Positions 1-64,000 of a stretch of DNA of 64,000 bases are shown here, one piece after another. The notes under the pieces are model-generated. The model searched no databases and was not told the origin of the DNA. It worked only from the letters and a program-made list of their open reading frames with translations. The position numbers and the translations under genes were made by a program. The stretch spans positions 1 to 64,000 of the forward strand of contig NZ_JAEQAZ010000024.1 in NCBI RefSeq assembly GCF_016654115.1. The letters are read 5' to 3'. This DNA is from Streptomyces sp. MBT53 (GTDB lineage Bacteria; Actinomycetota; Actinomycetes; Streptomycetales; Streptomycetaceae). Position 1 is the stretch's first letter. The number at the start of each line of letters is the position of its first letter.

Positions 1-336
1 CGCGGAAAACATAACGGGGGAGACATGGACCCAGATGCCGAGCGCGCCGACGGTGCGGTCGCCGTTGAGGAATTGGGCGTACGTCTCTGATCCGGTTCGT
101 TCGTGGGTGACGCCGAGGTAGAGCACCCCGGGGTGAAGGACCAGCCCGGACGCGGGGATGGTGGTCTCGGAGTACGGGGTGGGGGTCGAAGCGCCCAGGT
201 CGGTGTCGCCGATGCGCAGGGTGTCGCCGAGTCGCCAGTCGTAGGCGTTGGGGGAGAGGCGGGCCGGTTCGTACGGCTCGATGGTGATCTCACCTGCGGC
301 TCGGGCGGCGGCGATGCCGGGTCCGGTGAGGATCAC
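1..336 (-). CDS. dCTP deaminase/dUTPase-fold protein, N-terminal part (runs off window)
   Basis: Reading leftwards from a GTG at 336 gives 112 codons without a stop to the window edge. The product begins ILTGPGIAAARAAGEITIEP and continues through SPNAYDWRLGDTLRIG, the N-terminal pattern of the dCTP deaminase family, and later GALGIWVHVS. This family forms homotrimers and deaminates dCTP or hydrolyses dUTP in pyrimidine nucleotide metabolism. The catalytic part lies outside the window, so activity cannot be judged. The GTG overlaps the TGA of an upstream deaminase fragment as GTGA, so translation may be coupled to that broken gene. The call rests on N-terminal similarity recalled from the family. 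Confidence 0.75.
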   Translation of the reverse strand, partial: MILTGPGIAAARAAGEITIEPYEPARLSPNAYDWRLGDTLRIGDTDLGASTPTPYSETTIPASGLVLHPGVLYLGVTHERTGSETYAQFLNGDRTVGALGIWVHVSPVMFSA

Positions 337-690
337 GAGGCCACCGCCCGAAGTTTTGTCACGTCCCGCCGGTAGCCGGAGGGCTGCGGACCGCCTGCCG
401 CCCGGTACTTGCCGCGGTACAGGGCGATCGGTCCGACGGAGGCGAAGAACATGATCTGTCCGATCCTCATGCCCGCGTGGACGCGCAGGGGGCGGATCGG
501 TGTGAGCATCAGGGCCCACTGGCCGTGGAAGCCGATGTCTCCGATGGGGGCGGTGATCTCGACGAACAGGCCGAGTCGTCCGACCGAGGAACGGCCGAAC
601 AGCAGCGGGACGAGAGTGTCGGAGCCGACCTCTTCGAGGGTGTGACCCAGGTACAACTCGCCGGGCTGGAGGACGTATCCGTCCGGGCCG
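333..690 (-). pseudogene. C-terminal fragment of a dCTP deaminase-like gene
   Basis: The frame encodes GYVLQPGELYLGHTLEEVGS, then GRSSVGRLGLFVEITAPIGD and GQWALMLTPIRPLRVHAGMR, typical of the middle and C-terminal part of dCTP deaminase (GRSSVGRLG is the conserved trimer/active-site loop). The N-terminal half is missing. Upstream of about position 690 the DNA instead encodes a lectin fragment on the opposite strand, so the 5' half was lost by rearrangement. The next gene leftwards begins inside its stop codon and is another, more complete member of the same fold. A short open frame could still start at 656, but the protein would lack most of its active site. Confidence 0.7.
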
Positions 691-696
691 ACGACA

Positions 697-875
697 GCGT
701 GCCCCAGCAGAACTGGGCCGTCACCCCCACCGGCGACGGCTACTACTACCTCACCAACCGCCTCAGCGGCCTGGTCCTCAACGTCGACGGCGGTTCCACC
801 GCCGACGGCGCCAACATCAGCCAGTGGACGAACAACCGTGCCACGCAGGAGCAGTGGCAGATCATCCCCGTCTGA
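697..875 (+). pseudogene. C-terminal fragment of a ricin B-type lectin (CBM13-like) domain
   Basis: The plus-strand frame ending at TGA 873-875 encodes QQNWAVTPTGDGYYYLTNRL, then SGLVLNVDGGSTADGANISQ and QEQWQIIPV. The QxW repeats and the LNVDGGSTADGA spacing are typical of a beta-trefoil (ricin B/RICIN) carbohydrate-binding repeat at the end of secreted Streptomyces hydrolases. Only the last repeat and part of the one before remain. To the left the DNA turns into a deaminase fragment on the other strand, so there is no catalytic domain, signal peptide or start. It is a remnant of a longer secreted enzyme. Confidence 0.7.
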
Positions 876-978
876 GACGACGGGGCGAACCGGCCCGGAC
901 GATCTCGTTCCCGCGTGGAATCACCCCTGGCGCTCGGCATGAGGGACTGTGTGTCCACCGAGGAGCCCGTCGTGGCTC

Positions 979-1770
979 TCATCGGTTCCCTGCCCCTGAG
1001 TGCCTGACGGCTCGTGGTGAGGCGCCCAGTTCCCGGCGGCAGGTCTTGTTGAACGCCTGGAGGTCGGGGATGCCGACGGTCGCTGCGATCGCCGGGATGG
1101 CGAGGGTCGAGGCGAGCAGCAAGTGCCGGGCGCGTTCTATACGGCGGCGCCGGATGTAGGCGATGACCGTGAGACCGGTGTCCTCGCGGAACAGCCGGGT
1201 CAGGTGGGTGTGCGAGACGCCGGCGACGCGGGCGATCTCGGGGACGCCGAGCGGGCCGGCGAGGTGTTCCTCGACGTGGGCCATGGCCGTCCGCAGGGCA
1301 GGGTGCCGGACTCCCGCGAAGTGCTCGGCGGTCTCGGCGAGGCCGACCGTGCGCCACAGCGCGGTCCACAGTTCCGAGGCGGCCCGAGCCGGGGACTGGG
1401 CGCCCGAGGCGACCGTCTGGCGCAGCAGTTCGCCGAGTCCGGCTGCCCGCGCCCCGGCGTCCTGCATCACCGGCACGGAGCGCTGTTCGCCCTGGCCGGG
1501 CAGCCGGAAGTGGGCGTACAGGTGCTCGCAGCGCGGCGCGTCGTAGTGGAAGTGTGCTTCTGTGCCGGGCGGCACGAGGCTCACGTGGCCGGGGCGGATC
1601 GGATGCCGGAAACCGTCGAACGCGAGGGTGCCGGAATAGCTGTAAAGATGAAGCTGCCACAACTGCGGAAGCCGGAACACGTCGTGAGGGCCGGCGTATC
1701 CGTGGACGCCCACGCCCGCGCTCGCCACCTGCGGGGGCAGGTCGAGGGCAAGTTGCACCGAGTGGGCCAT
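979..1770 (-). CDS. AraC/XylS-family transcriptional regulator
   Basis: This is a 263-residue protein. Residues about 20-130 form a cupin-like effector-binding region (LYSYSGTLAFDGFRHPIRPG). The C-terminal ~100 residues carry two HTH motifs of the AraC family: VPEIARVAGVSHTHLTRLF followed by IERARHLLLASTLAIPAIAA and DLQAFNKTCRRELGASP. It is a full-length member by size. The ATG at 1770 is divergent from the PhyH oxygenase gene at 1841, separated by 70 bp, which is the classic layout for a regulator controlling its neighbour. The ligand is unknown; sugar or small organic effectors are usual for the family. Confidence 0.9.
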   Translation of the reverse strand: MAHSVQLALDLPPQVASAGVGVHGYAGPHDVFRLPQLWQLHLYSYSGTLAFDGFRHPIRPGHVSLVPPGTEAHFHYDAPRCEHLYAHFRLPGQGEQRSVPVMQDAGARAAGLGELLRQTVASGAQSPARAASELWTALWRTVGLAETAEHFAGVRHPALRTAMAHVEEHLAGPLGVPEIARVAGVSHTHLTRLFREDTGLTVIAYIRRRRIERARHLLLASTLAIPAIAATVGIPDLQAFNKTCRRELGASPRAVRHSGAGNR

Positions 1771-1840
1771 GATGGAAATTTACCAGCACCTGCTGATTGC
1801 ATCCCACGACTTCACGGTCACGAGTATCTACGGTTGACGT

Positions 1841-2659
1841 ATGTCAACCACACCGCAACTGCTGAACTCCGCCCAGGTGGCGCGGTTCGTGGCCCACGGT
1901 TTCCTGCGCCTGGACGGCGTAGTGCCCGCAGCGATGAACGAGGAGGCACTCGGTGTCTTCGCCGCCGGATTGCCGTCGGTGCCGTACGGCACGGCCGTCC
2001 CGGAGGCATTCCCCGAAGGATCCTTCGCGCGGCGGCTCGTGGAACACCCCACCGTCGCCGGCGCGTTGCAGAGCCTGGTGGGCCCGGATCCGACGGTCGA
2101 CCACCACTACGTCCACACCCGCGAACCCCACGAGGGCAGCGCGCAGCCACTGCACGCCGATGCTCTCATCGACCTGCGGTCCGACGCCTTCGACGTGCAG
2201 CTCATGTACTACCCGCGAGAGGTCGGCGCGGACATGGGCGGCACCCTCGTCGTTCCGGGCAGCCACCTGCGCCGCACCAACGAGTCCGACACCGGCCGCT
2301 ACCAGAATCTGCGCGGCCAGATCCGGCTGACCTGCCCGGCCGGCACGGTCATCCTGCTCCATCACGGCATCTGGCACGGCGGGCGGCGCAACGACAGCGA
2401 CACCGTCCGCCACATGTACAAGATCCGTTTCAACCCGACCGTGCCGCAGGTGCGGCTGTGGGACACGACGGACCTGCACGAACCGGTGGTACGGGAGGAG
2501 TTGGGGCGCACGTTTCCCTGGTACGAACCGGCCACCGGCCGTCTGGAGACCCACAACCGGATCAGGCTCTGGCGCCTCCTGACCGCCGACCCCGACTTCG
2601 ACATCGATTACTGGGCCACCCGAATCTCCAACCGACCGGCACTGAGGAGCATCGCATGA
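1841..2659 (+). CDS. Phytanoyl-CoA dioxygenase (PhyH) family Fe(II)/2-oxoglutarate oxygenase
   Basis: The 272-residue protein has the jelly-roll oxygenase pattern. PLHADALIDL supplies the HxD iron-binding pair, and the distal histidine is probably in LLHHGIWHGG. MGGTLVVPGSHLRRTNES and an arginine after the distal His (MYKIRFNP region) fit 2-oxoglutarate binding. The family hydroxylates or halogenates small molecules; the substrate here cannot be deduced. It starts 70 bp from the divergent AraC gene, and its stop overlaps the start of the next small gene as ATGA, so the two form an operon probably controlled by the AraC protein. No recognisable secretion signal. Confidence 0.85.
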   Translation: MSTTPQLLNSAQVARFVAHGFLRLDGVVPAAMNEEALGVFAAGLPSVPYGTAVPEAFPEGSFARRLVEHPTVAGALQSLVGPDPTVDHHYVHTREPHEGSAQPLHADALIDLRSDAFDVQLMYYPREVGADMGGTLVVPGSHLRRTNESDTGRYQNLRGQIRLTCPAGTVILLHHGIWHGGRRNDSDTVRHMYKIRFNPTVPQVRLWDTTDLHEPVVREELGRTFPWYEPATGRLETHNRIRLWRLLTADPDFDIDYWATRISNRPALRSIA

Positions 2660-2940
2660 TCACCTCGAACACCGCGCGGCAGCAGGTCCTCGTCCTGTAC
2701 CTGAGCACATCGGCCCTCGACTCCCCGGTCGTCGGATGGGCCCGCTACGACGGCACCGGCGCGACCAGCCCCACCACCGGGGACAGCGACGAGCCGCCGT
2801 ACGAGACAGGCGTCGCCGCGCTTCGGGACGGCTGGCGACTCATCCAGGCCGCTCAGCTCATCCCGCCGTACCCGGGCGCGGAACACGAGACGTCGTTCCT
2901 CAAGCACGAGTTCTTCTACGAGCGGATCGTCACCGTGTGA
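2656..2940 (+). CDS. Small protein of unknown function coupled to the PhyH oxygenase
   Basis: This 94-residue protein starts at ATG 2656, overlapping the preceding stop (ATGA), which fixes the start and implies translational coupling. The sequence includes VLVLYLSTSALDSPVVGWAR near the N-terminus and PPYETGVAALRDGWRLIQAA with SFLKHEFFYERIV near the end. It is soluble, rich in charged and aromatic residues, and has no membrane segment or cysteine cluster. I do not recognise a named domain. Its fixed position after the oxygenase suggests an accessory or substrate-handling role in the same pathway, but this is inference. Confidence 0.8.
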   Translation: MITSNTARQQVLVLYLSTSALDSPVVGWARYDGTGATSPTTGDSDEPPYETGVAALRDGWRLIQAAQLIPPYPGAEHETSFLKHEFFYERIVTV

Positions 2941-3210
2941 ATCGTGCGCAGGTGCCCCAGGGCATCGAACTGCGGACGGGCCACGAGTCGGTCCCGACGG
3001 CATGAGACCGTCTTCGCTCTCGATGCCCCCTCCGAGGTTTCGGTGCCGACGAAGCGGTGGCCTGTTCGGCACATCACAGGCCGAGGCACGGATGGGGTCC
3101 TCTCCTCCGCGACCACGCCGTCAGCGTGCGCTGCGTGGAGGGGACACAGAGCCGCGCGCCGCCCTGGGTGAAGGTCGCGAAGCGCATGGTGGCCTTCCGG
3201 AACGGCTGGA
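2941..3210. other. Intergenic stretch with no convincing gene
   Basis: Several short frames exist here but none has a coherent domain, a good ribosome site or consistent neighbours. It separates the PhyH operon from the MFS pseudogene and looks like decayed DNA. Confidence 0.5.
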
Positions 3211-3600
3211 TCAGTGACCGGCGAGGGCTTCGGCGGGTCTGTGCGCCGGGCGGCGGAAGCCGATGAACACGGCGCAGACGGCGGCGGCTGCCAGGCAGGC
3301 GATCGCGGTGCTTTGCTCGGCCGGGCTGAATCCGGCCCCGGCGAGCTGTGAGGCGATCCGATCCGCGGCCAGGCTCAGGGTGGCGGCTCCCACGACCAGG
3401 CCGAAGCCGAGACCGTTGAGGACGAGCGGGCTGAGCGGCGGCACCGGGCCGTGCTCGTCCACCGGTTGGGCCCGCAGTCACAGCTGGGCCGCCGCGAGTG
3501 CCGCGAAGCCTGTGACCAGCATCAGGCCGGGGCCGGTCCGATGCAGCAGCCGCGACTGGTGCTGGATGACGTCGAGCCGGATGCTCAGGTCGTAGGCGCC
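3211..3600 (-). pseudogene. Remnant of an MFS (drug:H+ antiporter-like) transporter with an in-frame stop
   Basis: The leftward frame encodes GPGLMLVTGFAALAAAQL, then TGA at 3480-3478. It continues in the same frame as LRAQPVDEHGPVPPLSPLVL, NGLGFGLVVGAATLSLAADR and IACLAAAAVCAVFIGF. This matches the C-terminal transmembrane helices of multidrug MFS permeases. The interrupting codon sits where Trp (TGG) would fit (QLxLR), so a single TGG to TGA change may have broken it. The N-terminal ten or so helices are missing upstream, where the sequence is no longer recognisable. The gene is therefore dead by both truncation and nonsense. Confidence 0.6.
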
Positions 3601-4031
3601 GACGAGGAATCCGAACAGGTCGGCGACAGACCTCTCCGCGCTCCGCCCATGAGAGAGGGCACCGTTCTCGCGTCCCGGACCCCAATGAGCAAGCGCGCGG
3701 TCATCCTCCCCAGAGAAGAACCTGCACCTGCCGTGACCGCGGTCAGGTGTGCCTGTCTGCCTCAACTCGCGCCGCGTGCGGGCGAGTTGTTCAAGTCCGG
3801 CGGGGAAAAGCTAAAAACTTGCTAATGAGCTACTGGTGGGACACGGTTCCCGATCGGTCGTCGTCGCGCGTGATTCTGGTGTGAACCGGGGCAAACCGGC
3901 CGTGTTGTTGGTCCAATTGTGTGGGTTCGTCATCGGTGCGGGACGGGATCGGCCTCATCGATTTGATGGGTATTGGTCACGTAGAGTCCTTCGTGAAGAG
4001 CGTGTCAGTCATGGTGGGAGCCGGGGGGCGG
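3601..4031. other. Non-coding region upstream of LAL regulator 1
   Basis: No convincing gene is present. The stretch around 3808-3830 is unusually A/T rich for this genome, and the region must hold the promoter of the regulator starting at 4032. I cannot place a -35/-10 pair with confidence; TAGAGT at about 3982 is a possible -10. Confidence 0.4.
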
Positions 4032-6755
4032 ATGACGGTTCTGCCGGGCGAGGGAGTCGCCGGGTTTCGGCGGATCGTGGGGCGTGAGGCCGAAGTCGCC
4101 GCTCTGGCCGGGGCGTTGGACCAGCTGACGTCAGGGGTCGGGCGGGCGATCGCACTCGTCGGTGAGCCCGGGATCGGGAAGAGTGTCCTGCTGGGGGCGG
4201 CCGTCTCGCGGGCCCGTGCGGGCGGGGTCCGCGTGCTCGACGCGCGGGGGCCGGGCACGCTGCCGTCGGCCGGCGTACGGGAACGGCACGATGTGTGGGC
4301 GCACAGCGCACAGAGTCCGCCCCTGGTCGTCGCGGTCGATGACCTGCACCACCTCGATCCCGGCCGGATCCCGGACGTCGAGCGGTTGATCGACGCCGCC
4401 GCGGGTCCCGTGCTGTGTCTCCTGGCCTACCGGCAGCGCCAGTTGTCGCCCGCGCTGGCGGCGGTGCTCTCGCGCGCGGCAGCGGCCGACCTGCTGGAGG
4501 TCTGGCACGTCGGTCCGCTCTCCCCGGAGCAGGCGCGGGAGTTACTCGGGGAGCGGCCGAACGTCGAGGAGATCCAGCGGGAGGCCCTGGGCAACCCGCA
4601 GTACCTCAAAGTGCTCGCCGCATACGGGAAGGGCCGTGGATCCGAGGGCGGTGACGCGGTGGGGACGGACGCCGGGACGGCGATCCTCGGTGAGCTGGCC
4701 GGTCTCGACTCCACCTCGCTGGCCGTCGTCCAGGCTGCGGCCGTGCTCGGGGAGCCGTTCCACCCGGAACTGCTGGCAGAGGTGGCGGACCTCGAAGCGG
4801 TCCGTGCCATGCGGGCACTGGACACACTCACCCGGCTCGACCTGGTCCGGCCGGCCGGTTCTGCGGCTCAACTGGCCCTGCGCCACCGGGCGGTGGCGGA
4901 GATCGTCTACCGGCGGCTAGAACCGAGCCGCCGGGCCGCCCTGCACCTGAACATCGAGACCGCGTTGACCAAGCGGGCCGCCCCGATCGTGCGGCGTGCC
5001 CACCACGCGGCGCGGGCCGCCGATCCGGGCCGGCCCGAACACGCCACGACGTTGATCGCCGCCGCACGCGAGGCGCTGTACACCGACCCGGCCCTCGCGG
5101 CCGACCACCTTCGGGCCGCGCTGTTGCTGCTCCAGGACGGCGATCCGCTCCGGTACCAGGCCCAAGTCCTGCTGGCGCGAACGCAGTTGCTCAGCGGCGA
5201 GGCGACGGAGAGCCGCGCGCTGCTGGACGCCCTGCGGTCGGCCATACCCGGCCGTTCGGCCCCGGACCCCGGCACGCTCGCCGACGCGAGCCGGATCGAA
5301 CGACGGCTGGGCCGGGTCACGGAGGCCGGCGCGATCGCCCGCTCCGCACTCGCCACCCTGAGCGACACCGCTACCGCCGCCGCCCTGCACACCGAACTCG
5401 CCGACCACGCCTACGACATGCAGGACTACGACACCTCCCGGCAGCATGCCGAGACGGCCGCCGTGATCGCGCACAGGAACGGGGACGCCATAGGGGAGGC
5501 GAAGGCGCTGGCCCAGGCGGCGCTCGCGCAGCTGTACTCCGCGGACCAGGCCACTGCGCTGACCACGGCGGCGAGAGCGGCCGATCTCATCGACGCCGCC
5601 TCCGACGTGACCCTGCTGACGAACCTGGAGGCGGCCCACCAACTGGGCATGACCGAAGGGATACTGGGCCGCTTCGCCGACGCCGAGCGCCATCTCGCGC
5701 GTGGTGCGGATCTGTCGCGGCGCACCGGCCAGACGTACATGCAGCGGGACGTCCTGACGTCACTGGCCAACGCGCGACTGCGGTCGGGGCACCTGACCGG
5801 TGCGCTGAGCACCCTCGAGGAGACCGCCCGGCACATGGAGAGCCACGGTGGGCCGGCCACGCAGGGGGTCATCGGGATGCTCCGGGCCGAGATCCTGTAT
5901 TGGCTCGGCCGCCCCGGCGACCTGGACGAGGCCGCCGCGTCCGCCGAGCGGGCCGTCGCGATCGCCGGCGGATCACCGTACGGCTGGGCGCTCACGGTGC
6001 GCTGCTATCACGCCGAGTTCGTACTGCTCAATGGTGAGGCGGCACGCGCCACTTGGCTCCTGCTGGACGCCACGGGCGGCCTCGAACTGCCGAAGCTCAC
6101 GATCTGGCGCAAGCCCCGCTGCTGCGACACCCTGGCCCAGGCGGCGCTCACCACGGGCGATCGGGCCTCGGTCGAACACTGGGCCCGGCTCGCCGAGAGC
6201 TGTGTCGAACAGCTGCCCTCCAGTGGGCGGTTGGGCTTCGCCCTGCGCGCCCGGATGCGCGCCCACGCGGCGGTCGGCGACATCGAGCGGGCGGTGCGCA
6301 GCGCACGGGAGGCGTTCGCGGACTTCTCCACCGGCGGCGAGCGCATCGAGGCCGGCCGGACCCTGTTCCAGGCCGCGTCGCTCTGTCTGGACGCGGGATG
6401 GACCGAAGGCGTGGACGGGTGGCTGGAGCGGGCCGCCGGCCTCGCCCAGCAGTGCGGTTCGAGCCGAATGGCAGAGGAGGTGGCTCTTCAGTGGGCGCGG
6501 CTCGCCGCTCCGGGCGACGCGCCCGCGACCCTGTCCGTCCTCACCACGCGAGAACGCGAGATCGCCGACCTCGCCAGTACCGGGATCACCAGCGGCGAGA
6601 TCGCCGAGGTGCTCTTCCTGAGCGTCCGGACCGTCGAGAGCCATCTGGGCCGGATCTACCGCAAGCTCGACGTGCCCAACCGCGCCAGTCTCACCCGCGC
6701 CGTGCTGAAGCACGGGTCGCCCGCGCCCGGAGCCCAACGCCCCGTCTCCGAGTAG
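4032..6755 (+). CDS. LAL-type LuxR transcriptional regulator 1 of the lanthipeptide island (TTA codon)
   Basis: This regulator of about 907 residues has an N-terminal ATPase and a C-terminal LuxR HTH. Walker A is GEPGIGKSVLL, Walker B is VVAVDDLHHLD, a long TPR-like helical middle follows, and the HTH is LTTREREIADLASTGITSGE ... FLSVRTVESHLGRIYRKLDV. I chose ATG 4032 because a G-rich ribosome site precedes it; ATG 4011 and an upstream ATG at 3921 are in frame alternatives. A TTA codon at 4542-4544 is in frame, so translation probably needs the bldA tRNA. The gene converges on LanKC1 with a 12-bp gap, which places it as a likely pathway-specific activator. Confidence 0.9.
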   Translation: MTVLPGEGVAGFRRIVGREAEVAALAGALDQLTSGVGRAIALVGEPGIGKSVLLGAAVSRARAGGVRVLDARGPGTLPSAGVRERHDVWAHSAQSPPLVVAVDDLHHLDPGRIPDVERLIDAAAGPVLCLLAYRQRQLSPALAAVLSRAAAADLLEVWHVGPLSPEQARELLGERPNVEEIQREALGNPQYLKVLAAYGKGRGSEGGDAVGTDAGTAILGELAGLDSTSLAVVQAAAVLGEPFHPELLAEVADLEAVRAMRALDTLTRLDLVRPAGSAAQLALRHRAVAEIVYRRLEPSRRAALHLNIETALTKRAAPIVRRAHHAARAADPGRPEHATTLIAAAREALYTDPALAADHLRAALLLLQDGDPLRYQAQVLLARTQLLSGEATESRALLDALRSAIPGRSAPDPGTLADASRIERRLGRVTEAGAIARSALATLSDTATAAALHTELADHAYDMQDYDTSRQHAETAAVIAHRNGDAIGEAKALAQAALAQLYSADQATALTTAARAADLIDAASDVTLLTNLEAAHQLGMTEGILGRFADAERHLARGADLSRRTGQTYMQRDVLTSLANARLRSGHLTGALSTLEETARHMESHGGPATQGVIGMLRAEILYWLGRPGDLDEAAASAERAVAIAGGSPYGWALTVRCYHAEFVLLNGEAARATWLLLDATGGLELPKLTIWRKPRCCDTLAQAALTTGDRASVEHWARLAESCVEQLPSSGRLGFALRARMRAHAAVGDIERAVRSAREAFADFSTGGERIEAGRTLFQAASLCLDAGWTEGVDGWLERAAGLAQQCGSSRMAEEVALQWARLAAPGDAPATLSVLTTREREIADLASTGITSGEIAEVLFLSVRTVESHLGRIYRKLDVPNRASLTRAVLKHGSPAPGAQRPVSE

Positions 6756-6767
6756 GAGTTGGTGTCG

Positions 6768-9335
6768 CTAGCCGGTGAACGCGAGCAGCGAACCCAGTCG
6801 CCCCCGGCCCTCGAACGCGGTGTGGAGGGCGAGCAGTACGCCGGCCGAACCGGTGGCGAGATCCGTGGACAGGCGCAGCAGACCTCTGCCGGGGAAACGG
6901 AGCCTGCCTTCCGCGTGGATCGCGTGCCAGGAGAGTCTGCGGATCGAGGCGAGAGCCTCCGGCCCGGGCCGGGTGTCCTGGTGCGGCGGTTCGAGCAGGC
7001 TCAGCACCGCGATATGGCCGGCCCGCCCCCGGAACAGGCCCGGTTCGCGGACGAAGTCGGAGGCGCAGACCGGGCGGACGGCCGCCGTGAACGCGGCCAG
7101 GCCGGGATCGTCGGCGCGGGCCAGGTACTCCCGTGCGACCAGGGCCATCCCGCCGCTGCCCGCTTCCAGATAGGCCAGGTGACGGTGGCCGTACCGGGCC
7201 TGGACCGTCCCGTCCGGCATCGTGACGCAGTGCCTCAGGTCGAGTTCGAGGGCGGCTCTGGCCGCGGCCAGATACCGCCGGTCCCCGGTGATGGAGTGCA
7301 GCCGGAGCTGGAGGAGGGCGGAGCCGCTGAAGCCGTCCAGCACTCCGCCCGTGGAGGGGAAGAGCAGACCGTCCGCCGCTCCGTCCCGCCGTAGCGTGTC
7401 GAGCCGTCGCGCGATCCGGACGGCCTCGTCCAACAGCGTGCTGTCACCGGTGAGTTCGGCGAAGTGGCAGAGTGCGAGCCCCACCCCTGCCTGTCCGCCG
7501 TACAACCCGCACCGCGCCGGGAGGCCGGCGGTCCGGGCGGCGGCCAGGATCTCCGACGCCGCTTCCCCGCGACCGAGTTCGGCCAGTGTGGCGGCGGCGC
7601 CGTAGGGTCCGTCGTACAGGCCGTGGCCCGTTCCGGGACCGGCGAGGCGCGCTGAGCGTACGAGCCAGTCGGTGTACGGCGTGGGGACGGCGGCGCCCAC
7701 TCGGTGCAGGGCGAGCAGCACTCCGGCCGCGCCGTGGGCGAGGGTGTGGCCGCCGCCGTCGAAGACGGACCAGTGGGCCGGGAACAGCCGGTCGGCGCGG
7801 TCGGGGGTCGCGTCCGCGAGGATTCCGGCGACCAGCGCGTCGCGTACGGCGGGCCAGTCGAACGGCTCGCGGTCGAAGAGGTCGTCGGCCTCGGGGGCCG
7901 GGGGAGGGACCGCGCGCGGTGCGCTCTGCCGGCCGATCTCCGGCCGACGGGGGCCGTCGGTGGGCGACAGCCCGAAGCGGTCGCGTGCGACCGCCTCCAG
8001 TTGAGCGGCCTTCCCGGGATCGAGATCGGTCAGTTCCGGCATCGCCATCAGCGTGAACAGCCAGGTCGCCCACAAGCCGTACCGATCCGCCTCGGCGCCC
8101 GTCGAGCCGGCCGGAGCGGCGAAACCGGCGGCACCGACCCGGGGCAGGTTCCGCTCGTCGAGACCGGTCGCGTACTCGAAGTCGACCAGGACCACGGAGT
8201 CGTCGGGGCGCACGACGATGTTGCGGGGCTGTACGTCCCGGAGGCAGACACCCCGTTCGTGCAGGGCGTCGAGGGCCGAGGACAGAGCGCCGATCACGGT
8301 CGACGCCCACTGCGCGTACGCGCGGAAGGCGGCCTCGGACGTGTCCCGGCCCGGGAGCGGATACCGGCCGATCACCGCCTCCAGGAGAGTCGGCCCCGCT
8401 ATGTACTCCTCGACGAGGAAGTGGTGCTCCCACCCGGTGCGCAGCCCGTGCAGGCGGGGAACGCAGTCCAGTCCCTGGAGTTCCGCCAGGACGCGGTACT
8501 CGCGGTGCAGCCGCTCCACCGCGTCACTGCCCGCACCGTCCAGGGCGCTGAACGGCCGCGCCTCCCGCAGTACCACCTGACGGCCGGTGTCACGCTGCTC
8601 GGCGAGATAGACGCCTCCCGCGTTGGAGAAGTGCAGGGCCCTGCGGACCACGTACGGGAAGGTGTCGTCGCGCGCGGTCCGCCGGGCGGCCAGGTGCGGC
8701 TCCAGGACCGGCGGCGGTGTCACCCACCCCGGCACATGGAAGGCAGGGCTGCGGACCTCGGGCACGCGAGTGCCGGACGGGTCGACCAGGGCCGGGACCG
8801 GTCTGCCGTCCTCGCCCGGACAGCGCTGCCCGCCGGACGAACCGTAGCGGACATGGAGCGGGCCCCGGCCGATCCGCAGGTCGCCCAGGAGGTACGGGCC
8901 CGGGAGCCCGTCCAGGGCGTCGAGCAGTTCGCCGAGGATCTCCGCCAGGTGCAGATCGTCGCGCGGGTGGACGGTGATGAACCGTCCGCTGTCGACGCGG
9001 GGCGCGTTGCGCCCCGACATCGTGGTCAACGCCCTTGCGCTGCGCAGGAATGCGAACGGCACACCACCGGCCAGGCAGAGCGCGGCCGTGCGATCCAGCG
9101 CCGTCGGCGCCGTACGCGGCGTCGCCGACACATGGATCGCCCAGCCCTGCCCGACCGGTGGCGCGTCCTGCGGCGCCAGTACGACCCACAGGCCGGACAA
9201 GGAGCGCCGCCACCCCGGCGGAACCGCCTCGTCGGCCTGCGGATACCGCGAGGCGTGGTCGTCCAGGCGGCTCGGCGTCTCGTAGTGGAGGGGGTCGGCG
9301 ACGCCGTAGATCAGTGCCTCGCGGGCGTCCGCCAC
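6768..9335 (-). CDS. Class III lanthionine synthetase LanKC1
   Basis: This 855-residue protein has the three LanKC modules. An N-terminal phospho-Ser/Thr lyase region spans about 1-200 (FITVHPRD, GPYLLGDLRIGRGPLHVRYG). A Ser/Thr kinase-like region spans about 220-480 (catalytic loop LRDVQPRNIVV, metal motif VLVDFEYA). A LanC-like cyclase covers the rest (GGHTLAHGAAGVLLALHR, GLYGGQAGVG, GLFRGRAGHI). The cyclase lacks the Cys and Cys-His zinc ligands of LanC/LanL, which makes it class III rather than class IV. The start is GTG 9335, preceded by GGAGG. It follows precursor LanA1 by 64 bp. It is clearly paralogous to LanKC2 and more distant from LanKC3. Confidence 0.93.
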   Translation of the reverse strand: MADAREALIYGVADPLHYETPSRLDDHASRYPQADEAVPPGWRRSLSGLWVVLAPQDAPPVGQGWAIHVSATPRTAPTALDRTAALCLAGGVPFAFLRSARALTTMSGRNAPRVDSGRFITVHPRDDLHLAEILGELLDALDGLPGPYLLGDLRIGRGPLHVRYGSSGGQRCPGEDGRPVPALVDPSGTRVPEVRSPAFHVPGWVTPPPVLEPHLAARRTARDDTFPYVVRRALHFSNAGGVYLAEQRDTGRQVVLREARPFSALDGAGSDAVERLHREYRVLAELQGLDCVPRLHGLRTGWEHHFLVEEYIAGPTLLEAVIGRYPLPGRDTSEAAFRAYAQWASTVIGALSSALDALHERGVCLRDVQPRNIVVRPDDSVVLVDFEYATGLDERNLPRVGAAGFAAPAGSTGAEADRYGLWATWLFTLMAMPELTDLDPGKAAQLEAVARDRFGLSPTDGPRRPEIGRQSAPRAVPPPAPEADDLFDREPFDWPAVRDALVAGILADATPDRADRLFPAHWSVFDGGGHTLAHGAAGVLLALHRVGAAVPTPYTDWLVRSARLAGPGTGHGLYDGPYGAAATLAELGRGEAASEILAAARTAGLPARCGLYGGQAGVGLALCHFAELTGDSTLLDEAVRIARRLDTLRRDGAADGLLFPSTGGVLDGFSGSALLQLRLHSITGDRRYLAAARAALELDLRHCVTMPDGTVQARYGHRHLAYLEAGSGGMALVAREYLARADDPGLAAFTAAVRPVCASDFVREPGLFRGRAGHIAVLSLLEPPHQDTRPGPEALASIRRLSWHAIHAEGRLRFPGRGLLRLSTDLATGSAGVLLALHTAFEGRGRLGSLLAFTG

Positions 9336-9399
9336 GATGCTGCCTCCACTGGGAGTGTCAACCTGCTTCCGGCCGGACCGGGCGCACGGCGCCCGGGGA

Positions 9400-9555
9400 T
9401 CACTCCTCGTTCGCGGAACTGATGTTGCTCAGGCAGGTCCAGAACCCGGACTGCTCCTGGGACCTGCCGAGGCCCTGGAGGTCCAGGATCGAGTGCGCCT
9501 CGACCTCCGGGGACTCCTCGAAGGACTGCTCCAGCGGCTCGGTGCTCTGCGTCAT
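9400..9555 (-). CDS. Class III lanthipeptide precursor LanA1
   Basis: This is a 51-residue peptide with ATG at 9555 and an AGGGAGA ribosome site. The leader is acidic (EPLEQSFEESPEVEA) and contains ILDLQGLG, the LxLQ-type helix motif recognised by class III LanKC enzymes. The predicted core is SGFWTCLSNISSANEE, with one Cys and four to five Ser/Thr residues. The Cys precedes most of the Ser residues (C-L-S-N-I-S-S), unlike SapB or labyrinthopeptin cores where Cys comes last. The C-terminal acidic tail resembles LanA2 and LanA3. It lies directly upstream of LanKC1 on the same strand, so LanKC1 is the likely modifying enzyme. The cleavage site is not known. Confidence 0.85.
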   Translation of the reverse strand: MTQSTEPLEQSFEESPEVEAHSILDLQGLGRSQEQSGFWTCLSNISSANEE

Positions 9556-9601
9556 GGCGATCTCCCTTGTGTCGATCGGTGGTTGGATCCCTGCCTCGCC
9601 G

Positions 9602-9644
9602 ACGCTAGGCGGCACCGGCCTGCCATCGGTTGGCCGCCGGTATG
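9602..9644 (-). promoter_or_regulatory. Candidate activator-dependent promoter of LanA1 (CATACCG box plus TAGCGT)
   Basis: On the minus strand CATACCG (9644-9638) is followed after exactly 30 nt by TAGCGT (9607-9602), a fair Streptomyces -10. No good -35 lies between them, which suggests dependence on an activator. The same box and spacing recur before LanA5, and with 41 nt before LanA2. Confidence 0.4.
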
Positions 9645-9669
9645 GAAACGGCATGCGGTCGGGCCGACT

Positions 9670-12603
9670 TCACCCGGCCATCCGCTGATCGGCGGGCCGC
9701 TCCGCGAGAGCGCTGATCAGCGCCGAGCGCGAACTCACGTCCAGCTTGCGGAAGATACGGGTCAGATGTGCCTCGACGGTCTTCGCCGACAGGAAGAGCA
9801 TCGAGGCGATGTCCCGGTTGGACAGTCCCCGGGACACCAACTGCGAGATACGGAGCTCCTGTTCGGACAGGACGTCATGAGCGTGGCCCGCCAGGCGCGG
9901 GCGGCGGGCGCCGATCTGACGCTGGGCGTTGACGGCGAGCGTGCTCAGCCGACCCGCCCCGTGCGCGTCGGCGATCTGTTTGGCCCGGCCGACCGCCGCC
10001 ACGGCCTCCTCCAGCCGTCCGGCGGCGACCAGCGCCCGGCCGTGCAGGAGCCGCGCCCGGCCCTCGGCGAGAACCAGACCACCGGTGGCGAAGAACTCGG
10101 CGGCGTCGGCGCACAGTTCGGCCGCCGCGCCCGCGTCGTCGCCACGGACGCAGGCCATGGCCAGGGCCGCGTAACCGGACTGCCCCGGAAGGGCGACGGC
10201 CGCCGCCGCCTCGGCTGCCTGCCGCGCCCGGACCGTCGCAGCCTCGGTGTCGCCGCGCGCCATCTCGGCCTGCGCCGCCGTACAGAACCACATGGCCCGC
10301 AGGGTGTGGGTGGTCTCGGAGCGGTCGATTCCCGTGATGGTCCGGATCAGTTCGACACAGTCGCCGGGCCGCCCCTGGTCGAGCCGGACCGAGGCCAGTA
10401 CGGCCGCCGACAGCTCCCACAGCCGACCGTGGTGCTTGGCGGCACGCAGGGCGCGTTCGGCCGCGTCGGCCGCCGCCGCGGGACCGTCGCGCAGCGCGGA
10501 GGCCGCGGCGCGCAGGGTCAGGGCGTAGCCGATCAGGTCCGGCCGGTCGATCAGATGGGCCGTCTCCTCGGCGTCCGCCGCCGAGGCGATCGCGCCCGCG
10601 AGGTCGCCGGTGCCCTGCTGGGCGTAGGACTGGCAGAGCAGCAGATACGGCATCATGTAGCTCTGCCCGGTGCGCCGGGCGACGTGGACGGCGCGGGTCA
10701 TGTGCCGGACCGCGTCGGCGTGGCGCTCGGCGAGGACCTCGGCCCAGCCCAGTTGGCCCACCTCGTCGAGGGAGGTGGCCAGTTCCTCGTCATCCATGAC
10801 GTCGATCGCCGAAGCAGCCTCGGACACATAAGCCGCCATCGGCCCCGTCCGTCCGCTGTACGCGGCGCCCAGGGCGCGGCAGGCCGCGACCGAGGTGAGG
10901 ATCCCGCTGTCGACCGGCGGGGGAGTGAGGGCGAGGACGGTGTCGAGATGCCCGGCCGCCTCCTCGAAGTTCCCCTGCGCCATGCCCACGGTGGCGAGTT
11001 GGAGGCGCAGCGGATTGACCTTGGCCTCGGTCTTCGGCCAGCGGGCCAGTTCGTCCTTGAGCGCCCGCTTGGCAGCCTTGGGGCTGCCGAGGATCCGCTC
11101 GATCACCGACCGCAGCGCCACGACGGGGATGCGCTGATCGAGACGGTCCGCCGGGACGAGGTCCAGGGCCTGGGACAGGGCGTCCCGGCAGGAGGCGAGG
11201 TCGCCGGTCGTACCGCAGGTGCGGGCCAGGCCGAGGAGCATCTCCAGCCGCTGCCGGGCCGCCTCGCCCGAGGGGTTCTGGGGGGAGAGCCGCAGTGCCG
11301 CGCGCAGCCAGGCGGCGGCGGTGGCGGGTGCGGAGCGGGTGGTGAGGGCGGCGGCCTCGGTGAGAACGCGCACGGCTTCGTGGTCGCCCGGCTGCGCCGA
11401 GCGGGCGACGAAGGGCGCGCGCTCCACGGCGCTCGCCCCGCTCCCGCGCAGCGCCTCGTCGGCCCGCGCGTTGGCGCCGAGGAACCAGCCCGGTGGTGTC
11501 TCGCGGGAGACGATCTCCCGGAGCAACGGGTGCCTGAACTGGAGCAGTTGGCGTATTTCGTGGCGCGGGCCGCCGGGTCCGCAGGAGCGGACCAGGTCCA
11601 TTCCCGCGAGGACGTCGAGGGCCTCCAGCGCGGGTCCGTGGCCGAGTCCCGCGACCTGGCCCAGCAGCATCGGGTCGAACGGGTCGCCCAGGACGGCCGC
11701 GGCGCGCAGCGTGGAGAGCTCGTTCCCGGTCAGCGACGCGATCTCGCGGGCCAGCGCCGCCCGTAAGGTGTCCGGCAGATCGGTCTGGCCGTCCGCCGCG
11801 CCGTCGCCGTCCGGAGTGAGTTCGGTGAGGACTTCGAGATAGAGCGGGTTGCCGCCGCTCACCTTGCAGAGCCGGTCGCGACGGGCCGGCGGGTAGGTGG
11901 TGCCGAGCAGACTGCGGCACGCCTGCCGGTCCAGCACCGACAGCGGCAGCCGCTCGACGCGGTAGTCCGCGACGGCGTACCGGAAGGACGCCCGCAGTCG
12001 TGCCGCCGCCTGCCGGGGTCTGAGTCCGCAGGCCAGGAGCAGTGGGGTGCCGGGCGGCTGCCGGAGCAGGTAGTGGAGCAGTTCCAGCGAGCCCTCGTCG
12101 GCCCAGTGCAGATCGTCGAGGCAGAGGAGGATCCCGCGGTCCTGGCCGACCGCGGCCAGCAGCCGGCCCAGCGCGTGGTGCAGCCGGGAGCGGTCCACCT
12201 GGGCGAACCCGTGGCGTCCGGGTCCGGAGCCGCGCGGCTGCACCAGCTCCAGCAGCGCCGCCGTCTCCTCGTCGAGCGGACCGTGCCGGGATTCCGTGAG
12301 GCGGCCGAAGCAGCTCCGGACGGGCCCGGCGAACACCCCGAAGGAGCGCTGCTGTTCGAACTCCGAGGCGCGGCCCGACAGGACCGTCAGCCCCTCCGTC
12401 TCCGCCAGATCGCCCAGTTCGGACAGCAGTCTGGTCTTGCCGAGTCCTGGATCGCCGGTGATCTCCACGACGGTGGAGCGACCGTCCGCGCAGGCCCTGA
12501 CGGCGGACCGTAGTACGGCCATCTCGCCCTCGCGGCCCACCAGTGGCCCCGAGCGGGCCCGGTGGGCCGTCGCGTGTGCCTGGTGCGCGCTCTGCTCGCT
12601 CAT
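9670..12603 (-). CDS. LAL-type LuxR transcriptional regulator 2 of the lanthipeptide island (TTA codon)
   Basis: This is a protein of about 977 residues. The ATG at 12603 is chosen because GAGGAGG precedes it by a few bases. The ATPase carries ITGDPGLGKTRLL (Walker A) and ILLCLDDLHWADE (Walker B). The middle is TPR-like, and the C-terminal HTH is LSEQELRISQLVSRGLSNRD ... FLSAKTVEAHLTRIFRKLDV. An in-frame TTA codon lies at 11766-11764 (in PDTLRAAL), so expression probably depends on bldA. It lies between the GAF/S8 operon and LanA1 and is a likely activator of the RiPP genes. Two 10-bp direct repeats lie upstream. Confidence 0.92.
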   Translation of the reverse strand: MSEQSAHQAHATAHRARSGPLVGREGEMAVLRSAVRACADGRSTVVEITGDPGLGKTRLLSELGDLAETEGLTVLSGRASEFEQQRSFGVFAGPVRSCFGRLTESRHGPLDEETAALLELVQPRGSGPGRHGFAQVDRSRLHHALGRLLAAVGQDRGILLCLDDLHWADEGSLELLHYLLRQPPGTPLLLACGLRPRQAAARLRASFRYAVADYRVERLPLSVLDRQACRSLLGTTYPPARRDRLCKVSGGNPLYLEVLTELTPDGDGAADGQTDLPDTLRAALAREIASLTGNELSTLRAAAVLGDPFDPMLLGQVAGLGHGPALEALDVLAGMDLVRSCGPGGPRHEIRQLLQFRHPLLREIVSRETPPGWFLGANARADEALRGSGASAVERAPFVARSAQPGDHEAVRVLTEAAALTTRSAPATAAAWLRAALRLSPQNPSGEAARQRLEMLLGLARTCGTTGDLASCRDALSQALDLVPADRLDQRIPVVALRSVIERILGSPKAAKRALKDELARWPKTEAKVNPLRLQLATVGMAQGNFEEAAGHLDTVLALTPPPVDSGILTSVAACRALGAAYSGRTGPMAAYVSEAASAIDVMDDEELATSLDEVGQLGWAEVLAERHADAVRHMTRAVHVARRTGQSYMMPYLLLCQSYAQQGTGDLAGAIASAADAEETAHLIDRPDLIGYALTLRAAASALRDGPAAAADAAERALRAAKHHGRLWELSAAVLASVRLDQGRPGDCVELIRTITGIDRSETTHTLRAMWFCTAAQAEMARGDTEAATVRARQAAEAAAAVALPGQSGYAALAMACVRGDDAGAAAELCADAAEFFATGGLVLAEGRARLLHGRALVAAGRLEEAVAAVGRAKQIADAHGAGRLSTLAVNAQRQIGARRPRLAGHAHDVLSEQELRISQLVSRGLSNRDIASMLFLSAKTVEAHLTRIFRKLDVSSRSALISALAERPADQRMAG

Positions 12604-12711
12604 GGGCCTCCTCGGTTCTGGCTGCCGGGCACCGGACCGTCGGGTGAACCCGGTCTCCCTCCGGCCAGAACCGATCCTTGTGCGGAACGTGACCCACGGC
12701 GTCCGCAAAAC

Positions 12712-12746
12712 TACGCAAGCCCGTACCGAACCTCGTTACGCAAGCC
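12712..12746 (-). promoter_or_regulatory. 10-bp direct repeat upstream of LAL regulator 2 (candidate operator)
   Basis: TACGCAAGCC occurs at 12712-12721 and again at 12737-12746, with starts 25 bp apart, in the 166-bp gap between the GAF gene and LAL regulator 2. Repeats of this length and spacing fit a dimeric or SARP-type binding site, but no binding protein can be assigned. Confidence 0.4.
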
Positions 12747-12769
12747 ATTCCGGAACCCCGTCGCGCGGG

Positions 12770-13345
12770 CTAACCGAGCAGGCTCCCCAACTCGCTCAGC
12801 AGCCGTGTCGCCTCCGCGCGACGACGCGACGGCAATCCCAAGTCGTCCTCCTCCATGACGAGTTGCTGCCGTACGGCGAAGCGCAGGGCGGTGGCGGCCT
12901 GCCGGGCGAACAGGGACAGCAGATCGAGTTCGGGCAGGCTGGAGCGGGCCTGCTCGGCGGGGTCGAGCACCTCCAGTACGCCCAGGACCCGGCCGTCGTG
13001 GATCAGCGGGGCCGCCATGAGCGCGTCGGGCACGTACTCGGTGGACTCCGCCAGGCTGCGGTCGAAGGAGGAGTGGGCGGTGAGATCGTCGACCACCATC
13101 GGTTCCCCGGAGACAGCCACCCAGCCGGCGATGCCCCGGCCGGCCGGGAAGCGGCGGCCGATCAGGAAGTCCTGGCCCCGGCCGGACACGGCCTGGAAGA
13201 CCAGTTCCCCGGCCTCCTCCTCCAACAGGAAGACCGAGCTTGCCTGGGCACCGAAGATCGCCCGGGCGACGTCGACGACGGACTGGAGCAGTTCGGACGC
13301 CAGCGGGTCGTGGGACGCGGCGGCGGGTTGCAGGTCGAGGGACAC
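12770..13345 (-). CDS. GAF domain protein
   Basis: This 191-residue protein starts at GTG 13345. Nearly the whole length is one GAF domain: ARAIFGAQASSVFLLEEE, FPAGRGIAGWVAVSGEPMVV and VPDALMAAPLIHDGRVLGVL are hallmark segments. A short helical tail follows. GAF domains bind small molecules such as cyclic nucleotides or sense redox state. There is no output domain, so it would act through a partner. It is the last gene of the leftward operon after the S8 protease (65-bp gap) and the nucleotide cyclase/ATPase. A GAF protein beside a cyclase suggests cyclic-nucleotide sensing, but this is inference. Confidence 0.85.
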   Translation of the reverse strand: MSLDLQPAAASHDPLASELLQSVVDVARAIFGAQASSVFLLEEEAGELVFQAVSGRGQDFLIGRRFPAGRGIAGWVAVSGEPMVVDDLTAHSSFDRSLAESTEYVPDALMAAPLIHDGRVLGVLEVLDPAEQARSSLPELDLLSLFARQAATALRFAVRQQLVMEEDDLGLPSRRRAEATRLLSELGSLLG

Positions 13346-13410
13346 GGCGACACCTTCGCTAGAGATACGGACAGGAGATACGAGGGGCAGTACGGCAAGC
13401 AGCCGGTGGC

Positions 13411-14253
13411 TCAGGGCAGTTCGCCCTCGGCGGTGGGCGTGCGGCGGTCACGGACGTTGGCGGCGGAGGCGTAGAGCGCGCTCTTGAGCTGGAAGGGCGT
13501 CATCCGGGGGCTCGCCGACAGGAGCCGGGCGCACAGGCCGGTGATGTAGGGCGTGGCGAAGCTGTTGCCGGTGGTGCGGATGGTGCTGCCGCCGAGCCAG
13601 CCGACCTCGACGTTCTGGCCGGGTGCGAAGAACTCCACCGGGGGGCGCGGGTTGTACAGATGCAGACCGCTGTCGTCCTCGCCGTGGCTGCCCACCGAGA
13701 TCACCGAGGCGAACCGCCAAGGGAAGCTCTCCACCGGTGAGTTGTGCGCGGCGGCGACGATGACCGACCCGTTGAAGTACGCCTCGTCGGTCAGCGCGTG
13801 CAGATCCTCGGCGAAGCGCGCTCTGGTCGTCGACAGGCTCATGTTGATCAGGTCGAAGCCCTGGCGCACGGCCCAGCGCAGCCCTTCGAGGAGGATGTCC
13901 CCGGTGCCGGAGAACCGTTCGCCCAGCACCCGCACACTGTGCAGTTCGCAGTCCGGCGCGACCTTGCGCACGATGCTCGCGCACGCCGTGCCGTGGCCGC
14001 ACGGGTCGTCGGGCTCGGTCTGTTCGACGCGGAGCCCGTCCGCGTCCTTGACCACCACCCACGAACTGTCCACCGGACCGATGCGGGGATGGCCGCCCTC
14101 GATGCCGGAGTCCACCACGCACACCCGTACGCCGTGACCGGTGGCCCCCGCCAGGGCGGCGGGCGGCGGGGTCTCGCCGGCCGCGACCGGGATGTCGTCG
14201 GGGCGTCTGCCCAGGAGACCCCAGGTCAGGCCCTGGGGCGGTGCTGTCGTCAT
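13411..14253 (-). CDS. S8 (subtilisin-like) serine protease without signal peptide
   Basis: This is a 280-residue protease. The catalytic triad is visible: Asp in VCVVDSGIEGGHP, His in CGHGTACASIV and Ser in GNSFATPYITG. The Asn oxyanion residue is probably in IVAAAHNS. There is no signal peptide and no long propeptide, so it should act in the cytoplasm. The ATG at 14253 overlaps the stop of the cyclase gene (ATGA), giving translational coupling. In RiPP clusters S8 proteases (LanP type) often remove leaders, so leader processing of the lanthipeptides or of the small peptide at 17317-17514 is plausible. A role in a protease-based signalling or defence cascade is the alternative. Confidence 0.9.
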   Translation of the reverse strand: MTTAPPQGLTWGLLGRRPDDIPVAAGETPPPAALAGATGHGVRVCVVDSGIEGGHPRIGPVDSSWVVVKDADGLRVEQTEPDDPCGHGTACASIVRKVAPDCELHSVRVLGERFSGTGDILLEGLRWAVRQGFDLINMSLSTTRARFAEDLHALTDEAYFNGSVIVAAAHNSPVESFPWRFASVISVGSHGEDDSGLHLYNPRPPVEFFAPGQNVEVGWLGGSTIRTTGNSFATPYITGLCARLLSASPRMTPFQLKSALYASAANVRDRRTPTAEGELP

Positions 14254-17200
14254 CGTCGCTCTTTTCCGTTCTCGGGTAGGAGTGCCTCGGCCCATCGCAC
14301 ACCGGGCAGATGACCCTTGGCGGCGAAGACCGCCCGAGCCTGCGCGGCGGCCCGTCCGGCCCGCTCGGGGCGGCCGAGCAGGGCGAGTGCGTGCGCCCGG
14401 TCGAGCAGGGCGCCCCCGCGTACGACGGGCGAGTCGGTCTGTGCGGCGGCGCGGACCGCGCGGGCGGTCAGCCGCAGGGACTCCTCGTGCCGTCCCTCAG
14501 CAGCCGCGACCCGGCCCAACAGGCCGTTGAGCTCGACCGCCTCGGCGTGCGGACACGCCTCCTCACCCTCCATCCGGGCGAGGACACCGGCCGCCGCCGC
14601 CACCTCCCCGCACTCCAGGTGCAGCCGGGCCGACTCCAGTGCCACGCTGTCGCGCAGCGCGGTGACGCCCAGGTCCGCCGCCGCGTCGGCCGCCGTGTCC
14701 AACAGGGCGCGGGCCCGGGTGAGTTGCCCCGCGAGCAGCTCCACCGTCGCACCGAACAGCGGGAGGACGACCCGTGTCTCGGCGTACCCCAGTTCGGCGG
14801 CCGGCCGTGCCGCTTCGGCCAGGCACGCGCGGGCGTCGGTCCACCGGTCCTGGAGCGCCGACAGCACGGCCAGCGGGCAGTTGAGGGTGATCCGCACGGC
14901 CCGCCGTCCGCCGCCGTGCTCGTCGAGGAGTGTGCGGCAGCGCGCCTCGGCCGTCGGTACGGGCACCGGGCCGCGCCACAGCGAGATGCCGGTCGCGCCC
15001 AGGGCGGCGGCCCGCTCCGGCTCGCCGTCGGCGCGGACCGCGTGCGCCAGCCCCCTGGTGAGCCATGCGTCGGCGGCACCGTGCCGGCCCTGGGACTGGT
15101 GGCGCTGGGCGAGCCGCAGACACGCGCGGGCCTGGCCCAACTCGTCCCCGGCTCGCTCGAACACCGCCAGCACGGCCGCCGCGGCCTCGGCGGGAGTCTC
15201 CTCCCGCGGGGCCACGGAAGCCAGCGCGAGCCGGGCGTGCGCGGCCTCCAACGGGTCGGCGGGGGAAGCCAGTACGTCCTTCAGCAGCGCGTGTCCCTCC
15301 GCGGTCCGGCCGAGAGCGGCCCGCACCTCACCGAGCCGGCGGACCGCCGCCGCCCCTCCGGGTTCCCCGGGCCGGTGCAGGGCCGCCGACCGGGTCAGCA
15401 GGTCGTCGGCCCAGGGCAGGTCGGACCGGGCCAGCGCCAGCGCCCCGGCCCGCCCGAGGGCTTCGGCGGCCCCCGCGCGCAGCGACTCCGCACCGGCGTC
15501 GAGCCCGCCCAGCTCGCCCCGGTAGCCGTAGGCCCGCTCCAGATGGCCACCGACGGCCGCCGGCCCGGCGGACCGCACCGACGGCAGTACGGCGGCCCTC
15601 TCGTGCCCCTCGGCGCGGGCGCGCTTGGACATGGAGGCGTACGTCACCTCCTGCACCAGCCCGCTGCTGAACCGGAACGAGGCCCGCGGCCCCGGCTCCA
15701 CCAGCCGTCGCCCGCTCAGCCGCAGCAGCGCCGACCGGACCTCCTCACCTGTGCCGCGGGGCCCGGTCAGCTCGTCCGCGGTGAACTCCCGGCCGATCAC
15801 CGACGCCTGGTCCAGCACCCCGCGCTCACGCGGCTCCAGCGCGTCGATCCGGGCGCCGAGCAACGCCTGTACGGTCGGCGGGAGTTCGTCCTCGGAGCCG
15901 GTGTCCAGGGCGGCGGCCAGCAGCTGTTCGAGGTGCAGCGGATTGCCGTCGGCCCGCTCCAGCAGCCGGCTCGGTGCCACGTCCCGGTGGGCGCTCACCT
16001 CGGTCAGCCCCGCGGCCAGCAGCGCGGACTCGTCGTACGACAGACCCGCCAGCGCCAGCACCGAGGACGCGGCCAAGTCACCTCTCGCGTCCAGGAGTTC
16101 GGGTCGGGCCAGCAGGACCACCAGGACCGCGTCCCGGTCCAGTTCGCGGACGAGCCGGTCCACCACGTCCAGCAGCAGCGGGCCGGCCCAGTGGCAGTCG
16201 TCGATCGCCAGTACCACCGGGCCCCGCGTGGACAGCGCGCCCAGGACGCCGACCAGGGCCGCGCAGGTCTCCGCCACGGTCGGGTTCGGTGTCCCGTCGA
16301 GGAGCAGACCGGCGGAGAGCACCGCCAGGGCCTCGGCGACGCCGTGCGGCGCGGGCGCGGTCGCCAGGACCGACGTCACCGCGTCGGCCAGCGGGCCCAG
16401 GCTGCCCCGGTCGCCGTAGGGGCGGCACCGTCCGGCGCCGCTGAGCGGTGCGCGGGAGTGCAGCCACTCGCGCAGCAGGCGGGTCTTGCCGAGGCCGGCC
16501 TCGCCGTGGACCAGGACGCGGCGGGCGCCCCGGCCGTCCGTGACCGCCGCCAACGAGGCGTCCAGCGCGGCCAGTTCGGGACCCCGGCCGACGAAGCGCA
16601 CGTCGAAGCGGCGCGTCAGCTCCGGGTCGTCCTCGCCGAGCCCCAACAGCCGGTACGCGGCGACGGGTTCGGCCTTGCCCTTGAGGGAGAGCGGCCCGAC
16701 GGGTTCCGCGCGCACCGCGGCGCCGGCCGAACGAAGGGTGTCGGGGCCGATGAGGATCCGGCCCGGTCCCGCGTTCTGCTCCAGCCGCGCCGCCACGTTG
16801 ACGGTCTCGCCCGAGACCAGCGCGTGGCGCGCCGAGGAGTCCGAACCCGACACCACCTGACCGGTGTTGATGCCGATCCGCACCTCCAGGCGTACCCCGA
16901 GGGCGGTGTCGAGTTCGGTGTTGAGGCCGTCGAGCGCGGCCAGCATGCCCAGCGCGGCGGCGAGCGCGCGCCGGGCGTCGTCCTCGTGCACGACGGGAAC
17001 GCCGAACACCGCCATCACCGCGTCCCCGATGAACTTCTCCACCGTCCCGCCGTGGAACTCGATCTGGCGTCTCATCAGGTCGAAGTAGCGCAGGGTCACC
17101 GAGCGCAGCGTCTCCGGGTCGAGGCCGCCGGACAGCGCGGTGGAGCCCACCAGATCGCAGAAGAGCACGGTGACGACCTTGCGCGACTCGGTCGCCTCGG

Positions 17201-17288
17201 CGGTTGGCGCGTCCGTGCACGGCGCTCCGCACGAGGGACAGAAGCGCGCCCTGGACGGCAGAGCGCGACCGCAGGGTGAACAGTTCAT
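14250..17288 (-). CDS. Zinc-ribbon class III nucleotide cyclase fused to an AAA/STAND ATPase
   Basis: This 1012-residue protein has three parts. A zinc ribbon (NCSPCGRA ... FCPSCGAPC) spans residues 1-25. An adenylate/guanylate cyclase domain spans about 35-210, with metal-binding Asp in LFCDLVGSTAL and IGDAVMAVFG and the catalytic Asn/Arg in VNVAARLEQ. A large ATPase follows (Walker A VHGEAGLGKTRLL, Walker B VVLAIDDCHWAGP) with TPR-like repeats to the end. The key cyclase residues are present, so it may make cAMP or cGMP. It has no LuxR HTH, unlike the LAL proteins nearby. It sits between the small RiPP-like peptide and the S8 protease and is probably a signal-responsive regulator. Confidence 0.9.
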   Translation of the reverse strand: MNCSPCGRALPSRARFCPSCGAPCTDAPTAEATESRKVVTVLFCDLVGSTALSGGLDPETLRSVTLRYFDLMRRQIEFHGGTVEKFIGDAVMAVFGVPVVHEDDARRALAAALGMLAALDGLNTELDTALGVRLEVRIGINTGQVVSGSDSSARHALVSGETVNVAARLEQNAGPGRILIGPDTLRSAGAAVRAEPVGPLSLKGKAEPVAAYRLLGLGEDDPELTRRFDVRFVGRGPELAALDASLAAVTDGRGARRVLVHGEAGLGKTRLLREWLHSRAPLSGAGRCRPYGDRGSLGPLADAVTSVLATAPAPHGVAEALAVLSAGLLLDGTPNPTVAETCAALVGVLGALSTRGPVVLAIDDCHWAGPLLLDVVDRLVRELDRDAVLVVLLARPELLDARGDLAASSVLALAGLSYDESALLAAGLTEVSAHRDVAPSRLLERADGNPLHLEQLLAAALDTGSEDELPPTVQALLGARIDALEPRERGVLDQASVIGREFTADELTGPRGTGEEVRSALLRLSGRRLVEPGPRASFRFSSGLVQEVTYASMSKRARAEGHERAAVLPSVRSAGPAAVGGHLERAYGYRGELGGLDAGAESLRAGAAEALGRAGALALARSDLPWADDLLTRSAALHRPGEPGGAAAVRRLGEVRAALGRTAEGHALLKDVLASPADPLEAAHARLALASVAPREETPAEAAAAVLAVFERAGDELGQARACLRLAQRHQSQGRHGAADAWLTRGLAHAVRADGEPERAAALGATGISLWRGPVPVPTAEARCRTLLDEHGGGRRAVRITLNCPLAVLSALQDRWTDARACLAEAARPAAELGYAETRVVLPLFGATVELLAGQLTRARALLDTAADAAADLGVTALRDSVALESARLHLECGEVAAAAGVLARMEGEEACPHAEAVELNGLLGRVAAAEGRHEESLRLTARAVRAAAQTDSPVVRGGALLDRAHALALLGRPERAGRAAAQARAVFAAKGHLPGVRWAEALLPENGKERR

Positions 17289-17316
17289 GGTCCAGCTCCC
17301 TTCGCGGGCCCCGTTC

Positions 17317-17514
17317 TCAGAACAGGGCCCCGCCCGCGAACTCGCTGTGTGCCCGCACCTCGGGCTCCGCCTCGTCCAGCCGTCCCTTGATGTCCTCCAG
17401 CACGTCCAGCTCGTGCGGCGACAGCGTGCTGAGCACCTCCAACTGCTCCTGGGTGAGCGAGTCGACGGTGAATCCCGCCGCGCGCAGCCGGTCGAGTGCG
17501 TGGTCGTCGGTCAC
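17317..17514 (-). CDS. Small RiPP-like peptide resembling the aroma-sacti cluster family
   Basis: This is a 65-residue acidic peptide starting at GTG 17514 with GGGAGG upstream. The start overlaps the stop of the diiron enzyme gene (GTGA). The pattern is LDRLRAAGFTVDSLTQEQLE, then VLSTLSPHELDVLEDIKGRL and an end EVRAHSEFAGGALF. The LTxEQxxVLxxLSxxExxVL...RLDxxxPEVxAH layout matches short proteins that I recall being annotated as aroma-sacti cluster domain proteins near radical SAM genes. It has no Cys, so a thioether sactipeptide is not possible; the C-terminal aromatic/Gly segment could be the modified part. The family name is from memory. Confidence 0.7.
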   Translation of the reverse strand: MTDDHALDRLRAAGFTVDSLTQEQLEVLSTLSPHELDVLEDIKGRLDEAEPEVRAHSEFAGGALF

Positions 17515-18209
17515 AGGGGGCCTCCCGGGGCGGTGGCGAGATACGAGAACAGACGGGTGATCCCGTCCGCCGTACGAAGGGCGCTGACCGCCAGCGCGGT
17601 CCGGTGCGCGGGGGTCAGGGGCAGCGAGTCGAGGAGGGCGTCCAGGTCGGCCAGATGCCCGCCGTCCAGCTCCGCGTGGGCGCGGACGGTACGGAACGCG
17701 GCGGCCGGCAGGCCCGTGCGCGCGGCCAGCCGGTCCGCCAGCCAGGGCATGGGGGCGTTGCCCTCCAGCACCCGGATGTAGCCGAGCAGCGCGACGGGGT
17801 GATGGTGCTCGATCCAGTAGTACTGCGCGCCCGCCAGTTCCGCGACGACGGGGGAGGGCAGCCGGCCGGCCGCGTGCGCCGGGTCGCCGCCGGCCACGGC
17901 GAGGTCTTCGAGCAGCCACGCGTCATGGCCGCGTTCCTCCTCGATGTGCCGCTCCAGATACGACCCGAGCGGTCCCGCCACCGGATCGCCGGGCGCCGTC
18001 CGCGCGCACCGGAGTGCCGCCCGTTCCATCAACGGAACCGAGGCCCGTATCAGCGCGTGCATCTCGTGGAGGTACGCGAGGTAACGGGTGCGCGGGAAGG
18101 CCGCCCCGGGACGCCAGAGTGCGGCGAAGGCTGCCCCCAACGCCGGTGCGGCGAGGGCGAGTTTGATGTCCAGGGCGGCGGAGGGAGTCGTCGTGCGGGC
18201 AGAGGTCAT
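17511..18209 (-). CDS. Iron-containing redox enzyme (haem-oxygenase-like diiron oxidase/TenA fold)
   Basis: This 232-residue, mostly helical protein carries metal-ligand motifs of the haem-oxygenase-like diiron family: LERHIEEERGHDAWLLEDL, YYWIEHHHPVALLGYIRVLE and RAHAELDGGHLADLDALL. Such enzymes activate oxygen for N-oxygenation, desaturation or C-C cleavage in natural product pathways. The ATG at 18209 overlaps the stop of the radical SAM gene, and its own stop overlaps the start of the small peptide, so three genes are translationally coupled. A substrate role on the peptide is inferred. The exact ligands would need a structural model. Confidence 0.82.
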   Translation of the reverse strand: MTSARTTTPSAALDIKLALAAPALGAAFAALWRPGAAFPRTRYLAYLHEMHALIRASVPLMERAALRCARTAPGDPVAGPLGSYLERHIEEERGHDAWLLEDLAVAGGDPAHAAGRLPSPVVAELAGAQYYWIEHHHPVALLGYIRVLEGNAPMPWLADRLAARTGLPAAAFRTVRAHAELDGGHLADLDALLDSLPLTPAHRTALAVSALRTADGITRLFSYLATAPGGPL

Positions 18210-19285
18210 CGCGTGCTCCCCGTCCGGGCGGGCAGCGCCACCAGGTCCGCGTAGCGCGGGCAGCCGTAGCGCCGGAGCAGTGCCACCGGCCCCGCGTCGG
18301 CCTGCATGCGGGCGGCCTCGCGGTCCAGCAGTTCGCCGGCCGGTCCCGCGGCGTCCCGCAGCGCGCCCTCGGTCACGGCGGGGTGCGCGGACAGCTCCCA
18401 GCATCCGGCGCAGTAGCCGGCGCAGTCCGCCGAGGGGGCGTACCGGGCGCGCAGATGGGCCGGGCCGACGGCACGCACCATGCGCAGCAGCGGCGAGGTG
18501 AGCGAACGGCGGTGCACGGTCGGCCAGTCGTCGTCGGCGATGTGCCCCAGCCGCAGATGCGGCGGGACGGGCCTGAGGTCCACCACACGCTGGTTGCAGC
18601 AGGCCAGCACCGTGCCGTCGAAGGCCACCACCGGCCAGGCGGCCATCGCGCACGGTGACACCCGCCCGGGGTCCGGACGGTGGGCGGTCGCGGTGGCCCA
18701 GGAGGCCGCGCGTCCCACCGCGCGCACCTCGTTGACCAGCATGGGCACCCGGTCCGCGAACTCCCTGCGGATGTGCGCGGTCACGTCCGCCAGATACGGG
18801 TCGTCCGGACCGCTGCCGGTGAGATGGAAGCTGACGGGCGTGCCCGCGTCCAGTACCTGGTGCAGCGCGCGGAAGACGCTTCGGCGCGGCACCTCCCGCT
18901 CGTGGTGGGCGTCCAGACTCGCCGAGAAGTGGTCGACCGCGCCGATGGCCCGCAGCACGGGCCCGGGTATCCGGTCGGTGCGGGCGAAGAACATCCCGCT
19001 CAGCAGCACGCTCCGGGTGCCGGCCGTCCCGGCCCGGACCGCCAGTTCACTCACCAGCGCGGGCCGCAGGAGGGGTTCACCGCCGGTCAGCAGCATCACG
19101 TCGGGCCGGTCGTCGGAGGTGAACGACCCGACGAAGTCCAGCAGTCGCCCCGCGCCGGGCTCCTCACCCGCCGACGTGGACGAGGTCGAGCAGTGCGCGC
19201 AGCTCAGCGGACACCGCCGGGTGAGCGTGACCAGCAGGCCCGCACAGGGCACGGGCCGCAGCCCGATGAACTCGGCCAGTTCCAC
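18206..19285 (-). CDS. Radical SAM protein with C-terminal cysteine-rich (SPASM-like) region
   Basis: This is a 359-residue protein. GTG 19285 is chosen because GGGAGG precedes it by 5 nt and the family motif follows soon after. The CX3CX2C cluster motif is RRCPLSCAHCSTSS, and the SAM-binding GGEP motif is LLTGGEPLLRP. Downstream cysteines (SPCAMAAW, VLACCNQR, CAGYCAGCWEL) resemble a SPASM/twitch region holding auxiliary Fe-S clusters, as in peptide-modifying enzymes. It heads the leftward operon and is divergent from LanA2 across a 294-bp promoter region. A role in modifying the small peptide at 17317-17514 fits best, but action on the lanthipeptides cannot be excluded. Confidence 0.9.
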   Translation of the reverse strand: MELAEFIGLRPVPCAGLLVTLTRRCPLSCAHCSTSSTSAGEEPGAGRLLDFVGSFTSDDRPDVMLLTGGEPLLRPALVSELAVRAGTAGTRSVLLSGMFFARTDRIPGPVLRAIGAVDHFSASLDAHHEREVPRRSVFRALHQVLDAGTPVSFHLTGSGPDDPYLADVTAHIRREFADRVPMLVNEVRAVGRAASWATATAHRPDPGRVSPCAMAAWPVVAFDGTVLACCNQRVVDLRPVPPHLRLGHIADDDWPTVHRRSLTSPLLRMVRAVGPAHLRARYAPSADCAGYCAGCWELSAHPAVTEGALRDAAGPAGELLDREAARMQADAGPVALLRRYGCPRYADLVALPARTGSTR

Positions 19286-19579
19286 GAAGCCCTCCCGCTC
19301 GCCCGGCGCACCGCCCGTGTGCGGTCGCCCAGGAGCATGCTGTCCGGGCCCGTGCGGGGAACGGCACACGGACGGACCAGGACCGGTATATCCGCTGGCA
19401 GCCGCAATCCCGCGACGCCCAAAGGCCCGGCGCGCGGCTGGGAAACCGCCGATGACCTGGCCGCATACCGCTCCCATGGCGCTCGTCGGCCGGTGCTGGA
19501 CCCCGCCCGCCTAGCTTTCGTGGCGTCGGGCCGGAAGCCTCCGCCCGCATCCCGTTACCGGACTCCTTGGGAGAACACC
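19286..19579. promoter_or_regulatory. Divergent promoter region between radical SAM operon and LanA2
   Basis: On the plus strand CATACCG (19464-19470) is followed after 41 nt by TAGCTT (19512-19517), resembling the LanA1 and LanA5 promoters with about one helical turn inserted. On the minus strand a weaker TATACCG (19390-19384) may serve the radical SAM operon. No coding sequence with support lies in this gap. Confidence 0.4.
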
Positions 19580-19744
19580 ATGGCTGAGAACATCGACCCC
19601 ACCACCGACGAGACCGAGATCACCGAGACCGAGGCCGCCGAGGTCGAGGCGCACGGCGTCCCGGGCCTCCAGGGTCTCGGCAAGGACATGGACAAGTCCG
19701 AGAGCGCCTGCATCAGCACGGTCAGCTCCATCGAAGAGCGCTGA
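19580..19744 (+). CDS. Class III lanthipeptide precursor LanA2
   Basis: This is a 54-residue peptide with ATG 19580 and a GGGAGA ribosome site. The acidic leader (DPTTDETEITETEAAEVEA) ends in VPGLQGLGKD, equivalent to ILDLQGLG of LanA1. The predicted core is SESACISTVSSIEER: one Cys followed by Ile-Ser, then further Ser/Thr and an acidic C-terminus. It is the first gene of the rightward unit LanA2-LanA3-MFS-LanKC2. The Leu-Gln motif is kept although the preceding residues (GVPG) differ from the usual LxLQ. Ring formation could use Ser before the Cys (S-E-S-A-C) or after it. Confidence 0.85.
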   Translation: MAENIDPTTDETEITETEAAEVEAHGVPGLQGLGKDMDKSESACISTVSSIEER

Positions 19745-19779
19745 CCGACTCCCGTCACCAATCCTTCTGGGAGGACACC

Positions 19780-19911
19780 ATGACCAAGGACATCGAGCCC
19801 GTCGAGGTCGAGGTACTGAGCGTGCTGGACCTCCAGACGCTCGGCAAGGGTGTCTCGGCGCCCGAGGGAAGCTGCGTCAGTCTGGCGAGCACGGTCGTCG
19901 AAGAACGCTGA
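19780..19911 (+). CDS. Class III lanthipeptide precursor LanA3
   Basis: This is a 43-residue peptide with ATG 19780 and ribosome site GGGAGG. It begins just 35 nt after LanA2 with an almost identical 5' untranslated sequence (GGGAG(A/G)ACACCATG). The short leader contains VLSVLDLQTLGKG, a good LxLQ motif. The core is GSCVSLASTVVEER: one Cys, followed by Val-Ser and then Ser/Thr. The C-terminal EER ending is shared with LanA2. LanA2 and LanA3 look like a diverged tandem pair, possibly a two-peptide product. LanKC2 is the likely modifying enzyme. Confidence 0.85.
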   Translation: MTKDIEPVEVEVLSVLDLQTLGKGVSAPEGSCVSLASTVVEER

Positions 19912-19924
19912 GCGAGGGCGCGGT

Positions 19925-19965
19925 CCGGGGTGGTGGCGCCGGTTCGACCGGCGTGACCACCCCGG
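19925..19965 (+). terminator. Strong hairpin after LanA3 (attenuator/terminator)
   Basis: A long inverted repeat with arms beginning CCGGGGTGGT and ending ACCACCCCGG, with inner arms GCGCCGGT/ACCGGCG around a TCG loop, starts 14 nt after the LanA3 stop. It should stop or slow transcription so that precursor mRNA exceeds exporter and enzyme mRNA. Confidence 0.6.
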
Positions 19966-20172
19966 CCGGTCCGTCAGCGCCGACCGGCCCCCGGGGCCAG
20001 GGCGCGAAGCCCTGCCCCCGTCATGGAAACCAGCACCTGCGCCGGCATGGCCGGCCTCAGCGACCCCCGCCGACCGAGGCCCGACCCCGGGGCGGCCGCG
20101 CCGATCCGCTCGGCGCGACCACCCCGGTCCGTCCCGTCCCACACCCGGTGGACCACAACCTGGAAGGGCCTC

Positions 20173-21453
20173 ATGAACGGCTCGCAACCCGGCGCCGCCG
20201 CCGGCGGTGGCACGGTCAAGCTCAGCGGAATCAGGGACTTCCGGTTCCTGTGGATCAGCGGCCTGCTGGCCGGCCTGGGCTCGCAGATGTCGGCGATCGC
20301 GCTGCCCCTGCTGGTGCTGCGCCAGACCGGCTCGCCCGTGCAGGCCGGGGCGGTGGGCACGGTCTCGGTCGGTGCCCTGCTCGTCACCATGCTGCCCGGG
20401 GGCGCCCTGGCCGACACGGTCGAGCGGCGCCGGCTGATGCGCCTGTGCGACATCGGCAGCACCCTCGTGGTCGGCGGCCTGGCGCTGGCCGTCCTGCTCG
20501 GCCGCACCCCCTTCGTCCTCGTCCTGCTGGTGGCAGCGGTCGGCGCGGTCATCAACAGCTTCTACGGACCTGCCGCGTTGGGCCTGCTGCGCGCGGTGGT
20601 CTCCCGTGAGCAACTCGGCGTCGCCTCGTCCCGGATGCAGGCCAGAGCCGCCGCCGCGCGTCTGGTCGGCCCGATGGCGGGCGGTGCGCTGTACGCGGTG
20701 CATCCCGCGCTTCCGTTCGCCGGCGAGGCCGTCTTCCTGCTGCTGTCCACCACCTGTCTCGCCTTCGTCCGTACCCGGTCGGCCCCCGACCCCGCGGCCC
20801 GATCCGCCTTCTCCAGAACGGAGTTCGCGGCCGGCGTCTCCTTCCTGTGGCGGCGTCCCTATCTGCGGACGGTGCTGCTGGTCTTCGGTCTGGGCGTGAA
20901 CGGTGCGTTCGGCGCGATGATGTTCGTCGCGCTGGCGGTCACCTCGCACAGCGGCAGCTCCGGCCTGGGCAGCGGCACCGTCGTCTCGCTGACCGCCGTC
21001 GGCTCGCTCCTGGGCGCGCTGCTCGCCCCGCGTGTCCCCTCGCGGTGGCGCTCCGCGACACTGATCGCCCTGACCTGCTGGGTGTGCGGCATCGATGCCC
21101 TATTGCTGACAGTCAGTCAGAATCCTTTGTACGTAGGCGCGTTGTGTGCCGCCTGTGTCGCGATGGCCGCCGTCGCCGGCATCGGCTTCCTGACCTCCCT
21201 GCTGGAGTCGGCCCCGCAGCACATGGTCGGCCGGGTGCAGAGCGCCGCCGGATTCATCTCCTCGCTCGTCCAGCCGCTCGGCCCGCTCGCCGGAGGCACC
21301 CTGCTCGCCGCCCACGGTGCGCGAACGGCCTATACCGCGCTGGGAGCGGTGTTCCTGGTCTGCGCGCTCGTCCTGACCTGTGCGCCGTCGGTCCGCCGGA
21401 CCGACGCCGTACCGGTCGCCGCCGCCCCGACCGAGGCGCTGAGCGCCGAGTAG
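20173..21453 (+). CDS. MFS transporter, probable lanthipeptide exporter
   Basis: This 426-residue integral membrane protein has about 12 hydrophobic segments. ATG 20173 is chosen for the GGAAGG site upstream. The N-terminal pattern FRFLWISGLLAGLGSQMSAI, followed by MLPGGALADTVERRRLMRLC in loop 2-3, is typical of the MFS_3/enterobactin-exporter-like family common in RiPP and siderophore clusters. It lies between the LanA2/LanA3 pair and LanKC2. Class III lanthipeptides are more often exported by ABC transporters, so an MFS exporter here is slightly unusual. A self-resistance role is equally possible. Confidence 0.9.
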   Translation: MNGSQPGAAAGGGTVKLSGIRDFRFLWISGLLAGLGSQMSAIALPLLVLRQTGSPVQAGAVGTVSVGALLVTMLPGGALADTVERRRLMRLCDIGSTLVVGGLALAVLLGRTPFVLVLLVAAVGAVINSFYGPAALGLLRAVVSREQLGVASSRMQARAAAARLVGPMAGGALYAVHPALPFAGEAVFLLLSTTCLAFVRTRSAPDPAARSAFSRTEFAAGVSFLWRRPYLRTVLLVFGLGVNGAFGAMMFVALAVTSHSGSSGLGSGTVVSLTAVGSLLGALLAPRVPSRWRSATLIALTCWVCGIDALLLTVSQNPLYVGALCAACVAMAAVAGIGFLTSLLESAPQHMVGRVQSAAGFISSLVQPLGPLAGGTLLAAHGARTAYTALGAVFLVCALVLTCAPSVRRTDAVPVAAAPTEALSAE

Positions 21454-21526
21454 ACGCTCCGCCGAAAGGGCCGGGACACCCCGCCTGCCGGCCGAGGCAC
21501 CGGCCCGGCCGGTCGCGCAGTTCCCC

Positions 21527-21544
21527 GCGCCCCCTTCGGGGCGC
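21527..21544. terminator. GC-rich hairpin between MFS gene and LanKC2
   Basis: A perfect 7-bp stem GCGCCCC/GGGGCGC with loop CTTC follows the text CGCGCAGTTCCCC. This combination is a common intergenic element in Streptomyces, often placed like a terminator. Here it would reduce readthrough from the exporter into LanKC2. Confidence 0.5.
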
Positions 21545-21589
21545 TTCACCTCGCCCCCTTCGACGACTGACCCGCCGGGAGAACTCACC

Positions 21590-24133
21590 ATGGCCGAAGC
21601 ACGCCAGTCCCTGACCTACTGCGCCGCCGACCGCGACTTCTTCGAGACGCCCGCCCGGCTCCCGGACGACGGCACCCGCTACCCGCTCGCGTGCGGCGAG
21701 GCGCCCGAGGGCTGGAGCCGTGCCACGCGGGGGCTGTGGAGCGTACTGACCCCGGGCGGCGTCCGGTTGCCCGAGCAGGGCTGGAAGATCCATCTGTCGG
21801 CGACCCCGCGCGTGGCGGAGTTGACGCTGGACCGGGCCGCCGCCGTGCTGCTGCGCCGCCGCGTCCCCTTCAAGTTCCTGCGCAGCCGCGAGGCACTGAT
21901 GCTGATGGTCGACAAGAACATGGCACGCGGCAGCAGCGGCAAGTTCATCACCGTGTACCCCGCCGACGAGACCGAGTTGGCAGCGGTCCTGGCCGAACTC
22001 CAATCCGCCGTGGACGGGTTGCCGGGCCCGCACATCCTCAGCGACCTGCGGATCGGCCGGGGCCCGGTGCACGTCCGCTACGGGGCGTTCGTGGAACGCT
22101 GGTGCGCCGACGAGGACGGGCGGCAGGTCCCCGCGCTGCGCGACCCCTCCGGCACCCTCGTGCCGGACGTACGCTCGCCGGTCTTCACCCTGCCCGACTG
22201 GGTGACCCCGCCGCCGTTCCTCGACGAGCCGCTCGCGGCCCTGCGCGCGGCGGGCTTCGGCGACTTCCCCTACCGGGTCGTCAAAGCGGTGCACTTCACC
22301 AACGCCGGTGGCATCTACCTCGCCCGCCACCGGGTCGGCGGGCAGACCGTGGTGCTGCGCGAGGCCCGGCCCTTCGCCGGACTCGACGGCGCCGCCGCCG
22401 ACGGTGTCGAGCGGCTGCACCGCGAGTACCGCGCGCTGACGGCCCTGAGCGGACTGGACTGCGTCCCCGAGGTGTACGGCCTGCACACCGCGTGGGAACA
22501 CCACTTCCTCGCCGAGGAGTACATCGAGGGCCAGACCCTGCTGGACGCGGTGCTGAACCGCTATCCCGCCGTCGGCCGCGACACCGGCGAGGAGGCGACG
22601 CGCGCCTACGCCCGCTGGGCCGGCACCGTCATCGACAACCTCGGCAGGGCGCTGGACGCCGTCCACGAACGCGGGCTGCGCTTCCGCGACGTGCACCCCC
22701 TCAACGTCATCGTGCGGCCCGACGACTCCGTGGCCCTCGTGGACTTCGAGTACGCCGCGGACCTCGACGCGTCGGACGGACTGCGCGTCGGAGCCCGCGG
22801 CTTCGCGGCCCCGGCCGGTACGGCACCCCGTGACGTGGACGCCTACGGTCTCTGGGCCACCTGGCTGTTCACGCTGTTGCCCATGATGGAGATGGCGGAC
22901 TTCGCCCCGGACAAGGCGCCCCTGCTCGAAGCGGTGGCCAGGGAACGCTTCGGCCTGTCACCCACCGAGGGCCCGCGCCGCCCCGACACGGCGCAAGCGC
23001 GGCCGGCCGCCCTCGCGGCGACCGCCGCGCACGCCGACGACGTGTTCGCTCCCGCCGAGTGGCCCGCGCTGCGCGACCGGCTCGCCGAGGGCATCCACGC
23101 CTGTGCCACCCCCGACCGGGAGGACCGTCTGTTCCCCGCCGACTGGGAGGTCTTCCACACCGGCGGCCACACCCTCGCCCACGGCGCCGCCGGTGTGCTC
23201 CTGGCCCTGCACCGGGCGGGCGCCGCCGTGCCCGACACCTATGTCGACTGGCTGATCGCGGCGGCCCGGCGGGCCCGCCCCGAAGCGGGCGGCGGACTGT
23301 ACGACGGGCTGTACGGCGTGGCCGTCGTGCTCGACGAACTCGGCCGCCGCGAGGCGGCGTCGGAGGTCCTCGCGCGGGCGCGGGCAGCCGGCGACCCGCC
23401 CCGGGCCGGCCTCTTCGGCGGCCTGGCCGGAATCGCCCTCACGCTGTGCCACTTCGCCGTACGCACCGGGGACACGGCCCTGCTCGACGAGGCCGCGCAC
23501 ATCGCGGACCGGCTGGAGTCGCTACGGCGCGAAAGCTCGGCCCCCGGGCTCCGCCTGCCGGACCACGCGGGCCTCATGCACGGCCTCGGCGGCCCGGCGC
23601 TGCTCCAGCTCCGTCTTCATCACGTGACCGGCGAGGAGCGCTATCTGGACGCGGCACGGGCCGCTCTGGACTGGGACATCCGCCGGTGCGTCACGATGGC
23701 CGACGGGACCGTGCAGGCCAAGCAGGGCCACCGGCATCTGCCCTACCTGGACGAAGGCAGCACCGGAATCGCCCTCGTGGCACGCGAGTACCTCACCCGC
23801 GCCGACGATCCCGCGCTCGCGGCCTTCGTCTCCGCCGCGACACCGTGCGGCGCGGCCCCCTTCGTGCGCGAGCCGGGCCTGTTCCACGGCCGGGCGGGCC
23901 TGGTCGCCGCGTTCGCCCTGCTCGCCCCGGCGGAGAAGGAGGAGCAACTGCTCGCCGCGGTACGGAACTTCTCCTGGCACGCGCTGCGCAAGGGCGACGG
24001 CATGTACGTACCCGGCGCCGGTCTGCTGCGGCTGTCCGCCGACCTCGCGACCGGCTCGGCGGGCGTACTCCTCGCCCTGCACACGGTGTTCGAGGGCAAG
24101 GGCGACCTGGGCACGCTGCTGCCGGTGACCTGA
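21590..24133 (+). CDS. Class III lanthionine synthetase LanKC2
   Basis: This is an 847-residue paralogue of LanKC1 with the same domain order. The lyase region has FITVYPADE and HILSDLRIGRGPVHVRYGAF. The kinase region has HFTNAGGIYLARH, RFRDVHPLNVIV and ALVDFEYAADL. The cyclase region has GGHTLAHGAAGVLLALHRAG, GLFGGLAGIALT, LFHGRAGLVA and LATGSAGVLLALH. No Cys/Cys-His zinc site is present, which supports class III. ATG 21590 follows GGGAGA. It is the last gene of the LanA2-LanA3-MFS-LanKC2 unit and converges on the SARP gene with a 28-bp gap. Near identity with LanKC1 across long blocks implies local duplication. Confidence 0.93.
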   Translation: MAEARQSLTYCAADRDFFETPARLPDDGTRYPLACGEAPEGWSRATRGLWSVLTPGGVRLPEQGWKIHLSATPRVAELTLDRAAAVLLRRRVPFKFLRSREALMLMVDKNMARGSSGKFITVYPADETELAAVLAELQSAVDGLPGPHILSDLRIGRGPVHVRYGAFVERWCADEDGRQVPALRDPSGTLVPDVRSPVFTLPDWVTPPPFLDEPLAALRAAGFGDFPYRVVKAVHFTNAGGIYLARHRVGGQTVVLREARPFAGLDGAAADGVERLHREYRALTALSGLDCVPEVYGLHTAWEHHFLAEEYIEGQTLLDAVLNRYPAVGRDTGEEATRAYARWAGTVIDNLGRALDAVHERGLRFRDVHPLNVIVRPDDSVALVDFEYAADLDASDGLRVGARGFAAPAGTAPRDVDAYGLWATWLFTLLPMMEMADFAPDKAPLLEAVARERFGLSPTEGPRRPDTAQARPAALAATAAHADDVFAPAEWPALRDRLAEGIHACATPDREDRLFPADWEVFHTGGHTLAHGAAGVLLALHRAGAAVPDTYVDWLIAAARRARPEAGGGLYDGLYGVAVVLDELGRREAASEVLARARAAGDPPRAGLFGGLAGIALTLCHFAVRTGDTALLDEAAHIADRLESLRRESSAPGLRLPDHAGLMHGLGGPALLQLRLHHVTGEERYLDAARAALDWDIRRCVTMADGTVQAKQGHRHLPYLDEGSTGIALVAREYLTRADDPALAAFVSAATPCGAAPFVREPGLFHGRAGLVAAFALLAPAEKEEQLLAAVRNFSWHALRKGDGMYVPGAGLLRLSADLATGSAGVLLALHTVFEGKGDLGTLLPVT

Positions 24134-24161
24134 CGGGTCCGCGCCCGGGAGGCCCGCGGCC

Positions 24162-25970
24162 TCAGACACCGGCCGCCTCCCGGGCGTAGAGATGCGTCAG
24201 ATACGGCAGCGAGTACGCGGCGGTGTGCGCGGTGACCTCGCTGTCGGGCAGGACCACCACCCCCGCCTCGATCATCAACTCCAACTCCCGCTGCGCGCCC
24301 CGCCGGTCGCCGCCCAGCGCCGTGGCGGCCTCCGCCGCGGTGAACCAGCCGGACAGCGGCAGTCGCGCGAGGCGGCGCAGCGCGCCCTGGTGCCGGTCGG
24401 CCAACTGCGCCCATTCGTCGGCCACATGGGAGCGCACCTGTAGATCGCCGACGGCCAGTTCGTCCAGGAGCGCCTCGGGATCGGCGAGGCGCTGCGCGTA
24501 CTCGGCGAGCGGCAGATGCTGGAGCACGGCCAGTTTGAGGCCCGCCGCCCGTACCGTCAGCGGCAGCGCGCCGCACGCGGCCACCACGCGCGTGGCCGCC
24601 GCCCGGTCGCACAGCATGCGGCCGGTGCCGATCAGCCTGCCCAGCAGCTCCAGGGCTTCGGCCGTCGACAGCGGCGGGACCCGCACCCGGTGGGCCGGGG
24701 CCAGCCCCGCCAGTTGGGTACGGGCCGTGACGAGGACCGTGCTCCGGCCGGGGCCGGGCAGCAGCGGCCTGACCGCGGCCTCGTGGGGCGCGTCGTCCAG
24801 CACCACGAGCACCTTGCGGTCGGCCAGCCAGTCCCGCCACCGCGCGGCGGCCACATCCGGGTCGGTGGGCGGGGCCGCACGGAGACCGGTGTACGCCAGC
24901 AGTTCCGTGGTCACCGAACCCAACGACCGGGCCCTGCCGTCCTGTTGCCTCAGTCCTACGAAGATCCGGCCGCCCGGGAACTCGCCCTCCAGCCGGTGCG
25001 CGGCACGCACGGCGAGCGTGGTCTTGCCCACGCCGGCCGGGCCGACCAGGACGTGGGCGGCGCCCCTGACCCCGGTGGCGGTCTCCAGCAACTGGGCCAG
25101 AGTGTCCCCGCGACCGGTGAAATCCGGTATGTCGGCGGGCAGTCCGACGGGTACGGCAGGGCGGGCTGCCGGGGTGGGAGCGGCTCCCTCGTCGGCGAGG
25201 ACCGTGTGGTAGAGCGACTCCAGGGCCGGGCTCGGGGACAGCCCCAGCTCCCGTGACAGATGCTGCCGCAGCTCGTCGTAGGCGGCCATCGCCTCCCCCC
25301 GGCGGCCCGATCGGTGCAGGGCCGTCATCTGGGCTGCGCGCAGCCGCTCCCGCAGCGGATGCTCGTCCACCAGCTCACCGACCGCGTCCGCGACCTCACC
25401 GGGACGGCCCGCCGCCAGCGAGGCCTCGGCCCAGTCCTCGCAGACACCCAGGTGCCGGAGGGTCAGCCGGTCGGCCTCCGCCTCCAGGACCTCGGAGCAG
25501 CCGAGGCCGGGCAGCGGCGGCCCGTTCCACAGTGTCCGGGCCTCGTGCAGCAGCCGTGCCGCGCGTTCCGCGTCGCCGTCGGCGAGGGCCTCTCGCCCGG
25601 CCCGGGCCAGCGCGAGAAAGTCGAGGGAGTCCAGCTCGGGGGCGTCCACCCGGAGCACGTAGCCGCCGCAGCGCAGGGAGATCCGGTCGCCCATGCCCGC
25701 CCGGGCCAGCGTCTTGCGGAGCGCCGAGACATACAGCTGGAGGTTCTTGCGTGCCGTGCGCGGCGGATCGTCGTCCCACACCGCCTTGGTCAACAACGCG
25801 ACCGAGACAGGGGAGTTGGCGTGGCACAGCAGCGCTGCCAGGACGACGCGCTGCTTGAGCGGGCCGAGCGGGAGGGCGTGCCCGTCCGCCTCGGCGGAGA
25901 GCGGCCCGAGGACGGAGAACCGCAGCGGGGAGGTCACGGTGGTCGGGTTCGGGGGGGTGGTGTACACCAT
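24162..25970 (-). CDS. SARP/AfsR-like transcriptional regulator with NB-ARC ATPase
   Basis: This is a 602-residue protein; ATG 25970 is chosen for the AGGA site upstream. An OmpR-like DNA-binding domain (LRFSVLGPLSAEADGHALPL ... LYVSALRKTL) is followed by the BTAD helical domain (LDSLDFLALARAGREALADG). Next comes an NB-ARC ATPase with Walker A LVGPAGVGKTTLAV and Walker B VLVVLDDAPHE, ending without the TPR array seen in longer AfsR proteins. SARPs activate antibiotic and RiPP genes by binding heptameric repeats. Its position between LanKC2 and LanA4/LanKC3 makes it a good candidate activator of either unit. No cognate heptamer repeat was identified. Confidence 0.92.
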   Translation of the reverse strand: MVYTTPPNPTTVTSPLRFSVLGPLSAEADGHALPLGPLKQRVVLAALLCHANSPVSVALLTKAVWDDDPPRTARKNLQLYVSALRKTLARAGMGDRISLRCGGYVLRVDAPELDSLDFLALARAGREALADGDAERAARLLHEARTLWNGPPLPGLGCSEVLEAEADRLTLRHLGVCEDWAEASLAAGRPGEVADAVGELVDEHPLRERLRAAQMTALHRSGRRGEAMAAYDELRQHLSRELGLSPSPALESLYHTVLADEGAAPTPAARPAVPVGLPADIPDFTGRGDTLAQLLETATGVRGAAHVLVGPAGVGKTTLAVRAAHRLEGEFPGGRIFVGLRQQDGRARSLGSVTTELLAYTGLRAAPPTDPDVAAARWRDWLADRKVLVVLDDAPHEAAVRPLLPGPGRSTVLVTARTQLAGLAPAHRVRVPPLSTAEALELLGRLIGTGRMLCDRAAATRVVAACGALPLTVRAAGLKLAVLQHLPLAEYAQRLADPEALLDELAVGDLQVRSHVADEWAQLADRHQGALRRLARLPLSGWFTAAEAATALGGDRRGAQRELELMIEAGVVVLPDSEVTAHTAAYSLPYLTHLYAREAAGV

Positions 25971-25995
25971 GCGTTCCTGTCTCACGGGACGTGGG

Positions 25996-26038
25996 ACCGG
26001 CTCCGGGCCGCGCAGGAGCTGCGCGGCCCGGAGCCGGT
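25996..26038. terminator. Perfect 20-bp palindrome with 3-nt loop upstream of the SARP gene
   Basis: Arms 25996-26015 and 26019-26038 are perfect reverse complements around GAG. It lies between the LanKC3-LanA4 operon end and the SARP start at 25970. It is probably a second terminator that insulates the SARP, though an extreme regulatory hairpin in the SARP leader RNA is possible. Confidence 0.6.
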
Positions 26039-26110
26039 TCGGGGCCGTGGACGACTGTGCCGCGATCCACGGTCCCCAGCATCGGGGAAAACCCGACACC
26101 CCACTGGGGA

Positions 26111-26137
26111 GACCCCAGGGCCCGACGCCCTGGGGTC
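26111..26137 (-). terminator. Terminator hairpin after LanA4
   Basis: An 11-bp perfect stem (GACCCCAGGGC/GCCCTGGGGTC, 5-nt loop) begins about a dozen nt after the LanA4 stop and marks the end of the LanA5-LanKC3-LanA4 unit. Confidence 0.65.
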
Positions 26138-26148
26138 CCCCGCCGTCG

Positions 26149-26256
26149 TCACGCCGTGTGGATGCTCCAGTCGCTCCAACTGGCGCTGATGCAGAAGGCG
26201 GCGGTCTCGGTCTCCGTGTCGGTGTCCAGGGTCTGCAAGGCGAGGATCTGGGTCAT
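26149..26256 (-). CDS. Class III lanthipeptide precursor LanA4
   Basis: This is a 35-residue peptide with ATG 26256 and an AGGAGA ribosome site. The leader is very short: MTQILALQTLDTDTETET, with ILALQ as the LanKC recognition motif almost at the N-terminus. The core is AAFCISASWSDWSIHTA, with one Cys followed by Ile-Ser and several Ser/Thr plus two Trp. It resembles LanA5 in the leader (ILALQxLDT). It sits 59 nt downstream of LanKC3, an unusual place because precursors normally precede the synthetase, and is followed by a terminator. Probably co-transcribed with LanKC3. Confidence 0.82.
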   Translation of the reverse strand: MTQILALQTLDTDTETETAAFCISASWSDWSIHTA

Positions 26257-26271
26257 CAGGGGTCTCCTGTC

Positions 26272-26295
26272 CGATGGGTTCGATGGGTTCGATGG
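26272..26295. repeat. 9-bp tandem repeat between LanKC3 and LanA4
   Basis: CGATGGGTT occurs twice in tandem, followed by a partial third copy (CGATGG), in the 59-nt spacer before LanA4. It may affect LanA4 translation or be a slippage product. Confidence 0.5.
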
Positions 26296-26315
26296 TGAAG
26301 AGAGGGTCGTACGGA

Positions 26316-28931
26316 CTACCCACCCGGCGGACGACACCTGGTCGGTCCGGCGGGCGCTGTGGATCCGGCGGCGGGGCCCAGGGTGAACACCTCGTCACCC
26401 GGGCCGCGCAGGACCCGGCGGAGTGCCAGCAGCACCCCGGCCGCGCCGCTCGACAGATCGGCACTGAACCGCTGTGCCCCCGACCCGAGGAAGCGGACCC
26501 CCCGGGTGTACGGCACGGCGTACTTGAGCAGACCGGTGGCGGCCCGCATCGCGGCCCCGCGAGCGTCGGCACCGCCGTCGGTGTCGGCCCGGTCGGCGAG
26601 GAACCAGGCCAGACCGGCGAGCCCCTGATACAGCCCGGCCTCGTTCGTCCAGCACGACACGGATGTCCCCGCCGCCACCAACGGAAGGGCCGCCGCGAGG
26701 CGTTCGTCGGCGCAGGAGGCCGCGTACCGGGTGAGAACCGTACCCACGCCGGCCGCTCCGACGGCGAGATAGGGCATGGCTCGTTTCAGGACCGCGTTGT
26801 CGGCGAAGGACAGGGTGCCGTCGTCCATGGGGATCGCACGGTCCAACTCCTCGTGCAGGAGCCGCAGTCCGGCCGCACGGTAGCGGTCCTCGCCGGTCTC
26901 GCCGGCCAAGTGGTGCAGGAAGAGGGCCAGTCCGGAGCGGCCGTGGAACAGTCCGCGGGCATCGTCGCCGCCGAGCGCGGGCACGAGGTCCGAGATGGCG
27001 AGGAGGGCGTCCCCTGCGGCGGCGGCCCGCTCCAGATGCCGCTCGTCGGCGGTTCGCCGGTGCAGGGCGAGCCAGGTCAGGCCGACGCCGGCCCGGCCGC
27101 CCGCCAGGGTGGCGCAGGACGCGGTGAGAGGGTGGCCGTCGGCGTGCCGGGCGAGGTCGACCGCTTCGTCCAACCGGCCGAGCGAGGCCAGGACGCGGGC
27201 GATCCCCGCGGTGCCCGCGTCGAGTCCCGGGGGCAGTTCGTCACGACGGGTCAGTGCGTCGTGACGCAGCCGCTTCTCGACCGCCTCCGGGACGGGCGCT
27301 TCGGCCTGGTGCAGGGCGTGCACCACGCCCGCGGTGCCGTACGCCACGCACACGGTGTTGGCGCGGAACGCCTGCGGTGAGGGCGGGAAGACCCAGTCCG
27401 GCCGGCCGGGGTCGGCACTCTCCAGCAGCCCCGCCACCACGTCGTCGGCGAGCCGGGCGAGACAGCCCTGCGGATCCGCCGCCACCTCGGCCGGAGAGAA
27501 CGGTGCCGGGCACGTCGCGCTGTCTGTGGGGTAGTTGGATACGGCCCGCGCCCACAGGTCGGCCGGGGGCGCGGCATCCGCCAGATCGTGCCGGAGCAAC
27601 GTGAGCCCGGCGGGGGCCAGTTCGGCCGTCTCGTGGAAGGGCGCGAGAAAGGCGAGGGCGAGCGCGGCCGTGCCGTACCGGTCCGTCAGCAGCGGGTCGT
27701 CACTCGCTTCCCGCAGCGTGGCGGGTGGCGTGAAGCCCTTGGTGCCCATGGGTGCCGGAGGCCCGTCCAGCGCCGAGACCGCCTCGAAGTCGACGAGCCG
27801 GGCCGTGCCCGATGGCGTGACGACGACATTGCCGAGACTGACGTCCCCGAACCGGTGCCCCAGGGCGTGCAGTTGGTCCAGGGCCGCGTCCACGTCCCCC
27901 AGGAGTCCGCGGCACACCGCGAAGAAATCCGCGCAGCCGGCCGCCGTACGGCCGTGCCGCATGAGCGGGGACGTACGGCTCAGCCAGGTGCGCAGGGAAT
28001 CCCCCTCGACGTACTCGGTGACGAGGAAGTCGTGCTCCCACTCGGTGAAGTGCTCCAGCGGCTGCGGGCAGACGCCGGGAGCCGCCGCGTGCACGGCGGT
28101 CAGGACCTCGTACTCGTGCCGCAGCCGTTCCTGCGCGCTGGTGCCGTCCCAGATGAGGCCGTTGTGGGCACGCGCCTCCTTGATGAACACACGGCGGCCG
28201 GTGCGGGTGTCCCGCCCCTGGTACGTCCCTCCGGCGTTGCTCGGCTGCAACGCGGCGAGGATCTCGTAGTCCCGGATGAGGATCGCTCCCGCGTGCGGCA
28301 CGGGCTCCTCCGCGACGAAAGGGTCGGTGATCCCGGTGGGCAGCACGAAGAACGGCCGCCGCTCGTCCGGCACATCACGCCCCGAGGCGTCCCGGACCAG
28401 CCCCTGCCGGGTGCCGTCCGGCAGCAGCTCGCTCCGGGTGCCGAACGCCCCGTAGCGGTAGTGGACGGTCTTCGAGTCGCCGAAGCGGCGGTCCGAGAGG
28501 ATGTAGGGTCCGTCCTCGTCGCGCAGCGCGTCGGAGAGCAGACCGAGCAGCCGTCGCGCGGTGTCGGTGTCGGGCGGGTAGATCGCGCAGAACTTGCCCG
28601 CCTGGGCGCGGTGGGCGTGCTTGTGGTGCACGACGAGGAAGAAGGTCCGGGCGGACAGGTGCTTGAACGGCACGCCTTCCGCGAAGCAGACCCGCGCCAC
28701 CCGGTCGAGGACCTGCTGGGCCCGGTCGAGGCGCGCCGACACATGGATCTTCCAGCCCTGTTCGGGACGGCGGGCGTCCGGCCGGCTCCACACCGTCCAG
28801 ACGTCCTGCCGTACATGCCGCCAGCCGGGGGCCGGACGGCTCGGGGTGAAGCGCGGGCCGGTGTCGGCCGTCGTCGCGAGCGGAGCGTAGTACTCCGCGT
28901 CCGCGAAGGTCTCCGTGAAGGCGTCGAGCAC
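26316..28931 (-). CDS. Class III lanthionine synthetase LanKC3 (divergent subtype)
   Basis: This is an 871-residue LanKC starting at GTG 28931. The lyase region has KFCAIYPPDTDTA and GPYILSDRRFGDSKTVHYRY. The kinase region has LQPSNAGGTYQGRDTRTGR, RRVFIKEARAH, HRFGDVSLGNVVV and ARLVDFEAVSAL. The cyclase-like part has LAGGRAGVGLTWLALH, GLFHGRSGLALF, GLYQGLAGLAW and SGAAGVLLALRRV. Zinc ligands are absent, so it is class III. It differs clearly from LanKC1 and LanKC2 and pairs with precursors that have the ILALQ leader. It is flanked by LanA5 upstream (37-nt gap) and LanA4 downstream. Confidence 0.92.
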   Translation of the reverse strand: MLDAFTETFADAEYYAPLATTADTGPRFTPSRPAPGWRHVRQDVWTVWSRPDARRPEQGWKIHVSARLDRAQQVLDRVARVCFAEGVPFKHLSARTFFLVVHHKHAHRAQAGKFCAIYPPDTDTARRLLGLLSDALRDEDGPYILSDRRFGDSKTVHYRYGAFGTRSELLPDGTRQGLVRDASGRDVPDERRPFFVLPTGITDPFVAEEPVPHAGAILIRDYEILAALQPSNAGGTYQGRDTRTGRRVFIKEARAHNGLIWDGTSAQERLRHEYEVLTAVHAAAPGVCPQPLEHFTEWEHDFLVTEYVEGDSLRTWLSRTSPLMRHGRTAAGCADFFAVCRGLLGDVDAALDQLHALGHRFGDVSLGNVVVTPSGTARLVDFEAVSALDGPPAPMGTKGFTPPATLREASDDPLLTDRYGTAALALAFLAPFHETAELAPAGLTLLRHDLADAAPPADLWARAVSNYPTDSATCPAPFSPAEVAADPQGCLARLADDVVAGLLESADPGRPDWVFPPSPQAFRANTVCVAYGTAGVVHALHQAEAPVPEAVEKRLRHDALTRRDELPPGLDAGTAGIARVLASLGRLDEAVDLARHADGHPLTASCATLAGGRAGVGLTWLALHRRTADERHLERAAAAGDALLAISDLVPALGGDDARGLFHGRSGLALFLHHLAGETGEDRYRAAGLRLLHEELDRAIPMDDGTLSFADNAVLKRAMPYLAVGAAGVGTVLTRYAASCADERLAAALPLVAAGTSVSCWTNEAGLYQGLAGLAWFLADRADTDGGADARGAAMRAATGLLKYAVPYTRGVRFLGSGAQRFSADLSSGAAGVLLALRRVLRGPGDEVFTLGPAAGSTAPAGPTRCRPPGG

Positions 28932-28968
28932 GGGATCTCTCCTCAGGGCCTGTGGCGGGAGCCGAGGG

Positions 28969-29100
28969 TCACAGGGTGCGGACGGTGATCGTGCTCCCGG
29001 AGACGCTGAAGCAGGGGAACGCGCCGGCCTCCTGCTCCGTGTCCAGTTCCTGAAGGGCGAGAATCCGGGCCATCTCGGCCGGCTGGTGTGCCTCGGTCAT
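28969..29100 (-). CDS. Class III lanthipeptide precursor LanA5
   Basis: This is a 43-residue peptide from ATG 29100; ATG at 29073 (MARILALQ) is an alternative start that would align exactly with LanA4. The leader motif is ILALQELDTE and the core is AFPCFSVSGSTITVRTL, with a single Cys at residue 30 and six Ser/Thr after it. The only Thr before the Cys is Thr21, inside the leader motif. If a thioether forms, it must therefore use a residue on the C-terminal side of the Cys. It is the first gene of the LanA5-LanKC3-LanA4 unit, with a CATACCG-type promoter upstream. Confidence 0.83.
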   Translation of the reverse strand: MTEAHQPAEMARILALQELDTEQEAGAFPCFSVSGSTITVRTL

Positions 29101-29182
29101 CTGAATCACCTGTGCCTTCCCTGGTGTTGTCGCGTGACGGGTCGGCAGGGCGGGCGGCGCCGGATCCTGTCGGCCGGGGTCG

Positions 29183-29225
29183 ACGGTAGGAAATCCCGGT
29201 TCAGAGTTCTGCTGCGACCGGTATG
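29183..29225 (-). promoter_or_regulatory. Candidate promoter of LanA5 (CATACCG box plus TACCGT)
   Basis: On the minus strand CATACCG (29225-29219) is followed after exactly 30 nt by TACCGT (29188-29183). The geometry is the same as before LanA1, although the two operons carry different LanKC types. Confidence 0.4.
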
Positions 29226-29411
29226 CGACGGGTACTTCCGCCGGTCGGGAAGCGCGCCCGGGGCCCGAGCGCCCGCGTCCATGGAGATGGTGTACGGGTT
29301 CGACCTGATCCGGGGTCCGGGGGTTTGCTCCGGCGTCGGGATGGTGCCCGCATAGACGAACGGCCACCGGCTGATCTTCGAAGTGCCGAAGCCTCGAAGG
29401 AGATCAGCACG

Positions 29412-29910
29412 ATGACCGCACCTGACAGTGTGCCCCTGCACGTCCTCGCGGAAGGTCAGCGCAGAACACGTCAACTACCGCAACGGCTGTCGCCCGCGCG
29501 AGTGGGACAGCAGGGCCGGGACCGTCGAACCGGCCGTCCCCGAGCTCAGGTCCGGCAGTTATTTCCCTAACTGGCTGCCGGAGCGACGCCGACGGGCCGA
29601 GCAGGCTCTGATTTCGGTGGTCGTCACCGCATACCTGCTGGGCGTGAGCACCCGCAGGGTCGAGAAGCCCGCCGAGTCCTCGGGATGACCCAGCTGTCGA
29701 AGTCCCAGGTGAGCGCGATGGCCAAGCACCTGGACGAACCTGACGCAGAGGGTCGGCGAGGGCGGCCGCATCATCAACGTCCACGCGCTGATCACAGTCG
29801 GCGTCAATGCCGACGGGCACCGGGAGACCCTTGACCTGGACGTCGCCCCCGCCGAAGACGAAGCCGGCCCCGAGCCCGCCATCACCGCCTCCGCGGACGA
29901 GCACGTGTGA
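29412..29910 (+). pseudogene. IS256-family (mutator-type) transposase remnant
   Basis: From ATG 29412 the frame gives VPLHVLAEGQ. It then needs a frame change to EHVNYRNGCRPREW, RSGSYFPNWLPERRRRAEQA and LISVVVTAYLLGVSTRRVEK. A further change gives TQLSKSQVSAMAKHLDE, and after a deletion GGRIINVHALITVGVNADGH. These are familiar blocks of IS256-type transposases up to the region before the second catalytic Asp. Several frameshifts, an internal deletion and loss of the C-terminal half make it inactive. It marks the right-hand edge of the lanthipeptide island and suggests insertion or rearrangement there. Confidence 0.8.
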
Positions 29911-30142
29911 CGGTGTGTGGCCACGCCCATCGATATCAGCACCCCGCGGCCTCTCCTCAAGATCATTCACGATAGAGCGGCAAGAGCCCTGAACGTCCTC
30001 ATGGCCGTCACTCAAGACGGCACGCTCGCCGGTTCCCGTTGTCGCGGCCGGCAAGCCGCGCGGCCACTTGGTGCTCGGAGCGCGCGCTCGTCGCCGGAGT
30101 GCTGCTCGTCGCGTAGCCCCGCTGTGCACCCGGGAATGAGAA

Positions 30143-30183
30143 ACGGCGTGGCCGGACACCGTACGGATGTCCGGCCACGCCGT
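30143..30183. terminator. Perfect 16-bp inverted repeat (terminator) after the alpha/beta hydrolase
   Basis: Arms 30143-30158 and 30168-30183 are perfect reverse complements with a 9-nt loop, 12 nt beyond the stop of the hydrolase at 30195. It ends the long leftward operon. The 230 bp to its left hold no gene I can support. Confidence 0.75.
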
Positions 30184-30194
30184 CCCGCGCCGGG

Positions 30195-30911
30195 TCAGCT
30201 CGTCGCGCGCACCGCGTCACGGATCAGGTCGGCGACCTCCTTGGGCCGGGAGACCGCCACGGCGTGCGAGGCGCCTTCGAGTTCGACGACGGTGGCCCCG
30301 GCCCGCTTCGCTCCGAAGCGTTCGACCTCGGGGTTGATCGCCTCGTCCGCTCCGGCGACGAGCGCCCAGGCCGGCTTCGTCCTCCACGCGGCTGCGGCGG
30401 CGGTCTCCTCGAACGCCGCGGCGGCCAGGGGGCGTTGGGCCGCCGCGAGGACCTTGGTGACGTCCTCGGGCACGTCGGCGGCGAACACCGACGGGAAGGC
30501 GTCCTCGGCGATGGTGACCTCGACGCCCGGGTCGCCGCCGGGGAGCGGATATGTCCACTGCTTGAGGTTGCTGACGAGCGGCGAGAGCGGGAAGCGCCCC
30601 TGCAACTCGCCGAGGCTCTCGCCCTCTTCGAGGACGTAGGCCGCCACGTAGACCAGACCGACCACGTTGTCCGTGGTGCCGGCCACGGTGATCAGCGCAC
30701 CGCCGTAGGAGTGGCCGACGAGGACGACCGGCCCGTCGATCTGGGACGCCACGGACGCGATGTACGCGGCGTCCGACGCCAGGCCGCGCAAAGGGTTCGA
30801 CGGCGCGAGCACGGGGATGCCGTGGCTCTGCAGCTCCGCGATGACACCGGACCAGCTGCCGGCGTCCGCGAAGGCACCGTGCACGAGGAGGACGGTGGGA
30901 GTGGTGGACAT
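30195..30911 (-). CDS. Alpha/beta-hydrolase
   Basis: This is a 238-residue hydrolase with ATG 30911. The N-terminal strand and oxyanion region is VLLVHGAFADAGSWSGVI, the nucleophile elbow is VLVGHSYGGALI (Ser), and the catalytic His is probably in LEGASHAVAVSRP. The full-length fold is compact with no cap insertion. This resembles the esterase/salicylate-ester hydrolase-like group with the HGAFxDAxSW pattern. It follows the HSL-family esterase by 22 nt at the end of the leftward operon. The substrate is unknown; signal peptide absent, so cytoplasmic. Confidence 0.88.
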   Translation of the reverse strand: MSTTPTVLLVHGAFADAGSWSGVIAELQSHGIPVLAPSNPLRGLASDAAYIASVASQIDGPVVLVGHSYGGALITVAGTTDNVVGLVYVAAYVLEEGESLGELQGRFPLSPLVSNLKQWTYPLPGGDPGVEVTIAEDAFPSVFAADVPEDVTKVLAAAQRPLAAAAFEETAAAAAWRTKPAWALVAGADEAINPEVERFGAKRAGATVVELEGASHAVAVSRPKEVADLIRDAVRATS

Positions 30912-30933
30912 GGGGGGCTCTCTTTCCGGTGTC

Positions 30934-31905
30934 TCAGTGGCCATGAAGGGCGGTGCGCAGTGTGTCGACGGCCAGCTTGATCGCGGCTTCGGCGGCGTGG
31001 GTCTCGCGCAGGGCGTTGAGCATCACGAAGTCGTGGATGATGCCCTGGAAGCGGACCGCGGTGACGGGCACGCCGGCTTGGCGGAGCTTGTTGGCGTAGG
31101 CCTCGCCCTCGTCGCGCAGGACGTCGGCCTCGCCGGTGATGACCAACGCCGGAGGCAGGCCGGTGAGTTGCTCGGTCGTGGCGCGCAGCGGGGACGCGGT
31201 GATCCGGGCGCGCTCGGTCTCGTCGGTCGTGTACTGGTCCCAGAACCACTGCATGCCGTCACGGCGCAGGAAGTAGCCTTCCGCGAACTGGTGGTAGGAG
31301 GCGGTGTCGAAGCTCGCGTCGGTCACCGGGTAGAACAACACCTGCTGGACCAGGGGGACATCGCCGCGTTCCTTGGCCATCAGGGTGAGCGCGGCGGTCA
31401 TGTTGCCGCCCACGGAGTCGCCGACCACGGCGATGCGGGTCGGGTCGAGGTCCTTGGCGGCGCCCTGCTGGACGACCCACTGGGCGACGGTGTAGTTCTG
31501 CTCGACGGCGACCGGGTAGCGGGCCTCGGGGGAGAGGTCGTACTCCGGGAAGACCACCGCGGCGTTCGCGCCCACGGCGAGTTCGCGCACCAGCCGGTCG
31601 TGGGTGTGGGCGTTGCCGAAGACCCAGCCCGCACCGTGGATGTAGACGATCACCGGCAGGGGCCCGGAGGCACCCTCGGGCTTCACGATCCGGGCCCGGA
31701 CGCTGCCCGTCGGGCCGCCGGAGACGGTGATCCACTCTTCGTCGACGGCGGGCTTCGCGATTTCGCCGGACTGGACCTCGTCGACGGCCTTGCGGCCCTC
31801 GGCGGGCGTCAGGTCGAAGAGGTAGGGCGGGTTGGCGGTGGCCTCCGCGAAGGCGGCTGCCGCCGGCTCCAGCACCGGCTGGACCGGTTCGACGGCGTCG
31901 GACAT
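30934..31905 (-). CDS. HSL-family alpha/beta-hydrolase (esterase/lipase)
   Basis: This 323-residue esterase starts at ATG 31905 with GAGGAG upstream. The oxyanion motif is VIVYIHGAGWVFGN, a variant of HGGG. The nucleophile elbow is VVGDSVGGNMTAA, the catalytic Asp probably lies in ITGEADVLRDEGEAY and the His in GIIHDFVMLNALRET. These mark a hormone-sensitive-lipase-type carboxylesterase. It is paralogous to the hydrolase at 34115-35104, which shares LPPALxITxEADVxRDEGExY. It lies 219 bp after the AraC gene at 32125, so it may have its own promoter under AraC control. Confidence 0.9.
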   Translation of the reverse strand: MSDAVEPVQPVLEPAAAAFAEATANPPYLFDLTPAEGRKAVDEVQSGEIAKPAVDEEWITVSGGPTGSVRARIVKPEGASGPLPVIVYIHGAGWVFGNAHTHDRLVRELAVGANAAVVFPEYDLSPEARYPVAVEQNYTVAQWVVQQGAAKDLDPTRIAVVGDSVGGNMTAALTLMAKERGDVPLVQQVLFYPVTDASFDTASYHQFAEGYFLRRDGMQWFWDQYTTDETERARITASPLRATTEQLTGLPPALVITGEADVLRDEGEAYANKLRQAGVPVTAVRFQGIIHDFVMLNALRETHAAEAAIKLAVDTLRTALHGH

Positions 31906-32124
31906 GTGCTTCTCCTCGGTTTCGGATGAGATCTGTGGCGACCTCGGTCAGGACGTTAGAACGGTTGGATCGGCGGACCTTGCGCGTCAGCGCACCGGTG
32001 CCGGTCAGGAAGTGCACAGGAACTGACCTGGCAGCGCATCTGAGGGGGAGGTGGCGCGCTGTCGGACGCGAACTGCCGCGGAATTCACGGCGGTTCGCGT
32101 CCGCGGGACGCCGTCGAAACCCCG

Positions 32125-33069
32125 TCAGTCGTCCGGCCGCTGTGCGCGGTACTGCGCCGGGGGCATGCCGTACGCCTTGCGGAAGGCGTGGCTGAAGTGG
32201 GTGGGGCTGACGAACCCCCACCGGGCGGCCACGGCGGCGATGGTCCGGTCGGCCGCGGTGGGACGGGCGAGTTCGGCTCTGCACGACTCGAGCCGGCGCC
32301 GGCGTATCCAGCCGCCGACCGTGGTGTCGTGCTCGTGGAAGAGCTTGTGCAGATAGCGCAGGGAGACACCATGTGCGTCGGCGAGGGCCTGGGGGGAGAG
32401 CTCGGGCTCACTGAGGCGGGTCTCGATGGTGGCCTTGACCCGGTCGAACAGCGTGGCCTCCTGTGCACCGGGCGGTTCCGTGGGGGCCAGCCGGTCCGCG
32501 GCCAAGGTGGCGAGGAGGTCGGCGACGGCGCGGGCGAGCTCCTCGCGGGCGGCCGGTGCGACCGTGCCGATCTCCTGAGCCAGGCCGGACAGGAGCGGGA
32601 GCAGGAACGCGGCCGGCCCCTCGGGCGCGTTGCCGATGACCTTCGCCGTGACCCGGCGTATCTCCGCCTCGCCCAGCCTCAGCGACGGGCGCGGAACCAT
32701 CAGGACCCGCGCTCGCTGACGCTCCGGCAGGACGAGAGTGAACGGTCGGCTCGCGTCGTAGAAGGCCAGGACTCCGGGGTACAGGTCTGCCGAGCGGCCG
32801 TCCTGTGACAGCCGGGCCCGGCCGTCGAGTTGCAGACGGGCGAACATGTGGTCGCGGCCGTCGGTCGCCGCTGCCCGTGGGGTCCGGACCACCCGCACGG
32901 GGTCGGACTCCTCGGTCGCGACCTGGAGCGTGCCCAGTCGCAGCACCTGGAGGGAGCCCCGCCAGGACTCCGGGTCCGAAGGAGCGACCAGGTCGAGATC
33001 GCCGTAGGCCGCCGACAGAGCCCGCTTGCACGACCACAGCCCGTCCACGGTGGTCAAGCGGCCCGGCAC
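32125..33069 (-). CDS. AraC-family regulator (AraC-like ligand-binding domain type), copy 1
   Basis: This is about 314 residues from GTG 33069, which has GAGGAGG 5 nt upstream and overlaps the preceding AraC gene by 16 nt. The N-terminal ligand-binding domain (LQVLRLGTLQVATEESDPVR) is followed by two AraC HTH segments: LSPQALADAHGVSLRYLHKL and IAAVAARWGFVSPTHFSHAF. It is similar along its length to the adjacent regulator, so they are a tandem duplication. The first ~40 residues seen in copy 2 are missing or diverged here. Overlap implies co-translation and perhaps heterodimers. Confidence 0.85.
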   Translation of the reverse strand: MPGRLTTVDGLWSCKRALSAAYGDLDLVAPSDPESWRGSLQVLRLGTLQVATEESDPVRVVRTPRAAATDGRDHMFARLQLDGRARLSQDGRSADLYPGVLAFYDASRPFTLVLPERQRARVLMVPRPSLRLGEAEIRRVTAKVIGNAPEGPAAFLLPLLSGLAQEIGTVAPAAREELARAVADLLATLAADRLAPTEPPGAQEATLFDRVKATIETRLSEPELSPQALADAHGVSLRYLHKLFHEHDTTVGGWIRRRRLESCRAELARPTAADRTIAAVAARWGFVSPTHFSHAFRKAYGMPPAQYRAQRPDD

Positions 33070-34115
33070 CGGTCCTCCTCCACGAAGCGCCGGGCCCGCT
33101 CGTCCCGCAGCCAGTCGGTGGGGGAGACGCCGTACTCGCGGCGGAAAGCCCGCGCGAAGTGAGCGGTGCCGCTGAACCCCCAGCGCCGGGCGACGCTGCC
33201 CATGCTCGCGGCGCCGGTCAGTTCCCTGCGGCACTCCTGGAGCCGGAGCCGACGAATCCAGCGGCCGACGGTCGTGCCCTCCTGCTCGAACAGCCGGTGC
33301 AGATACCGCGCCGAGATGCCGTGGGCCCGGGCGATGACCGCGGGGGTGAGGCCGGGCTCCGCCAGGTGCCAGCGGATGAACCTCTGGACGCGCAGCAGGA
33401 GCACCCGGTCGGCGCCGGGCAGTTCGGCCGGTTCCTCGCCCAGTCGCTGCGCCGCGGTCGCGGCCAGCAGGCTCACGGCACTCTCGGCCAGCCGCTCGGC
33501 GACCGGCCCGGAGTAGGACTCGGACGTGTCCGCGAGACGCGACATGAACGGTGAGAGCAGGGCGGCGAGCCCGCCCACCGGACGCAGGGACCGCGCCGTG
33601 ATCCGTCCCAGGGCCGCCTCCGACTGGCCGAGGAGACACCGCGGCACGGCGAAGATCTTCAGCTGGAACCGCTGCGGAAACCGCGTGCGGAATGGACGGA
33701 CGGTCTCGAAGAACGCGAGGTCACCGGGACGGAGTTCCGTGTGACGGCCGTCCTGTTCGACCTGGGCGGTGCCGCTGCTCTGTACGGCGACGAGTACCTG
33801 ACCGCCGTCGCCGCGGGCGACGAAGTGCGGGGCCCGGTGGACCTCTCCCGGATCGCAGTCGACCGTGGTGATCCGGAGTTCGCCCAGTCGGTCCGTACGC
33901 ATCGTGGCGTCGTACGTCCCGCTCTCCGTGGCGATGTCCATCCCCACCAGCGTGGCGAGCACGGCGTCGTGCCAGAACTCCAGACTTTCGCCGGCCGGTA
34001 CGGAACTCGTGGAGAGCACCTGGCCGCGTCGCCTCGTCGTGGGGTCGTTCCCTGTGAAGGAATCGTAGAAGGCTGACATACCCGTCAGCCTGCCTTCGGC
34101 CGGGGGCGGACGCAT
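33054..34115 (-). CDS. AraC-family regulator (AraC-like ligand-binding domain type), copy 2
   Basis: This is up to 353 residues. The ATG at 34115 overlaps the preceding stop as TGATG, which suggests coupling; ATG 34079 (MSAFYDSF) is a plausible shorter start. It has an N-terminal AraC-binding-like domain (ESLEFWHDAVLATLVGMDIA, GQVLVAVQSSGTAQVEQDGR). The C-terminal HTH segments are LTPAVIARAHGISARYLHRL and MGSVARRWGFSGTAHFARAF. Neighbouring esterase genes on both sides suggest that the two AraC proteins control esterase expression in response to an ester or its product. Confidence 0.87.
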   Translation of the reverse strand: MRPPPAEGRLTGMSAFYDSFTGNDPTTRRRGQVLSTSSVPAGESLEFWHDAVLATLVGMDIATESGTYDATMRTDRLGELRITTVDCDPGEVHRAPHFVARGDGGQVLVAVQSSGTAQVEQDGRHTELRPGDLAFFETVRPFRTRFPQRFQLKIFAVPRCLLGQSEAALGRITARSLRPVGGLAALLSPFMSRLADTSESYSGPVAERLAESAVSLLAATAAQRLGEEPAELPGADRVLLLRVQRFIRWHLAEPGLTPAVIARAHGISARYLHRLFEQEGTTVGRWIRRLRLQECRRELTGAASMGSVARRWGFSGTAHFARAFRREYGVSPTDWLRDERARRFVEEDRCRAA

Positions 34116-35104
34116 CAGTCGGTCGACTGGTCCTCGCCGCGCAGCAGTTCGCGCAGAAAGGCGACGCCCTGCCGCACGGCCGCGCGCGTAGGCGGACTGT
34201 CACGCAGTGCGGCCAGCGAGACGAAGTCGTGGACCGTGCCCAGGAACCGGGTCGAGGTCACCTCGACCCCGGCCAGGCGCAGCCGGTCCGCGTACTGCTC
34301 ACCCTCGTCCCGCGTCACATCGGCCTCCGCCGTGATCAGCAGGGCCGGCGGCAACCCCGCCAGCTCGGCCGGGCCGGCGCGCGACGGGGAGGCGGTCGGC
34401 CGGGCCAGGTCCCGGGGATCGTCGCTGTACTGGCGCCAGTACCCGCGCAGGGCCTCCCGGGTGAGCAGATAACCCTCGGCGAACTGCCGTTGGGAGGCGC
34501 TGGCACAGTGTGCGTCGGTGATCGGGTAGTACAGCAGCTGGGCGCTGATCCGCGGGCCGCCGCGCGACTTCACCAGCATGGTGAGCGCGATGGCCAGGGT
34601 GGCGCCCGCGCAGTCCCCGGCCACCGCCAGCCGGCCGGCGTCCAGCCCCAGTTCGGCCGCGTGGCGGACGGCCCAGACCATGAGGGCGTAGCACTCCTCG
34701 ACGGCCACGGGGTAGCGGGCCTCGGGGGTGCGGCTGTACTCCGGTACCACGGCGGCCACTCCCGCGCCGAGTACGAACTCGCTGATGAGCCGGGCGTGGG
34801 TCTGCGCGTCTCCGAGCATCCACCGGCCGCCGTGGACGTAGAAGAGGACGGGAAGCGGCCCCCGTACTCCGCGCGGCCGGAAGATCCAGAAGCCCACCAG
34901 CCCGGAAGGCCCCACGGGTGACACCTGGAAGGACGCGTCCACCGCGAAGTCCTCCACCCGGTGGACCTGGGACTCCGTCAGGGCCTGCCGGCCGGCGGCC
35001 GGCGACAGCTCGTGCAGAAAGGGCGGCGCCGAGGACGCCTCGACCAGGCGCTGCACCAGCGGATCGAGCGTCAGGAAGGAGGGGTGCCGTCCGTCCGGTT
35101 CCAT
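34115..35104 (-). CDS. HSL-like alpha/beta-hydrolase with Cys in place of the nucleophile Ser
   Basis: This is a 329-residue paralogue of the esterase at 30934-31905. The oxyanion motif is VLFYVHGGRWMLGD. The nucleophile elbow reads VAGDCAGATLA, where esterases have GDSAGG. The codon is TGC, so Ser is replaced by Cys and the final Gly by Ala. The Asp/His segments (ITAEADVTRDEGEQYADRL, GTVHDFVSLAALRD) are kept. The enzyme may use a Cys nucleophile, as dienelactone hydrolases do, or may be inactive or have a binding role. It lies 21 bp after a LAL regulator and is coupled to the AraC gene that follows. Confidence 0.85.
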   Translation of the reverse strand: MEPDGRHPSFLTLDPLVQRLVEASSAPPFLHELSPAAGRQALTESQVHRVEDFAVDASFQVSPVGPSGLVGFWIFRPRGVRGPLPVLFYVHGGRWMLGDAQTHARLISEFVLGAGVAAVVPEYSRTPEARYPVAVEECYALMVWAVRHAAELGLDAGRLAVAGDCAGATLAIALTMLVKSRGGPRISAQLLYYPITDAHCASASQRQFAEGYLLTREALRGYWRQYSDDPRDLARPTASPSRAGPAELAGLPPALLITAEADVTRDEGEQYADRLRLAGVEVTSTRFLGTVHDFVSLAALRDSPPTRAAVRQGVAFLRELLRGEDQSTD

Positions 35105-35125
35105 GCGATGGCCGCCTCTCGCCCG

Positions 35126-37732
35126 TCACTTCTCGCACACGAGGAGATCGCGCAGTTGGTGGCGGCTGCTGATGCCGAGTTTGGGATAGACGTTGTAGAG
35201 GTGCGAGCCCACGGTACGCGGCGACAGGAAGAGCTGTTCTCCGATCTCGCGGTTGGACAGGCCGTCCGCGGCCAGCCGTACGATCTGCCGTTGCTGGGCG
35301 GTCAGTTCACCCAGCGGATCCGTCGATGCGGGAGCCTCGGCCACCCCGCTCGCGCGCAGCTCACCGCGCGCCGACTCGGCGAGGTGCCGGGCGCCGAGCC
35401 GGGTGGCCGCTTCCAGTACGACGGTCAGCTGGGCGCGGGCTTCCAGCGGCCTCCTGCGTCGGCGCAGCCAGATCGCGTAGTCCAGGCGGGCCCGGGCCCG
35501 TTCCAGGGGCCAGCGGGCCGCCTCCGGATTGACCACGGCCAGCTGGAAGTGGTGCTCGGGGTCCGCGTCCTCGTCGACCAGTGCCGCCGCGTGGTGCATG
35601 AGCAGCGTCATCCGGCTCGTCGCCCGGGCACCCTGGCTGCGCCGGACCCGCGCCAGGACGTGCGCCCCTTCCCGTCGCCGGTCCGTGCGATGGGCGGCGG
35701 CGGCCAGTTCGGCGATGCAGCGCGGCGAGAGGAAGGGGTCGAGCGGATCGCCGGCGTCGGTGAACAGCGTCCGCAGGTGCCGGAAGGAGCCGTCCCCGTC
35801 CCCGAGGACCATGGCCGTCAGACCGCAGGCCCGCAGCATCCGGGCATGCGTGGCGCGGTTCTCGTGGAGGCTGACGGAGCGCCAGTTGGGGCTGGTGAAC
35901 CGGGTGCCCGGCACACTCTCGCCGCGCAGCGCGCGCAGGGTCGTACCCAGGGCCTCGAGGTCCATCTCGACGCGGGTCCACCGGTGGACGGCTGCGTACG
36001 AGAGCCCTTCCTCGATCAGGGACTCGGCCTCGGCCCAGCGTCCGAGACCGAGGAGTGTCTCCACCTCGGCCGCGAGGGTCCAGGCGAGCGGGCCCAGCGC
36101 ACCTCGCGCGCGCAGGTGCTCGCCCGCCTGCCGGAACTGCTCCGCGCACAGGTCCGACTCGTCGGTGTGGCGGGCGAGCGAGGCGGCCGTGAGCAATCTG
36201 GCCGGCCGGCCCGGACCGGGTGTGGCCGAGGCGAGCGCCGTCAGAGCGGCGAGGACGTCGGTGTGCTGCCCGTCGTCCTCGGGCCCCCGGCCGAGGAAGG
36301 ATCCCAACAGGGCCCAGTGTTCCGGGAGTCCGGACTGGCGGGCGATGCCCGTCGCCACGGCCGCCAGGGCGAAGGCCGTCGTGCCGTCGCTGTCCGGCGT
36401 CTGCCGCGCCACCTCCAGCAGGAGGTCGAACGCCTCTCGCTGAAACGTCAGCAAAGACAGTGCCTCACTCATGGCGCAGGCCGCGACCCTCGCCGGCTCC
36501 GGGTCCCGGCTCGCCTGGCACAGTGCCGTGTACAGCTCGCGCACCCATGCCGGGTCTCCGACGTCGCTCGCGGCGGTGAGCGCCGCGGTGAGACGGCGGG
36601 CCCGGTCGTGGTCGAGGGGGCTGAGGAGCGCGGCCTGCTCCAGTGCGCGGGCCGCGGTGAAGCGGTCACCCTGGTCGGAAGCGGCTTCCAGGGCCGCGGC
36701 GACGGACTCGTCCGGACCGACGGTGGCCGCGGCCAGGTGCGATGGACCGTGGGCGGACACGGCGGCCAGATCCCTGTGGGCCTGTCGGCGCAGTTGCGCG
36801 GGCTGCCGGTGGTAGGTCCCCGTACGCGTCAGCGGGTTGCAGAAGGCCAGTCTTCCCTCGGCGATGGTGATCAGCCCCGCCGCCTCCGCGGGAGCCCACA
36901 CCTTCAGGTCGTCGCAGCCCAACGCGGCCATGACGGTGCCGAGTTGATCCTGCGGCAGGGCGGCCGCCGCGTACAGCAGGGCGCGCCGCGTTTCCTCCGG
37001 CAGCGCGTCCAGCCGCGCCGCGAACATCTGCTGGATGCCCCGGGTCCGCTCCCCGGCACCGCTGAGCTCGATGATCGCCAGCGGATTGCCCTCCGCCTGC
37101 CGGAGCAGCTCCAGCCTGGCCCGTCCGGTGGGCGCACCGGGCTGTGCGTCCAGCAGCCGGGCCGCCGCCCGCGGGGACAGGGGACCGAGGGACAGTACGG
37201 CGAGGTCCGAGGGGAGGTCTGGAGGGGGAGCCTGGCCGTGCGCCGAGAACAGCACGGTGACGGACGTGCCGGTGAGTCGTCGTGTCACGAAGGACAGCAC
37301 GGCCAGGGAGGCGCGGTCGCAGTCCTGAAGGTCGTCGACGGTCAGCAGGAGGGGACCGGTCCGCGCGAGACGGGTCAGCAGGGTCAGGACCGCGGTGGGC
37401 AGGACCATCCCGTCCGGCGGCACGTCGTCCGGCGTCGGTGCGAACAGGGCGCGCAGCACACGCTGTTGGGAGGCCGGCAGGACGTCGAGCTCGTCCCGCA
37501 CGGGCAGGAGAAGCTGGTGCAGACAGGCGTACGGGTGGCGCGTCTCCGAGGCGCAGGCACGCGCCGACAGGACACGGGTCCCGCGCTCCTGGGCCTGCTC
37601 GCCGGCGATTCGGAGCAGCCGGGTCTTGCCGGTGCCGGTGTCACCCAGCACCAGCAGGGACCGCGGCCCGTCCACGTCCCGCAGGATTTGGCCGACGTCC
37701 GCTTCCCCACCCACCGCTGTACTCCCGATCAC
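35126..37732 (-). CDS. LAL-type LuxR regulator 3
   Basis: This 868-residue protein starts at GTG 37732 after GGAG. The ATPase has LVLGDTGTGKTRLLRIAGEQ (Walker A) and PLLLTVDDLQDCD (Walker B). Residues about 300-800 form a helical repeat region, and the LuxR HTH at the end is LTAQQRQIVRLAADGLSNRE ... LSPRTVGSHLYNVYPKLGIS. It heads the leftward operon with the Cys-type hydrolase, two AraC regulators and possibly two more hydrolases. It is divergent from LAL regulator 4, to which it is similar in the C-terminal third (PLERARARLDYAIWLRRRRR versus FEHALAHLDFAEWLRRRRRA). Confidence 0.9.
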   Translation of the reverse strand: MIGSTAVGGEADVGQILRDVDGPRSLLVLGDTGTGKTRLLRIAGEQAQERGTRVLSARACASETRHPYACLHQLLLPVRDELDVLPASQQRVLRALFAPTPDDVPPDGMVLPTAVLTLLTRLARTGPLLLTVDDLQDCDRASLAVLSFVTRRLTGTSVTVLFSAHGQAPPPDLPSDLAVLSLGPLSPRAAARLLDAQPGAPTGRARLELLRQAEGNPLAIIELSGAGERTRGIQQMFAARLDALPEETRRALLYAAAALPQDQLGTVMAALGCDDLKVWAPAEAAGLITIAEGRLAFCNPLTRTGTYHRQPAQLRRQAHRDLAAVSAHGPSHLAAATVGPDESVAAALEAASDQGDRFTAARALEQAALLSPLDHDRARRLTAALTAASDVGDPAWVRELYTALCQASRDPEPARVAACAMSEALSLLTFQREAFDLLLEVARQTPDSDGTTAFALAAVATGIARQSGLPEHWALLGSFLGRGPEDDGQHTDVLAALTALASATPGPGRPARLLTAASLARHTDESDLCAEQFRQAGEHLRARGALGPLAWTLAAEVETLLGLGRWAEAESLIEEGLSYAAVHRWTRVEMDLEALGTTLRALRGESVPGTRFTSPNWRSVSLHENRATHARMLRACGLTAMVLGDGDGSFRHLRTLFTDAGDPLDPFLSPRCIAELAAAAHRTDRRREGAHVLARVRRSQGARATSRMTLLMHHAAALVDEDADPEHHFQLAVVNPEAARWPLERARARLDYAIWLRRRRRPLEARAQLTVVLEAATRLGARHLAESARGELRASGVAEAPASTDPLGELTAQQRQIVRLAADGLSNREIGEQLFLSPRTVGSHLYNVYPKLGISSRHQLRDLLVCEK

Positions 37733-37855
37733 TGCGCTCCGCCCGGAGACCGGATCCTGTCAGGGGTGCGACGACCAGCGCTTCTGTCATGTGACCAGTC
37801 ATGCACGGGGGGCCTGGCAGGATGGGTCGTGAGCGGTGGGGAGATACGGAACTTG

Positions 37856-40630
37856 ATGGACGTCGGTGACTTCGGTGCCGGGCAGGAACACGGGCCGGCG
37901 ATCCTCGGCAGGGATCGCGAGATGTCACGGATCACGCGGCTGGTCGACGCGGTGGACGGCGACGGCCCCAAGGTGCTGGTGCTGACCGGTGAGCCGGGGG
38001 CGGGGAAGAGCACCCTGGTCGACCGGGCCGCCAGGCAGGCCGCCGACCGAGGCCGGCGCGTGCTGCGGGTGCGGGGCTGCGAAGGGGAGCAGGACCTCGG
38101 CTTCGCCGGGGTGCATCAGCTGCTGCGTCCCGTGATCGGCGGCGTCGACCGGCTTCCCGCGCGGCAGCGCGACGCCCTGCGCCACGCGTTCGGCATGGAT
38201 CAGGCCGACGGATCACCGTCCCCCGAACCGCTGTTGATCAGAACCGCCGTGCTGACGCTGGTCTCGGACACGGCGGCCGAGCGTCCGCTGCTGATCGTCG
38301 TCGACGACGCCCAGTGGCTGGACGTCGGCTCGCTGGACGTGCTCGCCTTCGTCGCGCGACGGCTCGACGAGGAACCCGCCGCCCTGCTGCTCGCGGCCCG
38401 CGACGAAGCGGTGCCGGTGCGCTTCGACCGCGACTTCCCGCATCTGACCGCCGGTCCGCTGGACCGGGCGGCGGCCGGGCTCCTGCTGGACCGGCAGCCG
38501 CAGCCGCCGCGGGGCCGGGTCCGGGCAGAGATCCTCGACCAGGCGGCCGGGAACCCGCTCGCCCTCATCGAACTCGCGCGGGCCTTCGCCAGGGACCCGC
38601 ACGGCAGTGACCTCGGCCCGTTCGGTTCGCTGCCGCTCACCGCCCGCCTTGAACGCCTGTTCGCCGCCGACCTGCCCACACTGCCGCCCGCGACCCGACG
38701 AGCCCTGCTCCTGTTGGCGGCCGCGGGCACCGAACAGCTGTCGGACGTACCGGACGCGGGCGGACCCGAAGTCTGGGAACCCGCCGAGCAGGCGGGGCTG
38801 GTGCGCGTCGACGGCAGCCGGGCAAGGTTCCGCCACCCCTTGGTCCGCTCCGCCGTGCACCAGGCCGCCTCCTTCGCCGAACGCCGCGAGGCCCACCTCA
38901 CCCTCGCCGCCGCCCTCGCGCACGAACCCGACCGCCGTGCCTGGCACCTCGCCGGCGCCGCGCTCGGCCCGGAGGAAGACGTCGCCCGTGCCCTGGCCGA
39001 CAGCGCGGAACGCCTCCAGCACCGAGGCGGCCACGCGGCAGCGGCGACCGCCCTCGAACGCGCGGCCGAACTCACCCCCGATCCGCAGGAACGCGCCCGC
39101 CGCCTGCTCGCCGCGGCCACCTCCGCCATGTACGCGGGGCACCCGCAGTGGGTGGGGGAGATCGCGGGCCGCGTCGACGGCCTCACGGACGACCCCCAGC
39201 TCCTCGCCGAGGCCTCTTTGCGGGCAGGCTGGTCCCTGGCCGTCACCCTGCGGCACGACGACTCGCTGGCCTTCCTGCTCCCCGTCGCCGAATCCATGGC
39301 CGCCCCCGCACCGGCCCTGGCCCTGAGCGCCCTGGGCACCGCGGCGACCCCGGCGTACAACTCGGGTGACCCCCGCTACCGGCACGACATCCAGCGGATC
39401 GACGGCCTCATCGCCCGGCAGTCGGACGAGTCGGACCGCGTCTGGCCGCGGGCGGCCGGCCGGCCGTTCACGGACCGGCAGCAGACCCTGAAGGTCCTGC
39501 ACCACGCCGTGGACACCCTGCCGGACGGCTCCCTGACCGGCCTCGTCTCACTCGGCGGCGCGGCCTGGATCCTGGACGAGACCGACGAGGCCGTACGCCT
39601 GCTCGACCAGGCCATGGACCAACTGCGCCGGACCGCCACGGCCGGCGCCAACTGCACCGTCGCCCAGGCCCTGGCCCTGGCACACTTCGAGAGCGGAGCC
39701 TGGAGCACCGCGCAGGCCGCCGCCGAGGAAGCCCTCTGGATGGCGACGGAGGCCGGCGCGGACAACGTCATGGTGGGATCGCCGCTCCTCCAGGCCACCC
39801 TGCGCGCCTGTCGCGGGGACCACGCGGGCGCGCGGGCGCAGGTGGACGACGCGGTCCGCGGCCGGGACCTGCGCAAGTCCCGCAGCCTGTACGTGCGTCA
39901 CCGTCACGCGCTCGCCCTGGCGGCCCAGGCGGAGGGCGACCACGAGACGGCGTACGGCCAACTCCGCCGCGCCTTCACCCAGGAGGCCCGCCCGGCACCG
40001 GTCCACTACCACGCGTCCCTCTACTGTCTCGCCGATCTCTCGGCTGCGGCCGTCCGCGCCGGACAGACGGACGACGCCCGCGCCGTGCTCCACGCCACCG
40101 AGAGGAGCCTGGAACGCCATCGCTCCGTCCGTCTGGCCGCGATCGTGCACCGCGCCTCGGCGCTGCTGAGCGATTCCGACGACGCGGAGTCCCGTTTCCG
40201 TGCGGCGATCGGCGACCAGGCCGGCGCCCGCTGGCCCTTCGAACACGCCCTCGCTCACCTCGACTTCGCCGAGTGGCTGCGGCGCCGCCGACGCGCCGCC
40301 GAAGCACGCCCTCTCCTCGGTACGGCCCTCGACATCTTCGAACGACTGGACGCACGCCCCTGGGCCGAGCGCACCGCCGCGGAACTCCGCGCGGCGGGCG
40401 TCGCCGTGGCACCTGCAGCCCTTCACGACGTCCTGGCCGACCTGACGCCGCAGGAGTTGCAGATCGCCGAACTGGCAGCGGAAGGCCTGACGAACCGCGA
40501 CATCGGCACGCGGCTCTACCTCTCCCACCGCACCATCGGCTTCCACCTGCACAAGATCTTCCCCAAGCTCGGCATCACCGGCCGCGCCCAACTGCGCGAC
40601 GTCCTCGACCGCGTCCGGCGGCCGGAGTGA
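37856..40630 (+). CDS. LAL-type LuxR regulator 4
   Basis: This is about 924 residues from ATG 37856; an in-frame GTG at 37829 with an AGGA site is an equally possible start. Walker A is VLTGEPGAGKSTLVDRA and Walker B is LLIVVDDAQWLDVGS. A TPR-like middle and the C-terminal HTH LTPQELQIAELAAEGLTNRD ... LSHRTIGFHLHKIFPKLGIT follow. It is divergent from LAL regulator 3 across 123 bp that must contain both promoters. The long open frame further upstream on this strand is only the antisense shadow of regulator 3. The target genes are unknown; the divergent esterase operon is the first guess. Confidence 0.9.
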   Translation: MDVGDFGAGQEHGPAILGRDREMSRITRLVDAVDGDGPKVLVLTGEPGAGKSTLVDRAARQAADRGRRVLRVRGCEGEQDLGFAGVHQLLRPVIGGVDRLPARQRDALRHAFGMDQADGSPSPEPLLIRTAVLTLVSDTAAERPLLIVVDDAQWLDVGSLDVLAFVARRLDEEPAALLLAARDEAVPVRFDRDFPHLTAGPLDRAAAGLLLDRQPQPPRGRVRAEILDQAAGNPLALIELARAFARDPHGSDLGPFGSLPLTARLERLFAADLPTLPPATRRALLLLAAAGTEQLSDVPDAGGPEVWEPAEQAGLVRVDGSRARFRHPLVRSAVHQAASFAERREAHLTLAAALAHEPDRRAWHLAGAALGPEEDVARALADSAERLQHRGGHAAAATALERAAELTPDPQERARRLLAAATSAMYAGHPQWVGEIAGRVDGLTDDPQLLAEASLRAGWSLAVTLRHDDSLAFLLPVAESMAAPAPALALSALGTAATPAYNSGDPRYRHDIQRIDGLIARQSDESDRVWPRAAGRPFTDRQQTLKVLHHAVDTLPDGSLTGLVSLGGAAWILDETDEAVRLLDQAMDQLRRTATAGANCTVAQALALAHFESGAWSTAQAAAEEALWMATEAGADNVMVGSPLLQATLRACRGDHAGARAQVDDAVRGRDLRKSRSLYVRHRHALALAAQAEGDHETAYGQLRRAFTQEARPAPVHYHASLYCLADLSAAAVRAGQTDDARAVLHATERSLERHRSVRLAAIVHRASALLSDSDDAESRFRAAIGDQAGARWPFEHALAHLDFAEWLRRRRRAAEARPLLGTALDIFERLDARPWAERTAAELRAAGVAVAPAALHDVLADLTPQELQIAELAAEGLTNRDIGTRLYLSHRTIGFHLHKIFPKLGITGRAQLRDVLDRVRRPE

Positions 40631-41321
40631 CGTCGGGCGCCGGACCCCTGAGGCCGGGAGCACCCGCGAGCGACGGCTGATCGCGTTCGGCCGCGCTCGG
40701 TGCGGCACGGCCCAGTCGGACCCGGGTGCCGCGCCGGCCTGCGAAGGGCGAAGGACGAAGGGCGAAAGGCCACAAGGTCTCCACGCACTACGGCGCGGCC
40801 CGCAGGACGCCGCTGGCGGAACCGACGCCGGTGGTCGACGGTGCGGGGGGTCGTGCTGAACACCTGTGTGCTCAACGAGGTCGCGCCCCCGCCTACCCGC
40901 CACGGGCACCGTGCTGGTCTCCAGCCGCGTACGCGGCGTGGACGTGCCGGGTGCCGGTGATGCCGTGCTTCGGCGCCCGGCCGAGCTGTACGGCACCGAT
41001 ACGGCCACCTGTCAGCAGGTTGGTCTCCACACGGTGGAGGGGGCGTTGCCCGCGAAGCTGTCGCCATGGCCGCTCAGCCGCACGACTCGTTCCGGACCGG
41101 GCGGTTACGTGTGCGGGGCCCGCCGGACGGCCGGTTCGGTGCAGGGCGCACTGGCGTGGGGAGCGCGGGCGCCCGGGAAGTGCTGAACGATCCGGCGGGT
41201 GGCTCCAGGTCGGCAGACGGTCGGCGGAAGGGGCGGGGAGTGTGAGGGGCGCATTCGAAGCGGACAGCACGGACGCGCTGGTGAGGGTGTCGCTCCTGCC
41301 GGTGCGACGGGGACGCGTGCG
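40631..41321. other. 690-bp region without a recognised gene
   Basis: It contains short GAAGGGCGAAxG repeats at about 40741-40770 and a possible 60-codon frame at 41067-41249 with fair third-position GC but no recognisable domain and no clear ribosome site. The text around 40979-41066 (AELYGTDTATCQQVGLHTVE in one frame) may be a relic of an older gene. I cannot support any gene here. Confidence 0.5.
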
Positions 41322-42929
41322 CTAGCGGTGGGATCTTGGTCGGCTGCGGTGGCCTCGGAGCCGGACACGGCGACGGGCACGCCTGGGCCCGTCGGTGTTC
41401 TCGGTGGCGGCTCGGGTGATGTTGCGGGCCATGCCACCGAAGACGACTGTGTGGAAGGGCGCGACGGACCACCAGTAGACGTGGCCGAGCAGACCGCGGG
41501 GGTGGAACAGGGCGCGCTGACGGTATCGGGTGCGGCCCTCGGTATCCGTCTCGGAGTACATCTCCAGCCAGGCCAGGCCCGGCAGCCGCATCTCCGCCCG
41601 CAGCCGCAGGAGCCGTCCGCGCTCGATCTCCTCGACCCGCCAGAAGTCCAGCGAGTCGCCGACCCGGAGGCGCTGGGCGTCACGTCGGCCGCGGCGCAGG
41701 CCGACCCCGCCGACGAACCGGTCCATCCAGCCCCGGATCGCCCAGGCCGGCGGGAAGGAGTACCAGCCGTTGTCGCCGCCGATGCCCTCGATCACTCTCC
41801 ACAACGCCTGCTCCGACGCGTCGACCGACGCCTGCCGCTCGTCCTCGTAGAGGCTGCCGCCCGCCCAGTCCGGGTCCGTGGGCAGCGGGTCGCTGGGCGC
41901 GCCCGGCACGGACGCCGACGACCAGCGGGTGACCACCTGTGCCTCCCGTACGCGCTGGATCGCCAGGGCGAGCGCCTGGTCGAAGGGCAGTGGCCGGCCC
42001 GGCTGGTCGGGCAGGTATCGGGCGATGTCGTGCTCGTGGCAGACGACCTCGTGGCGCAGGGACTCGGTGAGGGGCCGGGCGATGGAGGCGGGCACGGGCG
42101 TGACGAGACCGACCCAGTGGCTGGACAGCCTGGGCGTCAGGACCGGAACGGGCACGATGAGCCGTGGGCGCAGTCCGGCGACCAGGGCGTAGCGCCGCAT
42201 CATCTCGCGGTAGGTGAGGACGTCCGGCCCGCCGATGTCGAACGTCCGGTTGACGTCGTCCGGCATGGTCGCGGAGCCGACGAGGTAGCGCAGCACGTCG
42301 CGCACCGCGATGGGCTGGGTGCGGGTGTGCACCCAGCTCGGGGTGACCATCACCGGCAGTCGCTCGGTCAGGTAGCGCAGCATCTCGAAGGACGCCGATC
42401 CGGAGCCGATGACGACCGCTGCCCGCAGTACGGTGGCGGGCACCGGCGACTCCAGGAAGATCCGTCCCACCTCTGCCCGGGAACGCAGGTGGGGGGACAG
42501 GGAGCTCTCGGGCACGCCCTTCGGGGTGAGTCCGCCGAGATAGACGATCCGCCGTACACCGGCGGCCCGCGCCTGCTCGGCGAAGACCTGCGCGGCGCGG
42601 CGGTCGGTGTCCTCGAACCCGGCGCCGGATCCCAGGGCGTGCACCAGGTAGTAGGCGACGTCGATGCCGCGCATGGCTGCGGCGACCGACTCCGGGTCCG
42701 TGACGTCCCCGCGAACCGTCTCGGCGTCTCCGGTCCAGGGATGGTCACGGAGTCTGTCCGGTGAACGGGCCAGACACCGTACCCGGTGGCCGGCCTTCAG
42801 CAGCTCCGGTACCAGGCGTCCGCCGACGTAGCCGGAGGCTCCGGTGACCAGGCAGTGCAGCCGCTCGGGCCCGCGGCCGCCGTGTCCCTCGGCGGCGTCG
42901 GTCGCGTTCCGCTGTCCGTCCGCGCTCAC
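41322..42929 (-). CDS. NAD(P)-binding SDR-like protein with C-terminal DUF2867 domain
   Basis: This is a 535-residue protein from GTG 42929, with AGGACA upstream. The N-terminal half is an atypical/extended Rossmann domain: CLVTGASGYVGGRLVPELLK (GxxGxxG), VRGDVTDPESV and IVYLGGLTP. It lacks a classical YxxxK. The C-terminal half (SLYEDERQASVDASEQALWR, GDSLDFWRVEEIERGRLLRL) fits the DUF2867 region found in this two-domain family. Members are thought to be oxidoreductases or NAD(P)H sensors; no substrate is known. The Arg-rich tail of about 20 residues may be a C-terminal extension. It stands alone. Confidence 0.88.
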   Translation of the reverse strand: MSADGQRNATDAAEGHGGRGPERLHCLVTGASGYVGGRLVPELLKAGHRVRCLARSPDRLRDHPWTGDAETVRGDVTDPESVAAAMRGIDVAYYLVHALGSGAGFEDTDRRAAQVFAEQARAAGVRRIVYLGGLTPKGVPESSLSPHLRSRAEVGRIFLESPVPATVLRAAVVIGSGSASFEMLRYLTERLPVMVTPSWVHTRTQPIAVRDVLRYLVGSATMPDDVNRTFDIGGPDVLTYREMMRRYALVAGLRPRLIVPVPVLTPRLSSHWVGLVTPVPASIARPLTESLRHEVVCHEHDIARYLPDQPGRPLPFDQALALAIQRVREAQVVTRWSSASVPGAPSDPLPTDPDWAGGSLYEDERQASVDASEQALWRVIEGIGGDNGWYSFPPAWAIRGWMDRFVGGVGLRRGRRDAQRLRVGDSLDFWRVEEIERGRLLRLRAEMRLPGLAWLEMYSETDTEGRTRYRQRALFHPRGLLGHVYWWSVAPFHTVVFGGMARNITRAATENTDGPRRARRRVRLRGHRSRPRSHR

Positions 42930-43191
42930 TGTCCTGCCTCCACCCGCTCGCTCCGACGCTGTTGCCTCGTCGTCCGATCATCTCCGCAACGCGGTGACCA
43001 TGCCCGTCGGGGCGCCGCGGCCCGACGGGCCGACGGGCCGACGAAGCCTGCGCCGTCCGGTTCCGCACGCGATACCCGCGGGCGCACGATGAGGTGCGTG
43101 GTGCTGATGAACCGTCCCGTCCGCAGGGTCCGCTCGGACGCCGCGTCGCGGCCCTGTTCGTACTCGACGGATGCCGGCTCGGTGTCGCGCG

Positions 43192-43833
43192 TCAGCGGTG
43201 GCCGACGTAGGCGACGAGTCCGCCGACGGTCAGGCCCAGCACGCAGCCGCGGCGGAAGGACTCGTAGCGCATGCGCGGGGTGTGCTGGGCGTCGGTCATC
43301 GCGTACGCCCCGCGGATCCCCAGTTCCACGCCGCACAGGCACACGACGTAGCCGTGACGCCGGGCGGCGGCTGTCCACTCGGGGTCGCGCGAGACCCAGG
43401 TCCGGGAGTAGATCTCGCCGTCGGGCGTCCGCAGTTCCAGCCGGGAGTAGGTGTCTCCGTAGCGCTGCGCCAGTTGTGGCTGTTCGTCGGATATCTCGTG
43501 CAGTTGCCATCCGGGGATCCGGGGCAGGTCGCAGTACACGTCGGGCGGTAGACGCCTCATGCCGAACAGGATGGCGCCTTCGAGCTGCGGTTCCTCGGGT
43601 ATCTCGTCGAGCGGGGCTCCCTTCGGCACGACGTACCCGAAGTAGCCCACGCCCCGGGCATGCCTGAACTCGAAGAGGGCGGTGGGCATGCGCGGTGTCT
43701 GTGCGGGATCGAGGGTGACTGTGCCTTCCGCGGTCTCCAGGCCCCCCAGCACGCACTCGAGCTGCAGCGCGGGGTCGTCGCAGAAGAGGATCCGCCCGAG
43801 GTCGTCGACCTGTTCGAACTGATGCCGGCTCAT
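43192..43833 (-). CDS. Hypothetical protein with C-terminal hydrophobic segment
   Basis: This is a 213-residue protein from ATG 43833, with GGAGG about 9 nt upstream. The sequence is acidic and Pro-rich in the first 100 residues (QTPRMPTALFEFRHARGVGY). The middle contains HEISDEQPQLAQRYGDTYSR and YSRTWVSRDPEWTAAARRHG. A single hydrophobic stretch GCVLGLTVGGLVAYVG ends the protein and could anchor it in the membrane. I do not recognise the family. It is divergent from the broken-gene mosaic and has an A/T-rich control region with TTGAA repeats upstream. The coding call rests on length, GC-rich third positions and the ribosome site. Confidence 0.7.
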   Translation of the reverse strand: MSRHQFEQVDDLGRILFCDDPALQLECVLGGLETAEGTVTLDPAQTPRMPTALFEFRHARGVGYFGYVVPKGAPLDEIPEEPQLEGAILFGMRRLPPDVYCDLPRIPGWQLHEISDEQPQLAQRYGDTYSRLELRTPDGEIYSRTWVSRDPEWTAAARRHGYVVCLCGVELGIRGAYAMTDAQHTPRMRYESFRRGCVLGLTVGGLVAYVGHR

Positions 43834-43890
43834 CTCCTGCAGCCCTCCGGTTGGTTGCCGTTCCGCGTCCGCGAAGCAGACGGGTTGATG

Positions 43891-43925
43891 TTGAACCATC
43901 CTATTGAAGGATCGTTGAACAATCC
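43891..43925. promoter_or_regulatory. Repeated TTGAACxATCC motif upstream of the hypothetical gene
   Basis: TTGAACCATCC (43891-43901) and TTGAACAATCC (43915-43925) are direct repeats 24 bp apart in an A/T-rich stretch, with TTGAAGGATC between them. This is a candidate operator or promoter element for the gene starting at 43833. Confidence 0.35.
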
Positions 43926-43979
43926 ACACATTGGGTGCGCGCACCACCAGGTCTGCGGTTTCGTCGAGAGCAGGGGTGA

Positions 43980-44233
43980 GGGTGAGCGCGGATGAAGCAG
44001 CCACAGGGCGGACAGGCGTGGGGCGGCGGATGCTGGTGGGCGCCGCAAGCTCCGGCGCAGCGGTGGTGCTGTGGGCGATCGTGCGTTTGATCGTGCGCAC
44101 GGCCTTCGTCGCGCACGTCCAGTGGATCGACGCGTTGCGCGCGCCGGCGATCCTCCTCGCCTGCGTTTTCCTCAGCGCGTGCTGGTGCTTGGACATCAGG
44201 TGGCTGCTGTGTGCTGTGTGCCTCCTCGGGGCC
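43980..44233 (+). pseudogene. Truncated small membrane protein, first part of a broken-gene mosaic
   Basis: The frame from GTG 43980 encodes two or three hydrophobic helices (AAVVLWAIVRLIVRTAFVAH, PAILLACVFLSACWCLDIRW) and then passes without a stop into a homocysteine methyltransferase fragment. The membrane part is not recognised. The fusion is unlikely to be functional because the following segment is an internal slice of a soluble enzyme. Confidence 0.45.
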
Positions 44234-44435
44234 GCCGTCACCGCGAGCTACCAGGCCGCGTACGAGGGCTTCGCCCGACTGGGCAGCTCCCGGGCCGAGA
44301 CCACGACACTGCTACGACGCAGTGTGACCCTGGCCCGCGAGGCCGCCGCGGGGGAAGACTGGGGCGCGGCCTCGGTGGGACGCTACGGCGCGATGCCGGC
44401 CGACGGTTGCGAATACCGCGGCGACTACGGCACCT
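44234..44435 (+). pseudogene. Internal fragment of a homocysteine S-methyltransferase (mmuM-like)
   Basis: The translated segment AAVTASYQAAYEGFARLGSS and following SVTLAREAAAGEDWGAASVG, then GYRG-like EYRGDYGTSG, aligns closely with residues about 55-125 of the intact MmuM at 46012-46902 (VAITASYQATYDGFARIGIT; SVRLAREAAAGTGWVAASVG). The copy is on the opposite strand, with several changes (P to R in VGxYGA, L to P in AMxADG). Both ends are cut into unrelated sequence, and the zinc-binding Cys residues are missing. Confidence 0.75.
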
Positions 44436-44440
44436 CCGGA

Positions 44441-44563
44441 CACGCGAGCGACTTCGACAAGGCCGACAGCGTCGGCAAGAAGATCCCCTACCAGGTGAAC
44501 ATGTACGACCCGCTGTACTACCTGTCCGACTCCTACGCCGGTTACAAGAGCGCAAAGGTTGCC
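44441..44563 (+). pseudogene. Fragment resembling the C-terminal part of a tannase-like alpha/beta-hydrolase
   Basis: In the same frame the text DFDKADSVGKKIPYQVNMYD and PLYYLSDSYAGYKSAKVA resembles a segment of subtype-B tannase-like hydrolases (pattern N-x-Y-x-P-x-Y-Y-L-S...Y-x-G-Y). It is only about 40 residues and is joined on both sides to other gene fragments. The family call is from memory and weak. Confidence 0.4.
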
Positions 44564-44585
44564 TGCCTGGCTCTGCTCGTGAGTC

Positions 44586-44860
44586 GGCATCGCGTCGGCC
44601 CTCCTCGTCGATCCGGAGATCCTCATCCTCGATGAACCGGTCAACGGTCTTGATCCCGACGGAGTCCGCTGGATCCGCTTCCTGCTGCGGGAACTTGCCG
44701 CCGAAGCACGGACGGTCTTGCCGTCGTCCCGTCTGATGAGCGAGATGGCTGTGACCGCCGACCATGTGATCGTGACGGGGCGCGGCCGAATACGGCGTGA
44801 CCAGTCGATGGCCTCCTTCATCGCCGACTCGGGTGCCGAGCGGGTTCGGGTGGGATCGAT
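44586..44860 (+). pseudogene. C-terminal fragment of an ABC transporter ATPase (BcrA-like)
   Basis: A third reading frame encodes GIASALLVDPEILILDEPVN, then GLDPDGVRWIRFLLREL, SSRLMSEMAVTADHVIVTGR and GRIRRDQSMASFIAD. These are Walker B, D-loop and H-loop regions of a BcrA-type ATPase, with the H-loop His replaced (SSR for SSH). The Walker A half is absent. It resembles the intact ATPase at 55979-56713 (VLIFDEPANGLDPEGIRWIR). It is the third unrelated fragment in a row within 900 bp. Confidence 0.75.
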
Positions 44861-44904
44861 TCGGCCCCGACAAGTTGTGTCCGGCGGCCATGTCGCCGGG
44901 AGCG

Positions 44905-45918
44905 TCATGAGTTCATGGCACTCCCGTGTCCGCCGATCGCCAGCTCGGGGTGGTGCTTCTTCACGACGTCGGGGTGGGCGCGGACCCAGCCCTTGAGTTC
45001 GTTCCAGCCGAACTCCGCGAACAGGGGGTTGCCCGGGTCCTCGGTGACACCCGTGGCATGGGACGCGCCGGGGAAGGGGAGAGGGGCGATGCGGGCGTCC
45101 AGGCGCGGGTTGTAGAAGAAGGGTGCGGAGTAGCGCTCGCGTGCTCCGGGCGGGGAGAGTACGCGGTGGTTGGTCGCCTTCAGGTAGCCGTTGGTCGCCA
45201 CCTCCAGGAGTTCGCCCAGGTTCACCACGAACGCGCCCGGCAGATGCGGCACCTTGATGTAGCCGTCTGCCGCGGTTTCCGGGGCCTCCACCTCCAGGCC
45301 GGGTACCTCGTCCGTCAGCAGCAGGGTCAGGAAGCCGTAGTCCTTGTGTGCGCCCACGCCCTGGTCCTCGCCTTCCGGGGCCCGTCCCGGGTAGCGGATC
45401 AGCTTCAGGTGGTTGCGCGGGTTTCCGGAGAAGGCGTCGTCGTAGAAGTCCTCGGGGCCGCCGATGGACGCGAGCAGGGCGTGGAGCAGCCGGTGGGCGA
45501 CCGCGCTGAGGCGGTCCATCCACTTCAGCGAGATGTGCCGCAGCTCGGGCAGGGCCGTGGGCCATTGGTTGGGGCCCTCCAGCCACCAGTAGGGAGGTTC
45601 GCCCGGGGCGGGTGCGTGAGGGGGAAGCTCGTTGCTGATGTCGAGCTGGTCGCGCCAGTCGCGGCGGCCCTGGGTCCGTTCGTTGCCGATTCGGGTGTAG
45701 CCGCGGAAGTGCGGGGAGTTGAGGTTGTCGATCGCGTGGCGATCGGTCTCGGGCAGGGCGAAGAAGGCGCGGGCGGCGCCGAGCAGCCGGGCCTGCTCGG
45801 CGGGGGTGATGCCGTGGCCGACCAGCTGGAAGAAGCCGACGTCACGGGCGGCCCGGTGGAGCGCGTCGGGGTCGAGGGCGGAGAGGTCGATCACCGGGAG
45901 TGAGGTGAGCTGATCCAT
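44905..45918 (-). CDS. Isopenicillin N synthase-like 2-oxoglutarate/Fe(II) oxygenase
   Basis: This is a 337-residue enzyme from ATG 45918. The N-terminal DIOX_N part includes VIDLSALDPDALHRAARDVG and FFQLVGHGITPAEQARLL. The core carries the iron triad: H and D in GVGAHKDYGFLTLLLTDEV and the distal His in LKATNHRVLSPPG. Arg in RERYSAPFF binds 2-oxoglutarate. Length is normal for the family. It follows mmuM by 93 bp on the same strand and is probably the last gene of the amino-acid transporter operon, suggesting oxidation of a sulfur amino acid or related metabolite. Substrate is unknown. Confidence 0.9.
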   Translation of the reverse strand: MDQLTSLPVIDLSALDPDALHRAARDVGFFQLVGHGITPAEQARLLGAARAFFALPETDRHAIDNLNSPHFRGYTRIGNERTQGRRDWRDQLDISNELPPHAPAPGEPPYWWLEGPNQWPTALPELRHISLKWMDRLSAVAHRLLHALLASIGGPEDFYDDAFSGNPRNHLKLIRYPGRAPEGEDQGVGAHKDYGFLTLLLTDEVPGLEVEAPETAADGYIKVPHLPGAFVVNLGELLEVATNGYLKATNHRVLSPPGARERYSAPFFYNPRLDARIAPLPFPGASHATGVTEDPGNPLFAEFGWNELKGWVRAHPDVVKKHHPELAIGGHGSAMNS

Positions 45919-46011
45919 GGGTGGCGTTTCCTGGGTGGAGTGTGCGGGAGGGGAGAGCGGGGCCGGCGGTCGGCCGTGGTGCGGTGCCTGGTGCGTGCGA
46001 CGGGCGGGGGC

Positions 46012-46902
46012 TCAGCCTGCCGCTGAGGCGCTGAGGCGGGCGGTGAGTTCCCTGATCTCGGCGGGGCCGACCCGGCAGCAGCCGCCGATGAGGGCCGCGC
46101 CGGCGGCGAGCCAGGAGGGGGCCAGTTCCGCGATCTCGTCCTCGGCGCCCAGCCAGGCGCGCGTTTCGGGTTCCCAGACTCCGCCGCCGTTGGGATAGGC
46201 GACGCCTGGGAGACCGGTGACCAGGGCGAGGGCCGGAGCCGTGTCGGCGGCAGGCGCGCAGTTGACCCCCGTGGCGATGACGGAGTCGCTGCTGCGGGCC
46301 AGGGCGAAGGCCTCGGTCAGGGGCTGGCCCGCGCTGGTGGTCGTCCCGCGGATGCTGTACGAGAGCCAGGCCGGGATCCCCAGACCGTCCAGGGCGGTCA
46401 GTACGGCTTCGGCTTCCCGCAGGTCGGGGATGGTCTCGATGGCGAAGACGTCGGGGGCGGCCTCGGCCAGAGCTTCCAGCCGTGGGCGATGGAAACGGGT
46501 GAGTTCGGCCACGGTGAGTCCGTAATCGCCGCGGTATTCCGAGCCGTCGGCCAGCATGGCGCCGTAGGGGCCCACGGAGGCCGCGACCCAGCCTGTCCCG
46601 GCCGCGGCCTCGCGGGCCAGCCGGACGCTGCGGTGCAGGAGCTTCGTGGTCTCGGCGCGGGTGATGCCGATGCGGGCGAAGCCGTCGTAGGTGGCCTGGT
46701 AGCTGGCGGTGATGGCGACCTGCGCGCCGGCCGCGTAGTAGGCGCGGTGGACGGCCGTGATCGCGTCGGGGGCGTCTCGCAGGAGGCGGGCGGACCAGAG
46801 TGTGCCGCCGAGGTCGTGGCCCTGGGCTTCGAGTTCGTTGGACATGCCGCCGTCCAGGACGAGGGGCCCGGCGGTCAGGGCGTCGCGGAAGGTGGTCGTC
46901 AC
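46012..46902 (-). CDS. mmuM: Homocysteine S-methyltransferase
   Basis: This is a 296-residue enzyme from GTG 46902, overlapping the ATPase stop (GTGA). The zinc-binding cysteines are visible as ATGVNCAPAAD and, near the end, LIGGCCRVGP. The N-terminal PLVLDGGMSNELEAQGHDLG is the family start. It transfers a methyl group from S-methylmethionine (or SAM) to homocysteine to give methionine, in the cytoplasm. The operon partners are an amino-acid ABC transporter rather than the usual MmuP permease, so S-methylmethionine may be imported by that transporter. A broken copy of part of this gene lies at 44234-44435. Confidence 0.93.
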   Translation of the reverse strand: MTTTFRDALTAGPLVLDGGMSNELEAQGHDLGGTLWSARLLRDAPDAITAVHRAYYAAGAQVAITASYQATYDGFARIGITRAETTKLLHRSVRLAREAAAGTGWVAASVGPYGAMLADGSEYRGDYGLTVAELTRFHRPRLEALAEAAPDVFAIETIPDLREAEAVLTALDGLGIPAWLSYSIRGTTTSAGQPLTEAFALARSSDSVIATGVNCAPAADTAPALALVTGLPGVAYPNGGGVWEPETRAWLGAEDEIAELAPSWLAAGAALIGGCCRVGPAEIRELTARLSASAAG

Positions 46903-47651
46903 AGCACTCTCGTCACGAAGTCGCGGGTTCGGGGATGCTCGGGGGCGGTCAGGACGCGAGCGGGCGGCCCGGATTCCAGGATGCGGCCGTCGTCGAAGAA
47001 GACGATCTCGTCGGCGACCTCGCGGGCGAAGCCCAGTTCGTGGGTGACGACGAGCATGGTCATGCCGTCGGCGGCGAGGTCGCGCATGACGTCCAGGACC
47101 TCGCCGACGAGTTCCGGGTCGAGGGCCGAGGTGGGTTCGTCGAACAGCATGAGCTGCGGTCGCATCGCCAGGGCGCGGGCGATGGCGACGCGTTGCTGCT
47201 GGCCGCCGGAGAGCTGGGCGGGGTAGGCGTCGCGCTTGTCGGCCAGGCCGACCCGTTCCAGCAGGGCCATGGCCTCGTCGGTGGCCTCGGCGCGGGGACG
47301 GCCGGCGCCGACCGGTCCCTCGACGACGTTGGCGAGTGCCGTCAGGTGCGGGAAGAGGTGGAAGCGCTGGAAGACCATGCCGATCCGGCGGCGTTGCCGG
47401 GCCAGGTCGCGGGGGCGCACCTCGCGCAGCCCCTTGCTGTGCACCTCGTAGCCGATCGGTGAGCCGTCCACCAGGACCCGGCCGCCGTCGGGCCGCTCCA
47501 GATGGTTCACGCAGCGCAGGAAGGTCGACTTCCCCGACCCGGACGGGCCGATCACGCAGGTGACCGTCCCGCGTGGCACGGACAGGTCGACACCGCGCAG
47601 CACCTCCTGCCCGGCGAAGGACTTGCGGACCCCTATGGCCTGGACCATCAT
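46899..47651 (-). CDS. Amino-acid ABC transporter ATP-binding protein
   Basis: This is a 250-residue ATPase of the polar amino-acid (GlnQ-like) type. Walker A is GPSGSGKSTFLRCVNHLE, Q-loop GMVFQRFHLFPHLTAL, signature QLSGGQQQRVAIARAL, Walker B LMLFDEPTSALDPE and H-loop VVTHELGFAREVAD. All catalytic residues are intact. ATG 47651 overlaps the permease stop (ATGA), and its own stop overlaps mmuM. It energises import by the permease at 47648-48475 and the lipoprotein at 48475-49383. Confidence 0.95.
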   Translation of the reverse strand: MMVQAIGVRKSFAGQEVLRGVDLSVPRGTVTCVIGPSGSGKSTFLRCVNHLERPDGGRVLVDGSPIGYEVHSKGLREVRPRDLARQRRRIGMVFQRFHLFPHLTALANVVEGPVGAGRPRAEATDEAMALLERVGLADKRDAYPAQLSGGQQQRVAIARALAMRPQLMLFDEPTSALDPELVGEVLDVMRDLAADGMTMLVVTHELGFAREVADEIVFFDDGRILESGPPARVLTAPEHPRTRDFVTRVL

Positions 47652-48475
47652 CGGCGGCTTCCCTTCGCGAAGTGGCGCTCCAAGTGGTGCTGGCCGATGT
47701 TGAGGAGGGTCGTGACGGCGAGGTACCAGATGCTGGCGACGATCAGCAGCGGGATCGTCTGGTAGGTGCGGGAGTACACGATCTGCACGGAGTACAGGAG
47801 TTCCGCGTAGGCCAGCACGCTCACCAGTGACGTCGTCTTGAGCATGGAGATGGTCTCGTTGCCGACGGGCGGGATGATCACGCGCATCGCCTGGGGCAGG
47901 ACGATCCGGCGCAGTGTCCTGGCCCGGGACAGGCCCAGCGCCTCCGCGGCCTCGGTCTGCCCCTCGTCGACCGAGACGATCCCGGCCCGGATGATCTCGG
48001 CGAGGTAGGCGGCCTCGTTGAGGCCGAGGCCGAGCAGGGCTGCGGTGAAGGTCGTGACGACGGAGTTCGCGGGGACGTCGCCGATCGCCGGCAGGAAGGG
48101 CAGGTGCAGCGACAGGGTCGGGTACAGCGCGGAGATGAACCCCCAGAACAGCAGCTGGACCAGCAGCGGTGTCCCCCTGAAGAGGCAGATGTACGCCCAA
48201 CTGACCGCCCGGGCAACGGTGTTGTCGGACAGGCGCATCAGCGCCAGCGCGATGCCCAGGGCGAGTCCGATCACCATGGCCGCGGCGGTGAGTTCCAGGG
48301 TGGCGAGCAGGCCGCTCAGCACGGTCCGGCTGAACAGCCACGCGCCGACCGTGTCCCAGCCGAAGCGCGGGTTGGTGATCAGCGACCGCACCAGGGCCGA
48401 GGCCAGCAGCAGGACCGCGAGGGTCAGGATCCACTGGCCGGGCCGGCGGCGGCGCAGTATCGGCAACTCCTCCAT
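47648..48475 (-). CDS. Amino-acid ABC transporter permease
   Basis: This is a 275-residue membrane protein. ATG 48475 forms TGATG with the binding-protein stop; GTG 48478 is an alternative start. About five to six hydrophobic helices are present. The EAA loop, EAAEALGLSRARTLRRIVLP, and the HisM/GlnP-type segment LLFRGTPLLVQLLFWGF-like (CLFRGTPLLVQLLF) identify the polar amino-acid family. The N-terminus is longer than in the shortest members. It forms the membrane channel, probably as a homodimer since only one permease gene is present. Confidence 0.94.
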   Translation of the reverse strand: MEELPILRRRRPGQWILTLAVLLLASALVRSLITNPRFGWDTVGAWLFSRTVLSGLLATLELTAAAMVIGLALGIALALMRLSDNTVARAVSWAYICLFRGTPLLVQLLFWGFISALYPTLSLHLPFLPAIGDVPANSVVTTFTAALLGLGLNEAAYLAEIIRAGIVSVDEGQTEAAEALGLSRARTLRRIVLPQAMRVIIPPVGNETISMLKTTSLVSVLAYAELLYSVQIVYSRTYQTIPLLIVASIWYLAVTTLLNIGQHHLERHFAKGSRR

Positions 48476-49383
48476 CACGAGGCCGCGTTGATCTCGAACG
48501 TGTCGAGAGCCCCGGACTCCAGACCCCACTTGGCGAGGATCTGCCGGTAGCCGCCGCTCGCCTTGAGGTCGGCCAGGGCCGACTTCAGCAGGCCGGTCAG
48601 TTCGCTGTTCTTCGGTACGGCGATGCCGAACGGCGCGTCGCCGTACGAGTCGCCGGCGACGTCGAGCTTGCCGCCGGACTGCTTGGCGGCGTAGGCGGCG
48701 ACCGGGGAGTCGGCCAGGGCGGCGTCGGCACGGCCGCTGGTGACGGCGAGGTTCACGCCGGTGCCGTCCGGATAGGTGCTGAGCTTGATCGCGGTCTTGC
48801 AGGTCTTGGCGCGGGCCGGCAGGTCCACCAGCGCCTGGGTGGAACCCTTCGCCACGGCGACGGTCCGGCCGCACAGGGAGTCGCCCTCGGCCTTGAGCGC
48901 CTCGGGGTTGCCCGCCGGGACCAGCAGGGACGTGCCCGCGTTGAAGTAGGTGACGAAGTCGACGACCTTCTCCCGCTCGGCGGTGTCGGTGAACGAGGAG
49001 ATGCCGAGCTGGTACTTGCCCGCCTGGAGCCCCGGGATGATCGAGTCGAAGGGCACGTTGGTGATGGTGATCTTGACTCCGAGGACCGTCCCGAGAGCTT
49101 TGTCGAGGTCGGCCTCGGCGCCGATGACCGTCTTGTTGTCGGTGGCGAAGAAGTCCATCGGGGGATAGCTGACGTCGCTGGCGACCGTGATCCCGCTCGC
49201 CTTCACCGCGGCCGGGACCTTGGCGGAGAGTGCGGTGTTCTCCGCGATCGAGGCGACGGAGGAGGCACCGGCCGACGCCGACGAGGTACCGGACGACGAA
49301 CCGGTCGTGGTGGCGGGGTCGGCGCAGCCCGCCAGGAGCAGCGTCGCGGAGCCGAGGAGTACGAGCGGGCGCAGAGCGGACAA
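48475..49383 (-). CDS. Amino-acid ABC transporter substrate-binding lipoprotein
   Basis: This is a 302-residue protein. The start is TTG 49383, supported by AGGAG 7 nt upstream. The signal peptide with lipobox (VLLGSATLLLAGCADP) predicts a membrane-anchored lipoprotein with Cys at residue 20. The type-3 periplasmic-binding fold shows GITVASDVSYPPMDFFATDN, then VIGAEADLDKALG and DSIIPGLQAGKYQLGISSFT. It delivers the ligand to the permease. The operon context with mmuM suggests a sulfur amino acid such as S-methylmethionine. The IclR regulator at 49556 is divergent and may control the operon. Confidence 0.94.
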   Translation of the reverse strand: MSALRPLVLLGSATLLLAGCADPATTTGSSSGTSSASAGASSVASIAENTALSAKVPAAVKASGITVASDVSYPPMDFFATDNKTVIGAEADLDKALGTVLGVKITITNVPFDSIIPGLQAGKYQLGISSFTDTAEREKVVDFVTYFNAGTSLLVPAGNPEALKAEGDSLCGRTVAVAKGSTQALVDLPARAKTCKTAIKLSTYPDGTGVNLAVTSGRADAALADSPVAAYAAKQSGGKLDVAGDSYGDAPFGIAVPKNSELTGLLKSALADLKASGGYRQILAKWGLESGALDTFEINAAS

Positions 49384-49555
49384 GGGGAACTCCTGAAGGA
49401 CCTGATTTCCGAGGGGATGGGGTGGAGACTATCCAGTGGTGCGTAATAAACAAGTCGTGTTGTCCATGATGCACGGGTGCTGCCATGAACCTGCAATGTT
49501 CCCGCAATGAACGCGCACGGTGGCACCGGCGCCCGGCGCTATGCTCGGGCACGCG

Positions 49556-50326
49556 ATGACCACCGACAGCAGCCTCAAACGCGGCCTGGCCGTGCTCAGC
49601 CTCTTCGCCCAGCACCCACCGCGGGATCCGCGCGGCCACACCGCGGCCGAGGTCGCCGTACTCCTGGGCCGGGAGCGCAGCCAGGTCTCCCGCATACTGC
49701 GGAGCCTGGAAGCCGCCCGGTTCCTGCGCCGTGACCGCGCGTCGCTGCGCTACTCCGTCGCCTGGGAGCAGTACGCGCGGGCCCAGCAGATCACCGAGGC
49801 GCGGCTGCGCAGCGACGGCCGGACCGCGCTGGAGGGCGTCGCCGCCGACACCGGGGAGTGCGCCTACCTGGGAGTCCTGCGAGGCGCCAGCTCCGTCACG
49901 GTCCTCGAATCGATGCCGCCGGCCCTGTCCTCGTTCGTGTCCTGGGTGGGCCGCGGTTATCCGGCGTACTGCAGCGACGCCGGACAGGCCCTGCTCTTCG
50001 ACGCCGACGACACCGAGATCGCGGCCGTCTTCTCCCGCACGGACTTCGTCCGGCACGGCCCCAACACGCCCGCCGACCTCGGCGACTTCCTGACCCGGCT
50101 GGACGCGGCCCGCACGCGGGGCTACTCCATCGTCGACCAGGAGGCCGAGCCCGGCCTCTACTCGCTCGCCGCCCCGGTCAGGGACTTCCGCGGCGAGATC
50201 GTCGCCGCCGTCCAGGTCGTCGGCCCCCGCCACCGGCTGGAGCCCGCGACCGCGGTGTGTGCCGACTCGGTGGTGCGCTGGAGCACCTGGCTGACCGCCG
50301 TGCTGCGGTCGACACACCCGGACTGA
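49556..50326 (+). CDS. IclR-family transcriptional regulator 1
   Basis: This is a 256-residue regulator from ATG 49556; in-frame ATGs at 49541 and 49520 are alternatives. The winged HTH is at residues 5-60 (AAEVAVLLGRERSQVSRILR), followed by the IclR effector domain (YLGVLRGASSVTVLESMPPA, GYPAYCSDAGQALLFDADDT, GYSIVDQEAEPGLYSLAAPV). It is divergent from the amino-acid transporter operon across 172 bp, the usual arrangement for local control. Its stop is 4 bp from the stop of a second, convergent IclR gene. Confidence 0.92.
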   Translation: MTTDSSLKRGLAVLSLFAQHPPRDPRGHTAAEVAVLLGRERSQVSRILRSLEAARFLRRDRASLRYSVAWEQYARAQQITEARLRSDGRTALEGVAADTGECAYLGVLRGASSVTVLESMPPALSSFVSWVGRGYPAYCSDAGQALLFDADDTEIAAVFSRTDFVRHGPNTPADLGDFLTRLDAARTRGYSIVDQEAEPGLYSLAAPVRDFRGEIVAAVQVVGPRHRLEPATAVCADSVVRWSTWLTAVLRSTHPD

Positions 50327-50330
50327 AGGC

Positions 50331-51080
50331 TCAGCCGAGCAGGCGGGCCAGCCGCGCCGCCGCGTCACTGATCGCGGCGACGAGCTCCTCCCGGTCGTCC
50401 CGGGCCGCCGCGTGCGGAACGACCGCGCTGACCGCCGCGACGATGTCCCCGCGCGGATCCCGCACCGGCGCGGCGACCTCCAACACGTCCTCGTCGTACT
50501 CGCTCTCGCACACCGCGACCCCGCGCGCGGCGTCGGCGGTGACCCGCAGCAGCAGATCGTCCACCGTCCGCGGCGCGTAGGGGCCGCCCGCCCCGATGAA
50601 GTCCTCGCCACCGAGGAGCTCGGTGATCCCCTCACGCGACTGACCGAACAGCAGCGCCCGTCCCGCTCCGGTGCACCAGACCGGCGTCAGCCGCCCCGCC
50701 CGCGCCCAGGAGAACTCGGCCCAGGCCGCCAGTTCGGCCCGCACCGAGAGCACCATCGCTCCGCACAGCACGTCCACGTAGGCGCACGCTCCGAACCGGA
50801 TCACCAGCCCCCGCAGCAGCGCCCGGCTCTCCACCCCCCACAAACCGGCCTCGGCCGCGACGGCCAGCAGATCAGCCCCGGCGCGGAACTCGTGCCCCTC
50901 CCTGACCAGCACCCCGGAATTGACCAGATCACGCAGCAGCCGAGACGCCTGCCCCTTGTCCAGCCCGCTCTCCTCCGCCAGCCGGACCACACCGGGTCCT
51001 CCGCGGGGATCCAACTCCCCGCGGACAACCCGCTCCACCAGCCCGAGCCCCCGGGGCAGCGCCCCCATCACCACGTCCAT
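50331..51080 (-). CDS. IclR-family transcriptional regulator 2
   Basis: This is a 249-residue regulator from ATG 51080 (ATG 51068 is an alternative). The HTH region is VVRLAEESGLDKGQASRLLR. The effector domain has RFGACAYVDVLCGAMVLSVR, GRLTPVWCTGAGRALLFGQS and VAVCESEYDEDVLEVAAPVR. It has the same architecture as its convergent neighbour and may be an old duplicate. No target gene is obvious; the next gene on this strand, upstream, is an SDR. Confidence 0.88.
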   Translation of the reverse strand: MDVVMGALPRGLGLVERVVRGELDPRGGPGVVRLAEESGLDKGQASRLLRDLVNSGVLVREGHEFRAGADLLAVAAEAGLWGVESRALLRGLVIRFGACAYVDVLCGAMVLSVRAELAAWAEFSWARAGRLTPVWCTGAGRALLFGQSREGITELLGGEDFIGAGGPYAPRTVDDLLLRVTADAARGVAVCESEYDEDVLEVAAPVRDPRGDIVAAVSAVVPHAAARDDREELVAAISDAAARLARLLG

Positions 51081-51317
51081 CCGGCGGATGTTACAGATTC
51101 CGTGGGCGAACGCCGGTACGGCCCCTGAACCAGGCGGCTGCCGAACCCGGCATCCTGTCGGGGGCGAATCCTGGCATCCGCACGCTCTCCTCCGGAAACG
51201 TTCGCGACCACCGATAGAACCCAAGCCGATTCCAGCGGCCGGTTCTGTCACTCCGACATCCCGTCCATGGCTTTGTCGGTGATGGCCGAGAGGTGATCGG
51301 CTCGGATGCTGCTGACG

Positions 51318-52106
51318 TCAGCTCCCGTGCTGCTCCGCCTCCGGCCTCATCGCGTCCGAGACGGACTTGACCCCGCCGTGGGCACTGAGCCCTCCGTCCA
51401 CGGGGATCTCCGCTCCGGTGATGAAGGAGGACGTGTCGGAAAGGAGGAAGACGACGAGGGGCGCGATGTCGTCGACGGTGCCGCTGCGCCCGAGCGGCGT
51501 TTCCCGGAACATCGCCTCCCGGAATGCCGGGGTGGCGGCTGCGGTCATCTCGGTCTCGATGTATCCCGGGTGCACCGTGTTGACACGAATACCTCGCGGT
51601 CCCAACTCGGTCGCCGCGATCTTCGACACCCCGCGCAGGGCCCACTTGCTGGCGGTGTAGGCCACGGGATAGTAGGCGGTGAGCGCGGCGGACGAACCTA
51701 CGTTCACGATGGACGAGCCCGGCGGCATGAGGGGCGCGAGGTGCTGGATGCCGAGGAGCGGCCCGGTGGTGTTCACCGAGTGAACATAGGCGAAGTCGTC
51801 CGGGCGTACGTTGCCGAGGCGATCCCGCTGAATTACGCCGGCGTTGTTGACGAGACCGTGGATGTGGCCGTACGTGTCGCGAAGCTCGGCGGCGAGGGCG
51901 GCCCAGTCGGCCTCGTTGGAGACGTCCAGCTTTCGGCAGTCCGGGTGTCCGTCGGGGTGTATGTCGGTCGCGATGACCGTGGCTCCGGCCTGGGCGAGGG
52001 CTTCCGCTTCGGCGGCGCCCTGGCCTCGGCCGGCGCCGGTAATCACCACCACCTTGCCAGTGAGGGAGTGGGGGGACTCGTCATCGCTTTGAGTGGTACG
52101 CGTCAT
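51318..52106 (-). CDS. Short-chain dehydrogenase/reductase
   Basis: This is a 262-residue classical SDR. The cofactor motif is VVVITGAGRGQGAAEAEALA (TGxxxGxG), with Asp at the end of the second strand (ATDIHPDG) favouring NAD. NNAG appears in GLVNNAGVIQRD. The catalytic Ser and YxxxK are in NVGSSAALTAYYPVAYTASK, and the PG motif in VHPGYIETEM. ATG 52106 is chosen; a TTG nine bases upstream is possible, and no good ribosome site is visible. Related enzymes oxidise steroid or other secondary alcohols. Substrate unknown. Confidence 0.92.
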   Translation of the reverse strand: MTRTTQSDDESPHSLTGKVVVITGAGRGQGAAEAEALAQAGATVIATDIHPDGHPDCRKLDVSNEADWAALAAELRDTYGHIHGLVNNAGVIQRDRLGNVRPDDFAYVHSVNTTGPLLGIQHLAPLMPPGSSIVNVGSSAALTAYYPVAYTASKWALRGVSKIAATELGPRGIRVNTVHPGYIETEMTAAATPAFREAMFRETPLGRSGTVDDIAPLVVFLLSDTSSFITGAEIPVDGGLSAHGGVKSVSDAMRPEAEQHGS

Positions 52107-52462
52107 AATGGACAACGTAGCGGCCGGCGGTAAAGAGAGGCCTGGTCATCGGCGTCGCCGTCGGGATCATGAGCGCGCCCGAGACCTCTGAGTGGTGGGG
52201 AATGGCTTCTGAGCCATGCTCAACCTGCGAAGCGAGGGTGACCGCGCCACCCTGGAGAACCACGTGAACTGGCCGGACCTGAGGTGACCTCCCAGCCCGA
52301 GAAGCCCGCTGCAGGGCTGGCCCGTACGCTCTGGCCGACGGCCCCGCCAGCAAGATCGCTACTCCAGCTGTAGAACGCGATCTCCATAGTGCGCGGTGTA
52401 CACGGCGGCAGTAGCCGGCTTGGGCTTGGGGGCCGCGGCGGGCTGGCGCGTAGGGTGCCGGG
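52107..52462. other. Intergenic region with small inverted repeats
   Basis: No gene is supported. ATGGCT-tctg-AGCCAT at 52202-52217 and AGCCC/GGGCT at about 52302-52318 are short inverted repeats. The promoters of the SDR (leftward) and of the kinase (rightward) should lie here. Confidence 0.45.
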
Positions 52463-53395
52463 ATGATCGCGATGCCGGAGGAGTTCGCACAGAGCACCGT
52501 CGACCGTGAGGGGGAGGCCGGGGCGGCATGGCTTGCCGAGCTGCCCGGGATCGTGGAGGAGTTGCTGGGGCGCTGGGGGTGTATGCCGGATGGCGAGGTC
52601 ATGCACGGAGGCGTTGGCGTCATCGTTCCGGTACGGCGGCGAGTTGAGGGGAGCTCCGTGCTGAAGGTGTCGTTTCCGCATCCCGGCAACCTCCATGAGC
52701 CGGACGCGTTCGTTGCCTGGGGCGGGTGCGGCGCCGTCCTGCTGCATGAGCGCGACGACGACCGGTTCGCGATGCTGCTGGAGCGGGTTCAGCCGTCGAC
52801 CCTGGCGGAGGTCGAGGACCATGACCAGGTGGTGGCCGTCGCCGGGCGACTCAATCGCCGCCTGGCCATCCCTGCACCGCCCGGCCTGCCCCGGCTTCGT
52901 GAGCAGGCCGATGTCTGGGAGGAGCAGCTGCTCAAGGACGCTGAAGAGCTGCCGCATGCGCTGCCGCGTCAGGTGCTGGATGCCGCCGTGGGGACCGTTC
53001 GGGAGCTGGGCCGGGCACAGCCGGACACCCTCATCCATGGCGACCTGCACGCCCGGAACATCCTGCGTGGCGGCCGGGAGCCGTGGCTGGCTGTCGACCC
53101 CAAGGGGTACGTGGGCGATCCCGCCTACGACGGCGGCACACTGCTGAAGTCCCGCGCGCTGACGCTCCTGGAAGCGGATGACCTGCGCAAGGCTGTCCAC
53201 CGCGTCTTGGACGTCTTCGCAGAGGCTGCCGAACTCGACCGTGAACGTGTCCAGCGGTGGGCCCAATTCCATGCCGTCCAGGCTGCGTTCTGGGGTCGAC
53301 ATCACGGTTTTCGTATCGCCCGCAGCGGACCACGGCTGGACTGGCTCACCGAGTTCGCCGACCGCCTGGCGGAGTTGCTCACCGAACCCTCGTAG
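52463..53395 (+). CDS. Aminoglycoside phosphotransferase-like (APH(6)/hydroxyurea-type) kinase
   Basis: This is a 310-residue protein-kinase-like fold enzyme from ATG 52463. The catalytic loop LIHGDLHARNILRGG (HGDxxxxN) and metal motif WLAVDPKGYVGDPAYD, in place of DFG, are typical of the APH(6)/streptomycin and hydroxyurea resistance kinase family. The N-lobe Lys is probably in SSVLKVSFPHP. Members phosphorylate antibiotics or metabolites. No antibiotic cluster for an aminoglycoside is adjacent, so it could be a stand-alone resistance gene or a metabolic kinase. A weak ribosome site precedes it. Confidence 0.88.
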   Translation: MIAMPEEFAQSTVDREGEAGAAWLAELPGIVEELLGRWGCMPDGEVMHGGVGVIVPVRRRVEGSSVLKVSFPHPGNLHEPDAFVAWGGCGAVLLHERDDDRFAMLLERVQPSTLAEVEDHDQVVAVAGRLNRRLAIPAPPGLPRLREQADVWEEQLLKDAEELPHALPRQVLDAAVGTVRELGRAQPDTLIHGDLHARNILRGGREPWLAVDPKGYVGDPAYDGGTLLKSRALTLLEADDLRKAVHRVLDVFAEAAELDRERVQRWAQFHAVQAAFWGRHHGFRIARSGPRLDWLTEFADRLAELLTEPS

Positions 53396-53429
53396 GCCCG
53401 GTCCGGTGGGTGGAGGCGTGCGGCCACCG

Positions 53430-53808
53430 TTGAGCCGGGCGGCTGGTGCTGGGCCTGTTGTCGGGCCTGCCCCGCAAGAACTGCCGGACGATCGCGGAGT
53501 GGGCCGGGGAGGCCAGCCCTCACGGCACGCAGCATCTGTTGTGCCGGGCCGTCTGGGATGCCGGTGCCGTCCGCGACGACGTTCGCGAATACGTCGTCGA
53601 GCACCTCCATGACGAGGCCGCGGTGCTGTTCGTGGACGAGACCGGCGACGTGAAGAAGGGCATGCACACCGTCGGGGTCCGGCGCCAGTACACCGGCACA
53701 GCCGGACGGATCGAGAACTCCGCGGTCCACCTCGACTCTGCCGGCGCCCGGGGACACGCGGCGGTGGACCGGGAGCTGTATATCCCGCGTTCATGGTGCT
53801 CTGACCGC
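53430..53808 (+). pseudogene. IS701-family transposase fragment
   Basis: The frame encodes LGLLSGLPRKNCRTIAEWAG, then QHLLCRAVWDAGAVRDDVRE, AAVLFVDETGDVKKGMHTVG and VRRQYTGTAGRIENSAVHLD, ending DRELYIPRSW. This is the N-terminal third of an IS701-type DDE transposase, including the first catalytic Asp in FVDETGD. The start and the last two thirds are missing, and a few residues are deleted after RIENS. No terminal repeats were found. It lies between the kinase and the Imm53-like gene. Confidence 0.78.
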
Positions 53809-53849
53809 ATAGGTTCACCGGGTTCTGTGGCCCGCTGCTGTGTGGTTGC

Positions 53850-54158
53850 TCAGGGAGTGTTCGCGGTCGCCCAGGAGCGGAACAAGGCGAGGGCTTCGCT
53901 GAGGTTGCCGGGGCCGCATCTGGTGTGAAAGGTCTTCTCGGAAGTCCACGCCCAGACCCAGTCGTGAGGGCTGCGGTTGACGTCCTGGCGGGGGTACTCA
54001 TGGTGCTCCAGGTCCGTCTCCTCCAGGTCGATGGTGACGGTCCAGCCGGGGTTGTCGAGCGTAGCGATCTCCACGCCCCACTCGTGCTCCCAGTCCTCGT
54101 TGCACTGCGCGGCGTACCAGTTCTGCAGCCAGTCAAGAACGTTCTCCGAATTGCTCAC
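53850..54158 (-). CDS. Immunity-53-like (Imm53) protein
   Basis: This is a 102-residue acidic protein from GTG 54158. The pattern LDWLQNWYAAQCNEDWEHEW, then VEIATLDNPGWTVTIDLEET and near the end GPGNLSEALALFRSWA, matches my memory of the Imm53 family, which protects cells against polymorphic toxins. No toxin gene is next to it: the neighbour upstream on its strand is a response regulator and the other side is a transposase remnant. It is therefore an orphan immunity gene, perhaps left after loss of its toxin or kept as defence against competitors. The family call is from memory. Confidence 0.75.
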   Translation of the reverse strand: MSNSENVLDWLQNWYAAQCNEDWEHEWGVEIATLDNPGWTVTIDLEETDLEHHEYPRQDVNRSPHDWVWAWTSEKTFHTRCGPGNLSEALALFRSWATANTP

Positions 54159-54173
54159 GACAGAGGATGCTAG

Positions 54174-54830
54174 CTATCCGGTGAGGCCGCTGCGGTAGGC
54201 GTGGATGACGAGTTGGACGCGGTCGCGGGCATCGAGTTTGGTCAGCAGCCGGGCGACATGGGTCTTCACCGTGCCCGCGCCGATGTAGAGCCGTTCGGCG
54301 ATCTCGGCGTTGGTGAGTCCTTCGGCGACGAGCAGGAGTACTTCGCGTTCACGGGCGGTGACGGCCTCGGGCAACCGCAGCGGTGTCTGACCGGGTGGTG
54401 GTTGTGCCGGCCTGTTGACGTACGCCGCGATGAGCCGTTTGGTGATGCGCGGCGCGAGCAGCGCCTCGCCCTGGGCGACGGTGCGGACGGCGGACAACAG
54501 GTCGAGGTGCGGAGCGTCCTTCAGGAGGAAGCCGCTGGCTCCCGCACGCAGTGCGCCGAAGACGTACTCGTCCAGGTCGAAGGTGGTGAGCATCAGGACA
54601 CGAGCGTGGCCGGCGGCGGTGATACGGCGGGTGGCTTCGATGCCGTCCATCTCGGGCATCCGCACGTCCATCAGGACGACGTCGGGCCGGTGTTCGGCGG
54701 CGGCTGCGACGGCTTCCCGGCCCGTTGCGACGCTGCCGATCGACTTGAGGTCCGGGGCGGTGTCCACGATTCCGGCCAGGCCGATGCGGATCAGCTGCTG
54801 GTCGTCGGCGACCAGGACCCGGATGGTCAA
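54174..54830 (-). CDS. NarL-family two-component response regulator
   Basis: This is a 218-residue regulator. The start is TTG 54830, overlapping the kinase stop as TTGA, and the protein then begins TIRVLVADDQQLIRIGLAGI as the family does. The phosphoacceptor is Asp in VVLMDVRMPEMDG, the conserved Lys in FLLKDAPH. The C-terminal LuxR HTH is VTAREREVLLLVAEGLTNAE ... YIGAGTVKTHVARLLTKLDA. It pairs with the sensor kinase at 54827-55852. The divergent BcrA-type ABC exporter is a likely target. Confidence 0.94.
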   Translation of the reverse strand: MTIRVLVADDQQLIRIGLAGIVDTAPDLKSIGSVATGREAVAAAAEHRPDVVLMDVRMPEMDGIEATRRITAAGHARVLMLTTFDLDEYVFGALRAGASGFLLKDAPHLDLLSAVRTVAQGEALLAPRITKRLIAAYVNRPAQPPPGQTPLRLPEAVTAREREVLLLVAEGLTNAEIAERLYIGAGTVKTHVARLLTKLDARDRVQLVIHAYRSGLTG

Positions 54831-55852
54831 GGCCGCTCCCGCGCCGCAGCACTGGGCTGCGGCCCCTCCACGGGGATGCCGGCCCGTACCCGGAACCCGC
54901 CGGTCGCGGCCGGCCCCGCCTGCAGGATGCCGCCGTAGAGGGCGAGGCGCTCACGCATCCCGGGCAGCCCGCGCCCGGTGCGGCCCGGGGCCGGCCGGAT
55001 GCTGCCGTCGTCGGTCACCGTGAGGGTCAGCTCGCCGGGTCCGTAGGCGACGGTGACGTGCGCGTTGCTCGCGTCGGCGTGCTTGACCACGTTGGTCAGC
55101 GCTTCCTGGACGATCCGGTACGCGGCTGCCTCCAGCCCTGGGGGCAAGGGCCTGACGTGCCCCGTGACGGCGAGGTCGATCCGCAGGCCGGGGTGCCGGG
55201 TCCGTTCGGTGAGATGCTTCAGGTCCGCGAGTCGTGGGGCGGGGGCCAGGTCCGCGCCGTCCGGATCGTCGGCGTCGTCGTGCAGCACGCCGAGCATGCG
55301 GCGCAGCTCGACGAGGGTCTCCCGGCCGGTGGTCTCGATCGCCTCCAGCGCGCTGCGCGCGTCCTGGGGACGGTCGTCGAGCACCAGACGGCCGAAGCAT
55401 GCCTGGACAGAGATCACGCTCATGGAGTGGGCGATGCCGTCGTGCAACTCGCGGGCGACCCGCAGCCGTTCCGCAGTCGCCTCCCGATCGGCGCGGTCGC
55501 GTTCCTGACGTACCAGCGTGTGCAGATACCGGCGCCGCTGGCCGACCGCGAAGCCCACCGCCCAGGCGACGGCGAAGAGCAGCGCGAAGGGCACCACGGC
55601 CCCGGCGTGTTCGAACCTGGGCAGGCCGGTGGACACCGCCATCGCCAGGGCTGCGGCCAGGGCGATTCCCGCGGTGCGGGCCGGGCGCAGGGACGTGACG
55701 CAGAAGAGCGCGAAGGCGAGCGGCAACCCGCCCCAGAAGATCGCCTGCGGATGCCACGGCGCCAGGCCGCACACCGCCGACGACAGGACAACAAGAGCCT
55801 CCGGCCAATAGAGCCGGAACGACTCCGGGGCCGCGTGTGTCTTCCGTTCCAC
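54827..55852 (-). CDS. Two-component sensor histidine kinase (HisKA_3 type)
   Basis: This is a 341-residue kinase from GTG 55852. About four transmembrane segments lie in the first 110 residues (EALVVLSSAVCGLAPW, AGIALAAALAMAVST, VVPFALLFAVAWAVGFAVG). The phosphoacceptor His is in RVARELHDGIAHSMSVISVQ. The ATPase domain shows YRIVQEALTNVVKHADASNA and GRGLPGMRERLALYGG. It partners the overlapping response regulator. No extracellular sensor loop of size is visible, so the signal is probably sensed in or near the membrane, as in kinases that monitor cell-envelope antibiotics. Confidence 0.93.
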   Translation of the reverse strand: MERKTHAAPESFRLYWPEALVVLSSAVCGLAPWHPQAIFWGGLPLAFALFCVTSLRPARTAGIALAAALAMAVSTGLPRFEHAGAVVPFALLFAVAWAVGFAVGQRRRYLHTLVRQERDRADREATAERLRVARELHDGIAHSMSVISVQACFGRLVLDDRPQDARSALEAIETTGRETLVELRRMLGVLHDDADDPDGADLAPAPRLADLKHLTERTRHPGLRIDLAVTGHVRPLPPGLEAAAYRIVQEALTNVVKHADASNAHVTVAYGPGELTLTVTDDGSIRPAPGRTGRGLPGMRERLALYGGILQAGPAATGGFRVRAGIPVEGPQPSAAARERP

Positions 55853-55978
55853 GACCTGAGCCTATGCGGCTGCCGGTCATGCCCACATCGTCCGCGGGCC
55901 CTATGCCGTACGGCAGACCCGGGCCCGAAAAGACCTGCCCACGGGCAGACGAAGCGTCCTGCCCGTCCCGGCATCGTC

Positions 55979-56713
55979 ATGGACGTGATTCGATGCGAAC
56001 ACCTCACCAAACGCTTCGGCCGCAAGGTCGCCGTCGACGACCTCACCTTCGAGGTCCAACCCGCCCGCGTGACCGGCTTCCTCGGCCCCAACGGCGCGGG
56101 CAAGTCGAGTACCATCCGCGCCGTCCTCGGCCTGGACACCCCGGACGCCGGCCACGCCCTGGTGGACGGCGTGCCCTACCGCCAGGCCGAACAGCCGCTG
56201 TGCCGCGTCGGCGCGCTCCTGGACGCCGGGGCCGTCCATCCGGGCCGGACGGCACAGGCACATCTCGCCGCACTCGCGGCCACCAACCACATCCGGCGCA
56301 GCCGAATCGAGGAGGTACTCGCCCTCACCGGCCTCGCCGACGTCGCCCAACGCAGGATCCGCACCTTCTCGCTCGGCATGAAGCAGCGCCTGGGCATCGC
56401 CGCCGCCCTGCTCGGCGACCCGCCCGTGCTCATCTTCGACGAACCCGCCAACGGCCTGGACCCGGAGGGCATCAGGTGGATCCGGAGCCTCATGCGGTCG
56501 CTGGCCGGCGAAGGACGCACCGTCCTGGTCTCCAGCCACCTGATGAGCGAGATGGCACTCACGGTCGACCACCTTCTCGTCATCGGACGAGGACGTCTGC
56601 TCGCCGATGTCCCGATCACCGACTTCATTCCCGCCGGAGCCTCGTTGGAAGACGCCTACCTCAACCTCACCGAATCCGCCGTGGAATACCGGACCGAAGG
56701 GACGGGCCACTGA
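55979..56713 (+). CDS. BcrA-type ABC transporter ATP-binding protein
   Basis: This is a 244-residue ATPase. Walker A is FLGPNGAGKSSTIRAVLGLD, signature FSLGMKQRLGIAAALLG, Walker B PVLIFDEPANGLDPEG and H-loop VSSHLMSEMALTVDHLLVIG. The C-terminal tail EDAYLNLTESAVEYRTE is typical of the drug-export subfamily. ATG 55979 has only a weak ribosome site. It is divergent from the sensor kinase by 126 bp and overlaps the permease gene (TGATG). Together they probably export a cell-envelope-active compound or give resistance to one, controlled by the neighbouring two-component system. Confidence 0.94.
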   Translation: MDVIRCEHLTKRFGRKVAVDDLTFEVQPARVTGFLGPNGAGKSSTIRAVLGLDTPDAGHALVDGVPYRQAEQPLCRVGALLDAGAVHPGRTAQAHLAALAATNHIRRSRIEEVLALTGLADVAQRRIRTFSLGMKQRLGIAAALLGDPPVLIFDEPANGLDPEGIRWIRSLMRSLAGEGRTVLVSSHLMSEMALTVDHLLVIGRGRLLADVPITDFIPAGASLEDAYLNLTESAVEYRTEGTGH

Positions 56714-57501
56714 TGCCCACCGCACTGACAGGCGCCATGGCCGGCGAGGTCGTCAAACTGCGCTCCCTCCGCGCGACGTGGATCACCGCCCTCATCGCCG
56801 TGGCCTTCGGCCTGGCGCTGAGCATCGTGGACGTCGCGCACACCGCCGGCGCCTGGCCGGACATGACGACGGCCGACCGGGCCCAGTTCGACCCGGTGGG
56901 CGACTCACTCTCCGGCTTCGCCTTCTCCGTCCTCGCCTTCGGCGTCCTCGGCGTGCTGGGCATCAGCAGCGAGTACACCACCGGACTGATCCGCTCGACG
57001 CTGACCGCGACCCCCCGGCGGGCACTCGCCTACACCGCCAAGACCCTCGTCATCGGCGGATTCGCCCTGCTGCTGGGCGAGTTGACCGCGTTCACCAGTT
57101 TCTTCATCGGACAGGCCGTCCTGGCCAGGCAGCACCTCGACGTCGGCCTCGGCACGCCAGGCGTGCTGCGCGCCGTGTCCTGTGCCGGGCTGTACCTGTT
57201 CGTCGTCACCATCGTGGGCTACGGCCTCGGGGCCGTCATCCGGCACACCGCCGGAGCCATCGCCGCGCTCTTCGCCCTGGTCTACCTCGGCTACGGCGCG
57301 GCAAAGGCGGTGGAAGGCTGGTCCTACCTGCCCAGCAGACTCATGCTGAGCAACGCCGCCGACACCCTCGGCCAGCTCCACCCGCACCCCCTCCACCCGG
57401 AACGCGTCCCCTCCCTCTCCTTCGCCCTCTTCGACCTCGCCCTCTACCTCGCACTCGCCCTCACCTGCGGAGCCTGGCGTTTCACTCGCGACGCCTCATA
57501 G
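56713..57501 (+). CDS. ABC-2 type transporter permease
   Basis: This is a 262-residue membrane protein with six hydrophobic segments (ATWITALIAVAFGLALSI, FAFSVLAFGVLGVLGI, GFALLLGELTAFTSFFIG, LYLFVVTIVGYGLGAVI, GAIAALFALVYLGYGAA, FALFDLALYLALAL). GEVVKLRSLRATW at the N-terminus and SSEYTTGLIRSTLTATPRR in the loop are conserved in BcrB/ABC-2 permeases. It overlaps the ATPase gene by one base and completes the exporter. A decayed IS110 element follows. Confidence 0.92.
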   Translation: MPTALTGAMAGEVVKLRSLRATWITALIAVAFGLALSIVDVAHTAGAWPDMTTADRAQFDPVGDSLSGFAFSVLAFGVLGVLGISSEYTTGLIRSTLTATPRRALAYTAKTLVIGGFALLLGELTAFTSFFIGQAVLARQHLDVGLGTPGVLRAVSCAGLYLFVVTIVGYGLGAVIRHTAGAIAALFALVYLGYGAAKAVEGWSYLPSRLMLSNAADTLGQLHPHPLHPERVPSLSFALFDLALYLALALTCGAWRFTRDAS

Positions 57502-57780
57502 ACACTCCGCCCGACCGGCGGCAGACGCTTCCGACCCCCACGGCAGACCATCACCCAGCGGGATCCAGAGTGTGGCGGCAGAGCAGCACCCCGACACGTA
57601 GACGATCAGAACAGGATGTCCTGTCGACCTGCACCTGTCAGATGGTGAGCCGCCGAGCTGCCGGCTTTCGCGGAAGTCTCGTTCGCGGGTTAGGCAGAAC
57701 CGCCCAAAGCGACAGGAGACCAGAGGGCATCGCCGACAGGGCTGGTGATGTGGTCGAAGCGGACAACCCGTCGAGATCTC

Positions 57781-58536
57781 GCCACCGAAGCCGGCGAGGC
57801 GGTCGGCGGTGCCGAAGACTGTCCTGTCGCCGCCGGTGGCGGCCAGGAACTCGGCACCGAGGATCACGCCCAGGCCGGGCATGCTGGTGATCACTTCGAA
57901 GTACCGACGGGCGCGAAACCGGGCCTCGATCGCTTTGTCGAGCTCGGCGACCTGCTGGTTGAGGGCCCTCACCTGCTGCGCCAGTGTGCGCACGAGTCGG
58001 GCGGCCGGTTTCTCGCCGGGCAGGCCTGTGTGCCGGCGCCCGGCGGCTTCCAGAGCTGTCTCGGCGAGCCGGTCAGCGCGCAGGACCGGGCGATTGCGCA
58101 GCCAGGTCTCGAGCCTCTTCTTGCCTGTTGTCGCCGTAGGCGTGAACGTTGCCAGGGCCGCATCGGAGAGTACGCGGACACCTGTCCGGCGGAGGGAGGC
58201 TGGGGTCTGGTAGCCGGTCAGCAGCACGAGCGGGCCGGTGTCGGTCAAGTCCAGAGCCCGCTCCAGGCAGGGAAAGAGGCTGGTGGGTTGGGCGCGGAGC
58301 CGGTTGACAGTGCGGGTGCGATCGGCGACCAGGTCCATGCGCCGACCGGTGAGGATCTTGAGGTCGATGACCGTCCCGTCGCCGGCGCGTAAGGGGTGCA
58401 GGTCGCGGCGGACGCGGACCTGGTCGGCGAGGACGACGGCGTCCTTGGCGTCGGTCTCGCCTTCACCGCGGTAGCTTTCGGCGGCGCGGTGGATGGCCCG
58501 GCCGGAGATGTACTGCACCGGCCGGTCGTGCCCGAG
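57781..58536 (-). pseudogene. IS110-family transposase remnant
   Basis: Reading leftwards the frame gives LGHDRPVQYISGRAIHRAAE, then GETDAKDAVVLADQVRVRRD, LKILTGRRMDLVADRTRTVN, LTGYQTPASLRRTGVRVLSD and FEVITSMPGLGVILGAEFLA, ending AGFGG. This is the middle of an IS110-type DEDD recombinase plus its transposase_20 domain. The first part with the initial catalytic Asp-Glu is lost, and after GFGG the homology stops and the frame runs into unrelated sequence to 57496. Probably inactive. It separates the ABC exporter from the second two-component system. Confidence 0.8.
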
Positions 58537-58595
58537 CGTCGCGTGGCTGATCAGGGCAGATGGAGAACTGGAACGCGAGTATCTAGGGTCAGCAC

Positions 58596-59249
58596 GTGGC
58601 TTTCATCATGGTCTGCGAAGACGACGCGGCGGTCCGCGGCATCCTCAGGCGCGCCCTGGAGCACGACGGCCACACCGTCTCCGTCGCAGCCACGGCCGAC
58701 AGCCTGCTGCGGCAGCTCGCACCGGCGCCCCAGTTGGTCGTCCTGGATCTCGGGCTGCCGGACGCCGACGGTCGCGATGTCTGCCTGGCCCTGCGGGCTC
58801 GCGGCGTCGACGTACCGGTGTTGATGCTCACCGCCTTGGACGGCCTGCATCACAAGGTGGGCGGCTTCGAGGCCGGCGCCGACGACTACATGACCAAACC
58901 CTTCGACATCCCGGAACTGCTGGTCCGTGTCCGGGCGCTGCTGCGCCGGACCACCGTGGCGTCCGCGCCGCACGAGGTCGTCCTCGATCCGGCGAAGCAC
59001 GTGGTGACCTACGATGCGGTGAGCATGAGCCTGACCCCGACCGAGTTCCGGCTACTGGGCCGCCTGATCGCCTCGCGGGGCGACGCGGTACGCCGCCACG
59101 CCCTCGTCGCCGCCGGCTGGCCGCACGGGGCCCAGGTCAGCGACAACACCCTCGACTCCTATGTACGCCGGCTGCGGACCAAGCTCGGTCCGCTGGGTGT
59201 GGCCGAGCGCCTGGCGACCGTCCGCGGCGTGGGCTACCGATGGCAGTGA
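58596..59249 (+). CDS. OmpR-family response regulator
   Basis: This is a 217-residue regulator from GTG 58596; a TAGGGT -10-like element immediately upstream could make it nearly leaderless. The acidic pair is VCEDDAAVRG, the phosphoacceptor VVLDLGLPDADG, and the Lys in DYMTKPFDIPEL. The winged-helix domain shows MSLTPTEFRLLGRLIASRGD and VSDNTLDSYVRRLRTKLG ... VRGVGYRWQ. Its end overlaps the kinase gene by 10 nt. The decayed regulator at 62016-62465 is a close relative (GWPEGAQVGDNTLDQYLTRL versus GWPHGAQVSDNTLDSYVRRL). Confidence 0.94.
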   Translation: MAFIMVCEDDAAVRGILRRALEHDGHTVSVAATADSLLRQLAPAPQLVVLDLGLPDADGRDVCLALRARGVDVPVLMLTALDGLHHKVGGFEAGADDYMTKPFDIPELLVRVRALLRRTTVASAPHEVVLDPAKHVVTYDAVSMSLTPTEFRLLGRLIASRGDAVRRHALVAAGWPHGAQVSDNTLDSYVRRLRTKLGPLGVAERLATVRGVGYRWQ

Positions 59250-60508
59250 CGGGATTCCGCAGAAGCGTCGTCGCGCTCACCGTGCTGATCGCCACCGCGG
59301 TGGTCGCGATCCTGGTCGTGGTTTCGCACGTGCTGCTGAGCAGGGTGACGGACGCCGACGCGCATGATCTGGCCCGTACGCGCGCCGAGGCGGTCGCGGC
59401 GAACGTCGGCGTCAAGGGCGGCCGTGTCGTGCTCACGGAGAACGGCAGCGAGGCGCTGGACGAGGTCGCCTGGGTGTATGCCGATGGCCGTCTTGTCGAC
59501 GGGGACGTGCCGCCGAGCGTGGTCGGACGCGTCGAGGAACTGGCGGACTCGGGGCGTTCGCAGACCGCGACCGTCGGCGACTACCTCCTGTACGCGCGGC
59601 CGGTTCCGACCGGCGGCCACCACGTCATGGTGATCGTCCGGGTCGACCTCACGCCCTACGAGACGTCCGAGCAGCGCAGCCTGACCCTGTCGCTGATTCT
59701 GGGCGGCCTCACGATCCTCCTCGCCGGCGGAGTCGCGCACCTCGTGGTGCACCGCGCGCTGCGCGTCGTGCACGAGATGGCCGCCCTCGCCGACGACTGG
59801 GGCCATCACGAGCCCGGGCGCCGTTTCAACCTCGGAGCCCCCCGTGACGAGTTCGGGGAACTGGCACAGACCCTGGACCGCCTCTTGGAGCGCGTTGACA
59901 ACGCGCTGGCGGACGAGCGCCGGCTCACCGACGAGATCGCCCACGAGCTGCGCACACCGCTCACGGTCCTGCGGGGCGAGGCGCAGCTGGCGCAGCTGTC
60001 CGGCGAGCCGGTGGTGCCGGAGGTGGTGCTGAACGAGGTCGACCGCCTCAATGCGGCGATCACGACGATATTGCGCGTAGCGCGCGCACGGACGGAGGAG
60101 GGGACCCGGTGTGATCTGCGCTCCGCCGCGCGGCAGGCGATCGGCAGCCGCGCGGTCGAGGTCGCCGTCCCGGCGAAGGTCGAGGTGGCTTTGGCGCCCG
60201 ACGTCGCTGTGGCGCTGCTGTCACCCCTGCTGGAGAACAGCCTGCGGCACGCGAAGTCCCGTGTATGGATCACCGCGCGCAGCCAGGGCGAGGCCGTCGT
60301 GGTGGATGTCCTGGACGACGGCCCGGGGTTCGATCCCGCTGAGGTCGACCGGGTCTTCGAAGCGGGCGTGACCGGCGGCGACGGGTACGGGCTGGGGCTG
60401 CCGGTGGTCCGGCGTATCGCCGCCTCGGCCGGTGTGGAGGTCCGGGCGATCGCGGACGGCCGCGGTCACGTCCAGGTGACACTCCCGGCCGCGAAGGCGG
60501 CCCCGTAG
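59240..60508 (+). CDS. Two-component sensor histidine kinase (HisKA type)
   Basis: This is a 422-residue kinase from ATG 59240, overlapping the regulator. Two transmembrane segments (VVALTVLIATAVVAILVVVS and LTLSLILGGLTILLAGGVAH) flank an extracytoplasmic domain of about 120 residues. A HAMP-like region follows. The phosphoacceptor is in LTDEIAHELRTPLTVLRGEA, and the ATPase motifs are LLENSLRHAKSRV, VLDDGPGFDP and GYGLGLPVVRRIAAS. It forms a coupled pair with the OmpR regulator and lies 38 bp before the membrane protein at 60547, the probable target or partner. Confidence 0.94.
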   Translation: MAVTGFRRSVVALTVLIATAVVAILVVVSHVLLSRVTDADAHDLARTRAEAVAANVGVKGGRVVLTENGSEALDEVAWVYADGRLVDGDVPPSVVGRVEELADSGRSQTATVGDYLLYARPVPTGGHHVMVIVRVDLTPYETSEQRSLTLSLILGGLTILLAGGVAHLVVHRALRVVHEMAALADDWGHHEPGRRFNLGAPRDEFGELAQTLDRLLERVDNALADERRLTDEIAHELRTPLTVLRGEAQLAQLSGEPVVPEVVLNEVDRLNAAITTILRVARARTEEGTRCDLRSAARQAIGSRAVEVAVPAKVEVALAPDVAVALLSPLLENSLRHAKSRVWITARSQGEAVVVDVLDDGPGFDPAEVDRVFEAGVTGGDGYGLGLPVVRRIAASAGVEVRAIADGRGHVQVTLPAAKAAP

Positions 60509-60519
60509 TCAGGTTGCTT

Positions 60520-60546
60520 GCAGGTTCATTCCGTAAACCTCCCTGC
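60520..60546. promoter_or_regulatory. Inverted repeat before the membrane protein gene
   Basis: AGGTT (60522-60526) and AACCT (60536-60540), nested inside GCAGG/CCTGC (60520-60546), form an imperfect inverted repeat in the 38-nt gap just before ATG 60547. It may be a binding site for the upstream OmpR regulator or an RNA hairpin that limits translation. Confidence 0.35.
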
Positions 60547-61818
60547 ATGACGACGACAACGGAAGCACGCCCACGCAGCGGGCGCCTCATGCTCAACAAG
60601 GTCCCCGAGGTCACCATCTGGTTCTGGGTGATCAAGATCCTGTGCACCACCGTCGGGGAGAGCTTCGCCGACTGGATCAACATGAAGCTGGGCGTCGGCC
60701 TGGTGAACACGGCCTGGATCTTCACCGCGGTGTTCGTCGTGGTCCTGGCCGTCCAGCTGCGGCTCAAGCGGTACGTCCCGTTCCCGTACTGGCTGACCGT
60801 GGTCGTTGTCAGTGTCACGGGCACCCTGTACACCGACATCCTCACCGACCAGCTCAATGTTCCGCTGTGGATCAGCACCGCCGTGTTCTCGGTTCTGCTC
60901 GCCGTGGTCTTCGGCGTGTGGTGGCTGCGCGAGCGCACCCTCTCGATCCACTCGGTCACGACGCTTCCGCGGGAGTCGTTCTACTGGCTCGCGGTTCTCG
61001 TCACCTTCGCGCTCGGCACCGCGACCGGGGACTGGACCCTGGAGCTCACCGGCTGGAGCCCGGGCGCCTCGGTGATGCTGCCGCTCGGCCTCATCGCGGC
61101 GATCACGCTGCTGTGGAAGTTCGGCGCGAACCCGGTGCTGTCCTTCTGGCTCGCCTACATCCTGACCCGCCCGCTGGGCGCGAACATCGGCGACTGGCTC
61201 GCCTCCCCGAAGGTCGCTCAGCCGGGCGAGCCGACCGGCCTCGCGCTGGGCACCTTCACCACCAGCCTGATCTTCCTCGGCCTGATCCTGGCCACCGTGG
61301 CCTACCTGACGGTGACACGCTCGGACGTGACCGAGACCTACGAAGCCGCCCACGCCACCCACGACACCGGCGACCTGCGAAAGGAGCGCGTCGGGCTGGC
61401 CGGCTTCGGACTGCTCGCCGTCGCCACCGTGGGTCTGCTGGTCTGGGCCCACAGCCAGCCGCACACCGGCCCGGCGCCGGAGGCCGACAACACCTCCGCC
61501 GTCCAGATGGCTCCCGGCCAGGCGGTCAAGAAGTTCCCGCCCGTCAAGGTCGCCGCGCTGAAGAACCTCGCCTCCACCTCGCTCAAGGACGCACAGTCGG
61601 GGAACGCGAAGGGAGCGCACACGGCCGCCCAGTCGCTGCGCGACCTGTGGGACGCCGACCAGGCATCGCTGCAGCCGCTGGACAACACCGGCTGGACCTC
61701 CATCGACGCCCAGATGGACAAGGTGCTGGGGACCTTCGGCATCGACCACTCGAATCCGCCGATGCCGCCCGCGCAGCAGGAGAAGGAACTGAACGCCCTC
61801 CTGACGGACATGGGCTGA
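60547..61818 (+). CDS. COG4705-like multi-pass membrane protein
   Basis: This is a 423-residue protein from ATG 60547. The first ~300 residues contain about ten hydrophobic segments in repeated units. The signature KVPEVTIWFWVIKILCTTVG followed by ESFADWI recurs in weaker form as a repeated block (ATGDWTLELTG; GANIGDWLASP), the pattern of the COG4705 family. A final helix (GLAGFGLLAVATVGLLVWAH) leads into a soluble ~115-residue tail. The family is uncharacterised; it commonly sits beside OmpR/kinase pairs, as here, which suggests stress or metal-related transport, but that is inference. Confidence 0.85.
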   Translation: MTTTTEARPRSGRLMLNKVPEVTIWFWVIKILCTTVGESFADWINMKLGVGLVNTAWIFTAVFVVVLAVQLRLKRYVPFPYWLTVVVVSVTGTLYTDILTDQLNVPLWISTAVFSVLLAVVFGVWWLRERTLSIHSVTTLPRESFYWLAVLVTFALGTATGDWTLELTGWSPGASVMLPLGLIAAITLLWKFGANPVLSFWLAYILTRPLGANIGDWLASPKVAQPGEPTGLALGTFTTSLIFLGLILATVAYLTVTRSDVTETYEAAHATHDTGDLRKERVGLAGFGLLAVATVGLLVWAHSQPHTGPAPEADNTSAVQMAPGQAVKKFPPVKVAALKNLASTSLKDAQSGNAKGAHTAAQSLRDLWDADQASLQPLDNTGWTSIDAQMDKVLGTFGIDHSNPPMPPAQQEKELNALLTDMG

Positions 61819-62015
61819 CAGACCCCCAGCGCCCGGCGACGAGTCGAGTGTGCGGGACCGCGCCGCCTCGGCTCACGCCGGGGGGCCGTGGTCAGCGCAG
61901 GCCGCCGCCTGTGTCAGCCCCGCCATGTCCGCGGACTCACGTGGGCGGTCGAAGCCGGCGTCTCAATGGCTTCGGCCGCCCACTGTTCCTCCAAGCTGAC
62001 CGAGGACAAGGCGCT
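61819..62015. other. Intergenic region, no gene seen
   Basis: This is the gap between the membrane protein and the decayed regulator. I see no supported coding or RNA feature. Confidence 0.5.
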
Positions 62016-62465
62016 TCATGAAAGGCGGTGTCCGATCCCGCGCGCCATGCCGATGGTCAGCGCGCTGCCGGCCTCACGCAGCTTCCGCCGCAGCCGGGTC
62101 AGGTACTGATCCAGCGTGTTGTCACCGACCTGAGCACCCTCCGGCCAGCCCGTCGCGACCAGTTCGCGGCGCCGGACGATGCTCCCGCCCGCGGCCACGA
62201 GTGTGGCCAGCAGCCGGAACTCCGTGGGGGACAGGGCGACGGCCGTGCCGTGCACGGTGACGCGGTGGTCGACCGCGTCCAGAATCAGGTCCCCGACCGC
62301 GATCGCCGCGGCCGGCGCAGCCCGCTTCACGGACGCACGCAGCCGGGCGGTGAGTTCGGCCAGATGGAAGGGCTTGGCCAGGTAGTCGTCACCGCCTGCC
62401 GAGAACCCCGACAGCCGGTCTACGAGCTGTTGCCGGGCGGTCAGGAGGATGACCACGAACGCGAG
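62016..62465 (-). pseudogene. OmpR-family response regulator, 5'-truncated
   Basis: The leftward frame encodes LAFVVILLTARQQLVDRLSG, FSAGGDDYLAKPFHLAELTA, then VALSPTEFRLLATLVAAGGS and VGDNTLDQYLTRLRRKLREA ... GMARGIGHRLS. That is the last third of a receiver domain plus a complete winged-helix DNA-binding domain. The first part with the acidic pair and phosphoacceptor Asp is absent; the frame continues upstream to 62756 but only as unrelated sequence. It is a relic of a second system of the same kind as the intact pair at 58596-60508. Confidence 0.78.
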
Positions 62466-62682
62466 ACCCTCGTCGCCGTCGGCAAGGCTGGACCGCCGGC
62501 GAGATCGCCAGTCCCGTCGTCTCTTCCGAGTCCAGCGTCGAGGCACACACCGGCCGCGCACCACCAAGATCGGGGCCGCGACCGTATCCAGCCGGTGGTC
62601 TTCGCATGCGGCCACGGCTCCGCCCCGGCCCACGCGAACCGAGTCGGCGCGCGGGACCGGGGAGGCCGCGGGAGGCGAAGGC

Positions 62683-63771
62683 TCAGCCGTTCGGGCCGGC
62701 CGGGGTCGTGGTGGTCTTGAAGCCCTCGGTCTTGTTGGCCTGGACGGCGAAGTCATTGGTGAACGTCTTGCTCAGGTCCACCGACCCCTTCACGTTGCCG
62801 ACCAGCTTCTCCGTCGCCAGGGAGGTCTTCGGGCCGCCGGCCGGCATGAGACCGTCCGGGAGGAACTGGCCCTTGTCCTCGTTCAGCGCCGCGATGTAGT
62901 CGGCCTTGGTCACCAACTGGTTGGACACGAACGACGCCGGGAGTTTGTTCGCGATGTCGGCCGCGCTGTGGGTGCTGATCCAGTGCATGGTGGCGACGAG
63001 CGCGTCGACGACCTTCTGCACCGTGTCCTTGTGCGAGTTCACCCAGTCGGTGCGGGCGAGCACACTGGCGGCGGGATAGGCGCCGCCCATCGCCGCCGTG
63101 GCGCCGGAGGTGGTGGCCAGGTCGATCGCGGAGGCACCGACGCCCTTCTTCTGGATCGCGGCCACCGTCGGCTGCGTCGTCATCACGCAGTCGACCTTGC
63201 CGTTCTGCAGGGCGGCGATGGCGGTGGAGCCCGCGCCGACCCCGATCCGGTGGAACTGACTGGTCTTGACACCCTGCTTGGCGGCCAGGAACTGGGTGAG
63301 GGTGTCGGTGCCCGAGCCCAGGTCGGTGACGCCGAGGGTCTTGCCCTTGAAGTCGGCGGCCGAGTGGACGCCCGACTTGCTGGTGCACATCTCGCGCTCG
63401 CCCGGCGCGCCGGAGAGCTGGACGACGTCCTCGACGGCCTTGCCCTTCGCCTGGAACTCGATCGTGTGGTTGTACCAGGCGCCGGCCATGTCCACCTGGC
63501 CCGAGGCCATGGCTTCCTCGGCGCCCACGCCGCCGTCCTGCTCGGTGCTCAGCTGGACGTTGACGCCGTACTTCTTGTAGAAGCCGAGCTGCTGGGCGAG
63601 CTGGTACGGCAGGTAGATCTGCTTGTCGAGGCCGCCGGCCATGAGCTTGACGGTCGGCGTGGAGCCCGAACCGCCGGTCGAGGCCGAGGAGTTGCCGGAA
63701 CAGGCGCTGACGGCGCCGAGGGCGAGAACGGTGAGGAGAGACGCGGCGACGGCGGCGGGTCGTCTGGACAT
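62683..63771 (-). CDS. ABC transporter substrate-binding lipoprotein (nitrate/sulfonate/taurine type)
   Basis: This is a 362-residue protein from ATG 63771. The lipoprotein signal is LLTVLALGAVSACSGN (lipobox VSAC). The SsuA/THI5-like type-2 binding fold shows VKLMAGGLDKQIYLPYQLAQ, LGFYKKYGVNVQLS and KTLGVTDLGSGTDTLTQFLA. It follows the permease gene (63827 onwards) on the same strand by 55 bp, so the two belong to one importer. The ligand may be a sulfonate, aromatic or pyrimidine-type compound; the sequence does not decide. Confidence 0.92.
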   Translation of the reverse strand: MSRRPAAVAASLLTVLALGAVSACSGNSSASTGGSGSTPTVKLMAGGLDKQIYLPYQLAQQLGFYKKYGVNVQLSTEQDGGVGAEEAMASGQVDMAGAWYNHTIEFQAKGKAVEDVVQLSGAPGEREMCTSKSGVHSAADFKGKTLGVTDLGSGTDTLTQFLAAKQGVKTSQFHRIGVGAGSTAIAALQNGKVDCVMTTQPTVAAIQKKGVGASAIDLATTSGATAAMGGAYPAASVLARTDWVNSHKDTVQKVVDALVATMHWISTHSAADIANKLPASFVSNQLVTKADYIAALNEDKGQFLPDGLMPAGGPKTSLATEKLVGNVKGSVDLSKTFTNDFAVQANKTEGFKTTTTPAGPNG

Positions 63772-63826
63772 GGCTGGTCACGTTCCTTTGCTGAGGGTTG
63801 TGGGACAACGCGGGGAATGAGGGGCG

Positions 63827-64000
63827 TCAGATGGTGTTGGCGGCCTCGGACGGGGCCGGGGGGCGCCAGGACAGCAGCCGGTGTTCGAGCTTGCCGATCA
63901 GCCACTCGGCGCCGAGCACGATGACCGAGATGACGAGCATCGTGGCGAACACGCCGTTGGGGTCGAAGTTGTTCTGCGCGGTCTTGATGACCAGGCCGAG
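63827..64000 (-). CDS. ABC transporter permease, C-terminal part (runs off window)
   Basis: The last 57 codons before TGA 63829-63827 encode LGLVIKTAQNNFDPNGVFAT, then MLVISVIVLGAEWLIGKLEH and RLLSWRPPAPSEAANTI. This is the final transmembrane helix and tail of an SsuC/TauC-type permease (FxPxxVFAxxxxIxxxG...L...E.RLLxWRP). It is the membrane partner of the binding lipoprotein downstream. The rest lies outside the window. Confidence 0.85.
   Translation of the reverse strand, partial: LGLVIKTAQNNFDPNGVFATMLVISVIVLGAEWLIGKLEHRLLSWRPPAPSEAANTI

Follow-up and report, generated by a model that had tools for sequence, protein, structure and literature searches.

In which direction do class III lanthipeptide synthetases (LanKCs) close a ring when the only Cys of the precursor comes before most of its Ser residues? 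The question is raised by a stretch of 64,000 nucleotides from Streptomyces sp. MBT53 (the window), which encodes five such precursors. As in canonical class III systems of the SapB, labyrinthopeptin and erythreapeptin type, there is an LxLQ leader, a LanKC and, in one group of the peptides (alpha), an SxxS block; unlike in these systems, the alpha Cys stands ahead of the SxxS block, with no Cys after it. The reversed layout suggests that these LanKCs may close rings in the opposite direction. The reading favored here, with a probability of roughly 0.55, is that there are two class III substrate families in which an N-terminal Cys would close the ring onto dehydroalanines (Dha) on its C-terminal side.

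The alpha precursors are A1 (9400–9555, minus strand; leader PEVEAHSILDLQ, C-terminal part TCLSNISSANEE), A2 (19580–19744, plus strand; C-terminal part ACISTVSSIEER), and A3 (19780–19911, plus strand; C-terminal part SCVSLASTVVEER), each with its single Cys in a CxSxxS motif. The beta precursors, A4 (26149–26256, minus strand; C-terminal part FCISASWSDWSIHTA) and A5 (28969–29100, minus strand; C-terminal part PCFSVSGSTITVRTL), have CxSxxxS instead, and homologues of A5 favor an internal ATG at 29073 as its start. All five contain one Cys followed by a hydrophobic residue and Ser, just as the first-pass annotation had stated, and all five have an LxLQ-type leader motif (PGLQ as a variant in A2), while the canonical [ST]xx[ST]x2-5C spacing occurs in none of them. 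When the window was searched for open reading frames (ORFs) of the LxLQ type, these five came up together with one spurious ORF at 33825. A2/A3 and A4/A5 lie in pairs, and tandem precursors are found in several relatives. The NCBIfam class III lanthipeptide model NF038154 places A4 alone above its cut-off of 22 (24.1 bits), with another beta peptide at 21.2 and A1 at 15.1, and none of eight peptides tested was above the cut-off of a Pfam model.

Three full-length LanKC genes adjoin the precursors, which together with the leaders bears out their assignment to class III. LanKC1 (6768–9335, minus strand; NCBIfam NF038151 842.5 bits, cut-off 575) is the likely partner of A1, and the system therefore begins to the left of 9400. 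LanKC2 (21590–24133, plus strand; 922 bits) is the likely partner of A2/A3 and has homologues among the solved LanKC structures, and LanKC3 (26316–28931, minus strand; 738.6 bits), a homologue of ThurKC, lies between A5 and A4. RamC_N and LANC_like are above their Pfam cut-offs in all three; Pkinase is above it in LanKC1 and slightly below it in LanKC2 and LanKC3. Zn ligands are missing from the three cyclase domains: the positions of NisC Cys330/His331 read F-R, F-H, and Y-Q in LanKC1 to LanKC3, so that this Cys is absent from all three and a His is retained in LanKC2. In a search for related loci with LanKC2, two relatives at 43–45% were found, each next to canonical cores.

The Cys-first layout is conserved well beyond the window. 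Homologues were selected by the C-hydrophobic-Ser pattern, giving 43 alpha and 22 beta peptides; since this filter fixes Ser+2, the conservation of that residue is no separate result. Outside the filter, all 43 alpha homologues have Ser+5 and all 22 beta homologues have Ser+6, which places the layout beyond chance and upholds it as a trait apart from SxxSxxxC. A single Cys is found in all 43 alpha and in 21 of the 22 beta peptides. In canonical cores (118, among them at least one beta duplicate that had been trimmed and one spurious ORF), there are on average 4.7 Ser/Thr before the first Cys and 0.5 after the last, as against 1.4 and 3.2 in alpha (35 cores) and 1.6 and 4.3 in beta (22). Relatives that share the leader and the gene cassette with alpha have canonical cores, for example, ISTVSLGEC versus the alpha CVSTVSLVLG. 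The motif CxSxxS was rejected as a stand-alone diagnostic because it occurs in 21 of the 118 canonical cores, mostly at the junctions of tandem labionin motifs. Nor do codon changes support selection acting on the core: pooled pN/pS is 1.13 (alpha) and 1.20 (beta) and not below 1. The leaders give 0.63 and 0.54, respectively, and a homologue of A1 in genome G030 agrees with it at all 12 core residues, with four synonymous and no nonsynonymous changes. The codons of the conserved Ser residues add little independent support because nearly all are AGC. An acidic tail, reported for A1 to A3, does not extend to all homologues (one of them ends ..STVSLVLG).

The five precursors had been taken to share one core type, but they form two families with two LanKC lineages. 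In a mixture-model tree of 58 hand-picked rows, the LanKC partners of Cys-first peptides fall into two clades (SH-aLRT 100 each), and enzymes with canonical SxxSxxxC substrates lie between them. A single Cys-first family with one enzyme clade was rejected, the joint clade having an AU p of 3.97e-8. From 174 LanKCs, 164 were used, leaving out nine frames shorter than 700 aa and one duplicate (L195), and for 27 of the 164 in the tree a precursor was not found. The tree is no census because the loci were enriched for alpha or beta matches and for high-scoring LanKCs. After the first tree, L048_11852 and L169 were relabelled by hand as alpha and L170 as beta because the spacing of their upstream Ser/Thr and Cys had triggered the canonical pattern; L257, whose match to the beta pattern came from a spurious ORF, had already been assigned to canonical when the tree was built.

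The genes, their conservation, and the enzyme phylogeny are documented, while all of the chemical steps are inferred. By homology, the LxLQ leader would deliver each precursor to its LanKC, and the kinase and lyase domains would convert two Ser residues into Dha, at +2 and +5 in alpha and at +2 and +6 in beta, leaving the single Cys to attack a Dha downstream. Since alpha retains the SxxS block, the simplest route would be attack on Dha+5, across four intervening residues (the normal range is two to five), followed by attack of the resulting enolate on Dha+2. The product would be a mirrored labionin, or the reaction may halt at a lanthionine. We know of no precedent for a labionin-forming enolate initiated by an N-terminal Cys. 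In beta, the SxxxS spacing would favor a plain reversed lanthionine. A more detailed version, tentative and given somewhat less than even odds, is that reversed cyclization arose twice among class III synthetases, giving a mirrored labionin from CxSxxS and a reversed lanthionine or enlarged labionin from CxSxxxS, and that in each lineage most members acquired an Arg or a Gln at a single site in the cyclase active-site loop.

One could also consider that cyclization has been lost by the enzyme and that the peptides are merely dehydrated, with the Cys free or in a disulfide dimer. Class III-type precursors devoid of Cys do occur near other LanKCs (C155 of the window's own genome; L246/L247), so dehydration alone may suffice, and two LanKCs with Cys-less candidate precursors, L012 and L247, likewise have Arg at cyclase column 622 (LanKC2 numbering). 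However, the Cys and its spacing to two Ser residues do not vary in either of the two families, whose enzymes belong to separate clades, and this outcome is judged unlikely.

Closure from the N-terminal Cys to Dha must also be weighed against an ordinary lanthionine between the Cys and an upstream Ser/Thr, formed without the SxxS labionin motif. Ser/Thr residues lie N-terminal to the Cys in all five window precursors, though with noncanonical spacing: A1 to A4 have them at −3 or further from the Cys, and A5 has Thr21 only. Thr21, once described as the only Thr before the Cys of A5, lies immediately after the LQ motif, and Thr2 is present as well. Among the homologues, Ser/Thr at −3 or further is present in 24 of the 43 alpha and 20 of the 22 beta peptides, and in a few (4/43 alpha, 3/22 beta) an upstream canonical [ST]xx[ST]x2-5C makes canonical closure possible. 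These residues are unconserved, however, spreading from −1 to −14, and the stretch between LQ+3 and the Cys is free of Ser/Thr at −3 or further in 19 of the 43 alpha peptides and in 2 of the 22 beta peptides. Upstream closure is judged quite unlikely. The first-pass annotation had argued from A5 that any thioether must be reversed unless the product is dehydrated but uncyclized; the sequence by itself compels a reversed direction for those 19 and 2 peptides, and elsewhere, including the five of the window, we infer it only.

The remaining genes of the locus bear on whether the Cys serves a different enzyme altogether. Next to A2 lies a radical SAM enzyme (18206–19477, minus strand; PF04055) with intact CxxxCxxC and conserved Cys, followed by a heme-oxygenase-like (HDO) protein (17511–18209, minus strand; PF14518 on the 17514–18653 frame) with conserved His/Glu. 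By sequence, the former has no match in the PDB at E 0.001, and the latter matches two chains, one TENA/THI-4-like (E 5.7e-5) and the other TetR (E 0.039). The pair occurs in 26 of 32 alpha loci, both genes being absent from the same six, and the stretches L143 and L144 have the pair without a LanKC, beside short Cys-containing peptides whose VEAH/VVAH leader is followed by few Ser/Thr. Most alpha peptides may be modified further by this pair. That the Cys is the target of another enzyme, such as this pair, is very unlikely: the six alpha loci in which the pair was not found retain the Cys, so it does not serve the pair alone, and a search of 14 beta loci failed to find the pair in 10, although some stretches stop at contig ends. 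Thioether cross-links between two peptides (A2/A3, A4/A5), for which we know of no precedent, would fit the paired and tandem precursors but hardly the many loci with only one, and are scarcely probable.

Under the favored reading of closure toward the C terminus, leader removal and export would fall to other genes of the alpha loci. An S8 subtilase (13411–14295, minus strand; PF00082; 30/32 alpha loci) is the candidate protease for leader removal, and an MFS transporter (20023–21453, plus strand; PF07690), which lies between A3 and LanKC2 and has a relative at 45% or more in every one of the 32 alpha loci, would export the product. Also present are a GAF-domain protein (12770–13345, minus strand; PF01590; 30/32), an adenylate cyclase plus AAA protein (14250–17288, minus strand; PF00211, PF13191; 31/32), a SARP/AfsR-like regulator (24162–26099, minus strand; 30/32), and two LuxR-family regulators, one of the LAL type (9670–12708, minus strand) and one (3921–6755, plus strand) whose relatives in G019 and G030 sit next to the beta module. 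A plasmid search gave 44 records, all below 60% identity.

The reversed order and the alpha motif are already published. A computational survey (PMC11251773, R Soc Open Sci 2024) describes CxSxxS in four Streptomyces peptides, its subfamily C, as a possible "reverse labionin" substrate. Compared by description, alpha resembles subfamily C in its single Cys, its CxSxxS, its genus, and a LanKC in the cluster. Subfamily C clusters also have a LanM, and G194, G024, G188, and G166, four genomes of the same genus, resemble them in having a LanM domain about 7 kb away from their alpha LanKC; unlike these clusters, the window's genome (G000) has no match to LanM (PF13575), which 14 of 20 searched genomes have. 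Among the small ORFs common to the LanM surroundings of three relatives, none has a VEAH leader, and one is Cys-free and rich in Ser/Thr. The beta family, with CxSxxxS, differs from subfamily C and is not named in the available portion of the survey, although its members may be included in the 46 peptides with a single Cys that were left unclassified there; nor does that portion map the Cys-first trait onto an enzyme tree. In the part of the literature searched, there was no record of the beta family as such, of a double origin, or of same-leader relatives with a canonical-side Cys, and a search with the letters EVEAH gave nothing relevant by title among the matches listed.

Rings from a Cys to a Dha/Dhb partner on its C-terminal side are reported for ProcM-clade class II enzymes (prochlorosins, nostolysamides; PMC13060382). 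Those enzymes are Zn-dependent LanMs with three Cys ligands and an unrelated dehydratase, and labionin is unmentioned in the available part of that paper. Noursin and LanKC-Hbt (PMC10206099) represent a subgroup of LanKCs whose cyclase chemistry on a single-Cys core is altered, but the product there is a canonical labionin plus a His-butyrine bridge.

What determines labionin formation in LanKC enzymes is described as an open question in the accessible text of PMC10604976. Relatives with the same leader and a canonical-side Cys are natural pairs for probing the determinant of ring direction. With two Cys-first lineages beside canonical enzymes, and opposite-side relatives that have a leader and accessory genes in common, ring direction becomes approachable by simple swaps of enzyme and peptide. 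A mirrored labionin, if true, would add a new topology to the cross-links of peptides.

Three class III synthetase genes in the window match NF038151 above its cut-off, and each has predicted lanthipeptide precursors with a single Cys ahead of the key Ser (Cys-first cores) beside it. Precursor A1 lies immediately upstream of LanKC1 (6768-9335, minus strand), A2 and A3 are upstream of an MFS transporter gene and LanKC2 (21590-24133, plus strand), and LanKC3 (26316-28931, minus strand) is flanked by A5 and A4, one on each side. LanKC1 is 62% identical to LanKC2 and 35% to LanKC3. The genome holds five LanKCs over the cut-off, and the two outside the window have different candidate precursors: a Cys-free class III-type peptide about 3.5 kb upstream of the one on contig C155 (locus L012, 2489-2683), and one terminating in SSLSSTCCRNPA for that on contig C188 (L013). 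Cys-free precursors resembling the former are also found near LanKCs in L246 and L247.

The first-pass annotation held that the Cys-first core reverses the usual ring order. An initial HMM built from the five precursors was searched against 200 genomes of the bacterial family, probably Streptomycetaceae, and second-round HMMs for an alpha family (A1-A3, CxSxxS; 20 rows) and a beta family (A4 and A5, CxSxxxS; 16 rows) against 394 family and 296 class genomes. At E 0.01, alpha matched in 47 of the family and three of the class genomes, and beta in 18 and six. Beyond the genus, the class-level search gave no alpha matches and only weak beta ones (E above 0.001). Within the fetched stretches, 54 distinct alpha and 24 beta ORFs were found at E 1e-5. 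C-hydrophobic-Ser is present in 43 of the alpha ORFs, the other 11 being canonical SxxSxxxC (six) or GSCSSC-type (five), and in 22 of the beta ORFs, the other two lacking Cys. Among these C-hydrophobic-Ser ORFs, a single Cys is seen in 43/43 alpha and 21/22 beta, and Ser is invariant at +5 in alpha (43/43) and at +6 in beta (22/22), counts for which the HMMs were partly trained on the same sequences; Ser at +2 is built into the filter and is no independent result. Upstream of the Cys, Ser/Thr are scattered from -1 to -14. There is none at -3 or further in 19/43 alpha and 2/22 beta; canonical spacing does occur upstream in 4/43 and 3/22. As a side observation, L171 (G469:C1028) carries three tandem Cys-free ORFs with beta-like leaders (ILALQGLE/D) at 1077-1680.

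Codon comparisons bear on translation. A1 and its homologue in genome G030 differ by four synonymous changes and no others in the last 12 codons, and overall by pS 0.38 versus pN 0.20. Pooled leader pN/pS is 0.63 for alpha and 0.54 for beta; the pooled core values (1.13 and 1.20) are not below 1 because positions between the fixed residues vary.

Reversed cyclisation in the Cys-first families is given a probability of about 0.55. In a canonical labionin, the thiol of a C-terminal Cys joins the second SxxS Dha, and the enolate attacks the first; PMC10206099 describes these bonds for noursin, and the enolate attack is described in PMC10604976. The alpha core retains the SxxS block, and the thiol alone would arrive from the opposite side; four residues separate Cys from Ser+5, within the canonical range of two to five. 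In alpha, the Cys thiol would add to a Dha of SxxS from the N-terminal side to give a mirrored labionin, an outcome about half as probable as reversed cyclisation itself. The beta core, in contrast, has no SxxS at its invariant positions. ProcM-clade LanM enzymes close rings from Cys toward the C-terminal side (PMC13060382), so the chemistry is feasible in a related cyclase fold.

The term “reverse labionin” appears in PMC11251773, the only open-licence source found for it or for CxSxxS, whose authors state that none of its predictions is validated. Its subfamily C comprises six Streptomyces peptides with CxSxxS, in clusters with a LanM, a LanKC and a Cys-free peptide. In G194, G024, G188 and G166, all from the same genus as the window, the alpha LanKC has a LanM domain 6.7 to 7.6 kb away, and the alpha family therefore very probably takes in subfamily C, although the window's genome has no LanM that we could find. 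Titles and abstract openings of open-licence LanKC papers since 2022 present no Cys-first class III product; work in subscription journals could exist.

From LanKC and precursor loci, 174 LanKC frames were gathered and typed by adjoining precursors, with none found for 27 of the 164 enzymes in the tree; L254, L255 and L274 each hold two adjoining LanKC-like frames. In the FastTree phylogeny, all alpha enzymes group together with support 97 (99 without the broken-frame L058), and the beta enzymes make up a separate clade (100). An IQ-TREE mixture tree of 58 enzymes (15 alpha, seven beta, 36 canonical) gives each clade support 100. The alpha clade adjoins SapB-type enzymes, and the beta clade is nested among canonical enzymes beside L252 and L256 (support 96). 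A single joint clade is ruled out (cost 390 log-likelihood units, AU p 3.97e-8). After hand correction (L048_11852 and L169 to alpha, L170 to beta, L257 to canonical), the Cys-first label needs two changes, which indicates that the trait changed at least twice on a tree that is unrooted and in which gain and loss look alike.

A scan of all alignment columns yielded column 622 (LanKC2 numbering), fourth in rank by the score applied, as a possible Cys-first signature, to be taken as a lead and not a result. It is Arg/Gln in 44 of 46 Cys-first LanKCs (alpha, 25 Arg and five Gln of 32; beta, 14/14 Arg) versus 0/88 canonical ones; LanKC2 itself has Leu. Among the remaining LanKCs, Arg occurs in 3/30, and for two of these three the candidate precursors lack Cys. 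By our reading of the LanKC3-ThurKC alignment, the column lies three residues past ThurKC Arg610. The R610A variant made no labionin, yet peptide was also lost, leaving the loop's role unsettled (PMC10604976).

The gene neighbourhood crosses the Cys-first boundary. Relatives of the cassette genes, scored at 45-55% identity thresholds, occur in most of 32 alpha loci (MFS 32, adenylate cyclase-AAA 31, S8 subtilase 30, GAF 30, SARP 30, radical SAM 26, haem-oxygenase-like HDO 26). Most of the cassette and the same E-V-E-A-H leader motif, a motif for which a literature search by its letters returned no relevant title, are found beside canonical cores too. In eight such loci the counts are radical SAM 7, SARP 7, HDO 6, cyclase-AAA 6, S8 5 and GAF 4, with no relative of the window's MFS protein (0/8). 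Their cores include DELISTVSLGEC (L145) and GSTVSLAACA (L133), and the LanKCs of these two loci are 46-48% identical to LanKC3. Alpha relatives such as GNCVSTVSLVLG (L054-L056) retain STVSL, with the Cys two residues ahead of the block rather than behind it.

Several loci show variations. The cassette of radical SAM, HDO, cyclase-AAA, S8, GAF and SARP genes with this leader (window 12770-19477; L133, L137, L138, L141-L146) accompanies CxSxxS cores, SxxSxxxC cores and also peptides that have no LanKC in the stretch. Loci with CSSC..S.C cores have the radical SAM/HDO pair in one of five cases. Alpha loci with the core CFSLISYV (L049, L057, L061, L062, L169 and L162, a 4.6 kb contig) have neither gene in the fetched stretch. 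L257 (1717-2949) encodes a tandem array of six precursors in which the LQ motif comes first. In five of them VEAH/VQAH/VAAH immediately precedes the core, and this motif may serve as a site of cleavage or recognition. Near radical SAM and HDO genes in L143 and L144 (near 9.6-10.4 kb) and L046 (5690-6764) lie peptides that have a VEAH/VVAH leader, a single Cys and little Ser/Thr past the leader, including IICGVYDKEVQA, GWCGVHQEKVN and MDCKIFVEL. They are possible substrates of that pair; no LanKC is present in the L143 and L144 stretches, or at E 1e-100 across the whole genome of L143 (G025).

STVSL is a common block, seen in SapB-type cores too (e.g., L172). It is the leader and cassette, not this block, that link the alpha and canonical groups. 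Their presence beside both alpha and canonical-core LanKCs indicates that leader and cassette have been paired with different LanKC lineages.
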